Shown here: positions 1 to 64,000 of the stretch, piece after piece
Layout: each line of letters begins with the position of its first letter
Numbering within the stretch: the first letter of the stretch is position 1
Origin: Daucus carota subsp. sativus
Taxonomy: Eukaryota; Streptophyta; Magnoliopsida; Apiales; Apiaceae
Reading direction: 5' to 3'
NCBI RefSeq assembly: GCF_001625215.2
Contig: NC_030384.2
Location: 44,674,390 to 44,738,389, forward strand
Length of the DNA stretch: 64,000 nt
Notes under the pieces: generated by a model
Database searches by the model: none
What the model was told of the DNA's origin: nothing
Seen by the model: the letters and a program-made list of their open reading frames with translations, nothing else
Made by a program: the position numbers and the translations under genes

Positions 1-256
1 CAAAATATTATCAATCAAATATTACATCATGATCCATATTTTTTATTTATCAATGAATCCTAATTTCGAAACAGGGAAAGGAGAATTATTCAGATTAATG
101 AGCTGAATGACTTCCCTTATCTGTCGAGCTATACTTGGAGTATTTTTTCATTCTTAGGATGAGGGGTGGAGGGTCCCACGTTGTTTTGTTGCCGCATCAT
201 ATGTAAATACTAAATACCTACTAGTTAATTATATTAGAGTGTATGTTATGCTGCAG
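1..256 (+). other. intron (or 5' flank) of the EMSY-LIKE gene
   Basis: No coding exon is recognisable here. The stretch ends in a pyrimidine-poor but acceptable acceptor (ctgcag, 251-256), and the next exon begins two bases into a codon. At least one upstream coding exon must therefore lie outside the window or be too short to see. Confidence 0.5.
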
Positions 257-3200
257 GTACTGATGATGAAATTGCACCAACACATTTTGATAGAGTTTCA
301 GTAGGGGGCCATTATAGTGGTACAAGAAGGTTTGTACCAAATCCAGCCTCGTATCCAAGAATGCAATTTGACATGGAATCCCAAATCCATCAGCTTGAGC
401 AAGAAGCATACCGTTCAGTACTCCGGGCCTTTAAAGCACAGTCTGATGCCATTTCATGGGTAAATCCTTTTTCCTTTGCATGTTTTTATCTCCCATGCTT
501 ACAGAAAATGTTTCATGGTATGTTTCTCAGGAAAAAGAAGGCTTAATTACAGAACTTAGAAAAGAATTAAGGGTGTCCGATGATGAGCACAGGGAGCTAC
601 TTTCAACAGTTAATACTGATGACATTATTTGTACAATTAGAGAGTGGAGAAAGGCTGGCGAGAATCAAACAGGCATGTTCAATGTGTCCCAACCTATACA
701 TGATGTGCTACCCAGTCCAACAGTTTCCGCATCTTGGAAAAAGCAAAAGACATCCCAGTCAGGATCCCTAGCATTTAGCAGACCCATGCAGGGTTCACAC
801 AATCAACCAGCCCAGCCATTATCTGCATCTTCAAAGTGGGCAACTTCCTTTGATGCCGGAGGACAAAAGTCCAGATCTGTATGTTACTCATATCATATAT
901 TGGCGAGAGGACAAAAACTAGAATACTATAAATTGACATTTGTTTCATTTTGTTGTCAGCTGGGACCACAAGTGCCTGGTCTCTCTGGACGTTATGCATC
1001 CACAGGTCCAACTCCAAGGGGTGTTTCGAATGGTAATGGAGCTCCATCCCTCTTCTTGATGAATAATAATGCTGAGGTAGCGAGACGTGATCCACTTAGT
1101 GGAAGGAAAGTAATGACCAGATGGCCTGAAGACAACAACTTTTATGAGGCCGTCATTACAGATTTTAACCCCCAAGATGTATGTTTGGGACTGGAAAAAA
1201 GAAAGTTTGTATTGTCTCTTAGGATCGATCATTAATAGGCAGAGTGCAGTCATAATTTTTATGCGTGTTTTTTTTTCTCTCTCTGTTTTTGTTTGGGGGT
1301 GGTGGTTTAAAGGTGGTGGAGATGTTTCTGTAGCTCTTGGTTCTCTTTATGATAAGGTGATAAGTTTATGAACTATGTTTTAAAATGACATCTATTGGAC
1401 ATAATGTTTATTTCACATGCATGCCTTCAATGCTTTATGGTATTTAATCTGATTATTTAGTTTAAATATCCAAATTCTGATAAACAATTTATTTCAGTAT
1501 ACCATCATATTTGTGGCTAAGGTTTTGTGAATAATAAAATCAAATATATCAGCCCTTTATGCTTGCTTTTATGATTTGTTTTAGGCGTTTATCTTGCATT
1601 GTGTTCTCACCATTCGGGCTTTATGTTTCAGGGCCGGCATGCTCTGGTCTATGATAGAAATACCCCAAAAGAGGCTTGGGAATGGGTGGATCTCAAGGAG
1701 GTAAGTTGCGCTCTACTTCTATTAGCAAATGCATTTGTTTTCCTGCATTGATTACGTCCCTTATAGCTTTGAGCATGTCCGTGGTTAGATGTTCATGGAC
1801 ATCCATTTACACTTAACCTAACGCAGAGCTTGCCTAGCTTTTAACTGGAAATCTTTTACATAGGATCAGAAAGATTATATAAGATCAATCATTTACTATG
1901 AGTATTTGCTCAATATAAGTATTTTGACTGAAAGTCAGTGCTATTGTTCTTGAGTTTTGTCATCATTCCGTTGTCCTTCCCTCTTCATCTTATCCTGCAT
2001 TTGAGCTTGTTATAACCGCTTCTTCGGGGCTAGCTAGCATGTAGGTAGATATTCTCTTTGGTACATTACCACTTGTTTTTGGTCTGACATCACCACAGGA
2101 TGCAGGACGAAATAAAATTAATCATGTATGTCTAATGTTTCTCATTGTCATTCAGTTTCTTCCAAAATTTTAGTTCTTTGCTTTATCTATATTTAATTTG
2201 GAACTTTAAAATTATTTTTCTCATTTTTAATATTGATGTTAAAGAAAAAAAAAATCAGTTCTATAGTAGCAAGCTGATCTCAGGTTGCAGCAATAGGGTC
2301 CCTAACTATCTGATTTTGCTAGTAGAGTCAATTTTAAAAGCATAGCTCTCCGTCTATAACCGTGCCTTGTGAAGTTTACCAGGTAGTGGGTAAAGCTTTA
2401 TATGCCTTCAGTCTTTTTATCCATCTTCCACAGATCATGTACCTTGGTGAAGATAAGATATGTACTTACAATTATTTAATTAACATAATAATACAGAAAT
2501 GTATATATTTAAGTCATAAAACAATATATTTTTTATACGGAACACTCTTGATTTGGTGGAATATTGCTGTATCCGTCAATGCTTACTTCCATACTCTGCG
2601 AGTTGGTTTTTCCATATTCATAATTTATTTTATTATTGTAATTTTCATTGTTAGCATTGTGTTGTTGATGGTGCTTCCCAGCGTTGAACTGTTGAAGTAT
2701 TATATGTAACTTATTTTTAATTTGTAATGTTGTTAGATTCCTCCCGAAGACATTAGATGGGTGGATGATGATGCAGGATTATCACATCAAAGTGGTGTTG
2801 GTGTACAAGGACCTGGAGATAGCAATTTAATTCATGGAACTTATCCAAATATTGGAAGAGGAAAGGGGGCCATGAGGGATCAAAACGAGAACGAAATACC
2901 ACTTTCAGAAAATGGTGTTGTAAAGAAGGTTTCAGATGAAATTGAAATACTTCATACGGACACTCTTATAAAGGAGGTATGTTCAGAATGATTAGTGAAT
3001 TCAAGACAACTGATAGCCTGTGAATTTCATGAGTTATACTTTCCTTCAAAGCAGGTTCAAAAGATGTTTACTACAGCTCATCCCAGTCTGCTTGAAATTG
3101 AGAAGGCCAAGAAAATGCTAAAGGTTGTAATCGTCGGAGCAATCTATTCTTTTATCTGAGAAAAACATCTGAAGTAATTTGATGCTGTACCAAGTATTCT

Positions 3201-3700
3201 GCAATCGAAAATTTGATCATCTTTAATATTGCAGGAGCATGAGCAAGCGCTAATCGATGTAATTTCAAAGCTTGGAGATGCAGCCAATAGTGGAAGTGGT
3301 ATTTAATTGTTTACATTGACAAGTTCCTTTAATCTCCTACAAATTTCTGAATTTTGGTTGACCTCTCTGCTAACAAGCTCTAAGTTTACTCTTTTTTGTG
3401 TGGCATCACTCTATTATATGTAACCATTCAGTGAAGTAACATTTATATTTGATGTTATACATTGGGTTTTATGCTCTCAGAGTCTAGTATTTATTCGACG
3501 TCGGCTTTGAATCAGGTGCAGGGCAGAGATCGCCACATGGTCAATCCATGGATATAGAGCAAAGATGGAGGAACTCCCTGTACAGTGGGAACAATCATGT
3601 CCCTGGCTCTGAACTTGATACAAGGGGAGCAAGGGCAAATGGCACTGCAGTGGCTAACGGGTCTCTAAACCAGCACGAGGATGATATTATTGAAATATGA
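257..3700 (+). CDS. EML: EMSY-LIKE (EML) protein, ENT plus Agenet/Tudor domains; 5' end missing
   Basis: Eight exons can be traced by GT-AG borders and a continuous frame: 257-459, 531-878, 960-1178, 1632-1700, 2737-2976, 3055-3123, 3235-3298 and 3516-3700 (TGA). They give 464 visible residues. Exons 1-2 encode the ENT domain (starting [19 protein letters not shown], continuing through [17 protein letters not shown]). Exons 3-4 encode an Agenet/Tudor-like domain ([19 protein letters not shown], then [18 protein letters not shown]). Exons 6-7 encode the conserved helical C-terminal segment ([15 protein letters not shown] and [13 protein letters not shown]). EML proteins are nuclear, chromatin-associated plant relatives of human EMSY, linked to histone-mark reading and to immunity and seed development. 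The first one or more coding exons lie to the left of the window. It is independent of the FAD2 cluster. Which EML paralogue it is cannot be decided. Confidence 0.9.
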
Positions 3701-5105
3701 CGAAATTTAATTGCGTTGCAATGATTTCTGGGTCTTGCGATGGAGTTCATGCTTATATGTTTTGTATTGGACTAGAAAGAGCGCATGTAATTGAACTAGA
3801 AAGAGCACAGATAATAATCTCTCTGGAACTGTAAGAAGGAAGTGGCTTGTAGCAATTGGAAGAACCTGGTCCTTAATATTGTATGCTACACAGCTTAGAA
3901 TCAGATTGTACATCGCTCGAATTGAATGAATATGTACAATCTCCATTGTGTCTCCATATTGTTGCTTGACAATGTTCAGTAATCAAAGTGTGATTACTTC
4001 ATTCAATACAAATAAAAAGTCTTCCTTCATTTAAAATACGAGGAACCGATATAATAAATATACAAGATTTAATATAGCAGGAATATAAAATGTATACAAT
4101 ACAAATAGTTTCCAGCAAGAAATTACAGAAAGCATAAGCTGCTAGCCTGCTAATGATTCTAAGCCAAAAAGATTGCAGGTCTGGCTCATTTATTTATCCT
4201 CTGTAATCCTTAAGTTTGTCATTGCCGGGCCCAATCAGTTCAAAATTCTATGTTAAAACTTTTTACAGTCTACGTCAAAAGATTAGTCGTAATGTTAGTT
4301 TGTGCCAGATATGTGTAACGTAAAATTACACTATAGCACAAGGAACAGGGCATTAATTTAGTTAAAGAATGCAGCAGCGGTGAGGCAATAGTAGCAAGCG
4401 GCAACGAGTTGCATACCACTGGATGAATCAACAAAACAAAACAAACACTGAACATATTGTCATTAAAATATGAATACTCAAAAGTTTACAGTCTAACATA
4501 GACTCAACAACAGGTTCCTACTGATAACTAATCATACAAATTGGTAAATTATAATCAGCTCTTGTTATTTCCCTTTCCCTTTCACTCGTAGTATGGGGAA
4601 GAAGTGGACTCTAGAGGTACTACGAATTGATTGAGTAATCAAACCATATCAATTGTTTTCTAGATCGTTCTGCAACATTTTTGAATAAAAAAAATATATT
4701 TTCAGTTAGAGCTTTACATTGGATTCTAGTGGAGTAATATATATGTAATTTATAATTTTAAAATTTTATATAAATTATAAATAATATATATATAAATATT
4801 ATTTATTTAAAAATCGGTTCGGTTTTTTCGAAACCGGAACCGCACAATCGGTTTCGGTTTTTTAATTTTTCGGTGTGCGGTTTTAGTTTTATCCGGTTTT
4901 TCGCTCACCTCTAAATCAAACAGAGCAAGTGCTGTCCTGTTGCCAGATGAACAATGCAAATATCCATAGATCTTACAGAGCTCTCTTGGTAATTAGACCT
5001 CGTTCTTTGGGTTCAAAACTTAGTTTGATTTCAAACTAGATGCTTCTACAATTGTTAGAGTGGATGAAATCATTTAATACTTGTTGAACATACAAAAATA
5101 AACAT
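3701..5105. other. intergenic, EML 3' UTR and AT-rich DNA
   Basis: The first few hundred bases are the EML 3' UTR; an AATAAA is present near 4011. The remainder is AT-rich and holds one diverged hAT-like remnant (separate entry). I see no gene. Confidence 0.5.
4812..4913. mobile_element. hAT-like remnant with CCGAACC-type repeats
   Basis: The stretch is built of cggttcggtt/aaccggaacc words. It ends in cgctcacctcta, whose complement (tagaggtgagcg) resembles the terminal repeat of the better preserved element at 22741-23492. I could not find a matching left end or target duplication, so this is a fragment. Confidence 0.5.
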
Positions 5106-5115
5106 CATAAACCTT

Positions 5116-6704
5116 GAGTAAACTACAAATTGTGTACCTGGAGTTTCTGATATATCCGATGTGTGTACCTGCATTTTTGTTTATAGCAAAGCGTGTACAC
5201 CAACTTTGACAAACTCTGCATAGTGTGTACAAATGTTAATTACTGCTTAACGCCGTTAGTTAGTTTTTCAAAAAGTTGGTGAGTAAAGTGTAGTTTTACA
5301 GCCTAACTGACTACAAGCAACGATATAACACAAACCATGATCAAGCTCGGCCATTTCTTCCTCAAATTGAAAAACCCATGAGTAAATTGTATTTTTTTTT
5401 TCAAAATAATTAATTTTAAGTTATAAATTATTCATAAATTATTTTTATTTTTATTATTATACTTTTAATAATCTATAAATTCTTAATAAATTAAAATTAC
5501 TGAAACATATATTTTAAACTCCCAAATAAGTCACGTTATTAAATGTTCAATATTAAACTAAAAACAGTAAAACTTAATTCAGTAAAAAAAACAGGAAAAA
5601 AGGCGAAACTTCTATAACAAATACCATAACACTTTGTATAAAAGAACGATAAATTGTTATTTGTAAAAATTGGATGGAGTAAGGCGAAGTTTTGACGTCG
5701 AATTATTTAAAATTACATAAATATCCGACAACCTGAAAATCGTGTAAATAATTATTTTTGTAAATTATACGACATCATATTTTATAGTGTAACTAGTAAT
5801 TATAACAATGATGTTAATTAATGATTGGTAAAATTGAAGAAGGTTAATAATTAATTTATAATCATGTTCAAAATTATTTATAAACGATAAATTATATATA
5901 AATTTTTGTAATCAATGATGTTATTTATGATTAAATTAAAATATCATGAATAATACTCTAAAATTATAGTTTAAATGTGAGTATTATTCCCATTGACTAA
6001 TTATATTATGAATAATTATTCTGATTCAATAATACAAAATGGGATGCGGATGTTTCACGTTCTGTATTCAATATTCTTATTTTGATTTTAATAAACAATT
6101 TAACATATAGTATTTATGATATTTCACAGAAAAAAAGAGAAAAGATTGAACATCTAGTCGTAAAATTTAATTTTTTTTAAAATCTAGTATAATATAAATT
6201 AATAATATAAACAAAGATATTAGTAAATCTCACATTATATATCCAAATAAATTTATGTTAGAATATTAAGAACCACATTATTATTATTTATAATTATGCA
6301 AAAATTTCTAATACTTCTAATTTATTCTATTATAAGTCTATGAATATATTTTTAACAAAATAGTCTTATTAAATTATGTAAATAAAAATTTTAATTTTAA
6401 AATTTAATTGTATTAAATTATAAGATTGTTTTCAATATTCGAAATATTATACAAGCATGAAAGCAATCTCTATCGTGAAACTTTATTTTTTAGAAACCGG
6501 ACGTACTTCTGTAGCCTTTACTCTTGTAAAGCCTTTCACAGCCCACCCTTGCCTCCGTTAATTACGGCACTGTCACAAAAGTAACGGTAGTACATGTATC
6601 GTATGCTATCTCAAACTTTGTACACACACTTTGCTATATACAAAACTGCAGGTACACACATTGAATATATGACAAACTTCAGGTACACAATCTGTAATAT
6701 ACTC
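5116..6704. mobile_element. non-autonomous Mutator-like element (MULE) with long terminal inverted repeats
   Basis: The left end starts gagtaaactacaaattgtgt. The right end, read on the other strand, starts gagtatattacagattgtgt. The similarity runs for roughly 150 bases at each end, through gtgtgtacctgca and the gtaattaacg region. A 10-bp direct repeat, cataaacctt, flanks the element (5106-5115 and 6705-6714). A long TIR with a 9-11 bp target duplication is the signature of Mutator-like elements. The interior is AT-rich and contains no transposase or captured gene that I can recognise. The 1589-bp element lies between EML and the LEA gene. Confidence 0.85.
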
Positions 6705-6901
6705 CATAAACCTTTTATTGAAAACCTTGAACATACAAGATCAAGCTTAGAACTTGCAAATCATAAAAAGGTGCAAGTCCAGCATCCAAGTAAAACATAA
6801 AACAAACTTCCCACACATCAAGGTAGGAATAAAAACCAACACAACTGTATGCGCACAAGTGTAAAGTACACTACTAACACATCCAAATACATAACAGCAA
6901 A

Positions 6902-7486
6902 TTAACGAAAAGCGCCTCCGGTGCCATAATCAGCGGCACCGCCACCAGCACGAGTGTTATGCCCCACAGTGGTGTGGCCCGTCCCCGTGTTGGTTCCAGT
7001 GCGGTTTCCAATCGGATGAGAACCAACCACCCCCTGAACCGTCTGTCCAGCCGGCTGCCCGGTTCCGTGCCCGGGCACCGCAGACATCTGATGGGTGCCC
7101 GCGGGCTGCCCAGTCACACCAGTAGTCGAATAGGAATGAGCTCCCGTCCCGGTTCCAGTGGCCGCAGTGGCTTGTTTGTTTGCGGCGTTGAGTTCCTTGG
7201 CTTCCTGCTTGTTCCACTCTGCCTGGTTGATCCTCTCTTCTTTCTTCTGTGTGGCCATGTCCTTCTCCAATGGATCATGTGCAGTCATTCTTTCACCCTG
7301 TAACACAACATTTATTAATATCAAGAAATTTAAAACGTATTATAATAATTTAAATTTAAAGTGAATAATATATGTGACCTTTTCTTGAAGAGTGGCTTTG
7401 GTCTTTTCCATTCCAGACTTGGCAGTGGCAGCCATGTTGGCTGCTGATTCCTTTGCCGATGCGGCTGCGTTCTTTGCACTCTGCAT
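6902..7486 (-). CDS. group-1 late embryogenesis abundant protein (LEA_1 family)
   Basis: There are two exons on the minus strand. Exon 1 (7486-7379) encodes a start MQSAKNAAASAKESAANMAA and ends LQEK. Exon 2 (7297-6902) starts GERMTAHDPLEKDMA and ends GGAFR. The product is 167 residues. Residues about 1-75 are the Ala/Lys/Glu-rich amphipathic LEA_1 region. The rest is Gly/Thr/His-rich and disordered (GTGTGAH, HTTVGHNTRAGGG). Family members are hydrophilic chaperone-like protectants of membranes and enzymes during seed desiccation and drought, usually cytosolic. The 81-bp intron has standard borders at the position usual for this family. The promoter carries an ABRE (see next entry), fitting ABA and desiccation control. 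Overall length and composition are normal, with no defects seen. Confidence 0.9.
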
Positions 7487-7605
7487 CTTTCTGTGTTAAA
7501 AACTCGCAACTTAACTCGTAGAAACTGTGATGATATATTCGATATTTGATATTTGATATTTGTTTGATTGTTTTGAGATGAGAGAAATGAAGGAGAGCTG
7601 GCGGG

Positions 7606-7702
7606 ATTATATAGAGAAGGGTAAGGGCGGTTGCTTGGTGACACGTATCAAATGAGAAAAGAAGAGGCGTGTAATGATGCTTCTGCTGTTGACGCGTGTG
7701 CA
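7606..7702 (-). promoter_or_regulatory. LEA promoter: TATA box, ABRE and CE3-like element
   Basis: On the minus strand a TATATAA lies at about 7607-7613. About 30 bp further upstream is TACGTGTC (within 7638-7648), a match to the ABA-responsive element. Still further upstream, at 7691-7701, gacgcgtgtgc resembles coupling element CE3. ABRE plus coupling element is the known arrangement of ABA-response complexes in LEA genes; activity here is inferred. Confidence 0.6.
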
Positions 7703-7869
7703 CTAGGTGGCATCTTGTTATCTGAAAGATTTTGGAGCTATCTCTCGGGAATTGGTAAGATAAAGCCCTAAAGTTTATCGAGATTCTAGTTTGTGTTCAT
7801 CACACATGTTTGAACCCTAAATTTAATTTATTTTAATTAATTTTTATTTTTTAATAATAACAAAATCTC

Positions 7870-7892
7870 ATATATATATATATATATATATA
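7870..7892. repeat. (TA)n microsatellite
   Basis: An uninterrupted run of TA dinucleotides in intergenic DNA. Similar (TA)n runs occur near 26130-26150 and 26638-26660. Confidence 0.9.
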
Positions 7893-8185
7893 ATTTATAT
7901 TAAATAAAATGAGTAAAATATAGAAAATTTAGTTTCTCATAAACACACACTTGACGAAGCGGAAATTTCTTATTTTACGTTATTTTTGTAAAAAACTGAA
8001 CATGTTTCTGCTGAACTACTTTGATTGGAGCAGCTTCGAATTTCGATGTATCGAAGTCGGTGATATGCAGTGCGGGCGTAGATAATTGACCCCGGAGTTT
8101 TTCTCACTAAGTTTTATCTCCTGTAAGATGATTTGTTTTAAAGGCAAGCACAAAATCAAAACTATTTATAATTTGCAGAAACGTA

Positions 8186-8461
8186 CTCCCTCTGTTTTGA
8201 AATATAACTCGCTTGATTTTTTTCACGTATTTTTAAGTCTTTTGAAATATAGGTCGCTTGATTTTTTCACGTATTTTTAAGTTCTTTGACCGCATGTTTA
8301 AAATCATTATTTTTGATTTTTTTTTTCTGAATAAATATATATATTACATATTTTTATTCGAAAAATGAAAATTTTAAAAATAATGATTTTTAGCATGCGA
8401 TCAAAGCACTTAGAATTGTGTGCAAAAAAGTCAAGCGACCTCTATTTCAAAACGAAGGGAG
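8186..8461. mobile_element. Stowaway-type MITE (Tc1/Mariner)
   Basis: Terminal repeats ctccctctgttttgaaat and, at the right, atttcaaaacgaagggag are flanked by TA on both sides (8184-8185 and 8462-8463). The CTCCCTC terminus with a TA target site is typical of plant Stowaway/Mariner MITEs. The body is a long imperfect palindrome (tcaagcgacc against the gcttga words). 276 bp, no coding capacity. Confidence 0.85.
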
Positions 8462-8762
8462 TATATCCCAAGGTCATAATGTTACCGATTGCATTCACTC
8501 ATATGAAATGAAGCACAGAAATTAAATGAAAAATTATAAAAGAAATTTATAAGGAAATAAAAAATTATGAGATTATAATGAGAATATGAGTAAGTGTAAT
8601 AGATATTCCTTTCACAACATTTGGATGAGATTTTTAATTTAAATAATTTAAGATGGGATAATTGAAAATGAAAGTTTTAAACATTTCAACAAATTACTCC
8701 AGAATTAATTTATTTTATTTTATTCTCTTCTCGTTTCATTCTAGAATAGAGACAATCTTGGT

Positions 8763-8993
8763 GGGTGTTTGGCAACCCATTTTAAGCCGGACTTCTCGGC
8801 TTATAAGTTAGAAGCACTTATTCGTACCGTTTGTGTAAAAAGTCAAGAAGCACTTATAAAAAGCGAGGAATGCTAGCTTTTGTTTCAGGACTTCTACTTA
8901 TTTTCCAAACATTTTAATTACTTATAAGTCTTATCATGCTTCTAACTTCTACTCCACTTATTTATTTTAAGCAATGTTCACCCAAATGGCCCC
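8763..8993. mobile_element. hAT-like MITE, same family as 51409-51625
   Basis: It starts gggtgtttggcaaccc and ends cacccaaatggcccc, with an internal palindrome built on agaagcactta/taagtcttat words. The same arrangement (acttctactt... acccaaatggaccc) recurs at 51409-51625, which supports a repeat family. Target duplications are not clear. Confidence 0.55.
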
Positions 8994-10110
8994 TTGATCT
9001 CATATGAATTTGGGTCACGGAATCTATATTACCGGCCTGACTAAGATATCATTGACGTGAAAAATGGCCGTGAGAGGAAAATAATATAAAAAAAATATTA
9101 TTTATGTAAATTTTATTGAATTTTTAGAAACTCTTCCGGAGATGCTTTGATTCCGATAAAGTGATTTTTTTTATGTGATGAATAGATTTACAGTGAGTAG
9201 TTTCAGAAGCTGAATGAAGGTCAGTCGCAGCCCAATAACGGGCCATCATAGTCTGTATGAACAAACATAGCTTTCAATGAGCCTCCTAGTCTGGCCTGGT
9301 TGAAAGTAGAACAACGTTTTCTTCTGAATATATCGAAAGCATATATTTGGGCTAAACATATGCACAAAATTGAACTTGAAAACAAAGCCCAACATGCTCA
9401 TAATTCTTCTCGTTCATGCCAACTCTTAAGCAAAATACGCGTAATATATTGATCCCAACTATTTTGTAAAGGATATTAAAAAATGTATAACTAAAGTTTA
9501 TATAGAATTTGGTATACCAATTATGAAAAGCGTAAATATAACTAAAGTTAACTATTAGAAAACCTTTTTGCAGCCACCTAATTAAAAAATACTCATTTTC
9601 AATTTGAATCAAGTTAAATAAAATTTAAAATTTTGACATTTCAAACATCACATGTTTATATTACATGAGAAATATACACTAGTTGCACTTAAATAGAAAT
9701 GAACTTGAAAATAACTCATGATCACATGTCACTTGAGTAACATTGTTACAGATTTAAGAACAATACTATATTTATTAAAAACTTAAACACTATACTATGT
9801 AAATGAGATGAAATAAACTATATTTAATTTCTTAATGGTGATTTTAGAAATATTTTATCAAATAAAATATATAGGGCAGTGGGATTGTACTTGGTTTGTC
9901 TCCGTATCTCCACTGTCAAGAGCCAAGTATTTTCGTCTTTATGTAAAGAAGAAATTAGTGTATATGGTGCCCAAATACGGTTTGACGTAGATTACCAAGG
10001 TCCAATATGGTTAGCAGTCTTGGATGGACTTAGCCGCCACAGAGGACTCCAATGCTTGTTAATATTCACGAGGCCTCAAACATAATTCCACTTGTTTAAT
10101 CATTTTGGCT
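8994..10110. other. intergenic, no gene seen
   Basis: AT-rich sequence upstream of FAD2-family gene A. No open frame resembles a known protein and no further mobile element with convincing ends was found. Confidence 0.5.
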
Positions 10111-10132
10111 GGCGGGCCTTTTCCCATATATA
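10111..10132 (+). promoter_or_regulatory. gene A core promoter: GGCGGGC motif and TATA box
   Basis: ggcgggc (10111-10117) lies 8 bp before catatatacc (TATA at 10126-10132). The same heptamer is found upstream of genes B, C and E, so it may be a shared control site (inference). Confidence 0.5.
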
Positions 10133-10246
10133 CCACACAAATTCAGTGAACACAACTTATTTCACACAAGTGCTCCCTGGTGACCTCAAGCAACTAACAC
10201 ACAATATTCTCCACACCAGAGCTACCCATCTATCTGATCTTAATCG

Positions 10247-10368
10247 GTAAGTATAACTTGACACTATTATGCCTGAGTCCGATCCGAAATCAATAAAATT
10301 TGATAATTTGGTTAACATATTTAATGTACGATGTGTTCTTACATTTTTCTTTTTGGTTCGGTTTACAG
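10247..10368 (+). other. 5'UTR intron of FAD2-family gene A
   Basis: Donor gtaagt at 10247 and acceptor tttacag ending at 10368 place a 122-bp intron 11 bases before the ATG. An intron just upstream of the start codon is a known feature of plant FAD2 genes. Confidence 0.7.
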
Positions 10369-10379
10369 ATTATTGAAAA

Positions 10380-11558
10380 ATGGGTGCCGGTGGAAATATG
10401 GCAGCTACTGAGGATTCCGATCGTCGCGTGAAGAGGGTCAGGGGAACTAACGTTCTGCCGCGAGCTCCTCATGAGAAGCCTAATTTCACATTGAGGGACT
10501 TGAAGAAGGCGATACCACCACACTGTTTCGAACGATCACTTCTGCACTCGTTGGCTTACCTTATTGTCGATTTTATGGCCAATTATGCCATGTACTTTGT
10601 GGCGTCGAATTATTTTCATCTTCTTCCTTATAAACTAGCCTATCTTGCCTGGCCTATTTATGGTTTCTGTCAAGGTTGTGTTATGTACGGCCTTTGGGTC
10701 ATTGGTCACGAATGTGGCCACCATGGCTTTAGCGACTATCAATGGGTTGACGACGCGATAGGTCTTTTCACCCATTCTCTCATCCTCTGTCCTTACTACT
10801 CTTTCAAAATCACCCACCGTCGCCACCACGCCAACACGTCGAACCTTGACCGTGAAGAGGCCTATGTGCCGCAAACAAAACCTGATCCGAATTCATGGTA
10901 CTGGGGAATTTACGGTACATCAGGTCGTATTGGCGTGCTACTCTTTAAAGTCACATTAGGCTGGCCTTCTTATCTTTTGTTCAACATGGCTGGAAGAGGT
11001 TACAACAAATTCGCCAACCATTTCTACCCCTACAGTCCCATGTATTCGGCTCGTGAGCGAATCGAAATCTTGATCTCGAATGCAGGGATTCTCGCAATGC
11101 TTTACGCGCTCTATCTTCTAACCGTCGCCAAAGGTCTTTCCCACACTCTTCTTGCCTACGGCATCCCTCTACTCGTTCACAACGCTTTCCTTGTGATTGT
11201 CACCTGCTTTCAACACACTCACCCTTCGTTGCCTCGCTACGATGCATCCGAATGGGACTGGTTCAGAGGAGCTCTCTCGACGGTGGACAGAGACTACGGA
11301 ATCCTCAACCATGTGTTTCATCATGTGACGGATAGTCATGTGGTCCACCATTTGCTTTCGACGATTCCTCACTATCATTCAATGGAGGCCACAGAGGCCA
11401 TCAAGCCGATACTGGGGGACTACTATCAGTATGATCCGACGCCGTGGTACAAAGCCATGTGGAGGGAGATCAGAGCATGTCTTTATGTGGTGCCTGATGA
11501 AGATGAAAAGAATAAAGGTGTGTATTGGTTCAGTAACAAGACCAAGTATGATGACTAG
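10380..11558 (+). CDS. divergent FAD2-family membrane desaturase-like enzyme (gene A)
   Basis: Single coding exon, 392 residues. It has the three histidine boxes of membrane di-iron desaturases: HECGHH at 110-115, HRRHH at 146-150 and HVVHH at 320-324. The usual hydrophobic pairs lie between them. FAD2-type enzymes sit in the ER and act on fatty acids bound to phosphatidylcholine, using cytochrome b5. This is the most divergent of the six. It has a longer N-terminus, NSWYWGIYGTSGR where the others have NNPxGR, SARER (Ala224) where the others have SDRER, and a C-terminus ending KTKYDD with no ER-retrieval-like aromatic motif. The start is chosen because MGAGG is the family start. It heads a same-strand run of three FAD2-family genes. 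Family membership is certain. The reaction (desaturase, acetylenase, conjugase or hydroxylase) is unknown. Confidence 0.93.
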   Translation: MGAGGNMAATEDSDRRVKRVRGTNVLPRAPHEKPNFTLRDLKKAIPPHCFERSLLHSLAYLIVDFMANYAMYFVASNYFHLLPYKLAYLAWPIYGFCQGCVMYGLWVIGHECGHHGFSDYQWVDDAIGLFTHSLILCPYYSFKITHRRHHANTSNLDREEAYVPQTKPDPNSWYWGIYGTSGRIGVLLFKVTLGWPSYLLFNMAGRGYNKFANHFYPYSPMYSARERIEILISNAGILAMLYALYLLTVAKGLSHTLLAYGIPLLVHNAFLVIVTCFQHTHPSLPRYDASEWDWFRGALSTVDRDYGILNHVFHHVTDSHVVHHLLSTIPHYHSMEATEAIKPILGDYYQYDPTPWYKAMWREIRACLYVVPDEDEKNKGVYWFSNKTKYDD

Positions 11559-14071
11559 TCTATCAGGATCAAATTACATTGAGGACCAAATTTCACAATT
11601 TTATCCAACTTGGTCTTGTAAAAGGAACATGGAAAATTAGATTACCCTTGGGTCTGTTTATCTTTGTGTAAACCATGAAGATGATGTACCAGCTGTATAT
11701 CAAATTAGAAATAATACTACTTCGTTTTATCTCATCAAGGAGGTTTCAGTTCTTTATGATTTGTTTATGAAATTTTGGTGAATTACTAATTCGACTTGGT
11801 TTTTATCATTTTTCTTTCATACTATAATAAGCAATCGTAGTTACTTGTCTGATAAAGCAAACTTTTAATAAATTAATATTCGATTTGTAAAAAAGGTTTT
11901 CAAACTTGTGGTTGAGCAAGCCAACTACCCATTCAACTTGAATTATTCCTGTTATGTGAAAATCGTGAAACATGAGGACCTGGATGTGCAGTGCATGATA
12001 ATAAGATGTATTAAGCTCCATGCCTCTGAAAAAGCAAAGTAAAAGAAAAACATAGTGAACCTGGCATACTGCTAAAGCTGATGTATATAAAGAAAAGACG
12101 ACACATGCAGGCAAATTAAACAGCAGCTGGAGCGGGACGCCCCCCTACTCGATCGGCTATTCAGCAGATAACTATTGTCTATTCATGCATCTTTTAACGT
12201 AATATGTTTGTTTCTTGCACCAAGTACGAATTTGACGATATGCTCGAGAATCTTGCAGCTAAAAACGATTGCATGTCGTTTTACCTTTTAATAGTAAATA
12301 TAAAAGATTATTTATGATTACATAAATTGTAAATTTTCTGGTAGCAAGTTACACTGACCTAAATATATCAGAAAAAATTAAAAATAATTGAGCAACCTAA
12401 AATAATCTTGCACTAATCTGAGTAAACATCAAACTACTTCACAGCAGCTCCTCATTCGGACAGATAGCAGCTGCTTCTTCGTTGCAACATGTCCCCTTCA
12501 TGACATCCATGTCTAATGCCGACACATATTTCTTTTTTGTATTGTTTTACATGAAATTATATATCGGTCCGATCAATGCCTAAATGCCACAATCGTCTTG
12601 TTTCCTATCTGTTCTTGGTATATATCAGAAACAGTTCAGCGGCGGAATTATAAAATCACTCTGGGATGTTACTCTTATTTTGCTAGCTACCTGATTAAAC
12701 AACACCTGTTTTGTTACCTATTGACAGATACTGGGTATATTCTCTTGATGCATTATGAATGTGACACTTACATACTATATATGCCGAAATTTGAATGGAT
12801 TAGGGGTTTTAACTTTACATGTGTTGTATTACATACAGTCTGCATGATCTTCATTCTTTTCACATTAATATACATCTGTTGCCGAAAATGGATGAGACCA
12901 TCCAGTTGTAATAGTGCAGCTAATGGACTCATTATTTTTCACAATACGCGTCACTTTTCCAGTCCCGTTGCCGATTGTACAGAACTGATGATGAACGACG
13001 TTTAAATTCATGCATAGAAAGTTAGAAACTAAGCATAGACACGATATTATAAGCTAATTTCTTTTCCTTCATTTTCGTTCGAGGAATGCTGTAGGGTTTC
13101 CAACCGAGTCTCATAAAATTTATCAAAAATAATGCGACGTCATAATGATTTTAATCACTTGTTGAAAAATGCTAAATATAATTATGGGATTCAATAAATA
13201 TTTTTATTTTTCCTTGAGTACCTTTGCATATCTCAAATTTTGTCTCAATTTTTTTGTCAAATAACATGAAAACAACTGTTTTTATTGGACGATTTAATTA
13301 GGAGGGTAGGTGGTCTTATTATTATTACTATTATTATTATTATTATTAATATGGATGAAACCAATAAAAAATAATTAACTAGAATTTTGAAAATAATTTT
13401 TCGAATATCAAGCATTGTCCGTTTCTTTTTGTCATTATTGAAATTATCAAATTTCCCATATTACTTAAACTGAACAATGAAATTTCCAAAAAGCAACACT
13501 GCTTTTCCTAGTGGCATAATATATAAGATATGTTTAGATTGTGACCACATTCATGAATCACAAGTTACTCCAGACTGGTTCTTACTTAGTTTATACTCAC
13601 AAATTAAGCACCAGAATCAGAAAAGAATATTATTTTCGGATGCCAACATTGGAATTAACGATCAAACAAAATCAATCAGCTAAAAAGATAAGAGAATTTA
13701 TTTTATCATATCTTAATCGAATGAAGATCTCGTATCTTAACTATTTAATTATATTTAGGTACCCCGAAACATATTAGGTCTTCAGTCTCATGCTTCCATG
13801 TGCAATAATGGAATTGTAGTGCCAGTCAGTACACTCATACAGTAGTCATACAGTATGGGTTTATTTGGTGAACTTGTACGCCAGTTTTGACCTACGAGAC
13901 TTGTGCTACTACCGAAAACAACACCACTATAATCCAAGGCGCCCGCCTTCAGTGACCCAATAAGGTAAACTAGTTGAGTTCGTAACATATTATTTTCTTA
14001 CCCCGAATATTCAAATTTATCGGCCAGGGTAACACAAATGCTTCACTTACGTGTAATTTATTAATTTTTGT
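11559..14071. other. intergenic between FAD2-family genes A and B
   Basis: Gene A 3' UTR, then AT-rich DNA with no recognisable gene. A second copy of the GGCGGGC heptamer, on the opposite strand (gcccgcc, 13941-13947), lies about 130 bp before the one next to the gene B TATA box. Confidence 0.5.
13316..13350. repeat. (TTA)n microsatellite
   Basis: A run of att/tta trinucleotides with one interruption, in the A-B intergenic region. Confidence 0.85.
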
Positions 14072-14097
14072 GGCGGGCGTAGTACAAGCTATATATA
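14072..14097 (+). promoter_or_regulatory. gene B core promoter: GGCGGGC motif and TATA box
   Basis: ggcgggc at 14072-14078 is followed 11 bp later by tatatata (14090-14097). The start codon is 101 bp further on and no UTR intron is evident. The heptamer is shared with genes A, C and E. Confidence 0.55.
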
Positions 14098-14197
14098 CTC
14101 TACTCCTTTGCTTCATTTTCTCATCCTTCCTTGCACTTAAAACTACAAACAACAAAGGAGGGAAACACAAGCTTCCCCTCATTTTTAAAAGAAAAAA

Positions 14198-15349
14198 ATG
14201 GGTGGTGGTGGACGAATGTCGGATCCCCCAAGCGGGAAGAAGACTGCAGCAGAAGCGCTTAAGCGAGCTCCTCATGAGAAGCCTCCATTCACTATTGGAG
14301 ACTTGAAGAAAGCCATCCCAGCTCATTGCTTCGAGAAGTCTCTGGTGACTTCTTTCCGATACCTGATTCAGGATCTCCTCATGGCCTATGCTCTTTACTA
14401 TGTGGCCACCAACTACATTGACCAGTATCTTCCCAGCCCTCTTAATTACGTGGCTTGGGCTGCTTATATTGCCGTTCAAGGCTGTGTCCTCACCGGGGCT
14501 TGGGTGGTTGGGCACGAGTGCGACCACGATGCTTTCAGTAACTACAACTGGATCAATGACCTTGTTGGCCTCGTTGTCCACTCTTCTCTTTTGGTTCCCT
14601 ATTTCTCCTGGAAAATTAGTCACCGTCGTCACCATGCAAACACTCAGTCCCTTGAAAATGACGAGGTTTATGTCCCCAGATTCAAGTCCAATATCCGTAA
14701 CTATTACAAGTTGCTTAACAACCCACCTGGCCGAGTCCTTGTGTGGCTCACCACACTCCTCATAGGCTTTCCATTGTACTTGATGTTCAATGTGTCCGGA
14801 CACAAATACGAGAGGTGGACTTCCCACTACGATCCTCACAGCCCACTCTACTCGGACCGTGAGCGCAAGGAAATCATTATCTCTGATATTGCCATTCTTG
14901 CTGTCATTTACGGACTATACCAACTCGTGTTGGCCAAGGGATTTGCATGGGTGTTCTGTGTATACGGAGGCCCATTGCTGGTTGTTAACGGCTGGTTTGT
15001 GCTGATCACCATATTGAACCACACTCACCCATCACTGCCATACTATGACTCCACCGAGTGGGACTGGTTGAGAGGAGCTCTTTGCACTGTGGACAGAGAT
15101 TACGGAATCCTGAACAAGGTGTTCCACAACGTATGCAATGCTCATGTCTGTCACCACATTTTCTCCATGATTCCCCATTATCACGGACTCGAAGCCACAG
15201 AAGCCATGAAGCCAATATTGGGAGAGTACTATCAGTATGATGGAACTCCGATCCTTAAAGCAATGTACAGAGAAATGAAGGAATGCATTTACGTGGAGAA
15301 GGATGAAGGGGAGACTAAGGGAGTCTACTGGTACAGAAACAAGTTTTAA
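14198..15349 (+). CDS. divergent FAD2-family enzyme with HECDHD first histidine box (gene B)
   Basis: Single coding exon, 383 residues. Histidine boxes are HECDH at 106-110 followed by Asp111 (canonical HECGHH), HRRHH at 142-146, and HVCHH at 316-320 preceded by CNA instead of TDT. The spaced His residues of box 1 (HxxxH) are kept, but Gly and the second adjacent His are both replaced by Asp. The remaining FAD2 signatures are intact ([35 protein letters not shown]). The C-terminus YRNKF fits the aromatic-x-x-K-hydrophobic ER-retrieval pattern of FAD2. The protein is the same as gene E except one residue (Asn381 here, Ser there), while their silent sites differ. It is therefore not a decaying copy. 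Probably an ER lipid-modifying enzyme; acetylenase or further-desaturase activity is a guess. Confidence 0.93.
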   Translation: MGGGGRMSDPPSGKKTAAEALKRAPHEKPPFTIGDLKKAIPAHCFEKSLVTSFRYLIQDLLMAYALYYVATNYIDQYLPSPLNYVAWAAYIAVQGCVLTGAWVVGHECDHDAFSNYNWINDLVGLVVHSSLLVPYFSWKISHRRHHANTQSLENDEVYVPRFKSNIRNYYKLLNNPPGRVLVWLTTLLIGFPLYLMFNVSGHKYERWTSHYDPHSPLYSDRERKEIIISDIAILAVIYGLYQLVLAKGFAWVFCVYGGPLLVVNGWFVLITILNHTHPSLPYYDSTEWDWLRGALCTVDRDYGILNKVFHNVCNAHVCHHIFSMIPHYHGLEATEAMKPILGEYYQYDGTPILKAMYREMKECIYVEKDEGETKGVYWYRNKF

Positions 15350-15776
15350 AGTAAACCAAGAGGCATAATAAATTGAATCTGCATTTAGTTACTTGGTTTG
15401 TAAGCCAATATAGACATCTTTGTTGTTTTCGTATGAAATAATTCGGCAGCACGTACTCGAGAACACTAAGGTTGTAGCTGTGAATATGATATCAATTGTA
15501 CGTGTTCCGATATATCTAATATAATCAGCACTGCATGGCTGCAGCCTGCAAAATGTTACCTTCTCTAATTGCGCAGTAACAAACTGATTGGCGTTCCGAA
15601 TATCGTTTTCCTGAAGCCGATTAAATCTATGTGCAGTGGTGCGCACACAAAATTAGATACAATTTATATAGAAAATTGACATGATAATTAATATAAACAA
15701 AATTATTATTTTATAATGGATAGAATATTATGTGAGCAACTCATCGAAATAATAATAAAAGTTGTAACAGAATGCT

Positions 15777-16325
15777 TAGGCCTGACAATTTAACACGTAA
15801 CACGCTAAAAAGAAACGACACGAAAAAAATGGATATGAGTTTTAATTTTTGATATACGAAACACGAAATTTACACACGATAGATTTCGTGTCGGATATGA
15901 GTTTTCATTTTGGGTACACGAAATACATGAAAGTACACGATATATTTGTACATAGATTTCATTATATATATGTTATAATATATTATACAAATAATTGTGT
16001 TAAATAAATATATATTTATATGTATATGTAGATATATATTATAGATACATTAACAAATTTGTAGATAATTGTATGCGAGCATAAATATATCATTCATATT
16101 TAGTAAAATCATACAGAAAAATATATATTAAAGCTATTTTTTGATTAAAGATATATTATATTTTTATATATAATGTACATCAAAAGTACACGGAAAATAC
16201 ACAAAACATTTCAGATCGGATACGAGTTTCAAATTAGATACACGAAATTGATAACGTGCGAATACAGATTTCACCTTGACTACACGAAATACGAAAATAC
16301 GCGAAACGAAACGATGCCACCACTA
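15777..16325. mobile_element. hAT-like non-autonomous element rich in ACACGAAA words
   Basis: The ends are taggcctgaca and, at the right, atgccaccacta (complement tagtggtggcat). Flanking 8-mers agaatgct (15769-15776) and tgaatgct (16326-16333) match at 7 of 8 bases, fitting a hAT 8-bp target duplication. The termini hold repeated aacacgaaa/cacgaaatac words pointing inward; the centre is AT-rich. No transposase. Confidence 0.65.
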
Positions 16326-17675
16326 TGAATGCTGTATGCATGTTAGGAACTTTTTCTTAGATGCGGAGGGTTCAACACGGTAGTTGAATTTGAACTGAGA
16401 CTCTTCCTAACTAATTTTATGTTAAAGTACCGGAATTCGAAATGTTTTTAAATCAATTTTCCTTATCATGTTAAATAATCTACTATGAAAAATTCATCTA
16501 AATTTTTTAAAGTTTTAGGACATTAGAAAAAATTGGAAAAAAGAAATGATATTGTGACTTTAATTTTCTCGTTTGTGCAAGCATGTCTTATGTGTTTTCA
16601 ATGTCGTAAACTTGAGTCTAGACGGTCATTTAGACTTTATGTCCAGGTGATAACAGGTTTTAAAATATTCCAATTTAGTCCATACCCGATAATGTAAGAA
16701 AAATGATCAAAATCAGATTAAAATTGGCTTAACACAATCTAAGCGGTCAATAAAAAAAGAAAATATACGAAGTAACAAATAAATTGTTAGCCATTTTAAT
16801 AATTAAATAGATAATAAAACAATATTCACTTCTGGGTATCTCAATCTTGTACAAATAAATATTATATTAGTATGAACTTGCTTATTCAGTTTTTCTTTTA
16901 TTACATACACCAAATATTTATTTAAAATTTTATTTTATATTATTCATTACTTAGAAACTTTATTAATAAAAAGAATAGACATGATAATTTAATTATCAAA
17001 ATTTATTATTTTTAAAATTAAAATTATATAATTCATTTTTCAATTAATTTTAATTTATTAATAACCCACTTGAAAGTACTCATACGGTGGGCTGCGTACT
17101 GCCTAGCATGTTTAGAACATTGTTTCTGCCGCGATCAAAAATAAAGAAACTCATTGATTAAAATAAGTACTGATCAAAACATGTACAGTGAATGAAGTTG
17201 TAAAACTCCTGTGGTCTCAAATTAGTAAATTAGTAGTCATTTTAATTTTCTGATTCATATTCTAAGATGGGAAACAAATATAATTTAATTTAATATTTCT
17301 CTTAATAAAAAATATAAATAATAAATTTTACTAATAAACTTATTCACGGTATCTTCTCTTTTATGTATATTTATGAGACACATACAAAAATTATAGTAAC
17401 TACTAATTTCGAAAGCAGTTATAATATTAATGAAAGAAAATTTAAAGAATTTTCAACTAATTTACAAAAATTATCAAATTATTATAACGAATTTTCTAGT
17501 ATGTGATCGTAGACAAACACTAACAACGATTTTTCAATTAGATGTCTCCCATTTATAATTGTTGGTCCCTCGGTGCACAAAATTCTACGCCAATCAAAAC
17601 ATTTCATCTAAATAAAAAGTGGTGGTTGTTAGTTTAGAAAGATCCTGTATACCCTTATTATAATACTTCCTCCGT

Positions 17676-17914
17676 CCCGCAATACATGTCTCTTTTGGAA
17701 AAAAATTTGTTCTATAATATTTGTCCACTTTTGATTTTTAATGCAAAAATATTGATATTATTCCAAAATTACCACTCTTGAAAGTTGTATAACAATTAAT
17801 AAAAATCTACATTTATGCATTTATTATAAGAACATGTGAGAAATTTTTATCTAATTAATATTTTTTTAATATGCATAATTTTTTTAAAAGGAGACATGTA
17901 TTATGGGAAGGATG
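17676..17914. mobile_element. degenerate Stowaway-type MITE
   Basis: The left end reads cttcctccgtcccgcaatac and the right end gtattatgggaaggatg, with TA on both sides. The sub-terminal atgtctc/gagacat words are also inverted. The terminal repeats are more worn than in the other Stowaway copies of the window. Confidence 0.7.
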
Positions 17915-19598
17915 TACGGTACATTTATGAATCTTTTGAGACCCGTTATCAGCTTTTCGTTATAAAATTCGTGTCTTATTTTGAATGTTCTGAGCGCCAG
18001 GTAGCGGGTTAAACGTGCTCATTTTGAATCAAGCCATTGGCTAATATTAGCACAACGACGACAACAGACTGTCAAAAATTGTTAAAAGGATAGCACGCCA
18101 ATATAGAACAGTTACTAGTCTCCCCCTTGAATGTATTGTAATTAGTGGAAAATTTCTGTTTATTGCTCTTAAGTAACTCTATACACTTCGAAAGAGTCGA
18201 CAATTTTACGTAAAGATATTATTAACCTACACCTTACTTCTTGACCTTTATGTCGACTTAATTAACAGAGTATCCGAAATCAAGTATTGTAATGGAGGTA
18301 TGTTTTTTTTACAGAATAATGGAGGTATGTTATTACACTTAAACATTGAAGTTAAGCATTATTAATCTAGTGGTGTTAGAATTAAACAACAGCCAACCAA
18401 ATCTATCGTGTAATATTATTAATTATTATTATACCTCCCTCGGTGAAGACTGTGTGTGTGGCCTAACGTAAGACTAGCCGACGACCAGTGTCTGTCTGCA
18501 CAGCAAAACGAGTTCGTAGTGTATGGAGTCGAGGAAACGTGTTTCACTACTTCGGTGAGGAGCACAACTTACTGCACATCTGAATCTAAGCGGGAAAGAA
18601 CTGATACTTTCGGTTTTACTGTTAGAAATGGCTAGCTAGTTCGACCTACAACTAAATCCCCATATACGTCTAAAAAGAAAAAAGTACTGCCTAGATAACA
18701 AATTTTGATCGATTTTTATTTCGGTTACATGTTGAAATAATTCGACATACAATACATTGCTGTAAGTGTCACTCGCATAATACTAAATACATGACTCGAT
18801 AAATAATCTCAACTAATATTTTACATTCAATCTCCGTAATTCTTTTATGGACACACATCAAGTCCACAGCTTCTTCCTCAAAAATATGGTGAATAATTTC
18901 TTTGAGCTTCAATCCAACATTCATGTAAATCAACCAAAATAATACCATGCATTTCATTAAATTAAAAAAATGTTGAAAAAACAAAAATTTGGTAAATCTT
19001 CGACTCGTATCATTAGCTAGATAGATTAAGCAAATTATAAAGAACTGGTTTATTGGCATCCTATAGGGGGGGAGGGGGTAGATCATCAGCACCTAATCAC
19101 TTGATTAGCAGCACATGGAAGCAACCGGCCAAAGATTTTATGATGAGATTATATGGATTTGCGAAGGAATCGAATCACAACGACTGCATCATTATCATAT
19201 AAAGCAAAGGATTGGGTGTTGTCCTTGTATAAGAGTCGCGTAAGGAGACTAGAGCTTTAAGTGTCACTTAAACAAGTGTCGCTAATGAGAACTAAAGTGT
19301 CGCTTATGTACTTGTTAAATATCGACAGACTGTCGTCGGTCACATTCGTAACAGCCTAATTAGTAGACGAAGTGCGATACACTTCGATGAATGCATATTT
19401 TAATCATTCGTCGTCACTCATCAGCTGTACTTATTTGACAAAAATTAATCTAGGAACTCGGAATCAAATTGAGTGAGAAGTTGAATCGCAAAAAACGAAG
19501 TTTGTGAAAAACTAAACAGAGCTAATTAGACACGTACAAGTTAAAGTGAGAAAATAGCAAGGACAAGGAAAAACAAAAGGGGATTAAAACTAGTGCAT

Positions 19599-19726
19599 GG
19601 CGGGCGGCATACTTGGACTCTCGTACTAGTTTTACTCGCCTTGGAATATTGGAATGGCGTGCTGCCTACTCGGTCCCACTTTGTATATTGCAATGCCTCT
19701 CCATCTCGCAAGTGACATATATATAA
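19599..19726 (+). promoter_or_regulatory. gene C promoter: GGCGGGC motif and TATA box
   Basis: ggcgggc at 19599-19605 and a TATA box tatatataa at 19718-19726. The heptamer is shared with genes A, B and E, but lies farther from TATA here (about 110 bp). Confidence 0.5.
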
Positions 19727-19820
19727 CCATAACCGAGCACTTAGTTTCTCAAACACAACACTGAGATCAAGAGAAACATCACCACATCCAACTCCGAAAG
19801 CAAACACCTAGCTTTCACAG

Positions 19821-19904
19821 GTAATAATTTGTTCAACATTTTTACTGTTCGAGTAACATATATAGCATGCTTGCTAGGATTTTTAATTTTGTGTTTGCTT
19901 GCAG
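19821..19904 (+). other. 5'UTR intron of FAD2-family gene C
   Basis: Donor gtaata directly after tttcacag at 19821 and acceptor cttgcag ending at 19904, 11 bases before the ATG. The 84-bp intron is in the same place as in gene A. Confidence 0.6.
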
Positions 19905-19915
19905 CTCGTTAAACA

Positions 19916-21091
19916 ATGGGTAAAGGTGGTCGGATGCCGGTAGCAGGTGGGGACACGAAGCAAGCCGAGAAGAACGAGGATATATTCCGTCGAGTTCCTC
20001 ATGAAAAACCACCATTCACTATCGCCGACATCAAGAAAGCCATTCCACCTCACTGTTTCGAGCGCTCGCTAATTCGATCTTTCGCCTACCTGGTTTACGA
20101 CTTGGCCGTTTGTTTCCTGCTCTACTACGCAGCCACAAACTACATCAATCTCCTCCCTAAGCCTTTGTCTTACCTTGCATGGACTGCTTATATTTATGTT
20201 CAAGGCTGTTTCATGTTCGCCGTTTGGGTCGTGGCTCATGAGTGCGGCCACCATGGTTTCAGCAACTATCATTGGCTAAACGACACCGTTGGCTTTGTCC
20301 TCCATTCTCTCCTCCTCGTCCCTTACTTCTCTTGGAAAATTAGCCACCGTCGTCACCATGCAAACACCAATTCTCTTGACCGCGATGAAAACCATATTCC
20401 TAGATTTAAAGAAACCATCCGTTCTTACTATCATATCTTCAACAATCCAATTGGCCGAGTTTTCATCATTGCCTTCACCCTCACCTTAGGATGGCCTTTG
20501 TACTTAATCGTAAACATCGCTGGACGAACATACGATCGACATGCTTCCCATTTTGACCCATACAGTCCTATCTACTCCGATCGTGAGAGAGTTCAAATCT
20601 TGTTGTCAGATATTGGTTTTCTTGCAGGATGCTATTTGGTGTACAGGGTTGCTTTAGTAAAAGGCTTCACATGGGTGATGCTTGTCTACGGAGCTCCTCT
20701 ACATGTTGTCAACGGATTCTTGGTGATGATTACTCTCCTGCACCACACCCATCTTTCTTTACCTCATTATGATTCGTCCGAGTGGGACTGGCTGAGAGGA
20801 GCTCTGGCCACAGTCGACAGAGACTACGGGATTCTGAACAAAGTGTTCCACCACATAGCTGACACTCACGTGCTTCACCATTTGATCTCCAGCATCCCAC
20901 ATTATCATGCCGAGGAGGCAACTGAGGCAATCAAGCCCGTGTTGGGGGACTACTATCATTACGATCCGACTCCGTTTTACGTGGCAATGTGGAGAGAGGC
21001 TAAGGAATGTCTCTACGTCGAGGCAGAGGATGGTGATAAGGCCAAAGGTGTGTACTGGTTCAAGAACGATCTTAAATCAAAATCTTCGTGA
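19916..21091 (+). CDS. divergent FAD2-family enzyme, acetylenase-like (gene C)
   Basis: Single coding exon, 391 residues. Histidine boxes: HECGHH at 108-113, HRRHH at 144-148 and HVLHH at 318-322 in the context ADTHVLHHLISSIPHYH. A Leu in box 3 and this flanking sequence recall, from memory, the divergent acetylenase/conjugase-type FAD2 group more than Δ12 desaturases (HVAHH), so an acetylenase-like role in polyacetylene synthesis is plausible but unproven. The C-terminus reads WFKNDL followed by KSKSS, so the usual terminal ER-retrieval motif is buried by an extension. Gene D is its partner. The 3' 620 bp differ by about 4 percent, but the 5' part by well over 10 percent by eye. Confidence 0.93.
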   Translation: MGKGGRMPVAGGDTKQAEKNEDIFRRVPHEKPPFTIADIKKAIPPHCFERSLIRSFAYLVYDLAVCFLLYYAATNYINLLPKPLSYLAWTAYIYVQGCFMFAVWVVAHECGHHGFSNYHWLNDTVGFVLHSLLLVPYFSWKISHRRHHANTNSLDRDENHIPRFKETIRSYYHIFNNPIGRVFIIAFTLTLGWPLYLIVNIAGRTYDRHASHFDPYSPIYSDRERVQILLSDIGFLAGCYLVYRVALVKGFTWVMLVYGAPLHVVNGFLVMITLLHHTHLSLPHYDSSEWDWLRGALATVDRDYGILNKVFHHIADTHVLHHLISSIPHYHAEEATEAIKPVLGDYYHYDPTPFYVAMWREAKECLYVEAEDGDKAKGVYWFKNDLKSKSS

Positions 21092-22732
21092 AGCAATGAT
21101 CTGCAACTACTCCGTCACCAAGAATTCAGTGTTAGATGAAAAGTATTCTTAGTACAAAAATAAGTACGTATGTATAATTTCACTTTGTGTTGTATGGAAA
21201 ATGCATGCACTGCTGAATTTTTTTACCATGAGTACCTCAGCTCTTCACAGTCTAGATCTTTACTTGTACCTTATCCATGGATAGTGCTTTACATCTAATA
21301 CATCTACGAGGACTAAACCAAACCTGCAGGCTGCAGCTTGCGAAGAAATAAGTTAATAATGTTGGAAATAATGTAATTATTGGGCTGGCTGAAGTTAAAA
21401 TTGTTGCCGATCTGTTTATTGTTTACAAGTGAGAAGTTATTCATAAATACAAAATAATATATAATTTATGTGTTTGAATAATATTTTTTGATATTTATAA
21501 TTTATTAGGTATAGATTATTATTTTAATAATAAAAAAATATTAATAATTTGAAAGTGATCATGTACATTTTTGTAAAGCAAAATTTAAAAAAAATAGATG
21601 AAATTAGAATTTTCTAATTCTCATATTTCGACTTGTAAGTTAAAATTGAGTCAAATTTCTTGCCCAAATATTATAATTATTTTTTAATTATATTTTGGAT
21701 GATTGTTAAGCAAGTGTCAATGATTAAAGACTCCTGTTCATGGTATTTCACCCTTGACTCTTTTAATTAATGGGCAAAATTATAGAGAAAAGATCAAGAC
21801 TTTAGGTATATAAAGATAGATCTAAAGCAAAAGAATTTAAGAATCTTTTTCATGACGGTGTGAAAAGCTTAAACTAAAAAGAATAACTCAAATTAAAGTT
21901 TAGACAAAGTTTTATCTGGGCTAAACTTTAATTTATGTCGATCATTACTAATAATTATTTTGATAATAATAATTTCTTCACCTGGATTTTAGCTCACCCC
22001 AGCCCGGCCAACACAGGCACATAATTTATGTGTAAACCAGCAAAAAGTAGTTATGTCTATCGGAATTCATACGACTGTTGACGAACTTATGAAACACGTA
22101 CATTTCTGAATACACAACAAGTTCGAGGGTTAAGACATAAGCGCCCAGCAACGTAGGGCCCGTCTCGTTTATGATTTGTAATTCGATTAACAGGAATCAA
22201 ATCTGAAACACATAAATTAGTATTTGGGTTAGTCATTTTTCAATATGAAATGTGACTTGATAGATAATCATTACTTCTATATTTATTAAAATACTCATTT
22301 TCATATTTTTCATTCTCATTTTCGATTCACATCCTGATTTCTGTTTATACGTTTTTATAAATTGCAGTTTCAATTAACTCTCTCCGGTTAGAAGAGATGT
22401 AATAAATAATCAATAACTAGTATCTAGTATCTAGTATCTATGCATGTTTGTATTTATATATCAGATTTTAGTTTTAAAATATTAACATGATATTGTCTTC
22501 AAATAAGTATTCAAGTACATCCATATATACTAGCGTGGAGTGTCAAGGATATTCGAGAAAAATTAAAAAATCTAAGTACAGGACGTCCTCCACACAAATT
22601 GCTTGGACCACCCGTTTACGACCTGTCACCTGTGCAGGGCTGTTGGTACTTGGTAGTTTGCGGCAAGTGGTGTATGACAATATGTGAATACCATTTAAAC
22701 GTGTGCTTTGCACATCTATTACAGGATTACTG
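21092..22732. other. intergenic, no gene seen
   Basis: Gene C 3' flank and AT-rich DNA. A short direct repeat tagtatc (three units, near 22421-22440) is the only structure noted. Confidence 0.5.
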
Positions 22733-22740
22733 GTGTATAT

Positions 22741-23492
22741 TAGGGCTGAGCAAAAAACCGAATTAAAACCGGAACCGGAAGAAACCGGGAAAAACCGATT
22801 CGAAAAAAACCGAACCGAAACCGAAACCGAAAAATTTAAAACCGATCCGATTTAAATGGTTGGGTTCCGGTTATACGTCTAAACCGAACCGATAAAACCG
22901 AACCGAACCGATTATTAAAATATAATTTAAATAATAAATATTTTATATATAATTGATACAAATTTTTAAAAATTGCAAAGATATTCAATCACAGAATAGA
23001 TCTTTGGTTTGCTGTTGTGATCATGGATTCTATGAAAGAACTGAAATTTGTTATAACCAGTTTATTTACTCCACATCTGCATTAGTATATACTTCCAGGC
23101 CTCTGCTTGTTGATGCTATGCAGTATGCAAGTCTGCCTTAATCTGTTGCCTAGACTATCCTTTAATTTATGTCATGTTTTATGAAGTTCTAACTTGATTC
23201 CCTCTGCTGGATGCCTAGAACATAAAATGCATTCCTCCTGTTATTTGTGTTGAATTACGAAGTAAAATTATTTATTTTTGTATTGCAATTATCAGCCTAT
23301 TTTGTATTTATTTTCTCGATTATATATTTGTCGGTTTTATAACCGAAACCGAACCGTTTACAACCGAACCGAGGTTTTTTAAACCGAATCCGAACCGGCG
23401 GTTGCGATTTTCGATTTTAAAAACCGAAGATATATGGTTGCGGTTCCGGTTTCATCCAAAAACCGGACCGAACCGACCCACGCTCTCCCCTA
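22741..23492. mobile_element. hAT-like non-autonomous element with AACCGAACCG termini
   Basis: An exact 8-bp target duplication gtgtatat (22733-22740 and 23493-23500) encloses 752 bp. Ends are tagggctgagc and gctctccccta (complement tagggga gagc). Both flanks consist of aaaccgaaccg words, inverted at the right end. The centre (about 22970-23290) is unrelated unique sequence without a convincing ORF. The 8-bp duplication and TAGGG termini support hAT. Confidence 0.85.
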
Positions 23493-23794
23493 GTGTATAT
23501 TACGAGTGTGTATTAAAACGCCCACACCACACACAAATCATATGTACCACCGTATACATGCACAGTTCAGGACCCACATATATGATGGTCTGTTTCTGGC
23601 TTTCTGCAATTCGTGCTTTTATATGCAAAGACGTTCAAGTCTTCCGAGCACCCCTAGCTATATGTACGTGGGGGAAATTTAGGAGATTTACACAATTTAT
23701 TTACTAGACATATACCTGGTAAAAAAATGCCCTGTGCTAGTATGAAAAATGCTTCGCAACTTGTACGTGGCACTCGATTAGTCGATTTACGTTT

Positions 23795-24446
23795 GGGGGT
23801 GTTTGGTTCATGGTTAATGAGTCCGGTTAACAGGATTCGGAACTTTAATCTCATGACAAGTGTTTGGATTAGTTATTTGGTGCTATGGAATGAGAACTCC
23901 AATCCTTTTAGGAGTCGTTTGGTTTACGGACATCTGGAATCAGGTATGTGTTTTGTTCATTCCAAACCCATATCTGTTGTTTAGTTGTAAAAATTAAAAC
24001 TCGAAACCTATACCTCAAACCCCCAAAGTATGGGTTTTTGATACTTAGGGGGAAAGTGAGTATGAGATGGAGGGTATGGGTATCAATTCCATTTTTGATT
24101 TTTTGTCTCTATTTCAGTAATTAAAAATTAATTTTTAATACAACAATAATCAATGATGCAAATATATATAATAATAATTTTTTTTAATTTTTTTAATTAT
24201 ATAAATTAATAATATATATTTTTTAAAAATTTGAATATACTGATTCCAGATCTCAACCAAACACATGATATCAGATATGATACCTTAAACTCATACCACC
24301 TTAACCCGATTACTTATTCCAACCCCATACCATTCGGTAAACCAAACGATCCAGGGTTGTTAAATCATACCCTTCCCACTCCTTGGGTTACTATACTATT
24401 CCCATTAACCCCCGTTCTCATTCCCAACCTTAATCCAAACGTCCTC
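23795..24446. mobile_element. two nested MITE-like elements with GTTTGG ends
   Basis: The outer ends are gggggtgtttggttcatgg and ccttaatccaaacgtcctc. The inner pair at about 23911 and 24352 is ggagtcgtttggtttacgg and cggtaaaccaaacgatcc, which are inverted repeats of each other. Both are MITE-like. I found no clean target duplications, so family and exact limits are uncertain. Confidence 0.45.
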
Positions 24447-24939
24447 GTAGCGTTGCGTTAATATTACTGATACTCTAATATGTTGTATTACTGTTACAAA
24501 AATTATACTGGGTGCTAAACTGATCAACATGAGCAATGTAATTACCAATGCTCATGTAGTCTGTATGTACTCCATAGCACGAATTTCACTATTTATATTT
24601 AATTTAATGAATATAAAACACAAAATATATTTTACGTGAATTTTTTATGATAATTGGGGTGTCTCAAATCAAAAATAACAAAATATTTTTAGTGATCATA
24701 AAGTTTTCAAAACAGAAATATAGTTATAAACCTAAGCTTCAGGCAAATTCTAAAAACAATTAATTTCTCCGTGGAAGGTATCAATGCTCTTGGTCTTGTG
24801 GACACTGCAGTACAGGCTCAATTTGACTATGTGGGGGAGAAGAAAATCTTACCGCGCTCAAATTGATTATGCGAATTCTCAACGGGTTTCTCGAATTTCA
24901 TAGTTTCGTTTTTAATAATGACGACTGATAAATTTCTAA

Positions 24940-25320
24940 GAGCATCTCCAACGACGTTGACTATAATCGTTGGCTAAATTAGACCTGTAAGACATTATGT
25001 AAAATTTGCTGAACCTGTAAGACATTTTGCTTCAATGGTATTGGCTATAATTTAAAAATAGTGTATTATTAATATTTTAGATTGTTAAAATAGAATATAT
25101 CAGTTAATATGGTAATAAATGATGTGCAATCTTCCTACAGATTTTCTTACAGACCTGTAGAGGTTCGACAAATATAGTCAACCATAGGAGGTTGGCTACA
25201 ATTATAGAAAACAGATTCATGTGATTGGAGTGTGATTTTTTTAACAAGTTGGCTAAATTTTTTATATTTGGAATGACAACTCACCTTTTTTCTAAAGGTT
25301 TTGTATGGTTGGAGATGCTC
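24940..25320. mobile_element. Tourist-like MITE (PIF/Harbinger)
   Basis: Ends gagcatctccaac and gttggagatgctc are perfect inverted repeats flanked by TAA on both sides, the 3-bp target site of PIF/Harbinger elements. The body (ataatcgttggctaaatt, ctgtaagacattttgcttca) is shared with the second copy at 27434-29361. Confidence 0.85.
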
Positions 25321-27000
25321 TAAGAGTTTTGATTAGTTTTGCAAATATTAGAATTCTATTTCATTAAATGTTTATTGATAAATGCATAACAAATTAATAT
25401 AAGAAAAGTCGCCGTAGGAAAACCGTATTGTATGTGCTGATAAATTTAATTGTACGTCTTCCACTACGGTCCAACGGAAATTTGGATATTCGTTAGAACC
25501 GTAAGCACTGAAAATTCAATTGCCTGCCAGTATTGACTAACATTTTCTGACAACTATAAAAATATGAGAAGCTAAATGAGAGTGGTAGGCATTTTCGATC
25601 ACCTTTATTTAGCAAAAAACGGGATCTTTTTCCAACTTTCCCTCGCTCTTCCCTGTATAATTTAAACTTGCAAGTTTACTCCATAGCAGACGATAAAGTA
25701 GATTGCATGCCAGTTTTGACATTAGCCTACAATAAAAGCGCATAAAAATCTCCTGGCCATATTCATATGTATGATGTATCAAGTTAACTAATTAGTCTAT
25801 TTTTTTAAATACAATCATTGCCGATAAAGTAAATCTATAATTCTTTATTTTCCACCGCTACTTTTTTCCTAAAATAATGACAATGAACACACTTTAAATA
25901 TTTTAAGCTTTGATGTTACACTCCTCTCCTAAACCATTATTCGTCATTGAATTCGCAAGTAATTCTCTTAACAGTCTATTGATTAAAGTTAACTAACACG
26001 ATCTAATATACTAGCAAATAAATGATTGGTAGCTAAAATCATTAATTTATATAAAAAAAAGTTGAAAAATAATTGAATGCGTATGTAATTAATTAAAACA
26101 AGAATATATACAAATCAAAATCGAAATATATATATATATATATATATATCTAAATTATATTATTAAAATTAAAATATTAAAAAGTAAAAGAATTTGATCG
26201 GTTAGTTGGAGCAGGTTTACATGGCCGGTCTCCTTAGCATTCTCACTAAAAAATATCTGACGAACTATTTATTTATAAATCTTTCGACATATATAATGTT
26301 TAATAAAAGTATATTAACTTAAACATATTTTATAATAATTTAAAAATATCAATCTAAAGATGTACATCATTCTCACATTAATATATATGCGAAATTATAT
26401 TAACTATTAAAAAAATATAATAATAGAAAAAGTTATATGGTAAGAGCACTGATCAGTATTATACGATAAAATAATAAATGATAAACTCCAGTCAAAGCAA
26501 ATTATTATTTTTATGGACTCTGGTCTGTTTGTGTACATATAGTCATTTAGTCAAGCCCCCCTGAAAGAACATCTGAGACTTGGATACTTGATATTGATAT
26601 GGAAATTCGATAAAGCATCTCCCAACTGAAAATTATTTTATATATATATATATATATATAATCGGTGCCGCTAGCTTGCGGGAAGCACATGCATGATGCA
26701 TGCATGTGTTAATTTCCCCTTGATGAATATGACAACGAAAGTATGAAAAGATGGTCACTTAATATTAACAATTCTCCATTACAAATGGTCAAGCTTGGTG
26801 GCTAATGAGTGCTTAATTAGTTGCTAATTGCACGAGGAAGTTGACACAAAGTAACAAGTTTGTATATATATGGAATAGCTTGTTCAGCTTGAAATTCTAA
26901 TTTGTCATTTTCCTTCTCTTTGGTTGCGTTTTACTATCAGCTTAGCTAATTAACTGGAACATCAAGTACATCAGCGATTGTATCTATGTGAAAAAAACTA
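25321..27000. other. intergenic, no gene seen
   Basis: AT-rich DNA with (TA)n runs near 26130 and 26640. No element ends or protein-coding signal recognised. Confidence 0.5.
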
Positions 27001-27280
27001 CTCCCTCCGTCCCATTTAGATGTATACATTTGTATCGGGCACGGAGACTAAGAAAAGTGTATAAAGTAATGTAAAGTAATAAGAAAGAAAAAAAAAGTAA
27101 GTAAAGTGGTGGGACCCATTAATATTTAAGTGATAGATTTAGAAAAGTAGATGAAGTTAGTGGGTGAGTGGGATTTTTTTATTATAAAAATTTACTATTT
27201 TAGGAAAGTTTTGAAATGTATAGAATTGAATGGGACATCCCGAAAAGGAAAGTGTATAAAAATCAGAGGGACGGAGGGAG
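27001..27280. mobile_element. Stowaway-type MITE
   Basis: Perfect terminal repeats ctccctccgtccc and gggacggagggag with TA on both sides (26999-27000, 27281-27282). The 280-bp body contains gtgggacccatt and agtggtggg words also found in the Stowaway copy at 27458-29002, so they are the same subfamily. Confidence 0.9.
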
Positions 27281-27457
27281 TATTCCTTAGTAGTTTTGAA
27301 ATAGTTAATTAAATAAATAAATAAAAAACAGATCAAACACGTGCGTAGCACTCCGGTATTGACAAACGTAAAAGAAAACCCAGTTGGCTGCGGAATTATT
27401 AATACAGAGTGCGACATATGCAAAAGAATATTAGAGCATCTCCAACGGTGTTGACTA

Positions 27458-29002
27458 CTCCCTCCGTCCCGATGAATAATATACATTGGGATTGGACACG
27501 GAGACCAAGAAAAAGTGTAAGAAATGAGTAAAGTTAGATGGAAAGTGGGTGAATTGATGGGTCCCACTTATTTTTAATAATAGATTTGAGATAGTGGAAG
27601 AAAGTAGTGGGTGTAATAGTGTTTTTATTAGGGAAAATAGATTGTTTTGCCACCCAACTTATTATTTGTTTAGAAACCTACCACTGAACTATAATTTTTT
27701 TCTTTTTTGTCACTAATGTTAGGTTCGGACTTTTTTTTGTCATTAACGTTAGGTTCGGATTTGATTATTAACACTATGTTATTTTTTTAGTATTATTAAA
27801 ATATAGTGTTAGTCTGCAATATAATGGCAATCTGATATGTGTCTATATTTTTATGTAGTGTCCTGGGTAGTTTACCTTGGAGGACGAGAGTTGGACACGC
27901 ATTTTGAGACTCCAAAAAATTTCAAAAATTATTTTATTTTATTTTTTCTGAATAAAATTTAATGTTTTTTTTTCCTTAAAAAAACGTTGGATTTTTTTTG
28001 TCACTAACGTTATGTTTTGATTTGATTATTAACAATATGTTATTTTTTTAGCATTATAAAAACATAGTGGTTGTCTGCAATATTATGGTGATATGATATG
28101 TGTCCATAACATTATATACAGTCATATATATGTCCCTTAACTAGTTTACATTGAAGTACGAGAGTTTAACAGGCATTTTAAGAACCTAAAAAAATTAGTT
28201 TTATGAATTATTTTAAGACTCCACAAATATATAGTATCACTTGACTTTATAGTTCTTTACCACTACTTGTCACGTATTTTAAGGTTCCCACTTTTTATAA
28301 ATATAGTTTCATAAGTTAATTTTGATATTTCCTTTCTGAGTAAAAAAAATCCGTACTCTCGTCTTCTAAGATACACTACCTAGGACACATATGGAGTACT
28401 ACATATAAAGATACAGACACATATCACTATTATATTGCAGACTATCGGAAAATAGATTTCCGAAAAATATCGTTTAGATGATCGGAAAATTTAAATAAAG
28501 GTCTGATTTTAATTAAATATAATAAAATTTCCCAAAATGCCCCTTCAAAGGTTAACGGTAACGGTAGAAGATAACGGAAAGGGTGCAAAGTGTCTACGGG
28601 TTAAAAGTAAGGGGCTGCATAGTGTTTATTCCAAAACTATTAGGTGCAATGTGCAATATGCTGAAATCAAAGGGGCGCCAAATGCAATTAATTCAAAAAA
28701 GAATAACATAGTGTTAATAATCAAATCTGAACCTAACGTTAGTGACAAAAAAAAATCCGAACCTAACATTAGTGGCAAAAAAGAAAAAAATTATAGTTCA
28801 GTGGTAGGTTTCTAAACAAATAATAAATTGGGTGGCAAAAAAATCTATTTTCCCTTTTTATTATTATAGAATGAAGATAGTGGAAGAAGGTAGTGGGTGT
28901 AATAGTGTTTTATATTATAAAAAGTTGCTATTTTGGGAATGTATAGAAATGATGGGACATCCAAAAAAGGAAACTGTATACAATTGACCGGGACGGAGGG
29001 AG
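27458..29002. mobile_element. Stowaway-type MITE inserted in the Tourist-like MITE
   Basis: Terminal repeats ctccctccgtcccg and cgggacggagggag lie next to TA (27456-27457 and 29003-29004). It interrupts the host element exactly at a TA present in the intact copy (gttgactataatcg). It is itself split by the Mutator-like element at 27631-28854. Confidence 0.85.
27631..28854. mobile_element. non-autonomous Mutator-like element inserted in the Stowaway
   Basis: Long terminal inverted repeats start gggaaaatagattgttttgc and are matched at the right by gcaaaaaaatctattttccc. The similarity continues for about 150 bases (acctaccactgaactata, ttaggttcgga). A 9-bp duplication tttttatta flanks it (27622-27630 and 28855-28863). 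No transposase. It is the youngest layer of a three-level nest. Confidence 0.85.
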
Positions 29003-29361
29003 TATAATCGTTGGCTAAATTGGACATGTAAGACATTATGTAAAATTTGCTGAACCTGTAAGACATTTTGCTTCAATGGTACTGACTATATTGGTTGGCT
29101 ATAATTTAAAAATAGTATGTTATTTATATTTTAAATTGTTAAAATAGAATATATCAGTTCAATATGGTAATAAATGATGTACAATCTTCCTACAGATTTT
29201 CTTACAGACCTGTAGAGGTTCGACAAATTTAGCCATCCATAGGAGGTTGGTTAAATTTATAGACAACAGATGAGCATGGTTGGAGTTGGGTTTTTGGAGC
29301 TGTTGGCTAAATTTTTTTTATTTTAAGTATGCCACCTCATTTTTTAGCCAAGGGCTTGCTC

Positions 29362-31405
29362 TTACAATTTGTTTCGTCAATCGTTTTAACATTGCCAATT
29401 TAGTCAATGCAGGAGTGCTGAATTTTGTTTTCAATAATTCATATTTCATAGAAAGATTACGTAAACTTTCTAAGCAAACAATACCTGCGTTACATGTCCC
29501 ACGTAACATGCAGCTGCACTAAGAAGAATTTGGTGACATGTCCTGTCTGATTATAACAATAATAATATCTTTAATTCATTATTTCTTTGACACGGATAGG
29601 ACAGAGGACAATGAGCATATTTGTCTCAGACTTTAAGTCGCGAATTAAAAATTATGTTCTTAATTTTAAATTAAAAACTATTTATTATGCAAACAAATCA
29701 AAAATTGATTTAATATCAAGTACATTTTTTAATGACATGATTTTTTTAATAAAACATCATTTTAAGCACTCCTGGTGCCAAACATTCGGATAAACCCGGT
29801 AGCCAAACACCCGATATAAATGATCAGCTAAGCCAAGGAGTTTGTAGCTGGATTCATAAAATCCGGGTAGCAATTTATCTCGATAGTTGATACATTTGGA
29901 ATATTAATTAAGGTTGAGTAAAATCGAACTGAACCAAATTAAAGATCGGGCATGAATAATCTTATTTTCTATGCAAGTAAAAGTGATCTAGTAACGACGG
30001 TGAACTGTGGCATTTCTATTCCAGGTCAAGATTGTACAGCTTTGAAAGTAAATTTTCCATACAATTGAAGATAGACGAAACCTGATGCACTAAAAGCAAG
30101 GCATAAATAGAATCTTGAGGGCTTTACCTATTTCAAATGTTGGCGTGCTGATTATTTTATTAATTATGATGTTGCTTATTTTCTGACGAGTAATCGCTTT
30201 AATCATTGACATAATAAAAAATTGATCACGTGTAGGGCTACTCAAAATAATTTTTGCCCGTGTAAAGTTGTTGAACTATAACGGTGTAGCAATATTGTTA
30301 TATTGCATGGTCTGATTTAACAAATATCAAAATTTCATTATGAGGTATTAGAAGATGTCTAACAATTTCCAACTCTTTTTTAGGTTCAACTCTGCGTTTG
30401 TGACAATGTTTCATCATCTCTCAATTTATCACCAGAGCTAAAATGTCAGTGAATTTTTGCAGATTGTTACATGATTCGGCAGTGACCTTTAGTGGACAGG
30501 AAGATGTATTATTAGAGCATCTCTAATAGTAAAAATTATTAAAATAGTAATCAAAACCTGTTAATTTACTGTATATATTAATTTTTTATAAACACATATG
30601 TGCATCCGCTGTACTTATTTTCATCTCACTTAGCGACTGTGTGGGGAAAATGAATTTCTAAGTTGGAAATTCAAAATATTTATGGCAAAGCAAATAATAA
30701 TGTATTTGTTCTCAACTTCTAACGAATAAAAGTAAATTAATTGCAACTTAATATTGACTGGGTAACTATATTTAATCAAGATAAGCTGTAATATTCATTA
30801 TCTACCATATTCGACTACTAAAATTTGTCGCAAAATACATATTTCTGAATATCGTTAAACCAAAAGCTGAGCCTGGATTCCTGACAAAAAAGAAATGCTG
30901 AATTTGGATATGTTCGTGACGAGCTGCGCTTAAAATTTGCACCCAGCTAGTTTTACTTTAGGCAACAGGTTGGTGTGTCGGCAAATATAGTGTCACCAAT
31001 GGTCTGGCAGACAATATGTAATAACAAAATCAGTCTCCTGTATCAATATGGTTGCATGAGCACGTGATTTGAAAAGGCGGATCTACGACGAGGCATGGAA
31101 GGACGTCTTTGCGTTTATATGTTGTAGATCTTACGAGAGAAGACGGAACACCTGAAAAGATTGACCAGACAGTAAGTATGATTGGATTAAATCAAAGATA
31201 AGGTGTGGACTTAAAATATACAAGACTTCAAAAATGCTAGGAGCACTTGGTTTATGGTTGAGACAAGCAAAAACCAACCTAGGCAATAATCATTATATTT
31301 GGCCGAATATAGCTTGTTTTGGCCGAATGGTTGCTTGGACTTGGTTAAGCTAGTTCAAGTGGTCTAGCTTGTTCGATCTTTGTTCAAAGTATTTAACTCG
31401 GGAAT
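29362..31405. other. intergenic, no gene seen
   Basis: AT-rich. A left end of a Tourist-like MITE (ttagagcatctctaatag) is present near 30514 without a recognised right end. Nothing else supported. Confidence 0.45.
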
Positions 31406-31410
31406 AAAAG

Positions 31411-31605
31411 TGTTGGGCCGCGCAACACCCTTAACTCCGCATTAATATGATATTGTCTGCTCTGGGCCGTGGTCAAGCCCGCACGGATTTGCTTTCGGGC
31501 TCCTCCCAAAAAGCCTCATACTAATGGAGTTCTTTGGCTGCTTATATTCAAGATAAATCTTCTTTTATCTTTCCGATGTGAGACTTGGGTTGAACCCACT
31601 CAACA
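31411..31605. mobile_element. solo LTR of a small (TRIM-like) LTR retrotransposon
   Basis: The 195-bp unit starts tgttgggccg and ends cactcaaca, that is TG...CA with a short terminal inverted repeat. It is flanked by the 5-bp duplication aaaag (31406-31410 and 31606-31610). No internal region or second LTR is present, so it is a fossil left by LTR-LTR recombination. The short length and lack of coding sequence fit a terminal-repeat retrotransposon in miniature. Confidence 0.7.
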
Positions 31606-32349
31606 AAAAGGTGGTATTAACAAGTTCCAACCAAGATTTAAACTATTCTTTGATTCTTAAAAAATAGAGTTTAAACCACTTAAGGGAAAAACAAGCACAC
31701 ACGTTTAAGTTTGGATCAAGAATAGTTCAGTATCAAACTTATTGCAAGGACTTTAAGAATGAAGATATCAAAAGCTTTCCCCCTAATGAGTTTCTACAAT
31801 GGCTCCGAAACACACTAAACGAACAAGTCAAGAACAAGTGTGTTTCTATACCAAAGTGAACGAAACTTGAAAACAAGTATGTAGATTGATAGATCTACCA
31901 AGTATGAGCACAAACATACAAGTTATATGTAAAATAACTAACTTATGACCCTTGACCTTACAAAGGCTCAAGCTTCTCTAGTTAAAGAGGAAGCTACAAG
32001 GGATACGAGTTAGGATGGAAGCCGAAAACACACGAAAATAGGCGCCACTACCATCTCATAATGTTCCAACTCCACCAGGACGTCATTCACATACTGTCAT
32101 AGTTGTCATTTTTGTCTCTCTTGAAGGGATCTTATTTTCTTGCATTTCTTTCAGTTGCTTTGTTCTGCTTTCTCAAGAAAAAGAAGAAAACAGTACAAGA
32201 AAGTGACATAGTGAAAATTGATCAACCCTGAAAATCAAGGAAGCTATTATACCAGGTCCACATGGTCCACAGACAGTTATACTCGGACGACATTCATATT
32301 CAGGAAGATATTAGGAAGAATGAAAGTAGTGTGTGTTCACCATTCACCA

Positions 32350-33445
32350 CTCTACTAAATCTAACTGGTGGGCGTTCTGAGACACGGAGACTTTACCTTG
32401 CGAAATCAGATTCTGATGGTATCTTTCGACTTTTTCATTGAGTTTGTAATAAAGGCAACAACCCATCAGTTCTATGGGAATCATCTCCTGACAAATGTGA
32501 CCCAAAAGGTTTATGTGGCCTCAATGGATACTGTACTCTAGATGATAATGAAGTCAAATGTCTGTGTTTAACCGGATTCAGTTATGTTAGTCCTGGCGAC
32601 GGGACTGCAGGATGTGAGAAGAATAATACTGGTAACAGTTGCAAGAACAAGGAGCAGCGAATCCAATATAGCAGGAGAGCAGTGGCGAATACTTGGTGGG
32701 AATATGATCCTTATTGTGTTCTTAAATTGGACATTAAAGATGAGTGTGAAGCAGCTTGTTTGGACTGTAATTGTGAAGCAGCCTTTTTTAAAGACAGCCG
32801 GGGAGTGCAAAAAACAAAGGCATCCATTAAGATATGGTAGAAGATCACTGTTGGAAACTAACATTGCCTACATCAAGTGGACCTCGCCAGAACTCGATAG
32901 AGAAGCTCCAACTGATCTCAAGACTAAAACAAAGAAAGAGCCCTGCAGAGAGATTCTTAACATCGGTGTTTCAGTTATTGCCTTGGCTTTTACAGTCTTT
33001 ATGATTTCTGGATTTATTGTGTACAGAAATCATGCATGCGCAGGGAAAAGGAATCTAGTCAATGAAAATTTTGAATTTCTTGAAGATATTGCTCCGTGGT
33101 CATTTATTTGTGCAGAATTAGAGAAAGTGAATGGTTTTCAAGAAGAAATTGGAAGAGCATCATCTAGAACAGTTTATAAAGGGATATTAAACTTTAAAAA
33201 ATCAAGCATTAGTTGTGAAGAGACTGGACAATATGTTAGCAGAAGGGGATAGAGAGTTACAGAATGAGATGAAAGTCATAGGAAGAACCCATCACTGCAA
33301 CCTTGTCAGGCTTCTCAAATATAGTGTTGATGGACCTCATAAGCTTCTGGTACTAATAGTCTTCTACTGCTTGATGTCTCATAATTATTGGGAAGGATAT
33401 GTTTCTGTCATTTGTCTTAATTTGAAGCTTCAAGCAAATATTTGA
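32350..33445 (+). pseudogene. G-type lectin S-receptor-like Ser/Thr kinase, broken fragment
   Basis: In reading order I can see: the end of the lectin half (LNLTGGRSETRRLYLAKSD); an EGF-like/PAN cysteine region (CDPKGLCGLNGYC, GCEKNN, ECEAACLDCNCEAAFF); a transmembrane segment (ISVIALAFTVFMISGFIVY-like, near 32960-33030); and the start of a kinase domain (ELEKVNGFQEEIGRASSRTVYKG, then VKRLDN and MKVIGRTHHCNLVRLL). In-frame stops occur (for example TGA after RLFH near 32435), frames shift at least twice, and the kinase stops before the catalytic loop. The ATP-binding glycine loop has lost glycines (GRASSRTVY where GxGxxG is usual). The bulb-lectin domain proper is missing upstream. It is a decayed receptor kinase of the LECRK/RLK1 type and not functional as a kinase. 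Confidence 0.85.
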
Positions 33446-34477
33446 TGTAAAGAGTTTCAAGTAGGTGCTGGCATAAGAATATATTTTCTAGCAAATCAAA
33501 AACTGATCACTACACAGGAACATTTCGACTCAATATCTCAAACCTTGTGCAGGAAGAAAAATCTTACAATCTCTGATTACGTAGACTAAATTCAACCAAA
33601 CTAAGAGATTAAAAGAAGAATTAATGCTGGTATTGCTCAAAGCATACATAGCACAGTAGTAGATCATGAGGATGAAACTGTTTAAAACATGGAATGAGTC
33701 AGACCATACCTCTGTAATAAGTTGTAAATTGGCATTTAATAGATACATACTAGACTTGTGAACTGAGTTCTATTATAAAGTGATGAAAGAAAGTTGCCCT
33801 AGGCGTTAGCTCTGCTCCCCAATTACTTGATTAAACAAGTGGTTGAAAGTTACAATTGTTATAACCTGAGACAACTCCAGATCTATTGCAATCCAAATCC
33901 AAATTAATTCTAAGTTCAATAGCCTAGATTCAACTAACTTGGATATCCTGTAAAAACTACCGTAAATTCCTAATGGATCATGACATTGTTGGTACTTGGT
34001 CCACCAATTAAATTATAAGATGTCGGACAGGTTGTTACAAGAAGCCTTCTGCAAAGGAGTATTCAGAGGGTTGGGTCACAGATGATCTACTCACCATCTA
34101 CCCCAATAGGCTCTCACCCATTCTCTATACACCCCCAATGTGAAATGCATATTTGGTCAAAAATGTATAATTAAGCATGCTACACAACCTAATACCAAAT
34201 GCTAATTAAGTTCAAAATATAATGCCAAAACAACATATTCTCAAAAACGTAACACAATATTAAGCTAAACGATAAACGATACAATAAAAAACATAAACAT
34301 AATCCACATAATCCAAGAAGAGTTTTCTTCATCTCATCCTTTTCAGCATATAGGCTAAAACTCCCTGATGTCATTATCAATCAGATATCGAAATTTTCCT
34401 TCATGGAAAGTTGAAGAACTTAAGCAACTTCCCATCACAATAAACAGGCTTCCGACATAACATCTTCTTAAATAATT
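33446..34477. other. intergenic, no gene seen
   Basis: Sequence between the receptor-kinase fragment and the F-box gene, including the F-box 3' UTR. No further kinase subdomains could be recognised. Confidence 0.5.
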
Positions 34478-35800
34478 TCAATCAATATCAAGCAAAGCTA
34501 GAGTTTCCACAAAAGGACAAATAAGAAAAGGTGATTTAGAGCCCTCGTTAAGATAGTAAAACTGAGTCAAACGATCACATGATTCAACGAAATCATATGG
34601 TTCATGAGTATCAAGATCATATGAAATTAGATTGTTTGATTTTGCTAGTATTGGTGCACCATTGTTCCTCGTACCCAATACCTCAGCCGAAATATTTTCA
34701 CTTAGCTTAACACTCATCTTGTTCTTCCAGGCATCCTCATATGTCCTCATCTTGTTCTCCCAAAAATCCTCATTTATACTCTCGTCATTCAATACCCTCC
34801 TCTCGTCATTCAATACCCAAATATCCAAATGAGAAGTGCCAAAATCATCATACTCATAATCGTCATCATCCCAATCATCCACATCTCCCTCAACAAAGTA
34901 AGCAATAGATTGACCGAACGGAAGGATAACAGGATTCTCAAGCTGGCGGGTATGACGTGCCATCCTGTTAGGCACCGAAATCTGTCCCAGTACATTTGTC
35001 TTTGTATCAAAGTACATAACTACCTGCTGTACCAGATCATAATTATACCCTACCCAAAATGCAGTACCATTAACAAATTCCGACGCATCAGTACTTATAG
35101 AATCAACAAAAACATTATCTTGGCATATTTCCTTCCAAGAATTAGTGTTTAGACTATAAACACCAATCTTGACCGAGTGCGGGTAATGTGCATAAGGGGG
35201 GGTATCATAAGGATTAAAAGCGTAATAGTCAGCGTCAGGTGAGTCAGGTTCAGCGGTTGAACTAGGTTTCACAACATGTACCACAACATAATCATTAACT
35301 TCCGGTAAAAACCCAAAAGCTAAAGCATTCCACCTAATCTCCTTATACGAAAACCTCGGAAGTGGTGAACCCGGGATAATCCCAAATTTGCTAACAAGGG
35401 GATTCCAGAGATAAATGTCGGGATTATAACCAAGTTCTTCATTAAACATAGTAGACACACAAAATAAACCATTTGCTTGTCCAGACCAGGCTTCACTAGG
35501 CAATTCAAATGGATAGTGAAATGTGCAATATTTCCGACATTGTGAATCATCAGAACGTACTGTGTATAAATTGTTAATAGTATCATTATAAAGCAAATAC
35601 TTAGGATTAATGTCGGCAGTAAGTATTTGATGATTGGAGTGAAGAGAAATAAACGTAGGAGTTTTAATGAGAGAATACCATGATTTTTGCACAGCTCCGC
35701 AACGTAAGACATCTTTAACAGGAAGTCTTTTGAATATTTCGGACAAGATTTCTTCGCAGAAGTCATAGGAGGGCTTGTACTTGTGTTTTGAGAAGCTCAT
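34478..35800 (-). CDS. F-box protein with F-box-associated (FBA) type C-terminal region
   Basis: Single exon, 440 residues. Residues about 14-55 are an F-box (ILSEIFKRLPVKDVLRCGAV, then KSWYSLIKTPTFISLH). The remainder has the look of the FBA_1/kelch-like interaction domain: GLFCVS, LWNPLVSKFGIIPGSPLP, GFLPEVNDYVVVHVV, VGVYSLNTNSWKEI and DLDTHEPYDFVESC. An acidic loop (DVDDWDDDDYEYDDFG) sits at about 315-330. Such proteins are substrate adaptors of SCF (SKP1-CUL1-F-box) ubiquitin ligases; the substrate is unknown. The start MSFSKHKYKP is the first ATG of the open frame and precedes the F-box by a normal distance. It lies next to RH35 in the same orientation. The family is large and fast-evolving, so no orthologue is named. 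Confidence 0.85.
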   Translation of the reverse strand: MSFSKHKYKPSYDFCEEILSEIFKRLPVKDVLRCGAVQKSWYSLIKTPTFISLHSNHQILTADINPKYLLYNDTINNLYTVRSDDSQCRKYCTFHYPFELPSEAWSGQANGLFCVSTMFNEELGYNPDIYLWNPLVSKFGIIPGSPLPRFSYKEIRWNALAFGFLPEVNDYVVVHVVKPSSTAEPDSPDADYYAFNPYDTPPYAHYPHSVKIGVYSLNTNSWKEICQDNVFVDSISTDASEFVNGTAFWVGYNYDLVQQVVMYFDTKTNVLGQISVPNRMARHTRQLENPVILPFGQSIAYFVEGDVDDWDDDDYEYDDFGTSHLDIWVLNDERRVLNDESINEDFWENKMRTYEDAWKNKMSVKLSENISAEVLGTRNNGAPILAKSNNLISYDLDTHEPYDFVESCDRLTQFYYLNEGSKSPFLICPFVETLALLDID

Positions 35801-36941
35801 TTTAACTCAGTTTGATCGTCGGAAGAGAGATAGAGGCAACAACTAGGGTTTCAATTTAAGAACTCCAGGAGTTCCAAGTAAGTTTGGGTCTGATTTTTTA
35901 CTCTTACATATATTCGGGGCGGGTCGACCAAATCGGGTTGAGAGAAATTTTGAAAAGATATATCATAACAATGTAATTTTCTTATTCTTATCTTCATTTA
36001 TTAATTGTTTGTTGTAAAGAACCCACTTTACTAAATAATTTTAACTTAGTTTTCAAATTAAGGTACTTTGAACATAATATTATTTAGAAGATAGGGGAAA
36101 ATATATAATAATAATTTTCTTATTTACATAGAATGAATTGGCTCATATTTAATTGATTGTTTGTCTCAGTTTCGGATATTGGCCCTCGTAATATAATTTT
36201 AATGATTAATATCCTAAATGACAAAATAAAATTTTGGCCTTTTATGGTACTCGGGCGTTTTCACTTTTGTGAGAAAAAATCATGCAAACACAACATGAAC
36301 TAGATAGTGGAAGAAAATAATGGGTATAATAATGTTTTATATTTGTATTATTAAAAGTTGTTATTTTTGAAATGTATAGAAACGACGAGACATCCAAAAA
36401 GCAAACTGTATAGAAATGAATGGGAGGACGGGATGATCAATTTATGTTTCCGACAAAACAGTACATGAAGTTGCTTTTGCAGTCGAACAAAACAATTTTC
36501 ACTACAGCCGCATGCTGGTTGTGCCATTAGCCTGTGAAGAAAGAAACAGGTTCTGACACTGTGGAATCACTACTTAGCTATCCTTCAAAGAAATCACTGA
36601 GACCAGAAGTAATATCCGATAAACAGAGGAAACGTTAAATAAAACGTTTGGTTGTATTAAATAAAACTTCTGTGACTATAACAATTAACAAGTTATCATC
36701 TGTACCCATGCACACCACTTAAAACTACTCACAAGTACATACTGCACTACTGCAGTGCCAAATAGCTCAAATGGACATGGTAAAATTTAATCTGTGCCAC
36801 GCAAAAAGAAAGAAGGTCTGTTTATATTGCATGCGTAGGGAAAACTAGACATAAACTTGTAAGTATACAAAAGCTAAATTAGAAAGAGTTCATAACACTA
36901 GATTGAAAAAAAACATCCTAAAACATTGCCATTTGCACAAG
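35801..36941. other. intergenic; RH35 3' UTR and a Stowaway fragment
   Basis: The 3' part of a Stowaway MITE (agatagtggaagaaa..., gggaggacggga near 36300-36435) resembles the copies at 27001 and 27458 but lacks its left end. The last few hundred bases are probably RH35 3' UTR. Confidence 0.5.
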
Positions 36942-39774
<2,833 letters not shown>

Positions 39775-40639
39775 TGTGTAGAGCAGATGAAAGATGATAG
39801 GAGAGCTCCGATCTGTTGAATACTCTGCGTTTGTGCTTCTTCTTGGACTACTAGCGAGCGCTTCTTAATTCTTAGGTACAGTTTCCGTTTACTATGGCGC
39901 CCAACGGTAGATTATTTGGATTTCATAAATTAAATTATTGCAATATAAATTATATAATGAATTATTATTTATGTTTTTTTTTATCAAACTAGTGAGTTTT
40001 TATTATGTGGCGTATGCCTCGTTTAAATATGTAACTTTAGTATTTGTTTTATAAATGGTTAAAATTAGAATGACCTAATTTAAAATATGTTAGTTTAATA
40101 TATTGAATTTAGTATAGTGTTCTATTAAAATTTTAAGAAAAATATATTTTTATTTATATGAAATAGTCTAAGTTAATGTACAATCTAAATAAGATAATGT
40201 GATAGGTTCTTTTCTAAATTCGATACGATATAATAGCGTGCGTAGATCTGATAATGCATTTGTCAAAATAATTTACGGTTGTTCTTAAATTTTTTAATTT
40301 TTTAATATTTTATATTATTGTCGGGTTAAGTAAGAAAGAGTACATTATTTATTATATGAACTTAGAAGTCGATAGTGATTTTATCAGTAGGACGATTAAT
40401 ATATAATCTCCATAAATAATATTGCCTATTTAATAATATATCTTTTTACCCAATTCATAATATTTATACTACTCTTCTATTAGGTATCATTTGATCCATG
40501 AATTAAGCCTATTATCATTCGCATAATGAATTTTATACCAATTCTTCTAAGAAGGCTTAGTTGAATATACATAGAGTTTTGGTGCACTACAGACTATTAA
40601 ATACAAATGTGAATAAGTGTTTTAAAATTATGGGAAGAT
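39775..40639. other. RH35 5' flank and intergenic DNA
   Basis: RH35 5' UTR and promoter, then AT-rich DNA. Nothing else supported. Confidence 0.45.
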
Positions 40640-40930
40640 TTGTGGGTGTCGAGAATGGACTCTGTGGTGGATCTTGGTGAACTCTAATGGAGAGATGATA
40701 AATTATTGGTTCTTAAATTTGTCTGGAGTTCATATAAATTTTATCGGAAGGTTTTAGTAGGCTTGAGAATGATTCATGTAAATTTTATCGGAAGATTTTA
40801 GTAGGCTTGAGAAAGATTCAATGGAATCGGAAAGGGTGAGATAAAGTATCGGCTCTTGAACTTATTTAGAACCCTTATAAATTCTATCCGAAGATTTTAG
40901 TAGGGTCGAAATGGATTGAGTGGAATTGGA
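40640..40930. repeat. degenerate tandem repeat with a tatcggaag-ttttagtagg core
   Basis: The unit ataaattttatcggaagg plus ttttagtaggcttgagaa occurs at about 40733, 40776 and (more changed, tatccgaagattttagtagg) 40870. The surrounding tcttgaactt/ttcttaaattt words repeat as well, so the longer unit is probably about 130 bp. No coding frame. Confidence 0.65.
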
Positions 40931-41054
40931 AGCGGCTCTCAACACATGATGAGATCTGGGTGTGTGGGTGATAGTGTCTGGGGTGAGCCAAGAAACTGCA
41001 CCATTGTTTATATAATCTGGGAGCCAGCACCGAAGACCTGATCATCGTGGCTGA

Positions 41055-41450
41055 GAGCATCTTCAAGGGTAATCCCTATATTGGTTACTTAAAATATAAT
41101 AAAAAAATGATTACTTAAAATATAAGTAAGCAAAAAGTTGTTTTACTCCAATGGTATTACCTATACCTGTTACCTATAATTTAAAAATTAATATTTATTC
41201 AATATATAAGATAATATATATGAAAAGAGGTAAAGTTGAAGTAAATATATGTTATATTATAGGTAATATTGATGATGTGGCACTATAGGGGTTGGCTTTT
41301 TGCTCCCTCAAATAAGGGGATGAGTTTTCTCTCCCCTAAAATTTTTAGGTGATAGGGAGTTGCGTTGGAGGAATGATTTTTGATCCTAACCCCTAAATCT
41401 TGTCCACCTAGACCAAATATGAGTAAGGAGAGCTTGTATTGGAGTTGCTC
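41055..41450. mobile_element. Tourist-like MITE, diverged
   Basis: Ends gagcatcttcaaggg and attggagttgctc resemble the PIF/Harbinger-type termini of the 24940 copy. The interior has the same ttttactccaatggtatta style. Flanking trinucleotides (TGA, CGA) do not match perfectly, so the call is tentative. Confidence 0.45.
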
Positions 41451-41760
41451 CGATTTAGAAACAGTGCTCCGATTATTTATTTTTCGTGTCTCATCCCAAG
41501 CAAAATTTGTTGATAAGCTCTCTTTAAGTGAGTATACATATACTTTACAAATACATAATCTCACATTAGAACTTACAAGAAATAAATTCAGATGAATTAT
41601 GAGCTAAAACTGCATACATAGCAAGGCTTTTCATAGTAAACCATTTACTCCAAACTGTTGCCTCACACTTGGTGTTTATTCATTTTTGTCATATCAAATT
41701 GCATCATATCAGCTGTCCGCATACCAGGATTTATCTGCTCATTATCATTAAAGACACCAC

Positions 41761-42927
41761 TTAACTCTCAAGCTTATTTTGGAACCAGTAGACTCCTCTG
41801 GCCTTATCACCATCCTCTGCCTCGACATAGAGACATTCCTTAGCCTCTCTCCACATTGCCACGTAAAACGGAGTGGGATCGTAATGATAGTAATCCCCCA
41901 ACACGGGCTTGATCGCCTCAGTTGCCTCCTCAGCATGATAATGTGGGATGCTGGAGATCAAATGGTGAAGCACATGAGTATCAGCTATGTGGTGGAACAC
42001 TTTGTTCAGAATTCCGTAGTCTCTGTCGACTGTGGCCAGAGCTCCTCTCAGCCAGTCCCACTCGGAAGAATCATAATGAGGTAGAGAAAGATGAGTGTGG
42101 TGCAGAAGAGTAATCATCACCAAGAATCCATTGACAACATGTAGAGGAGCTCCGTAGACAAGCATCACCCATGTGAAGCCTTTTACTAAAGCAACCTTGT
42201 ACACCAAATAGCATCCGGCAAGGAAACCAATATCTGATAACAAGATTTGAACTCTCTCACGATCGGAGTAGATGGGACTGTATGGGTCAAAATGGGAAGC
42301 ATGTCGATCGTATGTTCGTCCGGCTATGTTTACGATCAAGTACAAAGGCCATCCTAAGGTGAGGGTGAATGCAATGATAAAAACTCGGCCTACTGGATTG
42401 TTGAAGTAACGGTAATAAGGTCGGATAGTCTGTTTAAATCGAGGAACATGGTTCTCATCGCGATCAAGAGAATTAGTGTTGGCATGGTGACGACGGTGAC
42501 TAATTTTCCAAGAAAAGTAAGGGACGAGGAGGAGAGAATGAAGAACAAATCCAACAGTGTCGTTGAGCCAGTGATAGTCGCTGAAGCCATGGTGGCCGCA
42601 TTCATGGGCAACGACCCATACAGCAAACATGAAACAACCTTGAACATAAACATAAGCCGCCCATACAACGTAAGATAAAGGTTCCGGGAGGAGGTTAATG
42701 TAGTTTGTGGCTGCATAGGAGAGGAGGAAACAAACAGTTAAATCATAAATGAGGTAGGATGATGATCTAAGAAGCGAGCGCTCGAAACAATGGGCTGGAA
42801 TGGCCTTCTTGATGTCTGCAAGCGTGAATGGTGGCTTTTCATGGGGAACTCGTCGGAGTACATTGTCTTTCTCTTCTCCTCCCTTTGGCTCACCGTTCGA
42901 TTCTGGCATTCGACCACCTTTGCCCAT
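41761..42927 (-). CDS. divergent FAD2-family enzyme, acetylenase-like (gene D, partner of C)
   Basis: Single coding exon, 388 residues. Boxes are HECGHH at 108-113, HRRHH at 144-148 and HVLHH at 318-322, as in gene C. From NNPxGRVF (about residue 176) to near the end, C and D differ at only a few residues. Before that they differ at many (for example SLLRSSSYLIYDLTVCFLLS against SLIRSFAYLVYDLAVCFLLY). The tail is WFQNKL plus ES, so an intact FQNKL ER-retrieval-like motif is followed by two extra residues. No 5'UTR intron is evident. A TATA box (ctatatac type) lies about 85 bp before the ATG (43009-43015). I see no GGCGGGC heptamer here. Probably ER-located; reaction unknown, with an acetylenase-like step the best guess. 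Confidence 0.93.
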   Translation of the reverse strand: MGKGGRMPESNGEPKGGEEKDNVLRRVPHEKPPFTLADIKKAIPAHCFERSLLRSSSYLIYDLTVCFLLSYAATNYINLLPEPLSYVVWAAYVYVQGCFMFAVWVVAHECGHHGFSDYHWLNDTVGFVLHSLLLVPYFSWKISHRRHHANTNSLDRDENHVPRFKQTIRPYYRYFNNPVGRVFIIAFTLTLGWPLYLIVNIAGRTYDRHASHFDPYSPIYSDRERVQILLSDIGFLAGCYLVYKVALVKGFTWVMLVYGAPLHVVNGFLVMITLLHHTHLSLPHYDSSEWDWLRGALATVDRDYGILNKVFHHIADTHVLHHLISSIPHYHAEEATEAIKPVLGDYYHYDPTPFYVAMWREAKECLYVEAEDGDKARGVYWFQNKLES

Positions 42928-44418
42928 TGTCTAATTAGAGTTCGCAAATGTGACCAAAACTTCAAAAGAGAATATAACTGGACTAGCTTGATCAGGCTAC
43001 ATTTCGTGTATATAAGAACATAAATTATGCGCATCTACATGTTTTTAAATCTCAGATACTTTTGGAGATGTTAATGGGACAAACTAAAGAAGACAGAAAA
43101 ATTCAATATGCCATCATAGTATTCATCAATCATGGACAAACAAAATCTCAAAACATAGTATGGACAAGTAGTAGAATATATATTAATATAATACTTAGAC
43201 TCACGCTTAGGTGAGGACATCTCTCGTGTGGAAATAGTTGTGCTGTAGTTTATAGTCTGGGGAACAAGAACAATTTCCGCAAAAGACGTGGGACAACTAT
43301 AACACAACAAGAACGAATTAGTTTATACATGAAAATTTCAGCACAGGTGGATCATAGGAAGTTATCGACAAAGACTCAGATTATTAGTCTTTCATCTATT
43401 CACAATCCACAGATAACATTGAGAAGTAAGGTATATACTGGGATCTGTGGTTGAAATATGTGTTTAAGTGTTTCTACTGCTCTGTTTTATTCGGCCGAAG
43501 TCATCGAAAACGTTAGACTAGGGTGCATGCGGCCACCGTCTTGATTGAAGCTTGGATTTGTCGATTTAACCGTATATATGTCTCGTCCATACATAACTAG
43601 ACTACGTTTATTCCTAGTTTATCAAGTAATATTCTCCGCCTGTGTTGCCTGGAAGTGAAAAGGTTAGTGCAGAAGGCGAGAAGGGTACAGAATCATTTTT
43701 ATTATTATACATGTAAAACCTGCTTAAAGACATGTGATTATGTGATCCAGATAAAAGATTCGGGTATATACTTCTCATATTAGGTTAAAGATCTGCATTA
43801 GGTTTTTAAATTTATCTCCTTGTACATGCAAATAGAACCAGCATATAATGTTTAACATGCTAATGAAACTGGCAATTGATTAATGATAGGAGAGATGATT
43901 AAGGCTCAGTTCTGTCGAAACACAAGTAGAGGGCATCTAATCATCTCGTGAGACTTATCCCTAACATCCTCATTATACGATGCAGGGTCTCATAGATCTT
44001 GATCTTATGAGAGAGACAAAATGTTTGATCCCAAACACATAACACAGAAACGGAATCCTAGTTTAAGTGACGATAGCTTGATTACAAAGTTTTGGTTAAC
44101 AAGATGAATTTTGATGTTTGTGACTTTGTGTTCACTACGAAAGTATTCAATTCATTACTGATTTGGAACTATAGACAGTGTAACTTAAATCAAATAAGCA
44201 AATATACATTCGAAGATGAGAGTTTTATTAATCATGATTAACGGAGTCTAACCGCCAATATAATCTCATACAAGCGGCTCAGATGTTAATCTGGCAGTTC
44301 AAAGGATACAAACCAATGATATTAATTGATTTGTATCTTAAAAACAGATACATGATACATCAAAAACTACTTGAATGATCATGAAGCACAGTCTATATCT
44401 TCTGTTTCAGTCATCGCT
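42928..44418. other. intergenic between FAD2-family genes D and E
   Basis: It holds the gene D promoter and 5' UTR (TATA at about 43009-43015 on the minus strand) and the gene E 3' flank. No other gene. Its sequence does not align by eye with the B-C interval. Confidence 0.5.
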
Positions 44419-45570
44419 TCAGAACTTGCTTCTGTACCAGTAGACTCCCTTAGTCTCGCCTTCATCTTTCTCCACGTAAATGCATTCCTTCATTTCCCTG
44501 TACATTGCTTTAAGGATCGGAGTTCCATCATACTGATAGTACTCTCCCAAAATCGGCTTCATTGCTTCTGTGGCTTCCAGTCCGTGATAATGGGGAATCA
44601 TGGAGAAAATGTGGTGACAGACATGAGCATTGCATACGTTGTGGAACACCTTGTTCAGGATTCCGTAATCTCTGTCCACGGTGCAAAGAGCTCCTCTCAA
44701 CCAGTCCCACTCGGTGGAGTCATAGTATGGCAGTGATGGGTGAGTGTGGTTCAATATGGTGATGAGCACGAACCAGCCATTAACAACGAGCAATGGGCCT
44801 CCATAGACACAGAACACCCATGCAAATCCCTTGGCCAACACGAGTTGGTATAGTCCGTAAATAACAGCGAGAATAGCAATATCAGAGATAATGATTTCCT
44901 TGCGCTCACGGTCCGAGTAGAGTGGGCTGTGAGGATCGTAGTGGGAAGTCCACCTCTCGTATTTGTGTCCGGACACATTGAACATCAAGTACAATGGAAA
45001 ACCAATGAGAAGTGTGGTGAGCCACACAAGGACTCGGCCAGGTGGGTTGTTAAGCAACTTGTAATAGTTACGGATATTGGACTTGAATCTGGGGACATAA
45101 ACCTCGTCATTTTCAAGGGACTGAGTGTTTGCATGGTGACGACGGTGACTAATTTTCCAGGAGAAGTATGGAACCAAAAGAGAAGAGTGGACAACGAGGC
45201 CAACAAGGTCATTGATCCAGTTGTAATTACTGAAAGCATCGTGGTCGCACTCGTGCCCAACGACCCAAGCGCCGGTGAGGACACAGCCTTGAACGGCAAT
45301 GTAAGCAGCCCAAGCCACGTAATTAAGAGGGCTGGGAAGATACTGGTCAATGTAGTTGGTGGCCACATAGTAAAGAGCGTAGGCCATGAGGAGATCCTGA
45401 ATAAGGTAGCGGAAAGAGGTGACCAGAGACTTCTCGAAGCAATGAGCTGGGATTGCTTTCTTCAAGTCTCCAATTGTGAATGGAGGCTTCTCATGTGGAG
45501 CGCGCTTCAGCGCTTCTGCTGCAGTCTTCTTCCCGCTTGGGGGATCCGACATTCGTCCACCACCACCCAT
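44419..45570 (-). CDS. divergent FAD2-family enzyme with HECDHD first histidine box (gene E, partner of B)
   Basis: Single coding exon, 383 residues, identical to gene B except Ser381 for Asn381 (C-terminus YRSKF). It carries the same HECDHD box 1 (106-111), HRRHH (142-146) and CNAHVCHH box 3. In the first 265 bases of the two reading frames I count about 11 differences, all silent. So this is an older duplicate held constant by selection or by conversion of coding sequence, and not a recent assembly or array copy. UTRs and 3' flanks are unlike those of B. The C-terminal motif fits FAD2-style ER retrieval. Function is as for gene B: an FAD2-type lipid-modifying enzyme with unknown specificity. 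Confidence 0.93.
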   Translation of the reverse strand: MGGGGRMSDPPSGKKTAAEALKRAPHEKPPFTIGDLKKAIPAHCFEKSLVTSFRYLIQDLLMAYALYYVATNYIDQYLPSPLNYVAWAAYIAVQGCVLTGAWVVGHECDHDAFSNYNWINDLVGLVVHSSLLVPYFSWKISHRRHHANTQSLENDEVYVPRFKSNIRNYYKLLNNPPGRVLVWLTTLLIGFPLYLMFNVSGHKYERWTSHYDPHSPLYSDRERKEIIISDIAILAVIYGLYQLVLAKGFAWVFCVYGGPLLVVNGWFVLITILNHTHPSLPYYDSTEWDWLRGALCTVDRDYGILNKVFHNVCNAHVCHHIFSMIPHYHGLEATEAMKPILGEYYQYDGTPILKAMYREMKECIYVEKDEGETKGVYWYRSKF

Positions 45571-45662
45571 TTTTTAAGTAGTAATCTAGGTATCTTTCTC
45601 CTCCCCTTAACTCTGCTACTTAGTGTTGGTTCTTATTATACTTTGGCTTCCCTGGAGCTGAG

Positions 45663-45769
45663 TATATATAGGAATAAATAAGCAGGGTAAAAACTAACAA
45701 GTATCTAAGCTAGTAGTAAAACAAACTGAGTAGGATACTATGATGTCACTGATACATGAAGCGCCCGCC
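45663..45769 (-). promoter_or_regulatory. gene E promoter: TATA box and GGCGGGC motif
   Basis: On the minus strand a TATA box (tatatata, 45670-45663) lies about 95 bp before the ATG. ggcgggc (gcccgcc on the plus strand, 45763-45769) is about 93 bp further upstream. The TATA context ctatatatactc is the same as in gene B although the rest of the two upstream regions differs. Confidence 0.5.
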
Positions 45770-47284
45770 TCTCGCGTGTAAATATTGACTTTACTGATTA
45801 ATGTTTGTGTTGTTTGAAACGATTCCAAGTCCTTAAGGACTGCTGCTACATTTCTCCCGGTCCAGATAGGCAGGCGCAGAGGTTTGCTACGTTTTCTAAG
45901 ATCCAGAATTCAGAGGTTTGTTTGTTTTGGTCTCTAGTAATACCATTGTTTTAAACCATCGTTGTCGGTTTCTTCCAAGATTGTCTTTTTCTTGCTGTCC
46001 CCGATGATTTTAAGGTGGGGGAATAAAGATATATTCCATGGACTAGGAGGCCGAAATATCCTATTACAATGCACAATATTACACTGAGGTGCCTATATTT
46101 GTTTGGTTAGAAAATATTTCAGCATGATGTTAACGTGTATGTTCAACCTTCAGGTTGAAATGTTTCTTAAGTTTATCGCTTATCGACAAATGAATTTAAC
46201 CTCTATACTCGCTTATGTTGTAGATATCGGATTACAGGCATATTCCATTGTTTTCACTGTGCCAATCTTCTTCTTCCTAAAAAACATACCGATGAATATT
46301 AGAATATCAGATACTGAAATACCGAATTTTAATTAGCATAATCTTATTTAAAAAATGTTAACTATTCAAAAAGTATTCTCAAACCTAGTTGCACACAGTA
46401 ATAATGAGATTTCTCTTATTCAAATAAATCATCCAATTAAATTTAATCGTCTTTCTATCACCTTATTTAAAAAGAAAATTATAGAATATATAATATTATT
46501 CTTTTTTTATTGTGGGCTAAGTTAGAAAAATTAGAGAATCTGTGGTCGGGATATGGTCAAAACAATCCCACTTGAGGTCTTGAAGGCTCAGTCCATAACA
46601 AGTGCACACACAACACAGTCCAAAGTCATTATAAATTACAAATTCGTATCACGTGCAAGTTCTATTTTATACGAGTAGTCATAATAAACTACTCACAAGT
46701 GCGTGCTGTGGCGTGCTTATGTTTAAATAATTCTTTCATTTTACATTTTAAATTCTTTTATCTCGCACAAAATAATTGGACAACCAATATTTTAATATCT
46801 TATAAATTGTAAAGCAAAGATTGAAATCAGTGGTCGATACTGAAGCAACTAAGCGAGTGATAAGCCGCCTATAATGACCAGAAACTTGTGTATGCAGCCA
46901 TTCATCATGAGTCATGAGGGTCAAGTGTTAAGAACTTGAGATGTAACATTCTGCTTGTGTCAAAAACGGCATGCTCAACATTATATTAGCTCAACGTGGA
47001 GGGGCCGAAAGTAAAACAAAGTTATAAGATTTATATAGCCTGCCAAAGTTGAGTCACTTCCGACTCAATAAAATATTTCAAAGATAAAAGTGATTCTTTA
47101 AATCTGAAATTAAATGAGTAATATCAAACAATTATAATAATAATAATAATAAAATAATAATTAATATTGTGTGTCAGCATTCTCATTATATCATTAAATT
47201 AAATTTTATTAAGAAACTGATTATAGATATTAAATAAATTTAATACTATGGGTATCTACATGCGGTATCTTCTAAAAATAAACT
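45770..47284. other. intergenic between divergent genes E and F
   Basis: AT-rich DNA with a short (aat)n run near 47140. No gene seen. Confidence 0.5.
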
Positions 47285-47475
47285 CCCGAAGGGAGCAGAA
47301 TTTGTGATTATACCTCCTTGATTAGAGCCTGTCACGCTTAAGTGCGGTTTACCTTGGTTCACGTAGTTTGCAGGCTATTGCGTGAGTTCGTGAGTTTACC
47401 GGTGCGCACCCGAAAGATAGCGGTGGCGGGTTCCTACGTTATAAAAAAAAGGAAAAAAAAAGAAGAAAAGACTTC
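47285..47475 (+). mobile_element. 5'-truncated SINE
   Basis: The segment gattagagcctgtcacgctt, continuing with gcggtttaccttggttcacg and gtgcgcacccgaaag and ending in an A-rich tail (aaaaaaaagg...), has the form of the 3' half of a widespread plant SINE type as I remember it. The tRNA-like A and B boxes expected at the 5' end are not visible. Target duplications were not established. Confidence 0.5.
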
Positions 47476-47959
47476 TGACTATACCCATGTTCCGCGTAGA
47501 AAACGAGCTATTTATAAATAAACATAATGCAGATTAAAATATAATTTTTATGTCTCAAAATAATGTTATTTTGTTTTTCTATATTTTGAGATAAAAAAAA
47601 TATTTCTATACTTTAGTTTCTTATAAAATTTTAATATTTTTTTATTTTAAAAAATAATATAAAAATATAATTTTCATCTCAAATTTTATGGAAAAAAATA
47701 AAACGACATTAATTTAGGTACCATGATTATAAGCGGGCAGTAAATGATGGGCTGCAACGCAACGCCCGTGGAAGAGAGAAAAAAAAAAACAGGTCCACAA
47801 TTTTGTACTACGTGCTTAAAAAATCGTCAAATGGGCGGCCCCACAGATCGGCACGTATACCGAGGATGACAGAAGTGTTTAAACTTAAATACACCTCAAC
47901 CCATCTCAAATATCAGTTGCAAAGGCCAGCAGTTTTTCAAGACTCTGCATTCTATCTCT

Positions 47960-49749
47960 TTCCGCCCAGAGAGATTGAGAGAGAGAGAGAGCCCAACCTC
48001 TTCTTTTATCTTCTCTTCTGCCAAGGTACCTTCTGAGTTTCTTTATCTCTCTGTATGCATATGTCAGATCTAGGTGTGTACATCACGGGTTTTTCTTAGC
48101 TTTAGATTATTGTGCAACTGTGTATGCGATTTTATCTGTTTTATCTATAGAGCTTGGGTCTTTTTTCTCATTAAGGGTTTCTGATTGAAGGTAATGGCTT
48201 GTTTGATGCGGGTTCATTCTCTATTTGATGTTTCTGACTAATTCTACATTTTTTATATGTGTTGGAAAGGTTTTTGGTTTAATTCTTATTTGTGTATAAT
48301 TTTTCTTGTACATTATGTGTTTGTGGCAACAAGATTGAATGTTTATCGGATTGAATTCAATGTGAAAGATGTGAGTTTGATTTTGTTAACTTGTTTTGTC
48401 AGTGTTCAGAGAGGGAGGGAGGGAGAGTCGGAGAGAGAGAGGGATGGAGGGAGGGAGAGGGGGGAGAGAGAGAGAGAGATTTTGGAAACAATCTCAGAGA
48501 GAGTCCTCACTGGTTTTTATCATCACATAATCACATCTCAGATCCTCAATTAGTCTTTAAGATCATATATTAGGGGCATATATAGTATTAATAAGGTTGT
48601 TTAGTGAGATAGGACCGGGAGCAATATTGTCATGTAATCATGTTAGACAATGAAAGAAGGAACTCACCGGCCCTCCTTCATATACGCTACACACCAGAGG
48701 ACTGGTGGGGACTCCCCACTAAATTCTTAAAGTGCACTACTGGAGTAATAAATTTGTATAAATTGTCTATTCATGTCCTGTGTCGAAGTCCATCTGATAA
48801 CAACTTGTGATAAATGATTGACATAGGCCTAGATTTTGCTGAAGTTATAAACTTTTTTCGTGAATATTTGAACTTAATACATTTTAGCTTGAAGAAAACT
48901 TTGTGTAGGTTGATCCCATTTCATTTTGCTATTTTTCTCATGGATCTTTAAAAAAAAAAAATTCCTAGTTATGGTTCTTCCGGGTTAAATTTTGCTCAAA
49001 TTACTTTTTTAGCCTGAACCTGTAATATTTGATGATTTTTTGCATTTGTTTATCTTTATTTTCTCCCCTCTTTTCGCTAAGCCTCTGCCCAGATACACTC
49101 AATATGACCATTCCGAATAGTAAAATTGTCATACTGCCAAAAAGTTCTGAACAATGTAACAGAAATGTAAAGACTGTATATATCGATGTTGTACGATTGT
49201 CTTTATGTTTTGTTTTAAATGATTACTTGTTTTTCCTTCTTCATGCTTCATTTTTTGCTGTAAAAATAGGATCTCTATTGCATGAGAAACATGTCATCAG
49301 TTCTAATTCTAATTAGAAGTCAACATGTAATTTTCGTAAATAGTTGTGAATGCCTGTCAATGTCCTCACTCAAAAGTCAAAATTACTGTCTACCATGCCT
49401 TGTTAGTTTTGGGCTGTATTTTAGGAGTAAACAAACCTCTCATGCGAACTACATGTGCTATGCCATGGTCTTCTGCAATTCTTGCTCAATACTGACCTTT
49501 GGGTGTATAATCAGTGCTTATGACTATCCTTGCCAGTCAGTGATAAAGTTGCTAAATGCCATTACTTTCTTGTTCAGTTCACTGATGATTTTTCATCACA
49601 TAAAAAAACTTCTACTGCTGGTTTTTCTTTTAATATGTGCTTGAAACAGAGACATTGTGAGACTGTAAGATGTTTTCCTATGTTCTTGAGTGTTCTTGAA
49701 TTAACAATTATCATTTAGTTGTGCTAACCATTACACTATGTTCTTCCAG
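47960..49749 (+). other. 5'UTR exon and 1.7 kb leader intron of FAD2 (gene F)
   Basis: A CT- and GA-rich leader exon (about 47960-48025, containing gagagagagagag) ends at aag/gtacct. The intron runs from 48026 to an acceptor ttcttccag at 49749, 12 bases before the ATG. A single long intron in the 5' UTR is a known trait of constitutive FAD2 genes and often enhances expression. A dense GA/GGGA microsatellite (about 48408-48480) lies within it. The other FAD2-family genes here lack a long leader intron. Confidence 0.8.
48408..48480. repeat. GA-rich microsatellite in the FAD2 leader intron
   Basis: Runs of gagaga and gggagg units. GAGA tracts are binding sites for plant BPC/GAGA-binding factors, so a regulatory role is possible but not shown. 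Confidence 0.8.
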
Positions 49750-49761
49750 GACTATTGAAAG

Positions 49762-50910
49762 ATGGGTGCAGGTGGACGGATGCCAGTTGACCCCCAGGGA
49801 AAGAAATCGGAAGAAGTTCTCCAACGAGTTCCTGTCTCAAAGCCTCCATTTACAGTTGGGGATATTAAGAAAGCCATACCACCACATTGCTTCAAGCGTT
49901 CTGTCCTTCGCTCTTTCTCATATGTTGTGTATGACCTTGCCATTGCATCCGTCCTCTACTATGTTGCCACCAACTATATCCAACTCCTTCCCCACCCTCT
50001 TGCTTACATAGCCTGGCCTATATATGGTTATGTTCAGGGCTGTTTCTTAACCGGTATTTGGGTCATTGCCCATGAATGTGGCCATCATGCCTTTAGTGAT
50101 TACCAATGGCTTGATGACACAGTTGGCCTTGTCCTCCACTCCTCCCTTCTTGTCCCTTACTTTTCCTGGAAGTATAGTCATCGCCGCCACCACTCCAACA
50201 CTGGTTCCCTCGAGCGTGATGAGGTGTTTGTACCCAAACCCAAATCTGAGCTCCAATCTTTTGCCAAGTACATTAACAACCCACCTGGCCGTGTCCTCAC
50301 ACTTCTTGTTACCCTCACACTAGGTTGGCCCCTATACCTGTTATTCAATGTTTCTGGTAGGCACTATGAGAGATTTGCATGTCATTATGATCCCAAGAGC
50401 CCCATTTACTCAGACCGTGAACGTCTTCAGATCCTAGTTTCTGATGCTGGTGTACTTGCTGTGAGTTACGGATTATACCGCCTAGTAGTAGCAAAAGGTC
50501 TTGCTTGGGTACTTTGTGTTTATGGAGGTCCTTTACTAGTTGTGAATGGATTTCTTGTGCTTATCACGTTTTTGCAGCACACTCACCCTGCATTGCCACA
50601 TTACAACTCATCGGAATGGGATTGGTTGAGAGGAGCTCTAGCCACAGTTGACAGAGATTATGGAATTCTGAATAAGGTGCTCCATAACATCACTGATACT
50701 CATGTAGCTCACCATCTGTTCTCGACAATGCCACATTACAATGCCATGGAGGCCACAAAAGCGATCAAACCGATATTGGGTGATTATTACAGGTTTGATG
50801 ACACCCCAGTTTTTAAGGCGATGTGGAGGGAGGCGAAGGAGTGCTTATATGTTGAACCTGATGAGGGTGACCAGGGCAAAGGTGTCTTCTGGTACAACAA
50901 TAAGCTCTAG
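49762..50910 (+). CDS. FAD2: microsomal oleate Δ12-desaturase FAD2 (gene F)
   Basis: Single coding exon, 382 residues, the normal FAD2 length. All canonical signatures are present: MGAGGRM start, [16 protein letters not shown] (box 1 at 104-109), [19 protein letters not shown] (box 2 at 140-144) and [17 protein letters not shown] (box 3 at 314-318). The C-terminus is YNNKL, the known ER-retrieval motif of FAD2. The enzyme converts oleate to linoleate on phosphatidylcholine in the ER with electrons from cytochrome b5. It is the only member of the cluster with unmodified Δ12-desaturase boxes and with the long leader intron typical of housekeeping FAD2. A polyadenylation signal aataaa is at 51040. 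It would supply the linoleate that divergent members may use. Confidence 0.96.
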
Positions 50911-52665
50911 AATGACATTAAATTAATGAGAGAAACCGTGGGGAGGTGAGATTGTTGTTAGCAAATGATCATTTACTCCCCTAATTAGTTTTACTCTAGG
51001 TTGTTTTTGTACTGTGAACCTCCTGATCTTATCAGCTTCAATAAATATGTTGTAAACTTGTAATGGTTGGTGGATTAAATGTTTGAAGACGGTTCTGAAT
51101 TACTTCACGTTGTGTTTAAAGATGGTACTGAATTGCTTTAGGCTGCTAGAACTTTAAATAGGAGAGAAATGAAAACAATATGCTCTGGTTGTTTTTATTT
51201 TAAAGGAGAGGAGATTAAAAGTGGAGAAATTTTAAAATTTCCTCGTATAGCTGTGCTCTTGAGTTTTTTCATTACTTCAATTTTAGATTGATTGGTTGTG
51301 ATCCTCCCACATAACCTTTTTCATGTATTCATATGTCATTTTCTTTCTAAAATTTTCAGTTCTTCAGACAGAAAAATTCAGGGGCACGAGATAGAAAAAA
51401 AATACTGTGCCGGTTTGTTTACAAGAAGCTGTTTCTGGCTTCTACTTTTTTTGACCCGTTTGTGTAAAGAAGTAGAAGCACCTTTAAAAAGTTGAAAATG
51501 CTAACTTCTCTCTCACAACTTCTGATTCTTTTCGAAACACTTTATTAACCTATTTCCTTCTCACTTCTACTTCACTTATTTAATTTAAGCAAGAAGTCAT
51601 TTTTTAAGTTAACCCAAATGGACCCACTAATTCTTTGTTTAAAAAGAAAATTCTAAAGCTTTAAGTTTTTCACTCCTCTTAGAAAAATATACATTTGTAT
51701 ACTTTCTTTCAAATAAGTTCTTTTAACGAAATTTACAATCCACTAGGCCACTTGGCCTAGGAGACGCACGGTGTGACCAACCGTGGTCGTGAGCTTTTAT
51801 TTAATTTGTATTTCGGTTCCCTCTATCCCTAACTTTTCTATTAATCAGTTGGCCAGGCCAACTCTTTGGCCCATATGCCTAAAATCTTTTTTGCCCCAAT
51901 TAACAGCCATGACCCAATCCAAAACTATTGAGTATTACCCCTGGATTATAAACAAAATACACATAATTTTATTTTATTTTCTTTGTCCGCAAGACTGCAA
52001 CTCAGCTTGTTTCGATGTTTTGGCTTGAATTTTGATCTTGTTGCTTTCCATTCTGGTGAAACACACGGCCTCTGCCGCATTACATTATCAGGTACTACTC
52101 TTATTAATTTCTATCATTTCTACAGTTTGATATTTAGGGTTAATTAGCGGTTAATTTTTTTATGTGAGGCTTTGGTTGGAATTAATATTTTAGACGGCTA
52201 TCCTACTTAAATCGATATATAAATTGTATGATAGGCCATGTTATTATATTACTTTGTGTTATCTTTATTTATTACAGACTTACAGTTATATAAATGGACA
52301 AAACACCTCCTATCGAGTCCTTTTTTAAGAGAAAAAGTTCAGAAAATTCAGAGATTCAAGCTTCAAATATCCCTATTGATTCCAATACCGTGACTTGAAA
52401 GAGCGACGAGCTCAATTTTAATGTATTAAACATGAATTATATAATTTATTCTGACCCCCTAAAGAATATATTTCTGCGTGCGCCCCTGTTAGCATCCAGG
52501 AAAATTAGTCATCAGGTCTGAAAAACGTTAAGTCTATGATCCTTGTTGTATGGTACGAATTGCCGAATTTCATAAAATCGATCAAAAATTATAAATAAGT
52601 AGCGGTGAAAAAAATAATGAATTCGTTGTTTTTCATGAAAAGATGATATACTATGCAAAATATTA
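50911..52665. other. intergenic 3' of FAD2
   Basis: FAD2 3' UTR followed by AT-rich DNA with one hAT-like MITE (separate entry). No gene seen. Confidence 0.5.
51409..51625. mobile_element. hAT-like MITE, same family as 8763-8993
   Basis: It shares aagcacctttaaaaag, gaaaatgctaactt, cttctacttcacttattt and the right end acccaaatggaccc with the 8763 copy. Target duplication not established. Confidence 0.5.
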
Positions 52666-52898
52666 TTCCATGTCCCAAAATAAATGTCACTTTGACTTTT
52701 TTCACGTAATTTGAGATGCAAAAATAATATAATTTTACATATTATTTTTCAAAATTTTCTTTTCTAGAATAAAATTTAACATCTATATTTTTATTCAGAA
52801 AATGAAATTTTGAAAAATAATATATAGAAATATATTAATTTTGCATCTCAAATTATGTGAAAAAAGTCAAAGTGACATGTATTTTGAGACGGAAGGAA
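52666..52898. mobile_element. Stowaway-type MITE, long palindrome
   Basis: TA-flanked ends ttccatgtcccaaaataaat and tattttgagacggaaggaa. The sub-terminal gtcactttgacttttttcac is repeated in inverse as gtgaaaaaagtcaaagtgac, so the element can fold into a long hairpin. Confidence 0.7.
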
Positions 52899-53338
52899 TA
52901 GAAAAAGAAAGCAGTTGTGATGAAGGTTTTGGGGAAGCAAATTATAAGCTGAGAATCTGGCATGATACTAGTTTCCTCTTGTGTTATTCACGTTCCACAC
53001 AAAACGCGGAATCATCATATACTCCCAATTATTGGAGCCCAACCACACCCGTATGGGAGACATGTTTTAAACCCCCACCTCCTTTTTTCTCTTGTCTCAT
53101 CTTCCAAAACTTCAATTTAATTTGAGGGTGCTTGGTGGTAATGTCAGGGTTTGTTGTACGCAACTCTGCACTACTTAAAAGAGTAGAAATGGTGTAACAG
53201 AAAAAATGATTGGACACCTTAATAACTGGTGCAACAATCATAACTACTGCACAGTGCGGATTTTGACATATATTCCATTCCGAATAGTGTTAGGTGTAAA
53301 GAATCGTGTACAAAAAATTTGTACACAATGACATGGCA

Positions 53339-53436
53339 ATTGATTGTATGCTACTATCCTGGGCGAAAAAGTAACTCATTCGTGAGTTTTTGATTTTCGG
53401 CGATTCTTTTTTATTGATTGTATGCTACTATCCTGG
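53339..53436 (+). repeat. short direct repeat, 24-bp units 50 bp apart
   Basis: The unit attgattgtatgctactatc plus ctgg occurs at 53339-53362 and again at 53413-53436. It lies in intergenic DNA of no other recognised content. The rest of 52899-54159 has no gene. Confidence 0.8.
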
Positions 53437-54167
53437 ATCGGCTGTTATAAAGTAACTAAGGAAGGGATGAAAAATGGAGTCAGTTGGAAACGAGCATAGT
53501 GTGATTGGGAGTGACGAGAGGCAGAAAATATGATGATGCAAGCAAGGGATACTCCATGCATGGTTGATATTATTATACATGAGTACTAGTACTACTACTA
53601 GTTATTTGTGGTCGCATACTATTGGTGCGTGAATGACTGAATTTCCACACGCTCGAGCTCTTCCCAGTACTTGTGCACTCACAGACATATGTTTCCTCAC
53701 AATATCTTAAATATCATCCCCTCAATTTCTATGATTGCTCACTGCAAGTAATTCGTACGTACACTACCCATCATGCTACACACTAGTACTTAAGAGAGGT
53801 CTATGAACACACACTTCTGTTTGTATGCAAACATTTATACAGATCATGTGTGCCTGTTGTTTGGTTGCAACACTTGGAATTTTAGTAAGTACGCTGCACG
53901 AATAATTACAAAACCAGTTTTATGTTTACAACATTATATGGTTGGTCATCATAAAGAGAACTCTTATATAAATATTTACTCGGAAATGATATTAGTAGTT
54001 TTGTCTTTATAACATTACATGGTTATCCTGTCATTACAAAAAAAACGCATATGTAAAATTTTACTTAATGAGAATAAGAAGTATATTTTTGGCTTTCAAA
54101 AAAGAAGTATATTTCTGATGTACAACATATTGTTCACTCGTGTTTGTACATCAAAAAAATTATTCTT

Positions 54168-54608
54168 AGGGGTCATTTGTTAACCCCTGAACGAGACTAG
54201 ATTAGCTGAATGATGTCTCGTTCAGAATTCATCTCATTTGTTTAAGCTTGCATATCTCTGGACGACGCCTCCATTTCCTCTGGACGACTGGGCTTTAATT
54301 TTGCAGCTGGATGGTTCAAAAGAGCACGCACCATGTGCACACTTTTCAACCTTGCTTTTTGTTGGCTTTTATGTAGTTTAAGTTTTATCAATTATAATAT
54401 TTTTTATATGAATATAGTTTATAGTCTTTATTTGCATAATTACAATATATTTTTGATTATATTATTTATTTATCCGAAAATTTTATTTCTCATACAGAAA
54501 TTCGATTCAGATTTAACAAATGATAAAATAAATTATTCGTCCAGAAATTTTATTCCTTCAAATTTTTTACTCATCCAGAAATTTGATTCAGATTTAACAA
54601 ATGACCCC
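54168..54608. mobile_element. hAT-like MITE
   Basis: Ends aggggtcatttgttaa and ttaacaaatgacccc, with flanking 8-mers ttattctt and ttattctc (7 of 8 match). Internal duplication of gattcagatttaacaaatga near the right end. No coding capacity. Confidence 0.75.
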
Positions 54609-54905
54609 TTATTCTCATTACTACTCGTGTTTAAAATCTTTTGTTTTAAATGACGTTCTCAACACGATAATCAATGATATCAGAACTCTGATTTATATTT
54701 CAAGTTCTAACGCTCCATCAGCGACAATATGCTGCATTATGTTCAATTACTCCCATTTAATCAGATGACGTGGTATCGCATGTAATGAAAGCCGCGTTGG
54801 AGCTAGTCATGTTGGCTGTTAGTTAAAGAAGGCTGTTCCCTGTTAGAGAAACCAAACATGCGGACCACGCTCCATGTGGCACTCCTGTGACAAATAAGAG
54901 TACTA

Positions 54906-55163
54906 CTCCCTCCGTTTCTTTTTTTTTTCCTGTTTGTGATGTCGGTACTGTTCATAACATGAGACAAATTATTAATTTACATCTAATCTATAAAACTAAA
55001 TATAGTCATGAGTGATCTTGTTAGATTCGTATTAACGAGTACTTTAATACGGTGAAATTTTTATATTTAATGCTACTACGAAATTAAAGATATTAACGAT
55101 CAAAAGTGTGTGTTGGCAAACGTGAAAAGTACAAACAGGAAAAGTATTTAGAGACGGAGGGAG
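54906..55163. mobile_element. Stowaway-type MITE
   Basis: Ends ctccctccgtttct and gagacggagggag with TA on both sides. cctgtttgt and acaaacagg are inverted sub-terminally. 258 bp. Confidence 0.85.
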
Positions 55164-55236
55164 TAAATAAATATTATAATTGTTCGATTTTTAAAATTAT
55201 GAATATGAATTAATGTTTAAAAAAAGAAGAATAATA

Positions 55237-55541
55237 CTCCCTCCGTCCCTATTTATCTGTCCACTTTGGAAGTAAAAATTTGTCCCTATTTATCTGTCCA
55301 TTTATACTTTCAAAACTAATTTAATGATAGTTTTTCAAATATATCTCCATAATTTCCATTTTCAAGGCTTGACTTATTTAAAACTTGGTTGAATTCATGT
55401 TTTCGAGACATAAAGTAGAGGTATTCCACCATTTTCAAGATATTAATTAGAGGTATTTAATGAAAAAGTTCATACAATCAAGGAATACCTTGGTATGTGT
55501 TTTTTTCTCCAAAATGGACAGATAAAAAGGGACGGAGGGAG
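55237..55541 (+). mobile_element. Stowaway-type MITE, arm 1 of an inverted pair
   Basis: 305 bp from ctccctccgtccctattt to aagggacggagggag, with TA on both sides. It is repeated in the opposite orientation at 55698-56002 with the same length. Read base by base the two copies appear identical. Confidence 0.9.
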
Positions 55542-55697
55542 TATATAATTAATTATAAAAAATATATAAAAACAAGAAACAACATAACAATAATAATGAC
55601 AGAGGATCACCAAATCTCGGCACTTGCATCACGATTCACAAACCTTATCACACCAGACTCATGTTCGCCGGCTAGGCCGGCCCACAACAACCATATA

Positions 55698-56002
55698 CTC
55701 CCTCCGTCCCTTTTTATCTGTCCATTTTGGAGAAAAAAACACATACCAAGGTATTCCTTGATTGTATGAACTTTTTCATTAAATACCTCTAATTAATATC
55801 TTGAAAATGGTGGAATACCTCTACTTTATGTCTCGAAAACATGAATTCAACCAAGTTTTAAATAAGTCAAGCCTTGAAAATGGAAATTATGGAGATATAT
55901 TTGAAAAACTATCATTAAATTAGTTTTGAAAGTATAAATGGACAGATAAATAGGGACAAATTTTTACTTCCAAAGTGGACAGATAAATAGGGACGGAGGG
56001 AG
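55698..56002 (-). mobile_element. Stowaway-type MITE, arm 2 of an inverted pair
   Basis: Reverse complement of the element at 55237-55541, also TA-flanked. A 156-bp spacer separates them. The spacer contains unrelated sequence (gccggctaggccggc). Confidence 0.9.
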
Positions 56003-56641
56003 TAATGTAGTAACAGATTCCAGTGTGACATGTGGGCAGCTATACTAATTTATGCCATGGTATAATACTGGTACACTATTATAAAACACATATACAAGAA
56101 TTTTGGGGACCTCAGCTAACGCGGTTATATGTTTACTGCTGCCATTTAATTATTTTAGCAAAATTTAATATGACGCTGTTTTTGCATCCACGCGGATGTA
56201 TAGATTATGTGCCCTTAAAACCCTTTCTGTTGCTGCTATTATAAATCAAAATCTATTGGCGATTAATATCCCATTACTTTTAATAAACATAATTATTTTA
56301 AAAATTCAAAATTTAGAATTACAGTACTCATACTATATTGATTATGTAGGTCGGTATTTTGTGGGTCATTTTCGGGTCATTTCAGGATCGAAAATGCTGC
56401 ACTCGTTCCTCTCCCCTCAATGGCTCAATCTCTAATCTCTATACATTGTTGCATAATTTTTACAATTTTATCAAAAAAAATAATTAATCTTATGTAACGA
56501 ACTATAAGACAAACAAAATGAGTAACTGAAGTACAGGGCAAATATGAAACAAATAGTACTAGGGGACCTTGAGTTTGTATATTTTGTTTCCACTGTACAT
56601 AACATTTAAAATGATAACTTGAATCTTGCCTTCCTCATGTA

Positions 56642-56649
56642 TATAAATA
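56642..56649 (+). promoter_or_regulatory. TATA box of the VQ gene
   Basis: tataaata, 143 bp before the ATG, followed by a CT-rich leader (ctcccctctccccatctccc). The position is normal for a plant core promoter. Confidence 0.6.
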
Positions 56650-56791
56650 TAAACCACCTTCCACTTCTCCTTCCAAATTAACAAACACTCCACCAACTAC
56701 TCCCCTCTCCCCATCTCCCCATTTCAAAAACAAATACACACATTCATCAATCCAATAAAAGAGCTAGCTAACTAGAGACAAAAGCAAGATC

Positions 56792-57334
56792 ATGTATTCA
56801 AATATGGAGATTGCTGCTGCTATAATGAACAAGAAACAATCTTGTGTTGCACCACACTCAAAATCCTCCACAACATCCTCCTCATCCTCTTCACTAGGCA
56901 TGCACAAGAGTTCTCAGATGATGTCCAAAGGCAGGCCTCCTAAAATCCGCATCATTCACATCTTTGCACCAGAGATCATCAAAACCGACGTGGCCAACTT
57001 CAGAGAGCTCGTCCAGAGACTCACTGGTAAGCCTTCCTCCCAACACACCACCGTCGGTGCAGCCAAGAAAAAGAGACAGACAAGGACCATCAACTGTCCT
57101 GCACTGGCGGTGCCTAAGAAACTCGAGATACGGACAGGGTTCAGGCCGGCTGAGCTGAGGGAGAGGATCAAAGGGGAGGAGGAAATATGGGGAGGGGCTA
57201 ACTCAGGTGGTGGATTCCTAGGAGGTTTCGCCGATTTGGATGGCTTTATGCAAGAACTCAATGCTTTTCCAATTCTTCCTCTAGATGCTTCTCCCATGGA
57301 TGCCTTTGCAGATCATCAATCTCAGCTTGCCTAA
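56792..57334 (+). CDS. VQ motif-containing protein
   Basis: Single exon, 180 residues. The VQ motif FRELVQRLTG is at 70-79, preceded by the conserved stretch GRPPKIRIIHIFAPEIIKTD. A Ser-rich tract (24-35) and a Lys/Arg-rich segment KKKRQTRT (about 96-103, possible nuclear signal) flank it. The C-terminus is Gly-rich and then acidic/hydrophobic (GGFADLDGFMQELNAFPILPLD). Plant VQ proteins are nuclear cofactors that bind WRKY transcription factors and MAP kinase targets in defence and growth. The IHIFAPEIIKTD context points to the VQ17/VQ18/VQ25-like group. An ATG five codons in (MEIAAA) is an alternative start. It is intronless, as is usual for the family. There is no evident link to the FAD2 genes. 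Confidence 0.9.
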   Translation: MYSNMEIAAAIMNKKQSCVAPHSKSSTTSSSSSSLGMHKSSQMMSKGRPPKIRIIHIFAPEIIKTDVANFRELVQRLTGKPSSQHTTVGAAKKKRQTRTINCPALAVPKKLEIRTGFRPAELRERIKGEEEIWGGANSGGGFLGGFADLDGFMQELNAFPILPLDASPMDAFADHQSQLA

Positions 57335-59168
57335 TCAAACACTAAGACTAGATGATCCAATCTCTTCATCTCATCTAATTGCTGCTACTGCTAGAGCTAT
57401 GATTCATTTATTATTTATTTAATCTTTTAATTGCTTAATTTCATGATCATGCATGACTGATCATTGTAGGACATTTGTAACTTAAGTATCTTCTTAATTA
57501 ATAGTATCTTCATTCCAGATTCTTGTTCTTTGTAAGTAGGATTTGTTGTATTTTTATATTCGAGCACCCGATAGAGCTCCAATTGGAATTAATCGACTGA
57601 GTACGTACTAATTTGTCTCTATATATTTAAAATATAAATGTATCTTTGTGTGTTTGTCTTCATCGAATACCAGATTTGAGAGTTCATGGATTTTTCATGT
57701 CAGATTTGTTTTTGTTTTTATAGACTGAATAGACATATGCTTCTTTTTCTCTAATTTTATTTCCATATTCTTAAAACTGTGAAGTGTATGGGTGGTTTAA
57801 CATATGGAACAAAAAGCTGTATCCATCTTGTATTCCTGCTCAAGAAGATTACTGTATTTGGCTAACCAGACAGGACTTTAAGCTCTTCATCATGCATTGC
57901 GTTTCTTGCAAGAAAATTATATATATAATAATATTTAAAAACCTCTTTTTTAATTAAATTTAGTCAAGTCTTTAGATTATACAATTAATTGAAACACACT
58001 GTATTTCTTAGAAATAAACACGAAACCGTGTAATCCAACCAGCAGAAAGTGGGAAAGGAAAGGTAAAAAGATCATTGCAAGGATTTCCTTCCGACTTAAT
58101 TCCCCCCAAAAAAATTACGTTTCAGAAATAAGAATTTAATTCTAAAAAATATATATAGACATGTTTTTTTTCTTCTAATTTATAAATAGAAAAACTAAAA
58201 CACCTTTTTTCCTAAAATATTGCATGAAGATGAACTTTTTCGAAAATAAGTCATTGTTTTGAAAAAAATAGTTTTTCTCAAATGTTTTTACTCATATTGG
58301 TGACTTCCCCAATAGGTTAATATTTAAATCCTGTAATTTATCTTGTAAGCACCTAAATAGTTCTGGAATAATTTTTATTTTGGAATTAAGTGAATAGTCT
58401 TAGATTTGACAAATATGATGACTTCCAGACTTAACAAGGCTTGCCAATTTTCCTACCACTCTCTGGATTCTCTCGATTCATTAGAATACCACCAGATGAA
58501 ACTGGGTTATAATTTTACTGTAAAAAAAAAAAATGCAGGAATGAAGAATCTTCTTAAATGGCGGGAGTCAAATATATGCAAGGGGCCGGCAGGAGAAAAA
58601 TGAAGCTGTAAAGAAGTATTTTAATGGTGAGGGGCAAATCTTAGTGAAGCGGCTGTAGGAAATGATTGTGCCAGTTCGTCAATGACAAGCACAGCACACA
58701 ACTAAGTCAACTTTCAAGGAGAATAATAATAATAATTTTTTTAATGGATAACATTCTCTATATGATCAGTTCTACATCTACACCGACCCTTCTTCACGCT
58801 TTGTGAGATACTTTAAAGAAAACAGTTGATGCTGGTCACGTATTAAATTATAGTGTCAAGATAAAGAGAGCATGACAGACAGATAAGACACTTCACAAAT
58901 TACCAACCCCCTCAAGGCCTCAAGTGTTAGTTAGCTCTGCCTATATTTGGTGCCATCAACCATTTCATCTCGGTCCAGACCGGTTGTGCTCACAAAATCG
59001 GAAACTTTCCTTATGTAGGCAGGCAGACACATACTTACATGAAAACGATTACATAGAACGGATAAATTGTAGTGTGAAAGAGCAGGAGAGGATTGTCAGT
59101 ATACTAACTCTGAACTGTAACTTTGTGACATATTACTTCCGGTGTTTGAATATACAAGAGAATTGCAT
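57335..59168. other. intergenic between convergent VQ and fibrillin genes
   Basis: VQ 3' UTR, then AT-rich DNA. No gene or element with clear ends was found. Confidence 0.5.
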
Positions 59169-62100
59169 TTAACTCACATACTCTGTAACAGATTCCATGG
59201 TCTCCGCAGGGGTATCCAACCTTGTAAGTACTTCAGGTATTCCAGCAGTATCTCTTATTATCTGTATCAGGACAGGGAGATGTTATTTGTGCAACCACAT
59301 ACAGATATCCACTCATAATGTAGAATCATTCTTATTGCAACCCATAAAAGTAAATAATACTACACTAGAAGTATATACTTCTTCAGAAGTAATACTGATC
59401 AGGAGTTCCGTCTAGAACATGTCTCGCACCCTTGAAATGATACCGAAACATAAACCAAAACCAAAAGTAAAAGAAACTAATGATGGATTTCCGAACTCCA
59501 TAGAAGTATATAATCATCATGCTGTGTCCTGGAGACATGTTTATGTGGAAAATGCTTATAAAATATGACTTGACAATTACAAGACTTTGGACCAACCCAA
59601 GGGGTAGAACAGCAAATATTAAAAATAAAAGAAGTCTCAAGGAAACAACAGGACTCGATTTAACAATGAAGCGCCAGTTAGATAATGTGATGCTACTGTC
59701 TGATGATGCATCTAATTATGTATTTGACATCAGCATATGCAGCAACATCATGCAGAAAAGAAACTCACTGCCAACAACTTAAAGATGAAGTTGCTATAGT
59801 TTGACTACAAAAATCAATGGAACTGAACTTACCAAAATTTCTTCGTCAAGATATGAAATCATAAACAATCTTTGGTAAGAACCACCTGAAGACACAAACA
59901 GATTATATTTACAAAAGATTCGGAGAGACCCAATTACTTGTATGGATATCTGCAGTAATATATACGGAAAATATGCCTAAGCAGTCAATTATTTAGGTAT
60001 AGTTTAATAAATAATTTCAAATATTATGCTAGCATAAATAAGAGATTATGACGTTTACATCTCAAATGAATACACAAGCAAAACTTGATATGACAACCAT
60101 TTTCTTTGTGGATTACCAACTTAAATGCAAAAATAGATTTTGCATTTTCTTTTTAGATCAACACAATATTGCATCATGAGAGATGATGGAAAGTGAAAGT
60201 GGATAGAGTTACTTAACTTATTAAAATGAGAAAACCAAAAAATTTACTGAAACAATGTGGTAAAGAAATTTTACTTGATTTGGTAAATATGCAACACTCT
60301 CATTTACAGAGAGTCAGAGACTATATTGAAAGTGAATATATAATAGTAACTCAGAGTTGATGGGGGATGTGCTAAAAAGAGAATTCAATTACAAATGTTT
60401 CTAAACATAATTAGTGAGATCAAAACTCATATAAAGGAACCTCGAAGTGGACTGTATCACAGTAATATTTAAGTTTTATGTTCGATTCACAAATTCGACA
60501 AATAGGATGACCAAATAAATGGTGCCATAAACATACAGTAACATATTACAACCAAAGCTATAATCGTACTAGGTATAATGAACCAACACTTTTGCAATTT
60601 AAACTAAAACTATAGTCTTTCTAGAGATGATGAACTAACACTTCTATTTAGCAATTAATCTGTACTAGCCTAAGATACGAGATGTTGGAAGTCAATTTAG
60701 GCTCGCCTGATGAAAATTGGTATAAGCACTTGCTTTGGGATATACTTGGATATAATATTCATAACAATAATGATTTATAGAAACAATGCACAAGGTAAAT
60801 ATATTAGTAAGGAGCTCACTGAGAGGGACTTTCAGCCCATTGGTCACAACATCTCTTATAGGAACAGGAAGCTGTTGCATCGTGGTAGCAGCCTGACCAA
60901 AAGCACCCCTTAGTTGTTCAGGTATGGTGGATTCATCAATTGTTGGAGACTCGACTATTCCTTCAGCGTATTCTTCTTTCATTCGAAGAGGTCCTTCAAC
61001 AGATAACTTGGTGGATAATACAAATTTGCTTTCAATCTGCACTTTACCATAAGCACTCAAGTTTTGAGAACACGTGCATCCAAAAAAGTCATAGTAACTT
61101 GAGCACTATTATTGTGAAGATATGCTCATATTTTAGTTTGAGCAAAAAATTATTTTTAAAGAAAGTGCAAAATTTTTGTTCCTCGCCCAAGTATACCATA
61201 CATAAAAGTGACTATCTCTATGATTACCACATACTATACATAGAAGTTAAAACCAAAGTCAGTTGGCTTTCATATTTGATAACCATAGAACTATATAAGC
61301 TTTGTTTATACGCACAGGCATATCTGAACTTAGCCCCTTCAAGATAGACCAAAAATATAGAAAGTGGATCTCATAAAAATTAAAACTTATAGCAAACTCA
61401 ACTATTGATGATTCAACAGAAGTTTATTTTTCAACCAGATGGATTGTGCACATTAACCTTTTTACAGAATTTAAGGACTGATCAACTCCTTTTGAAGTAA
61501 AAAGCTGATGGCCGGCTCAAATTTTAAGAGGAAAAAAAAAAAAAAGAGTTCTACCCAAGTTTGACGCCTCCAAACTCTTTTTTTTCTAAAGCAGTCCACT
61601 TTTCAGTCAGTATAAGCGAACAAACAGAATTTGATGCCCAGTATACACTAAACTATGTCACTCAGAAGTAGGAACAATAATATCCAGACAAAAATGGACA
61701 CTGAGTGTTACGATAAAGAAGTCATATAAAAAAACATAACCAACACTTCTTACGATTATATATCGTTTCACTTTCACGAATCAAAACGGCAAAAAAGCAC
61801 CATTTAGAACTTCTAGTTTAAAAAAGACGGGTGTTCCGAGAGTAAATTTGCAGATATCCCCAACAAACCCTTAATAATTGCTCAAACATATTGAGCTTTG
61901 CCAGAATTGTTTCTCCAGTTCTGTTGGCTCAGGTTGCTAATGATTTTATGGTCCTAATAAACATGAAGTAATTGTGGATTGTTTTTGTGTCTGTCACTTT
62001 ATTACAAAATTACATGTTTGTGAAGGACAATTCAAGATACTCTATAACAAAAATAAAATTAAAGGGAAAAGATATATTGTATACATGTCCATGTATTACA

Positions 62101-64000
62101 ACATATAAACTGTCAAATCTTCCAGTAATGTATGACTACAATATCTATCCATATACAGAATCATAAATGGTTTCACCAGAGCTTCAATCGGTTACTTGAA
62201 GTATAATATCCATATATTACAGAATTAACATAACGCGTTTTATCTCAGCTTAGGATGGAGTGCCAAAATGTTAAAGATGTAGGACGAGTTTAAAAAAGGG
62301 CACAGAACCTATCTCCATAGGGAAATGGAAACACATATATCCTCAGATATATCAACCATTCATCAACTTGTGATATTTTTAACATTCAAACAATATAAAT
62401 TATCATGTTTTAAATAAAGATCATAAAACTAGGAGAATAACAGGATCCCAGGTAGAGGAATACTGGTCCTGATTGGTAACTACTAGGGAATGGTTTATAC
62501 TTACTACCATATGTGATGGGTACAATTAACTATTCCTATTATACTTAAACTAAATAAGCTTCAACTAATCCATCTTTGTAGATATAATCCTCAATTACGT
62601 GCTCCACATCAGCTATTCTCGTGACCGGTTTGAATCAGTGATAAGTAGTAATATTGATATGATATCATAAAAATGGAGGATGGTGAAGATTTTAAAGCAA
62701 AACATGTTTGACATAAAAATAAATTAGTTCACAACAGTAACTAGCCAGATGCAAATCCCAAATTATTACCGAGTTTAGGAATTTCAACTGTGCAGTAATC
62801 TTTGCATTTCCATCCTTAATTAAGACATCCATCTTTGATAAATTTGTCAATGAAGAAGGGAATCTCCTGCAACAATCTGAAGTTAGGGATCCATTTTGCT
62901 ACCAATATATGAAACTGGAGTTTATATAAACCTACATGCTCGCTAGCAGCCTATCACTGTCCACATAATCATGATAAAGTACTTCTCTAATTGTATATCG
63001 GATTTGATGATCTGATTGAAGCACAATCCCATGTACTTACAACAGAATGATTAGATAGGTTTTAAAACGCCATGCCAGGTTATACATCATAGTATTGATT
63101 TGTTGAAGCTACTTAAAGATTGATGTGGCATCCTATAAGGCCTACTTGATAATAAATTTAGTAAACAAATGACACTGAATTTCGTAAAAATGTGAATCTT
63201 TAGGTCCTTCCTGCCATGTGAATCATTTGAAAGAGTTGTTTCAATTGTCTCTTCCTGTTGTTATTGTTTATTTACGCAGAATAGTTACTCCCTACCTTCT
63301 TCCAGCAAAAGAAACAAAACATGATACACGTCTACACTATACTAAATTCCCAAACAAATAAACGCCGTACAATTTGCAAATGCGGAAGAAAAGAATGCAC
63401 ATATTACACCACTTACTCGAAGACAATCTTAGCAGCAAACAGCCCTGGGGTCCCCGTTCCTAGCCACTCGAAATTCCACCTCCCTTCGAGAAACGGAGAC
63501 CTGAAGAGCTAAAACACCAATTAACATCCTACATTTAACACAAAACCCTTGAAAAATTCTGCAGCTAAAAACATACGTAGTGGGACGAGGCGTTGGATTA
63601 AGCCTCTCGAGACTCGTAATCCTCTCATTAACATCAATCCTCTGGACATCAGTCGTCTTCCCAGAAACTAACCCCTCAAAACCCCCAGCATCCTTAAACT
63701 AAGCCAATCAAAACGAATTAAATAAAATATTGTTGTAAAATCAGTAATTACACAAATTGAATAAAACAAAGTAATTATAAAAATGTATTACAGCGAGAAG
63801 AAGGGACTCTTTAGCAGAGAGGCGCTCCATTTCTTTGGCATAAGTAGCGGAAGCTCCTTGGACAGGTTGCTGCACCATCATTACTCTGCCGACTCTGTGA
63901 CGGCCGATTTTCCGGCCAAAATTGACGGCGGAGTGAAGTTTCCGGCAGAAAATAGTGACGGGAGAATTAGAACAGCTGGTGCCATAGAATGGAGTGACTT
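59169..64000 (-). CDS. plastid fibrillin (PAP/FBN family, FBN7/PAP13-like); 5' end beyond window
   Basis: Seven exons on the minus strand with GT-AG borders and continuous frame: 64000-63792 (partial), 63698-63577, 63500-63417, 62866-62770, 61036-60820, 59885-59833 and 59261-59169 (TAA). They give 290 visible residues. The N-terminal part is basic and Ser/Arg-rich (FCRKLHSAVNFGRKIGRHR), like a chloroplast transit peptide. It is followed by GASATYAKEMERLSAKESLLLA, TTDVQRIDVNERITSLERLNPTPRPTT and SPFLEGRWNFEWLGTGTPGL, then VEGPLRMKEEYAEG and the PAP signature end RLFMISYLDEEILIIRDTAGIPEVLTRL. Fibrillins coat plastoglobules and thylakoid margins and bind lipids. From memory the sequence is closest to Arabidopsis FBN7-type proteins (PGL34/PAP13). 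The start codon is outside the window; an in-frame MM at the end of the transit-like region is a less likely start. Confidence 0.88.

Follow-up and report, generated by a model that had tools for sequence, protein, structure and literature searches.

Mirrored copies in a FAD2-type gene cluster of carrot match only across their coding exons, consistent with gene conversion

A group of FAD2-type genes in the carrot genome raises the question of how two gene pairs came to lie in mirrored order, and what their coding and noncoding parts reveal about that history. The window, a 64,000-nucleotide stretch of Daucus carota subsp. sativus contig NC_030384.2 (C4), contains six such genes (A to F, Table 1), all with intact single-exon reading frames of 382 to 392 aa where the preliminary description had placed them. 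A domain search found FA_desaturase (Pfam) above cut-off in all six proteins, and each has the marks of the plant FAD2 family, namely this domain, three histidine boxes and a single coding exon of ~380 aa. FA_desaturase has 50 matches genome-wide and 8 on C4, which we equate with chromosome 4 from its number; two of the 8 are at 26.03 to 26.04 Mb and the other six are the cluster genes, which fall within 40.5 kb, well under 0.1 Mb. The coordinates bear out the mirrored order described earlier, with B and C on the plus strand and D and E on the minus strand around a central block of ~20 kb. The contents of this block also agree with the preliminary description: an F-box gene, a DEAD-box helicase identified by its domains and named RH35 in the preliminary description, and a broken receptor-kinase remnant in which an S-locus glycoprotein domain scores at the cut-off and kinase matches only below it. 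High-copy repeats are present beside B (15777-16311) and in the central block.

Table 1. Features of the window discussed in the text (positions in the window)
Feature	Position	Strand	Remarks
ENT-domain gene	456..1235	+	Best homologue at C5:10.493 Mb beside A', 64%
FAD2-like A	10380..11558	+	392 aa; ORF, Pfam and residue marks
Upstream element of B	13988..14148	+	76% conserved with B' on C5; not found at E
FAD2-like B	14198..15349	+	383 aa; ORF, Pfam and residue marks
3' flank of B	15394..15514	+	76% conserved with B'; not found at E
FAD2-like C	19916..21091	+	391 aa; ORF, Pfam and residue marks
Receptor-kinase remnant	about 32442..33445	+	Broken, S-locus-glycoprotein type; in separate frames
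F-box gene	34478..35800	-	Large family; best other copies 85%, C4:48.23 Mb
DEAD-box helicase (RH35-like)	36942..38642	-	DEAD and Helicase_C domains
FAD2-like D	41761..42927	-	388 aa; mosaic partner of C
D-E spacer	42928..44418	-	Genome search matched only itself; very common words skipped
FAD2-like E	44419..45570	-	383 aa; CDS comparisons with B and B'
Canonical FAD2 F	49762..50910	+	382 aa; ORF, Pfam and residue marks

The locus is very probably the six-gene FAD2 cluster already published for carrot chromosome 4, comprising DcFAD2-7, -8, -16, -17, -19 and -22 (PMC8889737, building on Busta et al. 2018). Both comprise six FAD2 genes in ~0.1 Mb of chromosome 4 and bring acetylenases together with a desaturase, although the published position is 29.3-29.4 Mb in another assembly and ours is C4:44.68-44.73 Mb. 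Others have reported enzyme activities, expression and QTL for the published cluster, which includes the tested Δ12-acetylenases DcFAD2-7 and -8 and the bifunctional Δ12/Δ14 desaturase DcFAD2-19 (PMC8889737, reporting Busta et al.) and lies inside the falcarinol and falcarindiol QTL intervals FaOH_4.1 and FaDOH_4.1 (PMC8889737). Because the locus fits a published cluster with tested enzymes and QTL, the cluster and its polyacetylene role are already known, and the role guessed in the preliminary description was correct and in print (PMC8889737, reporting Busta et al.); the coding-limited match of the mirrored copies is the new detail. PMC8889737 describes the cluster as local tandem duplications, in contrast to the mirrored pairs here; the word "inverted" is absent from its main text, and the accessible portions of its account of the chromosome 4 cluster mention neither mirrored pairs nor homology limited to coding sequence. 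From the same paper, B is probably DcFAD2-7 or -8. The assignment of published names to individual genes A to F is provisional; sequence identity to DCAR_013548 and DCAR_013552 would mark membership in the chromosome 4 cluster.

Canonical Δ12 desaturases have HVAHH as their third histidine box, and F has HVAHH followed by LFSTM together with every other canonical mark checked, a set absent from A, B, C, D and E. The published marks are Ala before box 1, HECGHH, HRRHH and LFSTM for the canonical enzyme, and for acetylenases Gly directly before the first box and (D/N)VX(H/N) at -5 to -2 of the third (PMC3554562). By these marks F is predicted to be a canonical desaturase, as had been proposed, and B and E are predicted acetylenases. 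Gly precedes box 1 in A, B and E and not in C, D or F, and the (D/N)VX(H/N) motif is found in B and E (as NVCN) and not in A, C, D or F, so that B, for example, combines both acetylenase marks (G-HECDHD and NVCN-A-HVCHH). Gene A has the Gly without the motif (HVTDS-HVVHH), while in C and D the residue preceding box 1 is Ala and the motif is likewise missing (A-HECGHH and HIADT-HVLHH in C). The earlier expectation that the divergent members are acetylenic-type enzymes thus holds for B and E and not for C and D, with A showing the Gly only; A, C and D fit neither set of marks, and one of them could serve another pathway step, such as a Δ14 desaturase.

The motif occurs in 14 of 39 FAD2-like genes, exactly the 14 B-clade rows of our 38-gene tree, and is missing from the 39th gene, which lies outside the tree. 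The Gly mark is not acetylenase-specific, being present in all 11 members of a separate clade as well. Acetylenase clade I of PMC8889737 also totals 14 genes (10 known and 4 new), and the accessible text of that paper gives Gly for clade I and Ala for clade II; A has Gly yet falls outside the B clade, which makes the match to these clades imperfect. The safflower FAD2 family is similar in being large and in having an acetylenase with Gly before box 1 and (D/N)VX(H/N), but histidine-box details differ and the accessible text mentions no physical clustering (PMC3554562). In tomato, the falcarindiol cluster (Jeon et al. 2020, summarized in PMC8889737) likewise groups FAD2-type desaturase/acetylenase genes of a polyacetylene pathway, but includes a CER1-type gene; there is no CER1-like match in the window, and along C4 the closest one, at 35.02 Mb, is >9 Mb away.

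The preliminary description read the mirrored order as an inverted duplication of a block, a reading that the alignments support only for the coding sequences. Homology does not run through the genes and spacers of both arms; at 1190 and 1165 nt the inverted-repeat arms cover little beyond the CDS, and the flanks of D and E are unlike those of C and B. Within the CDS, B and E share 96.7% nucleotide identity and differ at 38 of 1149 coding positions (37 synonymous, 1 nonsynonymous), giving a synonymous divergence of 0.148, a dS of 0.165 and proteins that differ at 1 of 383 residues. Their homology starts 5 nt ahead of the ATG and ends 2 or 33 nt beyond the stop, depending on the comparison; between C and D it starts 7 nt ahead of the ATG and breaks off 30 nt short of the stop of C. 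When the CDS were masked, the best match between 11559-24000 and 38700-49761 was 23 nt (E = 0.01). The 600-nt flanks of B and E gave no signal, with 29 of 200 shuffles as good upstream and 154 of 200 downstream, and a candidate promoter similarity, CTATATATACTC ~100 nt upstream of both genes, was no better than shuffles. Downstream of both C and D lies a 23-nt match in mirror-image positions (21674-21696 / 41113-41091, E = 0.01); the C/D downstream flank score was equaled by 5 of 200 shuffles, and the match is no more than a possible vestige of a flank shared long ago.

Part of the cluster has a second copy, which serves as an outgroup within the genome and suggests which genes are the ancestral ones. 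C5:10.458-10.494 Mb holds ENT', A', B' and C' in the order and orientation of ENT-A-B-C, the ENT homologue extending the collinear block despite an interrupted reading frame (introns or decay). Flanks on both sides are common to A/A' (dS 0.86), C/C' (1.05) and B/B' (1.24), whereas D and E share neither flank and the homology of E to both B and B' is limited to the CDS. Since the block has the A, B and C flanks and order and neither flank of D or E, B and C look ancestral and D and E derived. The block differs from the C4 cluster in having no D or E and no F-type gene among its matches, and in spanning ~23 kb from A' to C' compared with ~11 kb for A to C. A VQ gene at 56792-57334 has no match on C5, and the helicase was ruled out as part of the block by a close copy at C8:18.19 Mb (98% aa, dS 0.365), where sequence outside the ORF is still alignable. 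DcFAD2-6, -7 and -8 are reported to be active as acetylenases, and DcFAD2-6 is on chromosome 5 (PMC8889737); B' is the sole B-type gene on C5, consistent with its being this third tested acetylenase, and the three may correspond to B', B and E.

How telling is the lack of shared flanks? The dS of B/E is the lowest among the FAD2 pairs compared, yet its flanks are unlike, whereas in 7 of 8 other pairs with dS up to 0.42 (pairs that have genes in common and are not independent) one flank or both still outscore all 200 shuffles, and in A/A', B/B' and C/C' both flanks outscore shuffles. Among the next nine pairs, however (dS 0.43-0.50, C/D left out), 4 have neither flank above 30 shuffles; flank loss starts just above the dS cut-off used, so that rapid turnover of flanks has to be taken seriously as an alternative. 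A recent plain inverted duplication of the B-C block, with noncoding parts later replaced by transposons or indels, would account for the mirrored order and orientation and the very similar B/E coding sequences, and draws on the nearby high-copy repeats and on the older pairs lacking both flanks. We nevertheless consider it unlikely. It is disfavored by the CDS-masked comparison and by the abrupt ends of B/E homology near the ATG and stop; the D-E spacer matched only itself in the genome and is therefore not a repeat insertion; B retains both flanks with B' at far greater divergence, and the helicase surroundings remain alignable on C8. It also leaves the structure of the C/D pair unexplained.

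That pair is a mosaic. Synonymous divergence between C and D is 0.167 (pS) in codons 173-377 (C numbering) and 0.548 elsewhere, a sharp step of the kind that marks gene conversion and that 0 of 300 permutations equaled in extremity; comparable steps were absent from C/C' (28/300), D/C' (149/300) and C/C3 (150/300). Outside the tract the pair is about as old as C/C' (pS 0.565 overall). C and D are sisters in a C-terminal tree (97/97), and their placement in the N-terminal tree is unresolved. C' is slightly more similar to the 3' part of D than to the 5' part, a difference within the nonsignificant D/C' step. B/E has no internal breakpoint in the CDS (41/300 permutations as good), and for this pair conversion is read solely from the contrast between CDS and flanks; its changes polarize to 8 on the B side and 12 on the E side, with 18 ambiguous. 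At least two conversion tracts would be needed, as the unconverted 5' half of D sits between E and the 3' half of D. Conversion is read here from one assembly, and a limited search found no literature on gene conversion in carrot FAD2 genes, though such work may be published.

Slightly less probable again than the recent block duplication is an origin of E (and D) by retroposition or transposon capture, in which the CDS alone was copied and promoters were acquired at the new site. Their single coding exon, CDS-limited homology and unlike flanks favor such an origin, but a retrocopy at the dS of B/E should keep the parental 3' UTR and tail, of which the downstream comparison shows none, and this missing UTR homology disfavors retroposition; copies cut almost exactly at start and stop codons and landing adjacent in mirrored order are improbable, and the mosaic of D requires conversion anyway. 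Strong selection or codon bias at synonymous sites, in place of conversion, is very improbable: B-type proteins are strongly constrained (dN/dS ~0.01-0.04), but against other paralogues these genes show free synonymous divergence, with dS of 1.25-1.88 between B and the tested C8, C6 and C1 genes and C/C' pS of ~0.4-0.7 over the stretch where C and D are close.

We regard it as probable that this is the known carrot cluster, that its mirrored pairs go back to an old duplication, and that gene conversion has since homogenized their coding exons. An ancestral array ENT-A-B-C would have lain on one strand, with a second copy kept on C5, and D and E would be later mirrored copies of C and B across the 20-kb block; conversion between the inverted pairs would then have homogenized the whole B/E coding exon and the 3' half of C/D. 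In the pathway, F would convert oleate to linoleate, B and E would be two copies of one Δ12-acetylenase converting linoleate to crepenynate, and the published bifunctional Δ12/Δ14 desaturase, which would be A, C, D or F, would take crepenynate onward in the direction of falcarinol and falcarindiol.

Falcarinol-type polyacetylenes shape carrot bitterness and defense, and major QTL intervals include the published cluster. With so few coding differences between B and E, their expression values are confusable unless primers are placed in the unlike UTRs, and the twin may hide the effect of knocking out just one of the two. The two acetylenase copies would stay nearly one protein, each with its own flanks and promoter. 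We tentatively suggest, as a possibility somewhat short of an even chance, that recurrent exon-confined conversion between mirrored copies keeps the two acetylenases as a single protein but leaves their promoters free to evolve, making mirrored FAD2 pairs a device by which the cluster would alter the place and time of acetylenase production with the enzyme unchanged.

All six FAD2-type genes of the preliminary description, A to F, are present and intact, and an FA_desaturase domain was found in 6/6. Matches to this domain number 50 genome-wide, the eight on contig C4 being these six (window at 44.67-44.74 Mb) plus a further two at 26.03-26.04 Mb. The inverted duplication proposed for the locus holds as far as its mirrored pairs, B/E and C/D, but not as a block-wide repeat, since homology in both pairs is limited to the coding exon plus a few adjoining bases. 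B and E are 96.7% identical (37 synonymous differences and 1 nonsynonymous; dS 0.165), and C and D 88.5%. With coding sequences masked, the best match between 11559-24000 and 38700-49761 was only 23 nt (E = 0.01), and a genome search with the D-E spacer returned no match but itself.

Features of the FAD2 locus and related loci (window positions unless a contig or locus is named)
Feature	Location	Strand	Remark
A	10380-11558	+	
B	14198-15349	+	mirrored with E
C	19916-21091	+	mirrored with D
D	41761-42927	-	
E	44419-45570	-	
F	49762-50910	+	
DEAD-box helicase	36942-38642		central block, between C and D
Helicase copy L039	C8:18.185 Mb		near-identical, 98% aa, dS 0.365
ENT', A', B', C' (homologues)	C5, ENT' 10.4939-10.4932 Mb	-	gene order as in window
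MITE-like element	55235-55546, 55693-56004		identical 312-nt copies, opposite orientation, 146 nt apart
~390-nt repeat	24939-25325, 29003-29357, L039:6404-6803		central block; beside C8 helicase copy
~535-nt repeat	15777-16311		about 430 nt downstream of B
Inverted C-type FAD2 pair	L023:4206-5577, L024:4052-5418		C3:53.855, 53.861 Mb; dS 0.21

Divergence between C and D changes abruptly along the gene. The low segment, best fitted by codons 173-377, has a pS of 23.0/138.0 = 0.167 with 6.0 nonsynonymous differences, against 66.2/121.0 = 0.548 with 38.8 outside it, a step reached by 0/300 permutations. No comparable step was seen in C/C' (28/300), D/C' (149/300), or a C3 gene versus C (150/300). 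B/E shows no internal step (41/300), and its pS (37/250 = 0.148) is near that of the C/D tract. As flank controls we took eight further FAD2 pairs whose dS did not exceed 0.42, some genes being common to several pairs; in 7/8 at least one 600-nt flank scored above 200/200 shuffles, and in the eighth, shuffles were as good in 4/200 cases upstream and 194/200 downstream. The corresponding counts for B/E were 29/200 and 154/200. Unusual turnover of the flanks, rather than conversion, may lie behind this contrast, which is drawn within a single genome, and it counts against conversion that among the next nine pairs (dS 0.43-0.50, C/D left out) 4/9 have neither flank above 30 shuffles.

The homologous block on C5 provides an outgroup. 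dS to it is 0.86 (A/A'), 1.24 (B/B'), and 1.05 (C/C'), and despite this divergence both flanks of each pair score above 200/200 shuffles. Shuffles did as well in 9/200 (upstream) and 13/200 (downstream) cases for E versus B', and in 12/200 and 138/200 for D versus C'. From these flank matches, B and C are taken to sit in the ancestral context, and D and E are not. One strand at C5:47.08 Mb carries a C-type gene and, after it, an F-type gene; this hints at an older order A-B-C-F without showing it.

Repeats and a second inverted FAD2 pair, again a lopsided duplicate, were also noted. The MITE-like element is high-copy, about 309-312 nt long with ~44-nt inverted ends, and is probably young because copies at C4:37.06 and C1:53.13 Mb are 100% identical over 309 nt. 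The ~390-nt repeat is high-copy genome-wide, so its sharing by the two helicase loci is probably chance; sequence past the helicase ORF is still alignable between them, and part of it may be a further exon. The ~535-nt repeat, also high-copy, occurs next to the C3 pair as well; homology within that pair begins about 200 nt ahead of the ATG and ends at the stop codon.

We scored residue marks, as published in the available text of PMC3554562, on the 38 FAD2-like genes of our tree. Both acetylenase marks are present in B and E, as Gly ahead of box 1 and NVCN ahead of box 3. The motif occurs in 14/38 genes, coinciding exactly with the B clade, whose size equals the total for acetylenase clade I (14 = 10 known + 4 new) in the accessible part of PMC8889737. 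F has all the canonical marks checked, C and D have Ala before box 1 and lack the motif, and A, which groups with A', has Gly without it. Gly alone is a weak mark, because it occurs in 11/11 members of a separate FAD2-like clade. This divergent clade (L014-L017 at C5:44.5 Mb, L025-L029, L031, L035) is partly clustered on C5, with a second box HHRHH in 9/11 genes. A 39th gene, L036 (C7:5.15 Mb; second box HRHHH), was missed by the His-box filter and lies outside the tree; it lacks the acetylenase motif.

The window agrees in gene number, chromosome, and family with a six-gene FAD2 cluster of carrot chromosome 4 described in PMC8889737. In the portion available, that source lists DcFAD2-7 and DcFAD2-8 as tested Δ12-acetylenases and DcFAD2-19 as a bifunctional Δ12/Δ14 desaturase, crediting the enzymology to Busta et al.; 5/6 cluster genes seemed co-expressed in the periderm of one line, and DcFAD2-16 and DcFAD2-22 transcripts were barely detectable. 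If the two loci are the same, the polyacetylene role guessed earlier is therefore right and already in print. The acetylenase tags DCAR_013548 and DCAR_013552 sit four apart, a spacing that E and B would match if three annotated genes lay between them. The enzyme activities ascribed to the cluster come from this literature rather than our own analysis.

Under the proposed gene conversion, copies in inverted orientation, separated by 21 and 29 kb and alike only in their coding exons, would exchange sequence within those exons alone. At least two tracts would be required, because E is separated from the young 3' half of D by D's old 5' half. For B/E, the conversion step itself, and any direction or benefit ascribed to it, are inference; the outcome would be a single acetylenase protein driven by two dissimilar promoters.
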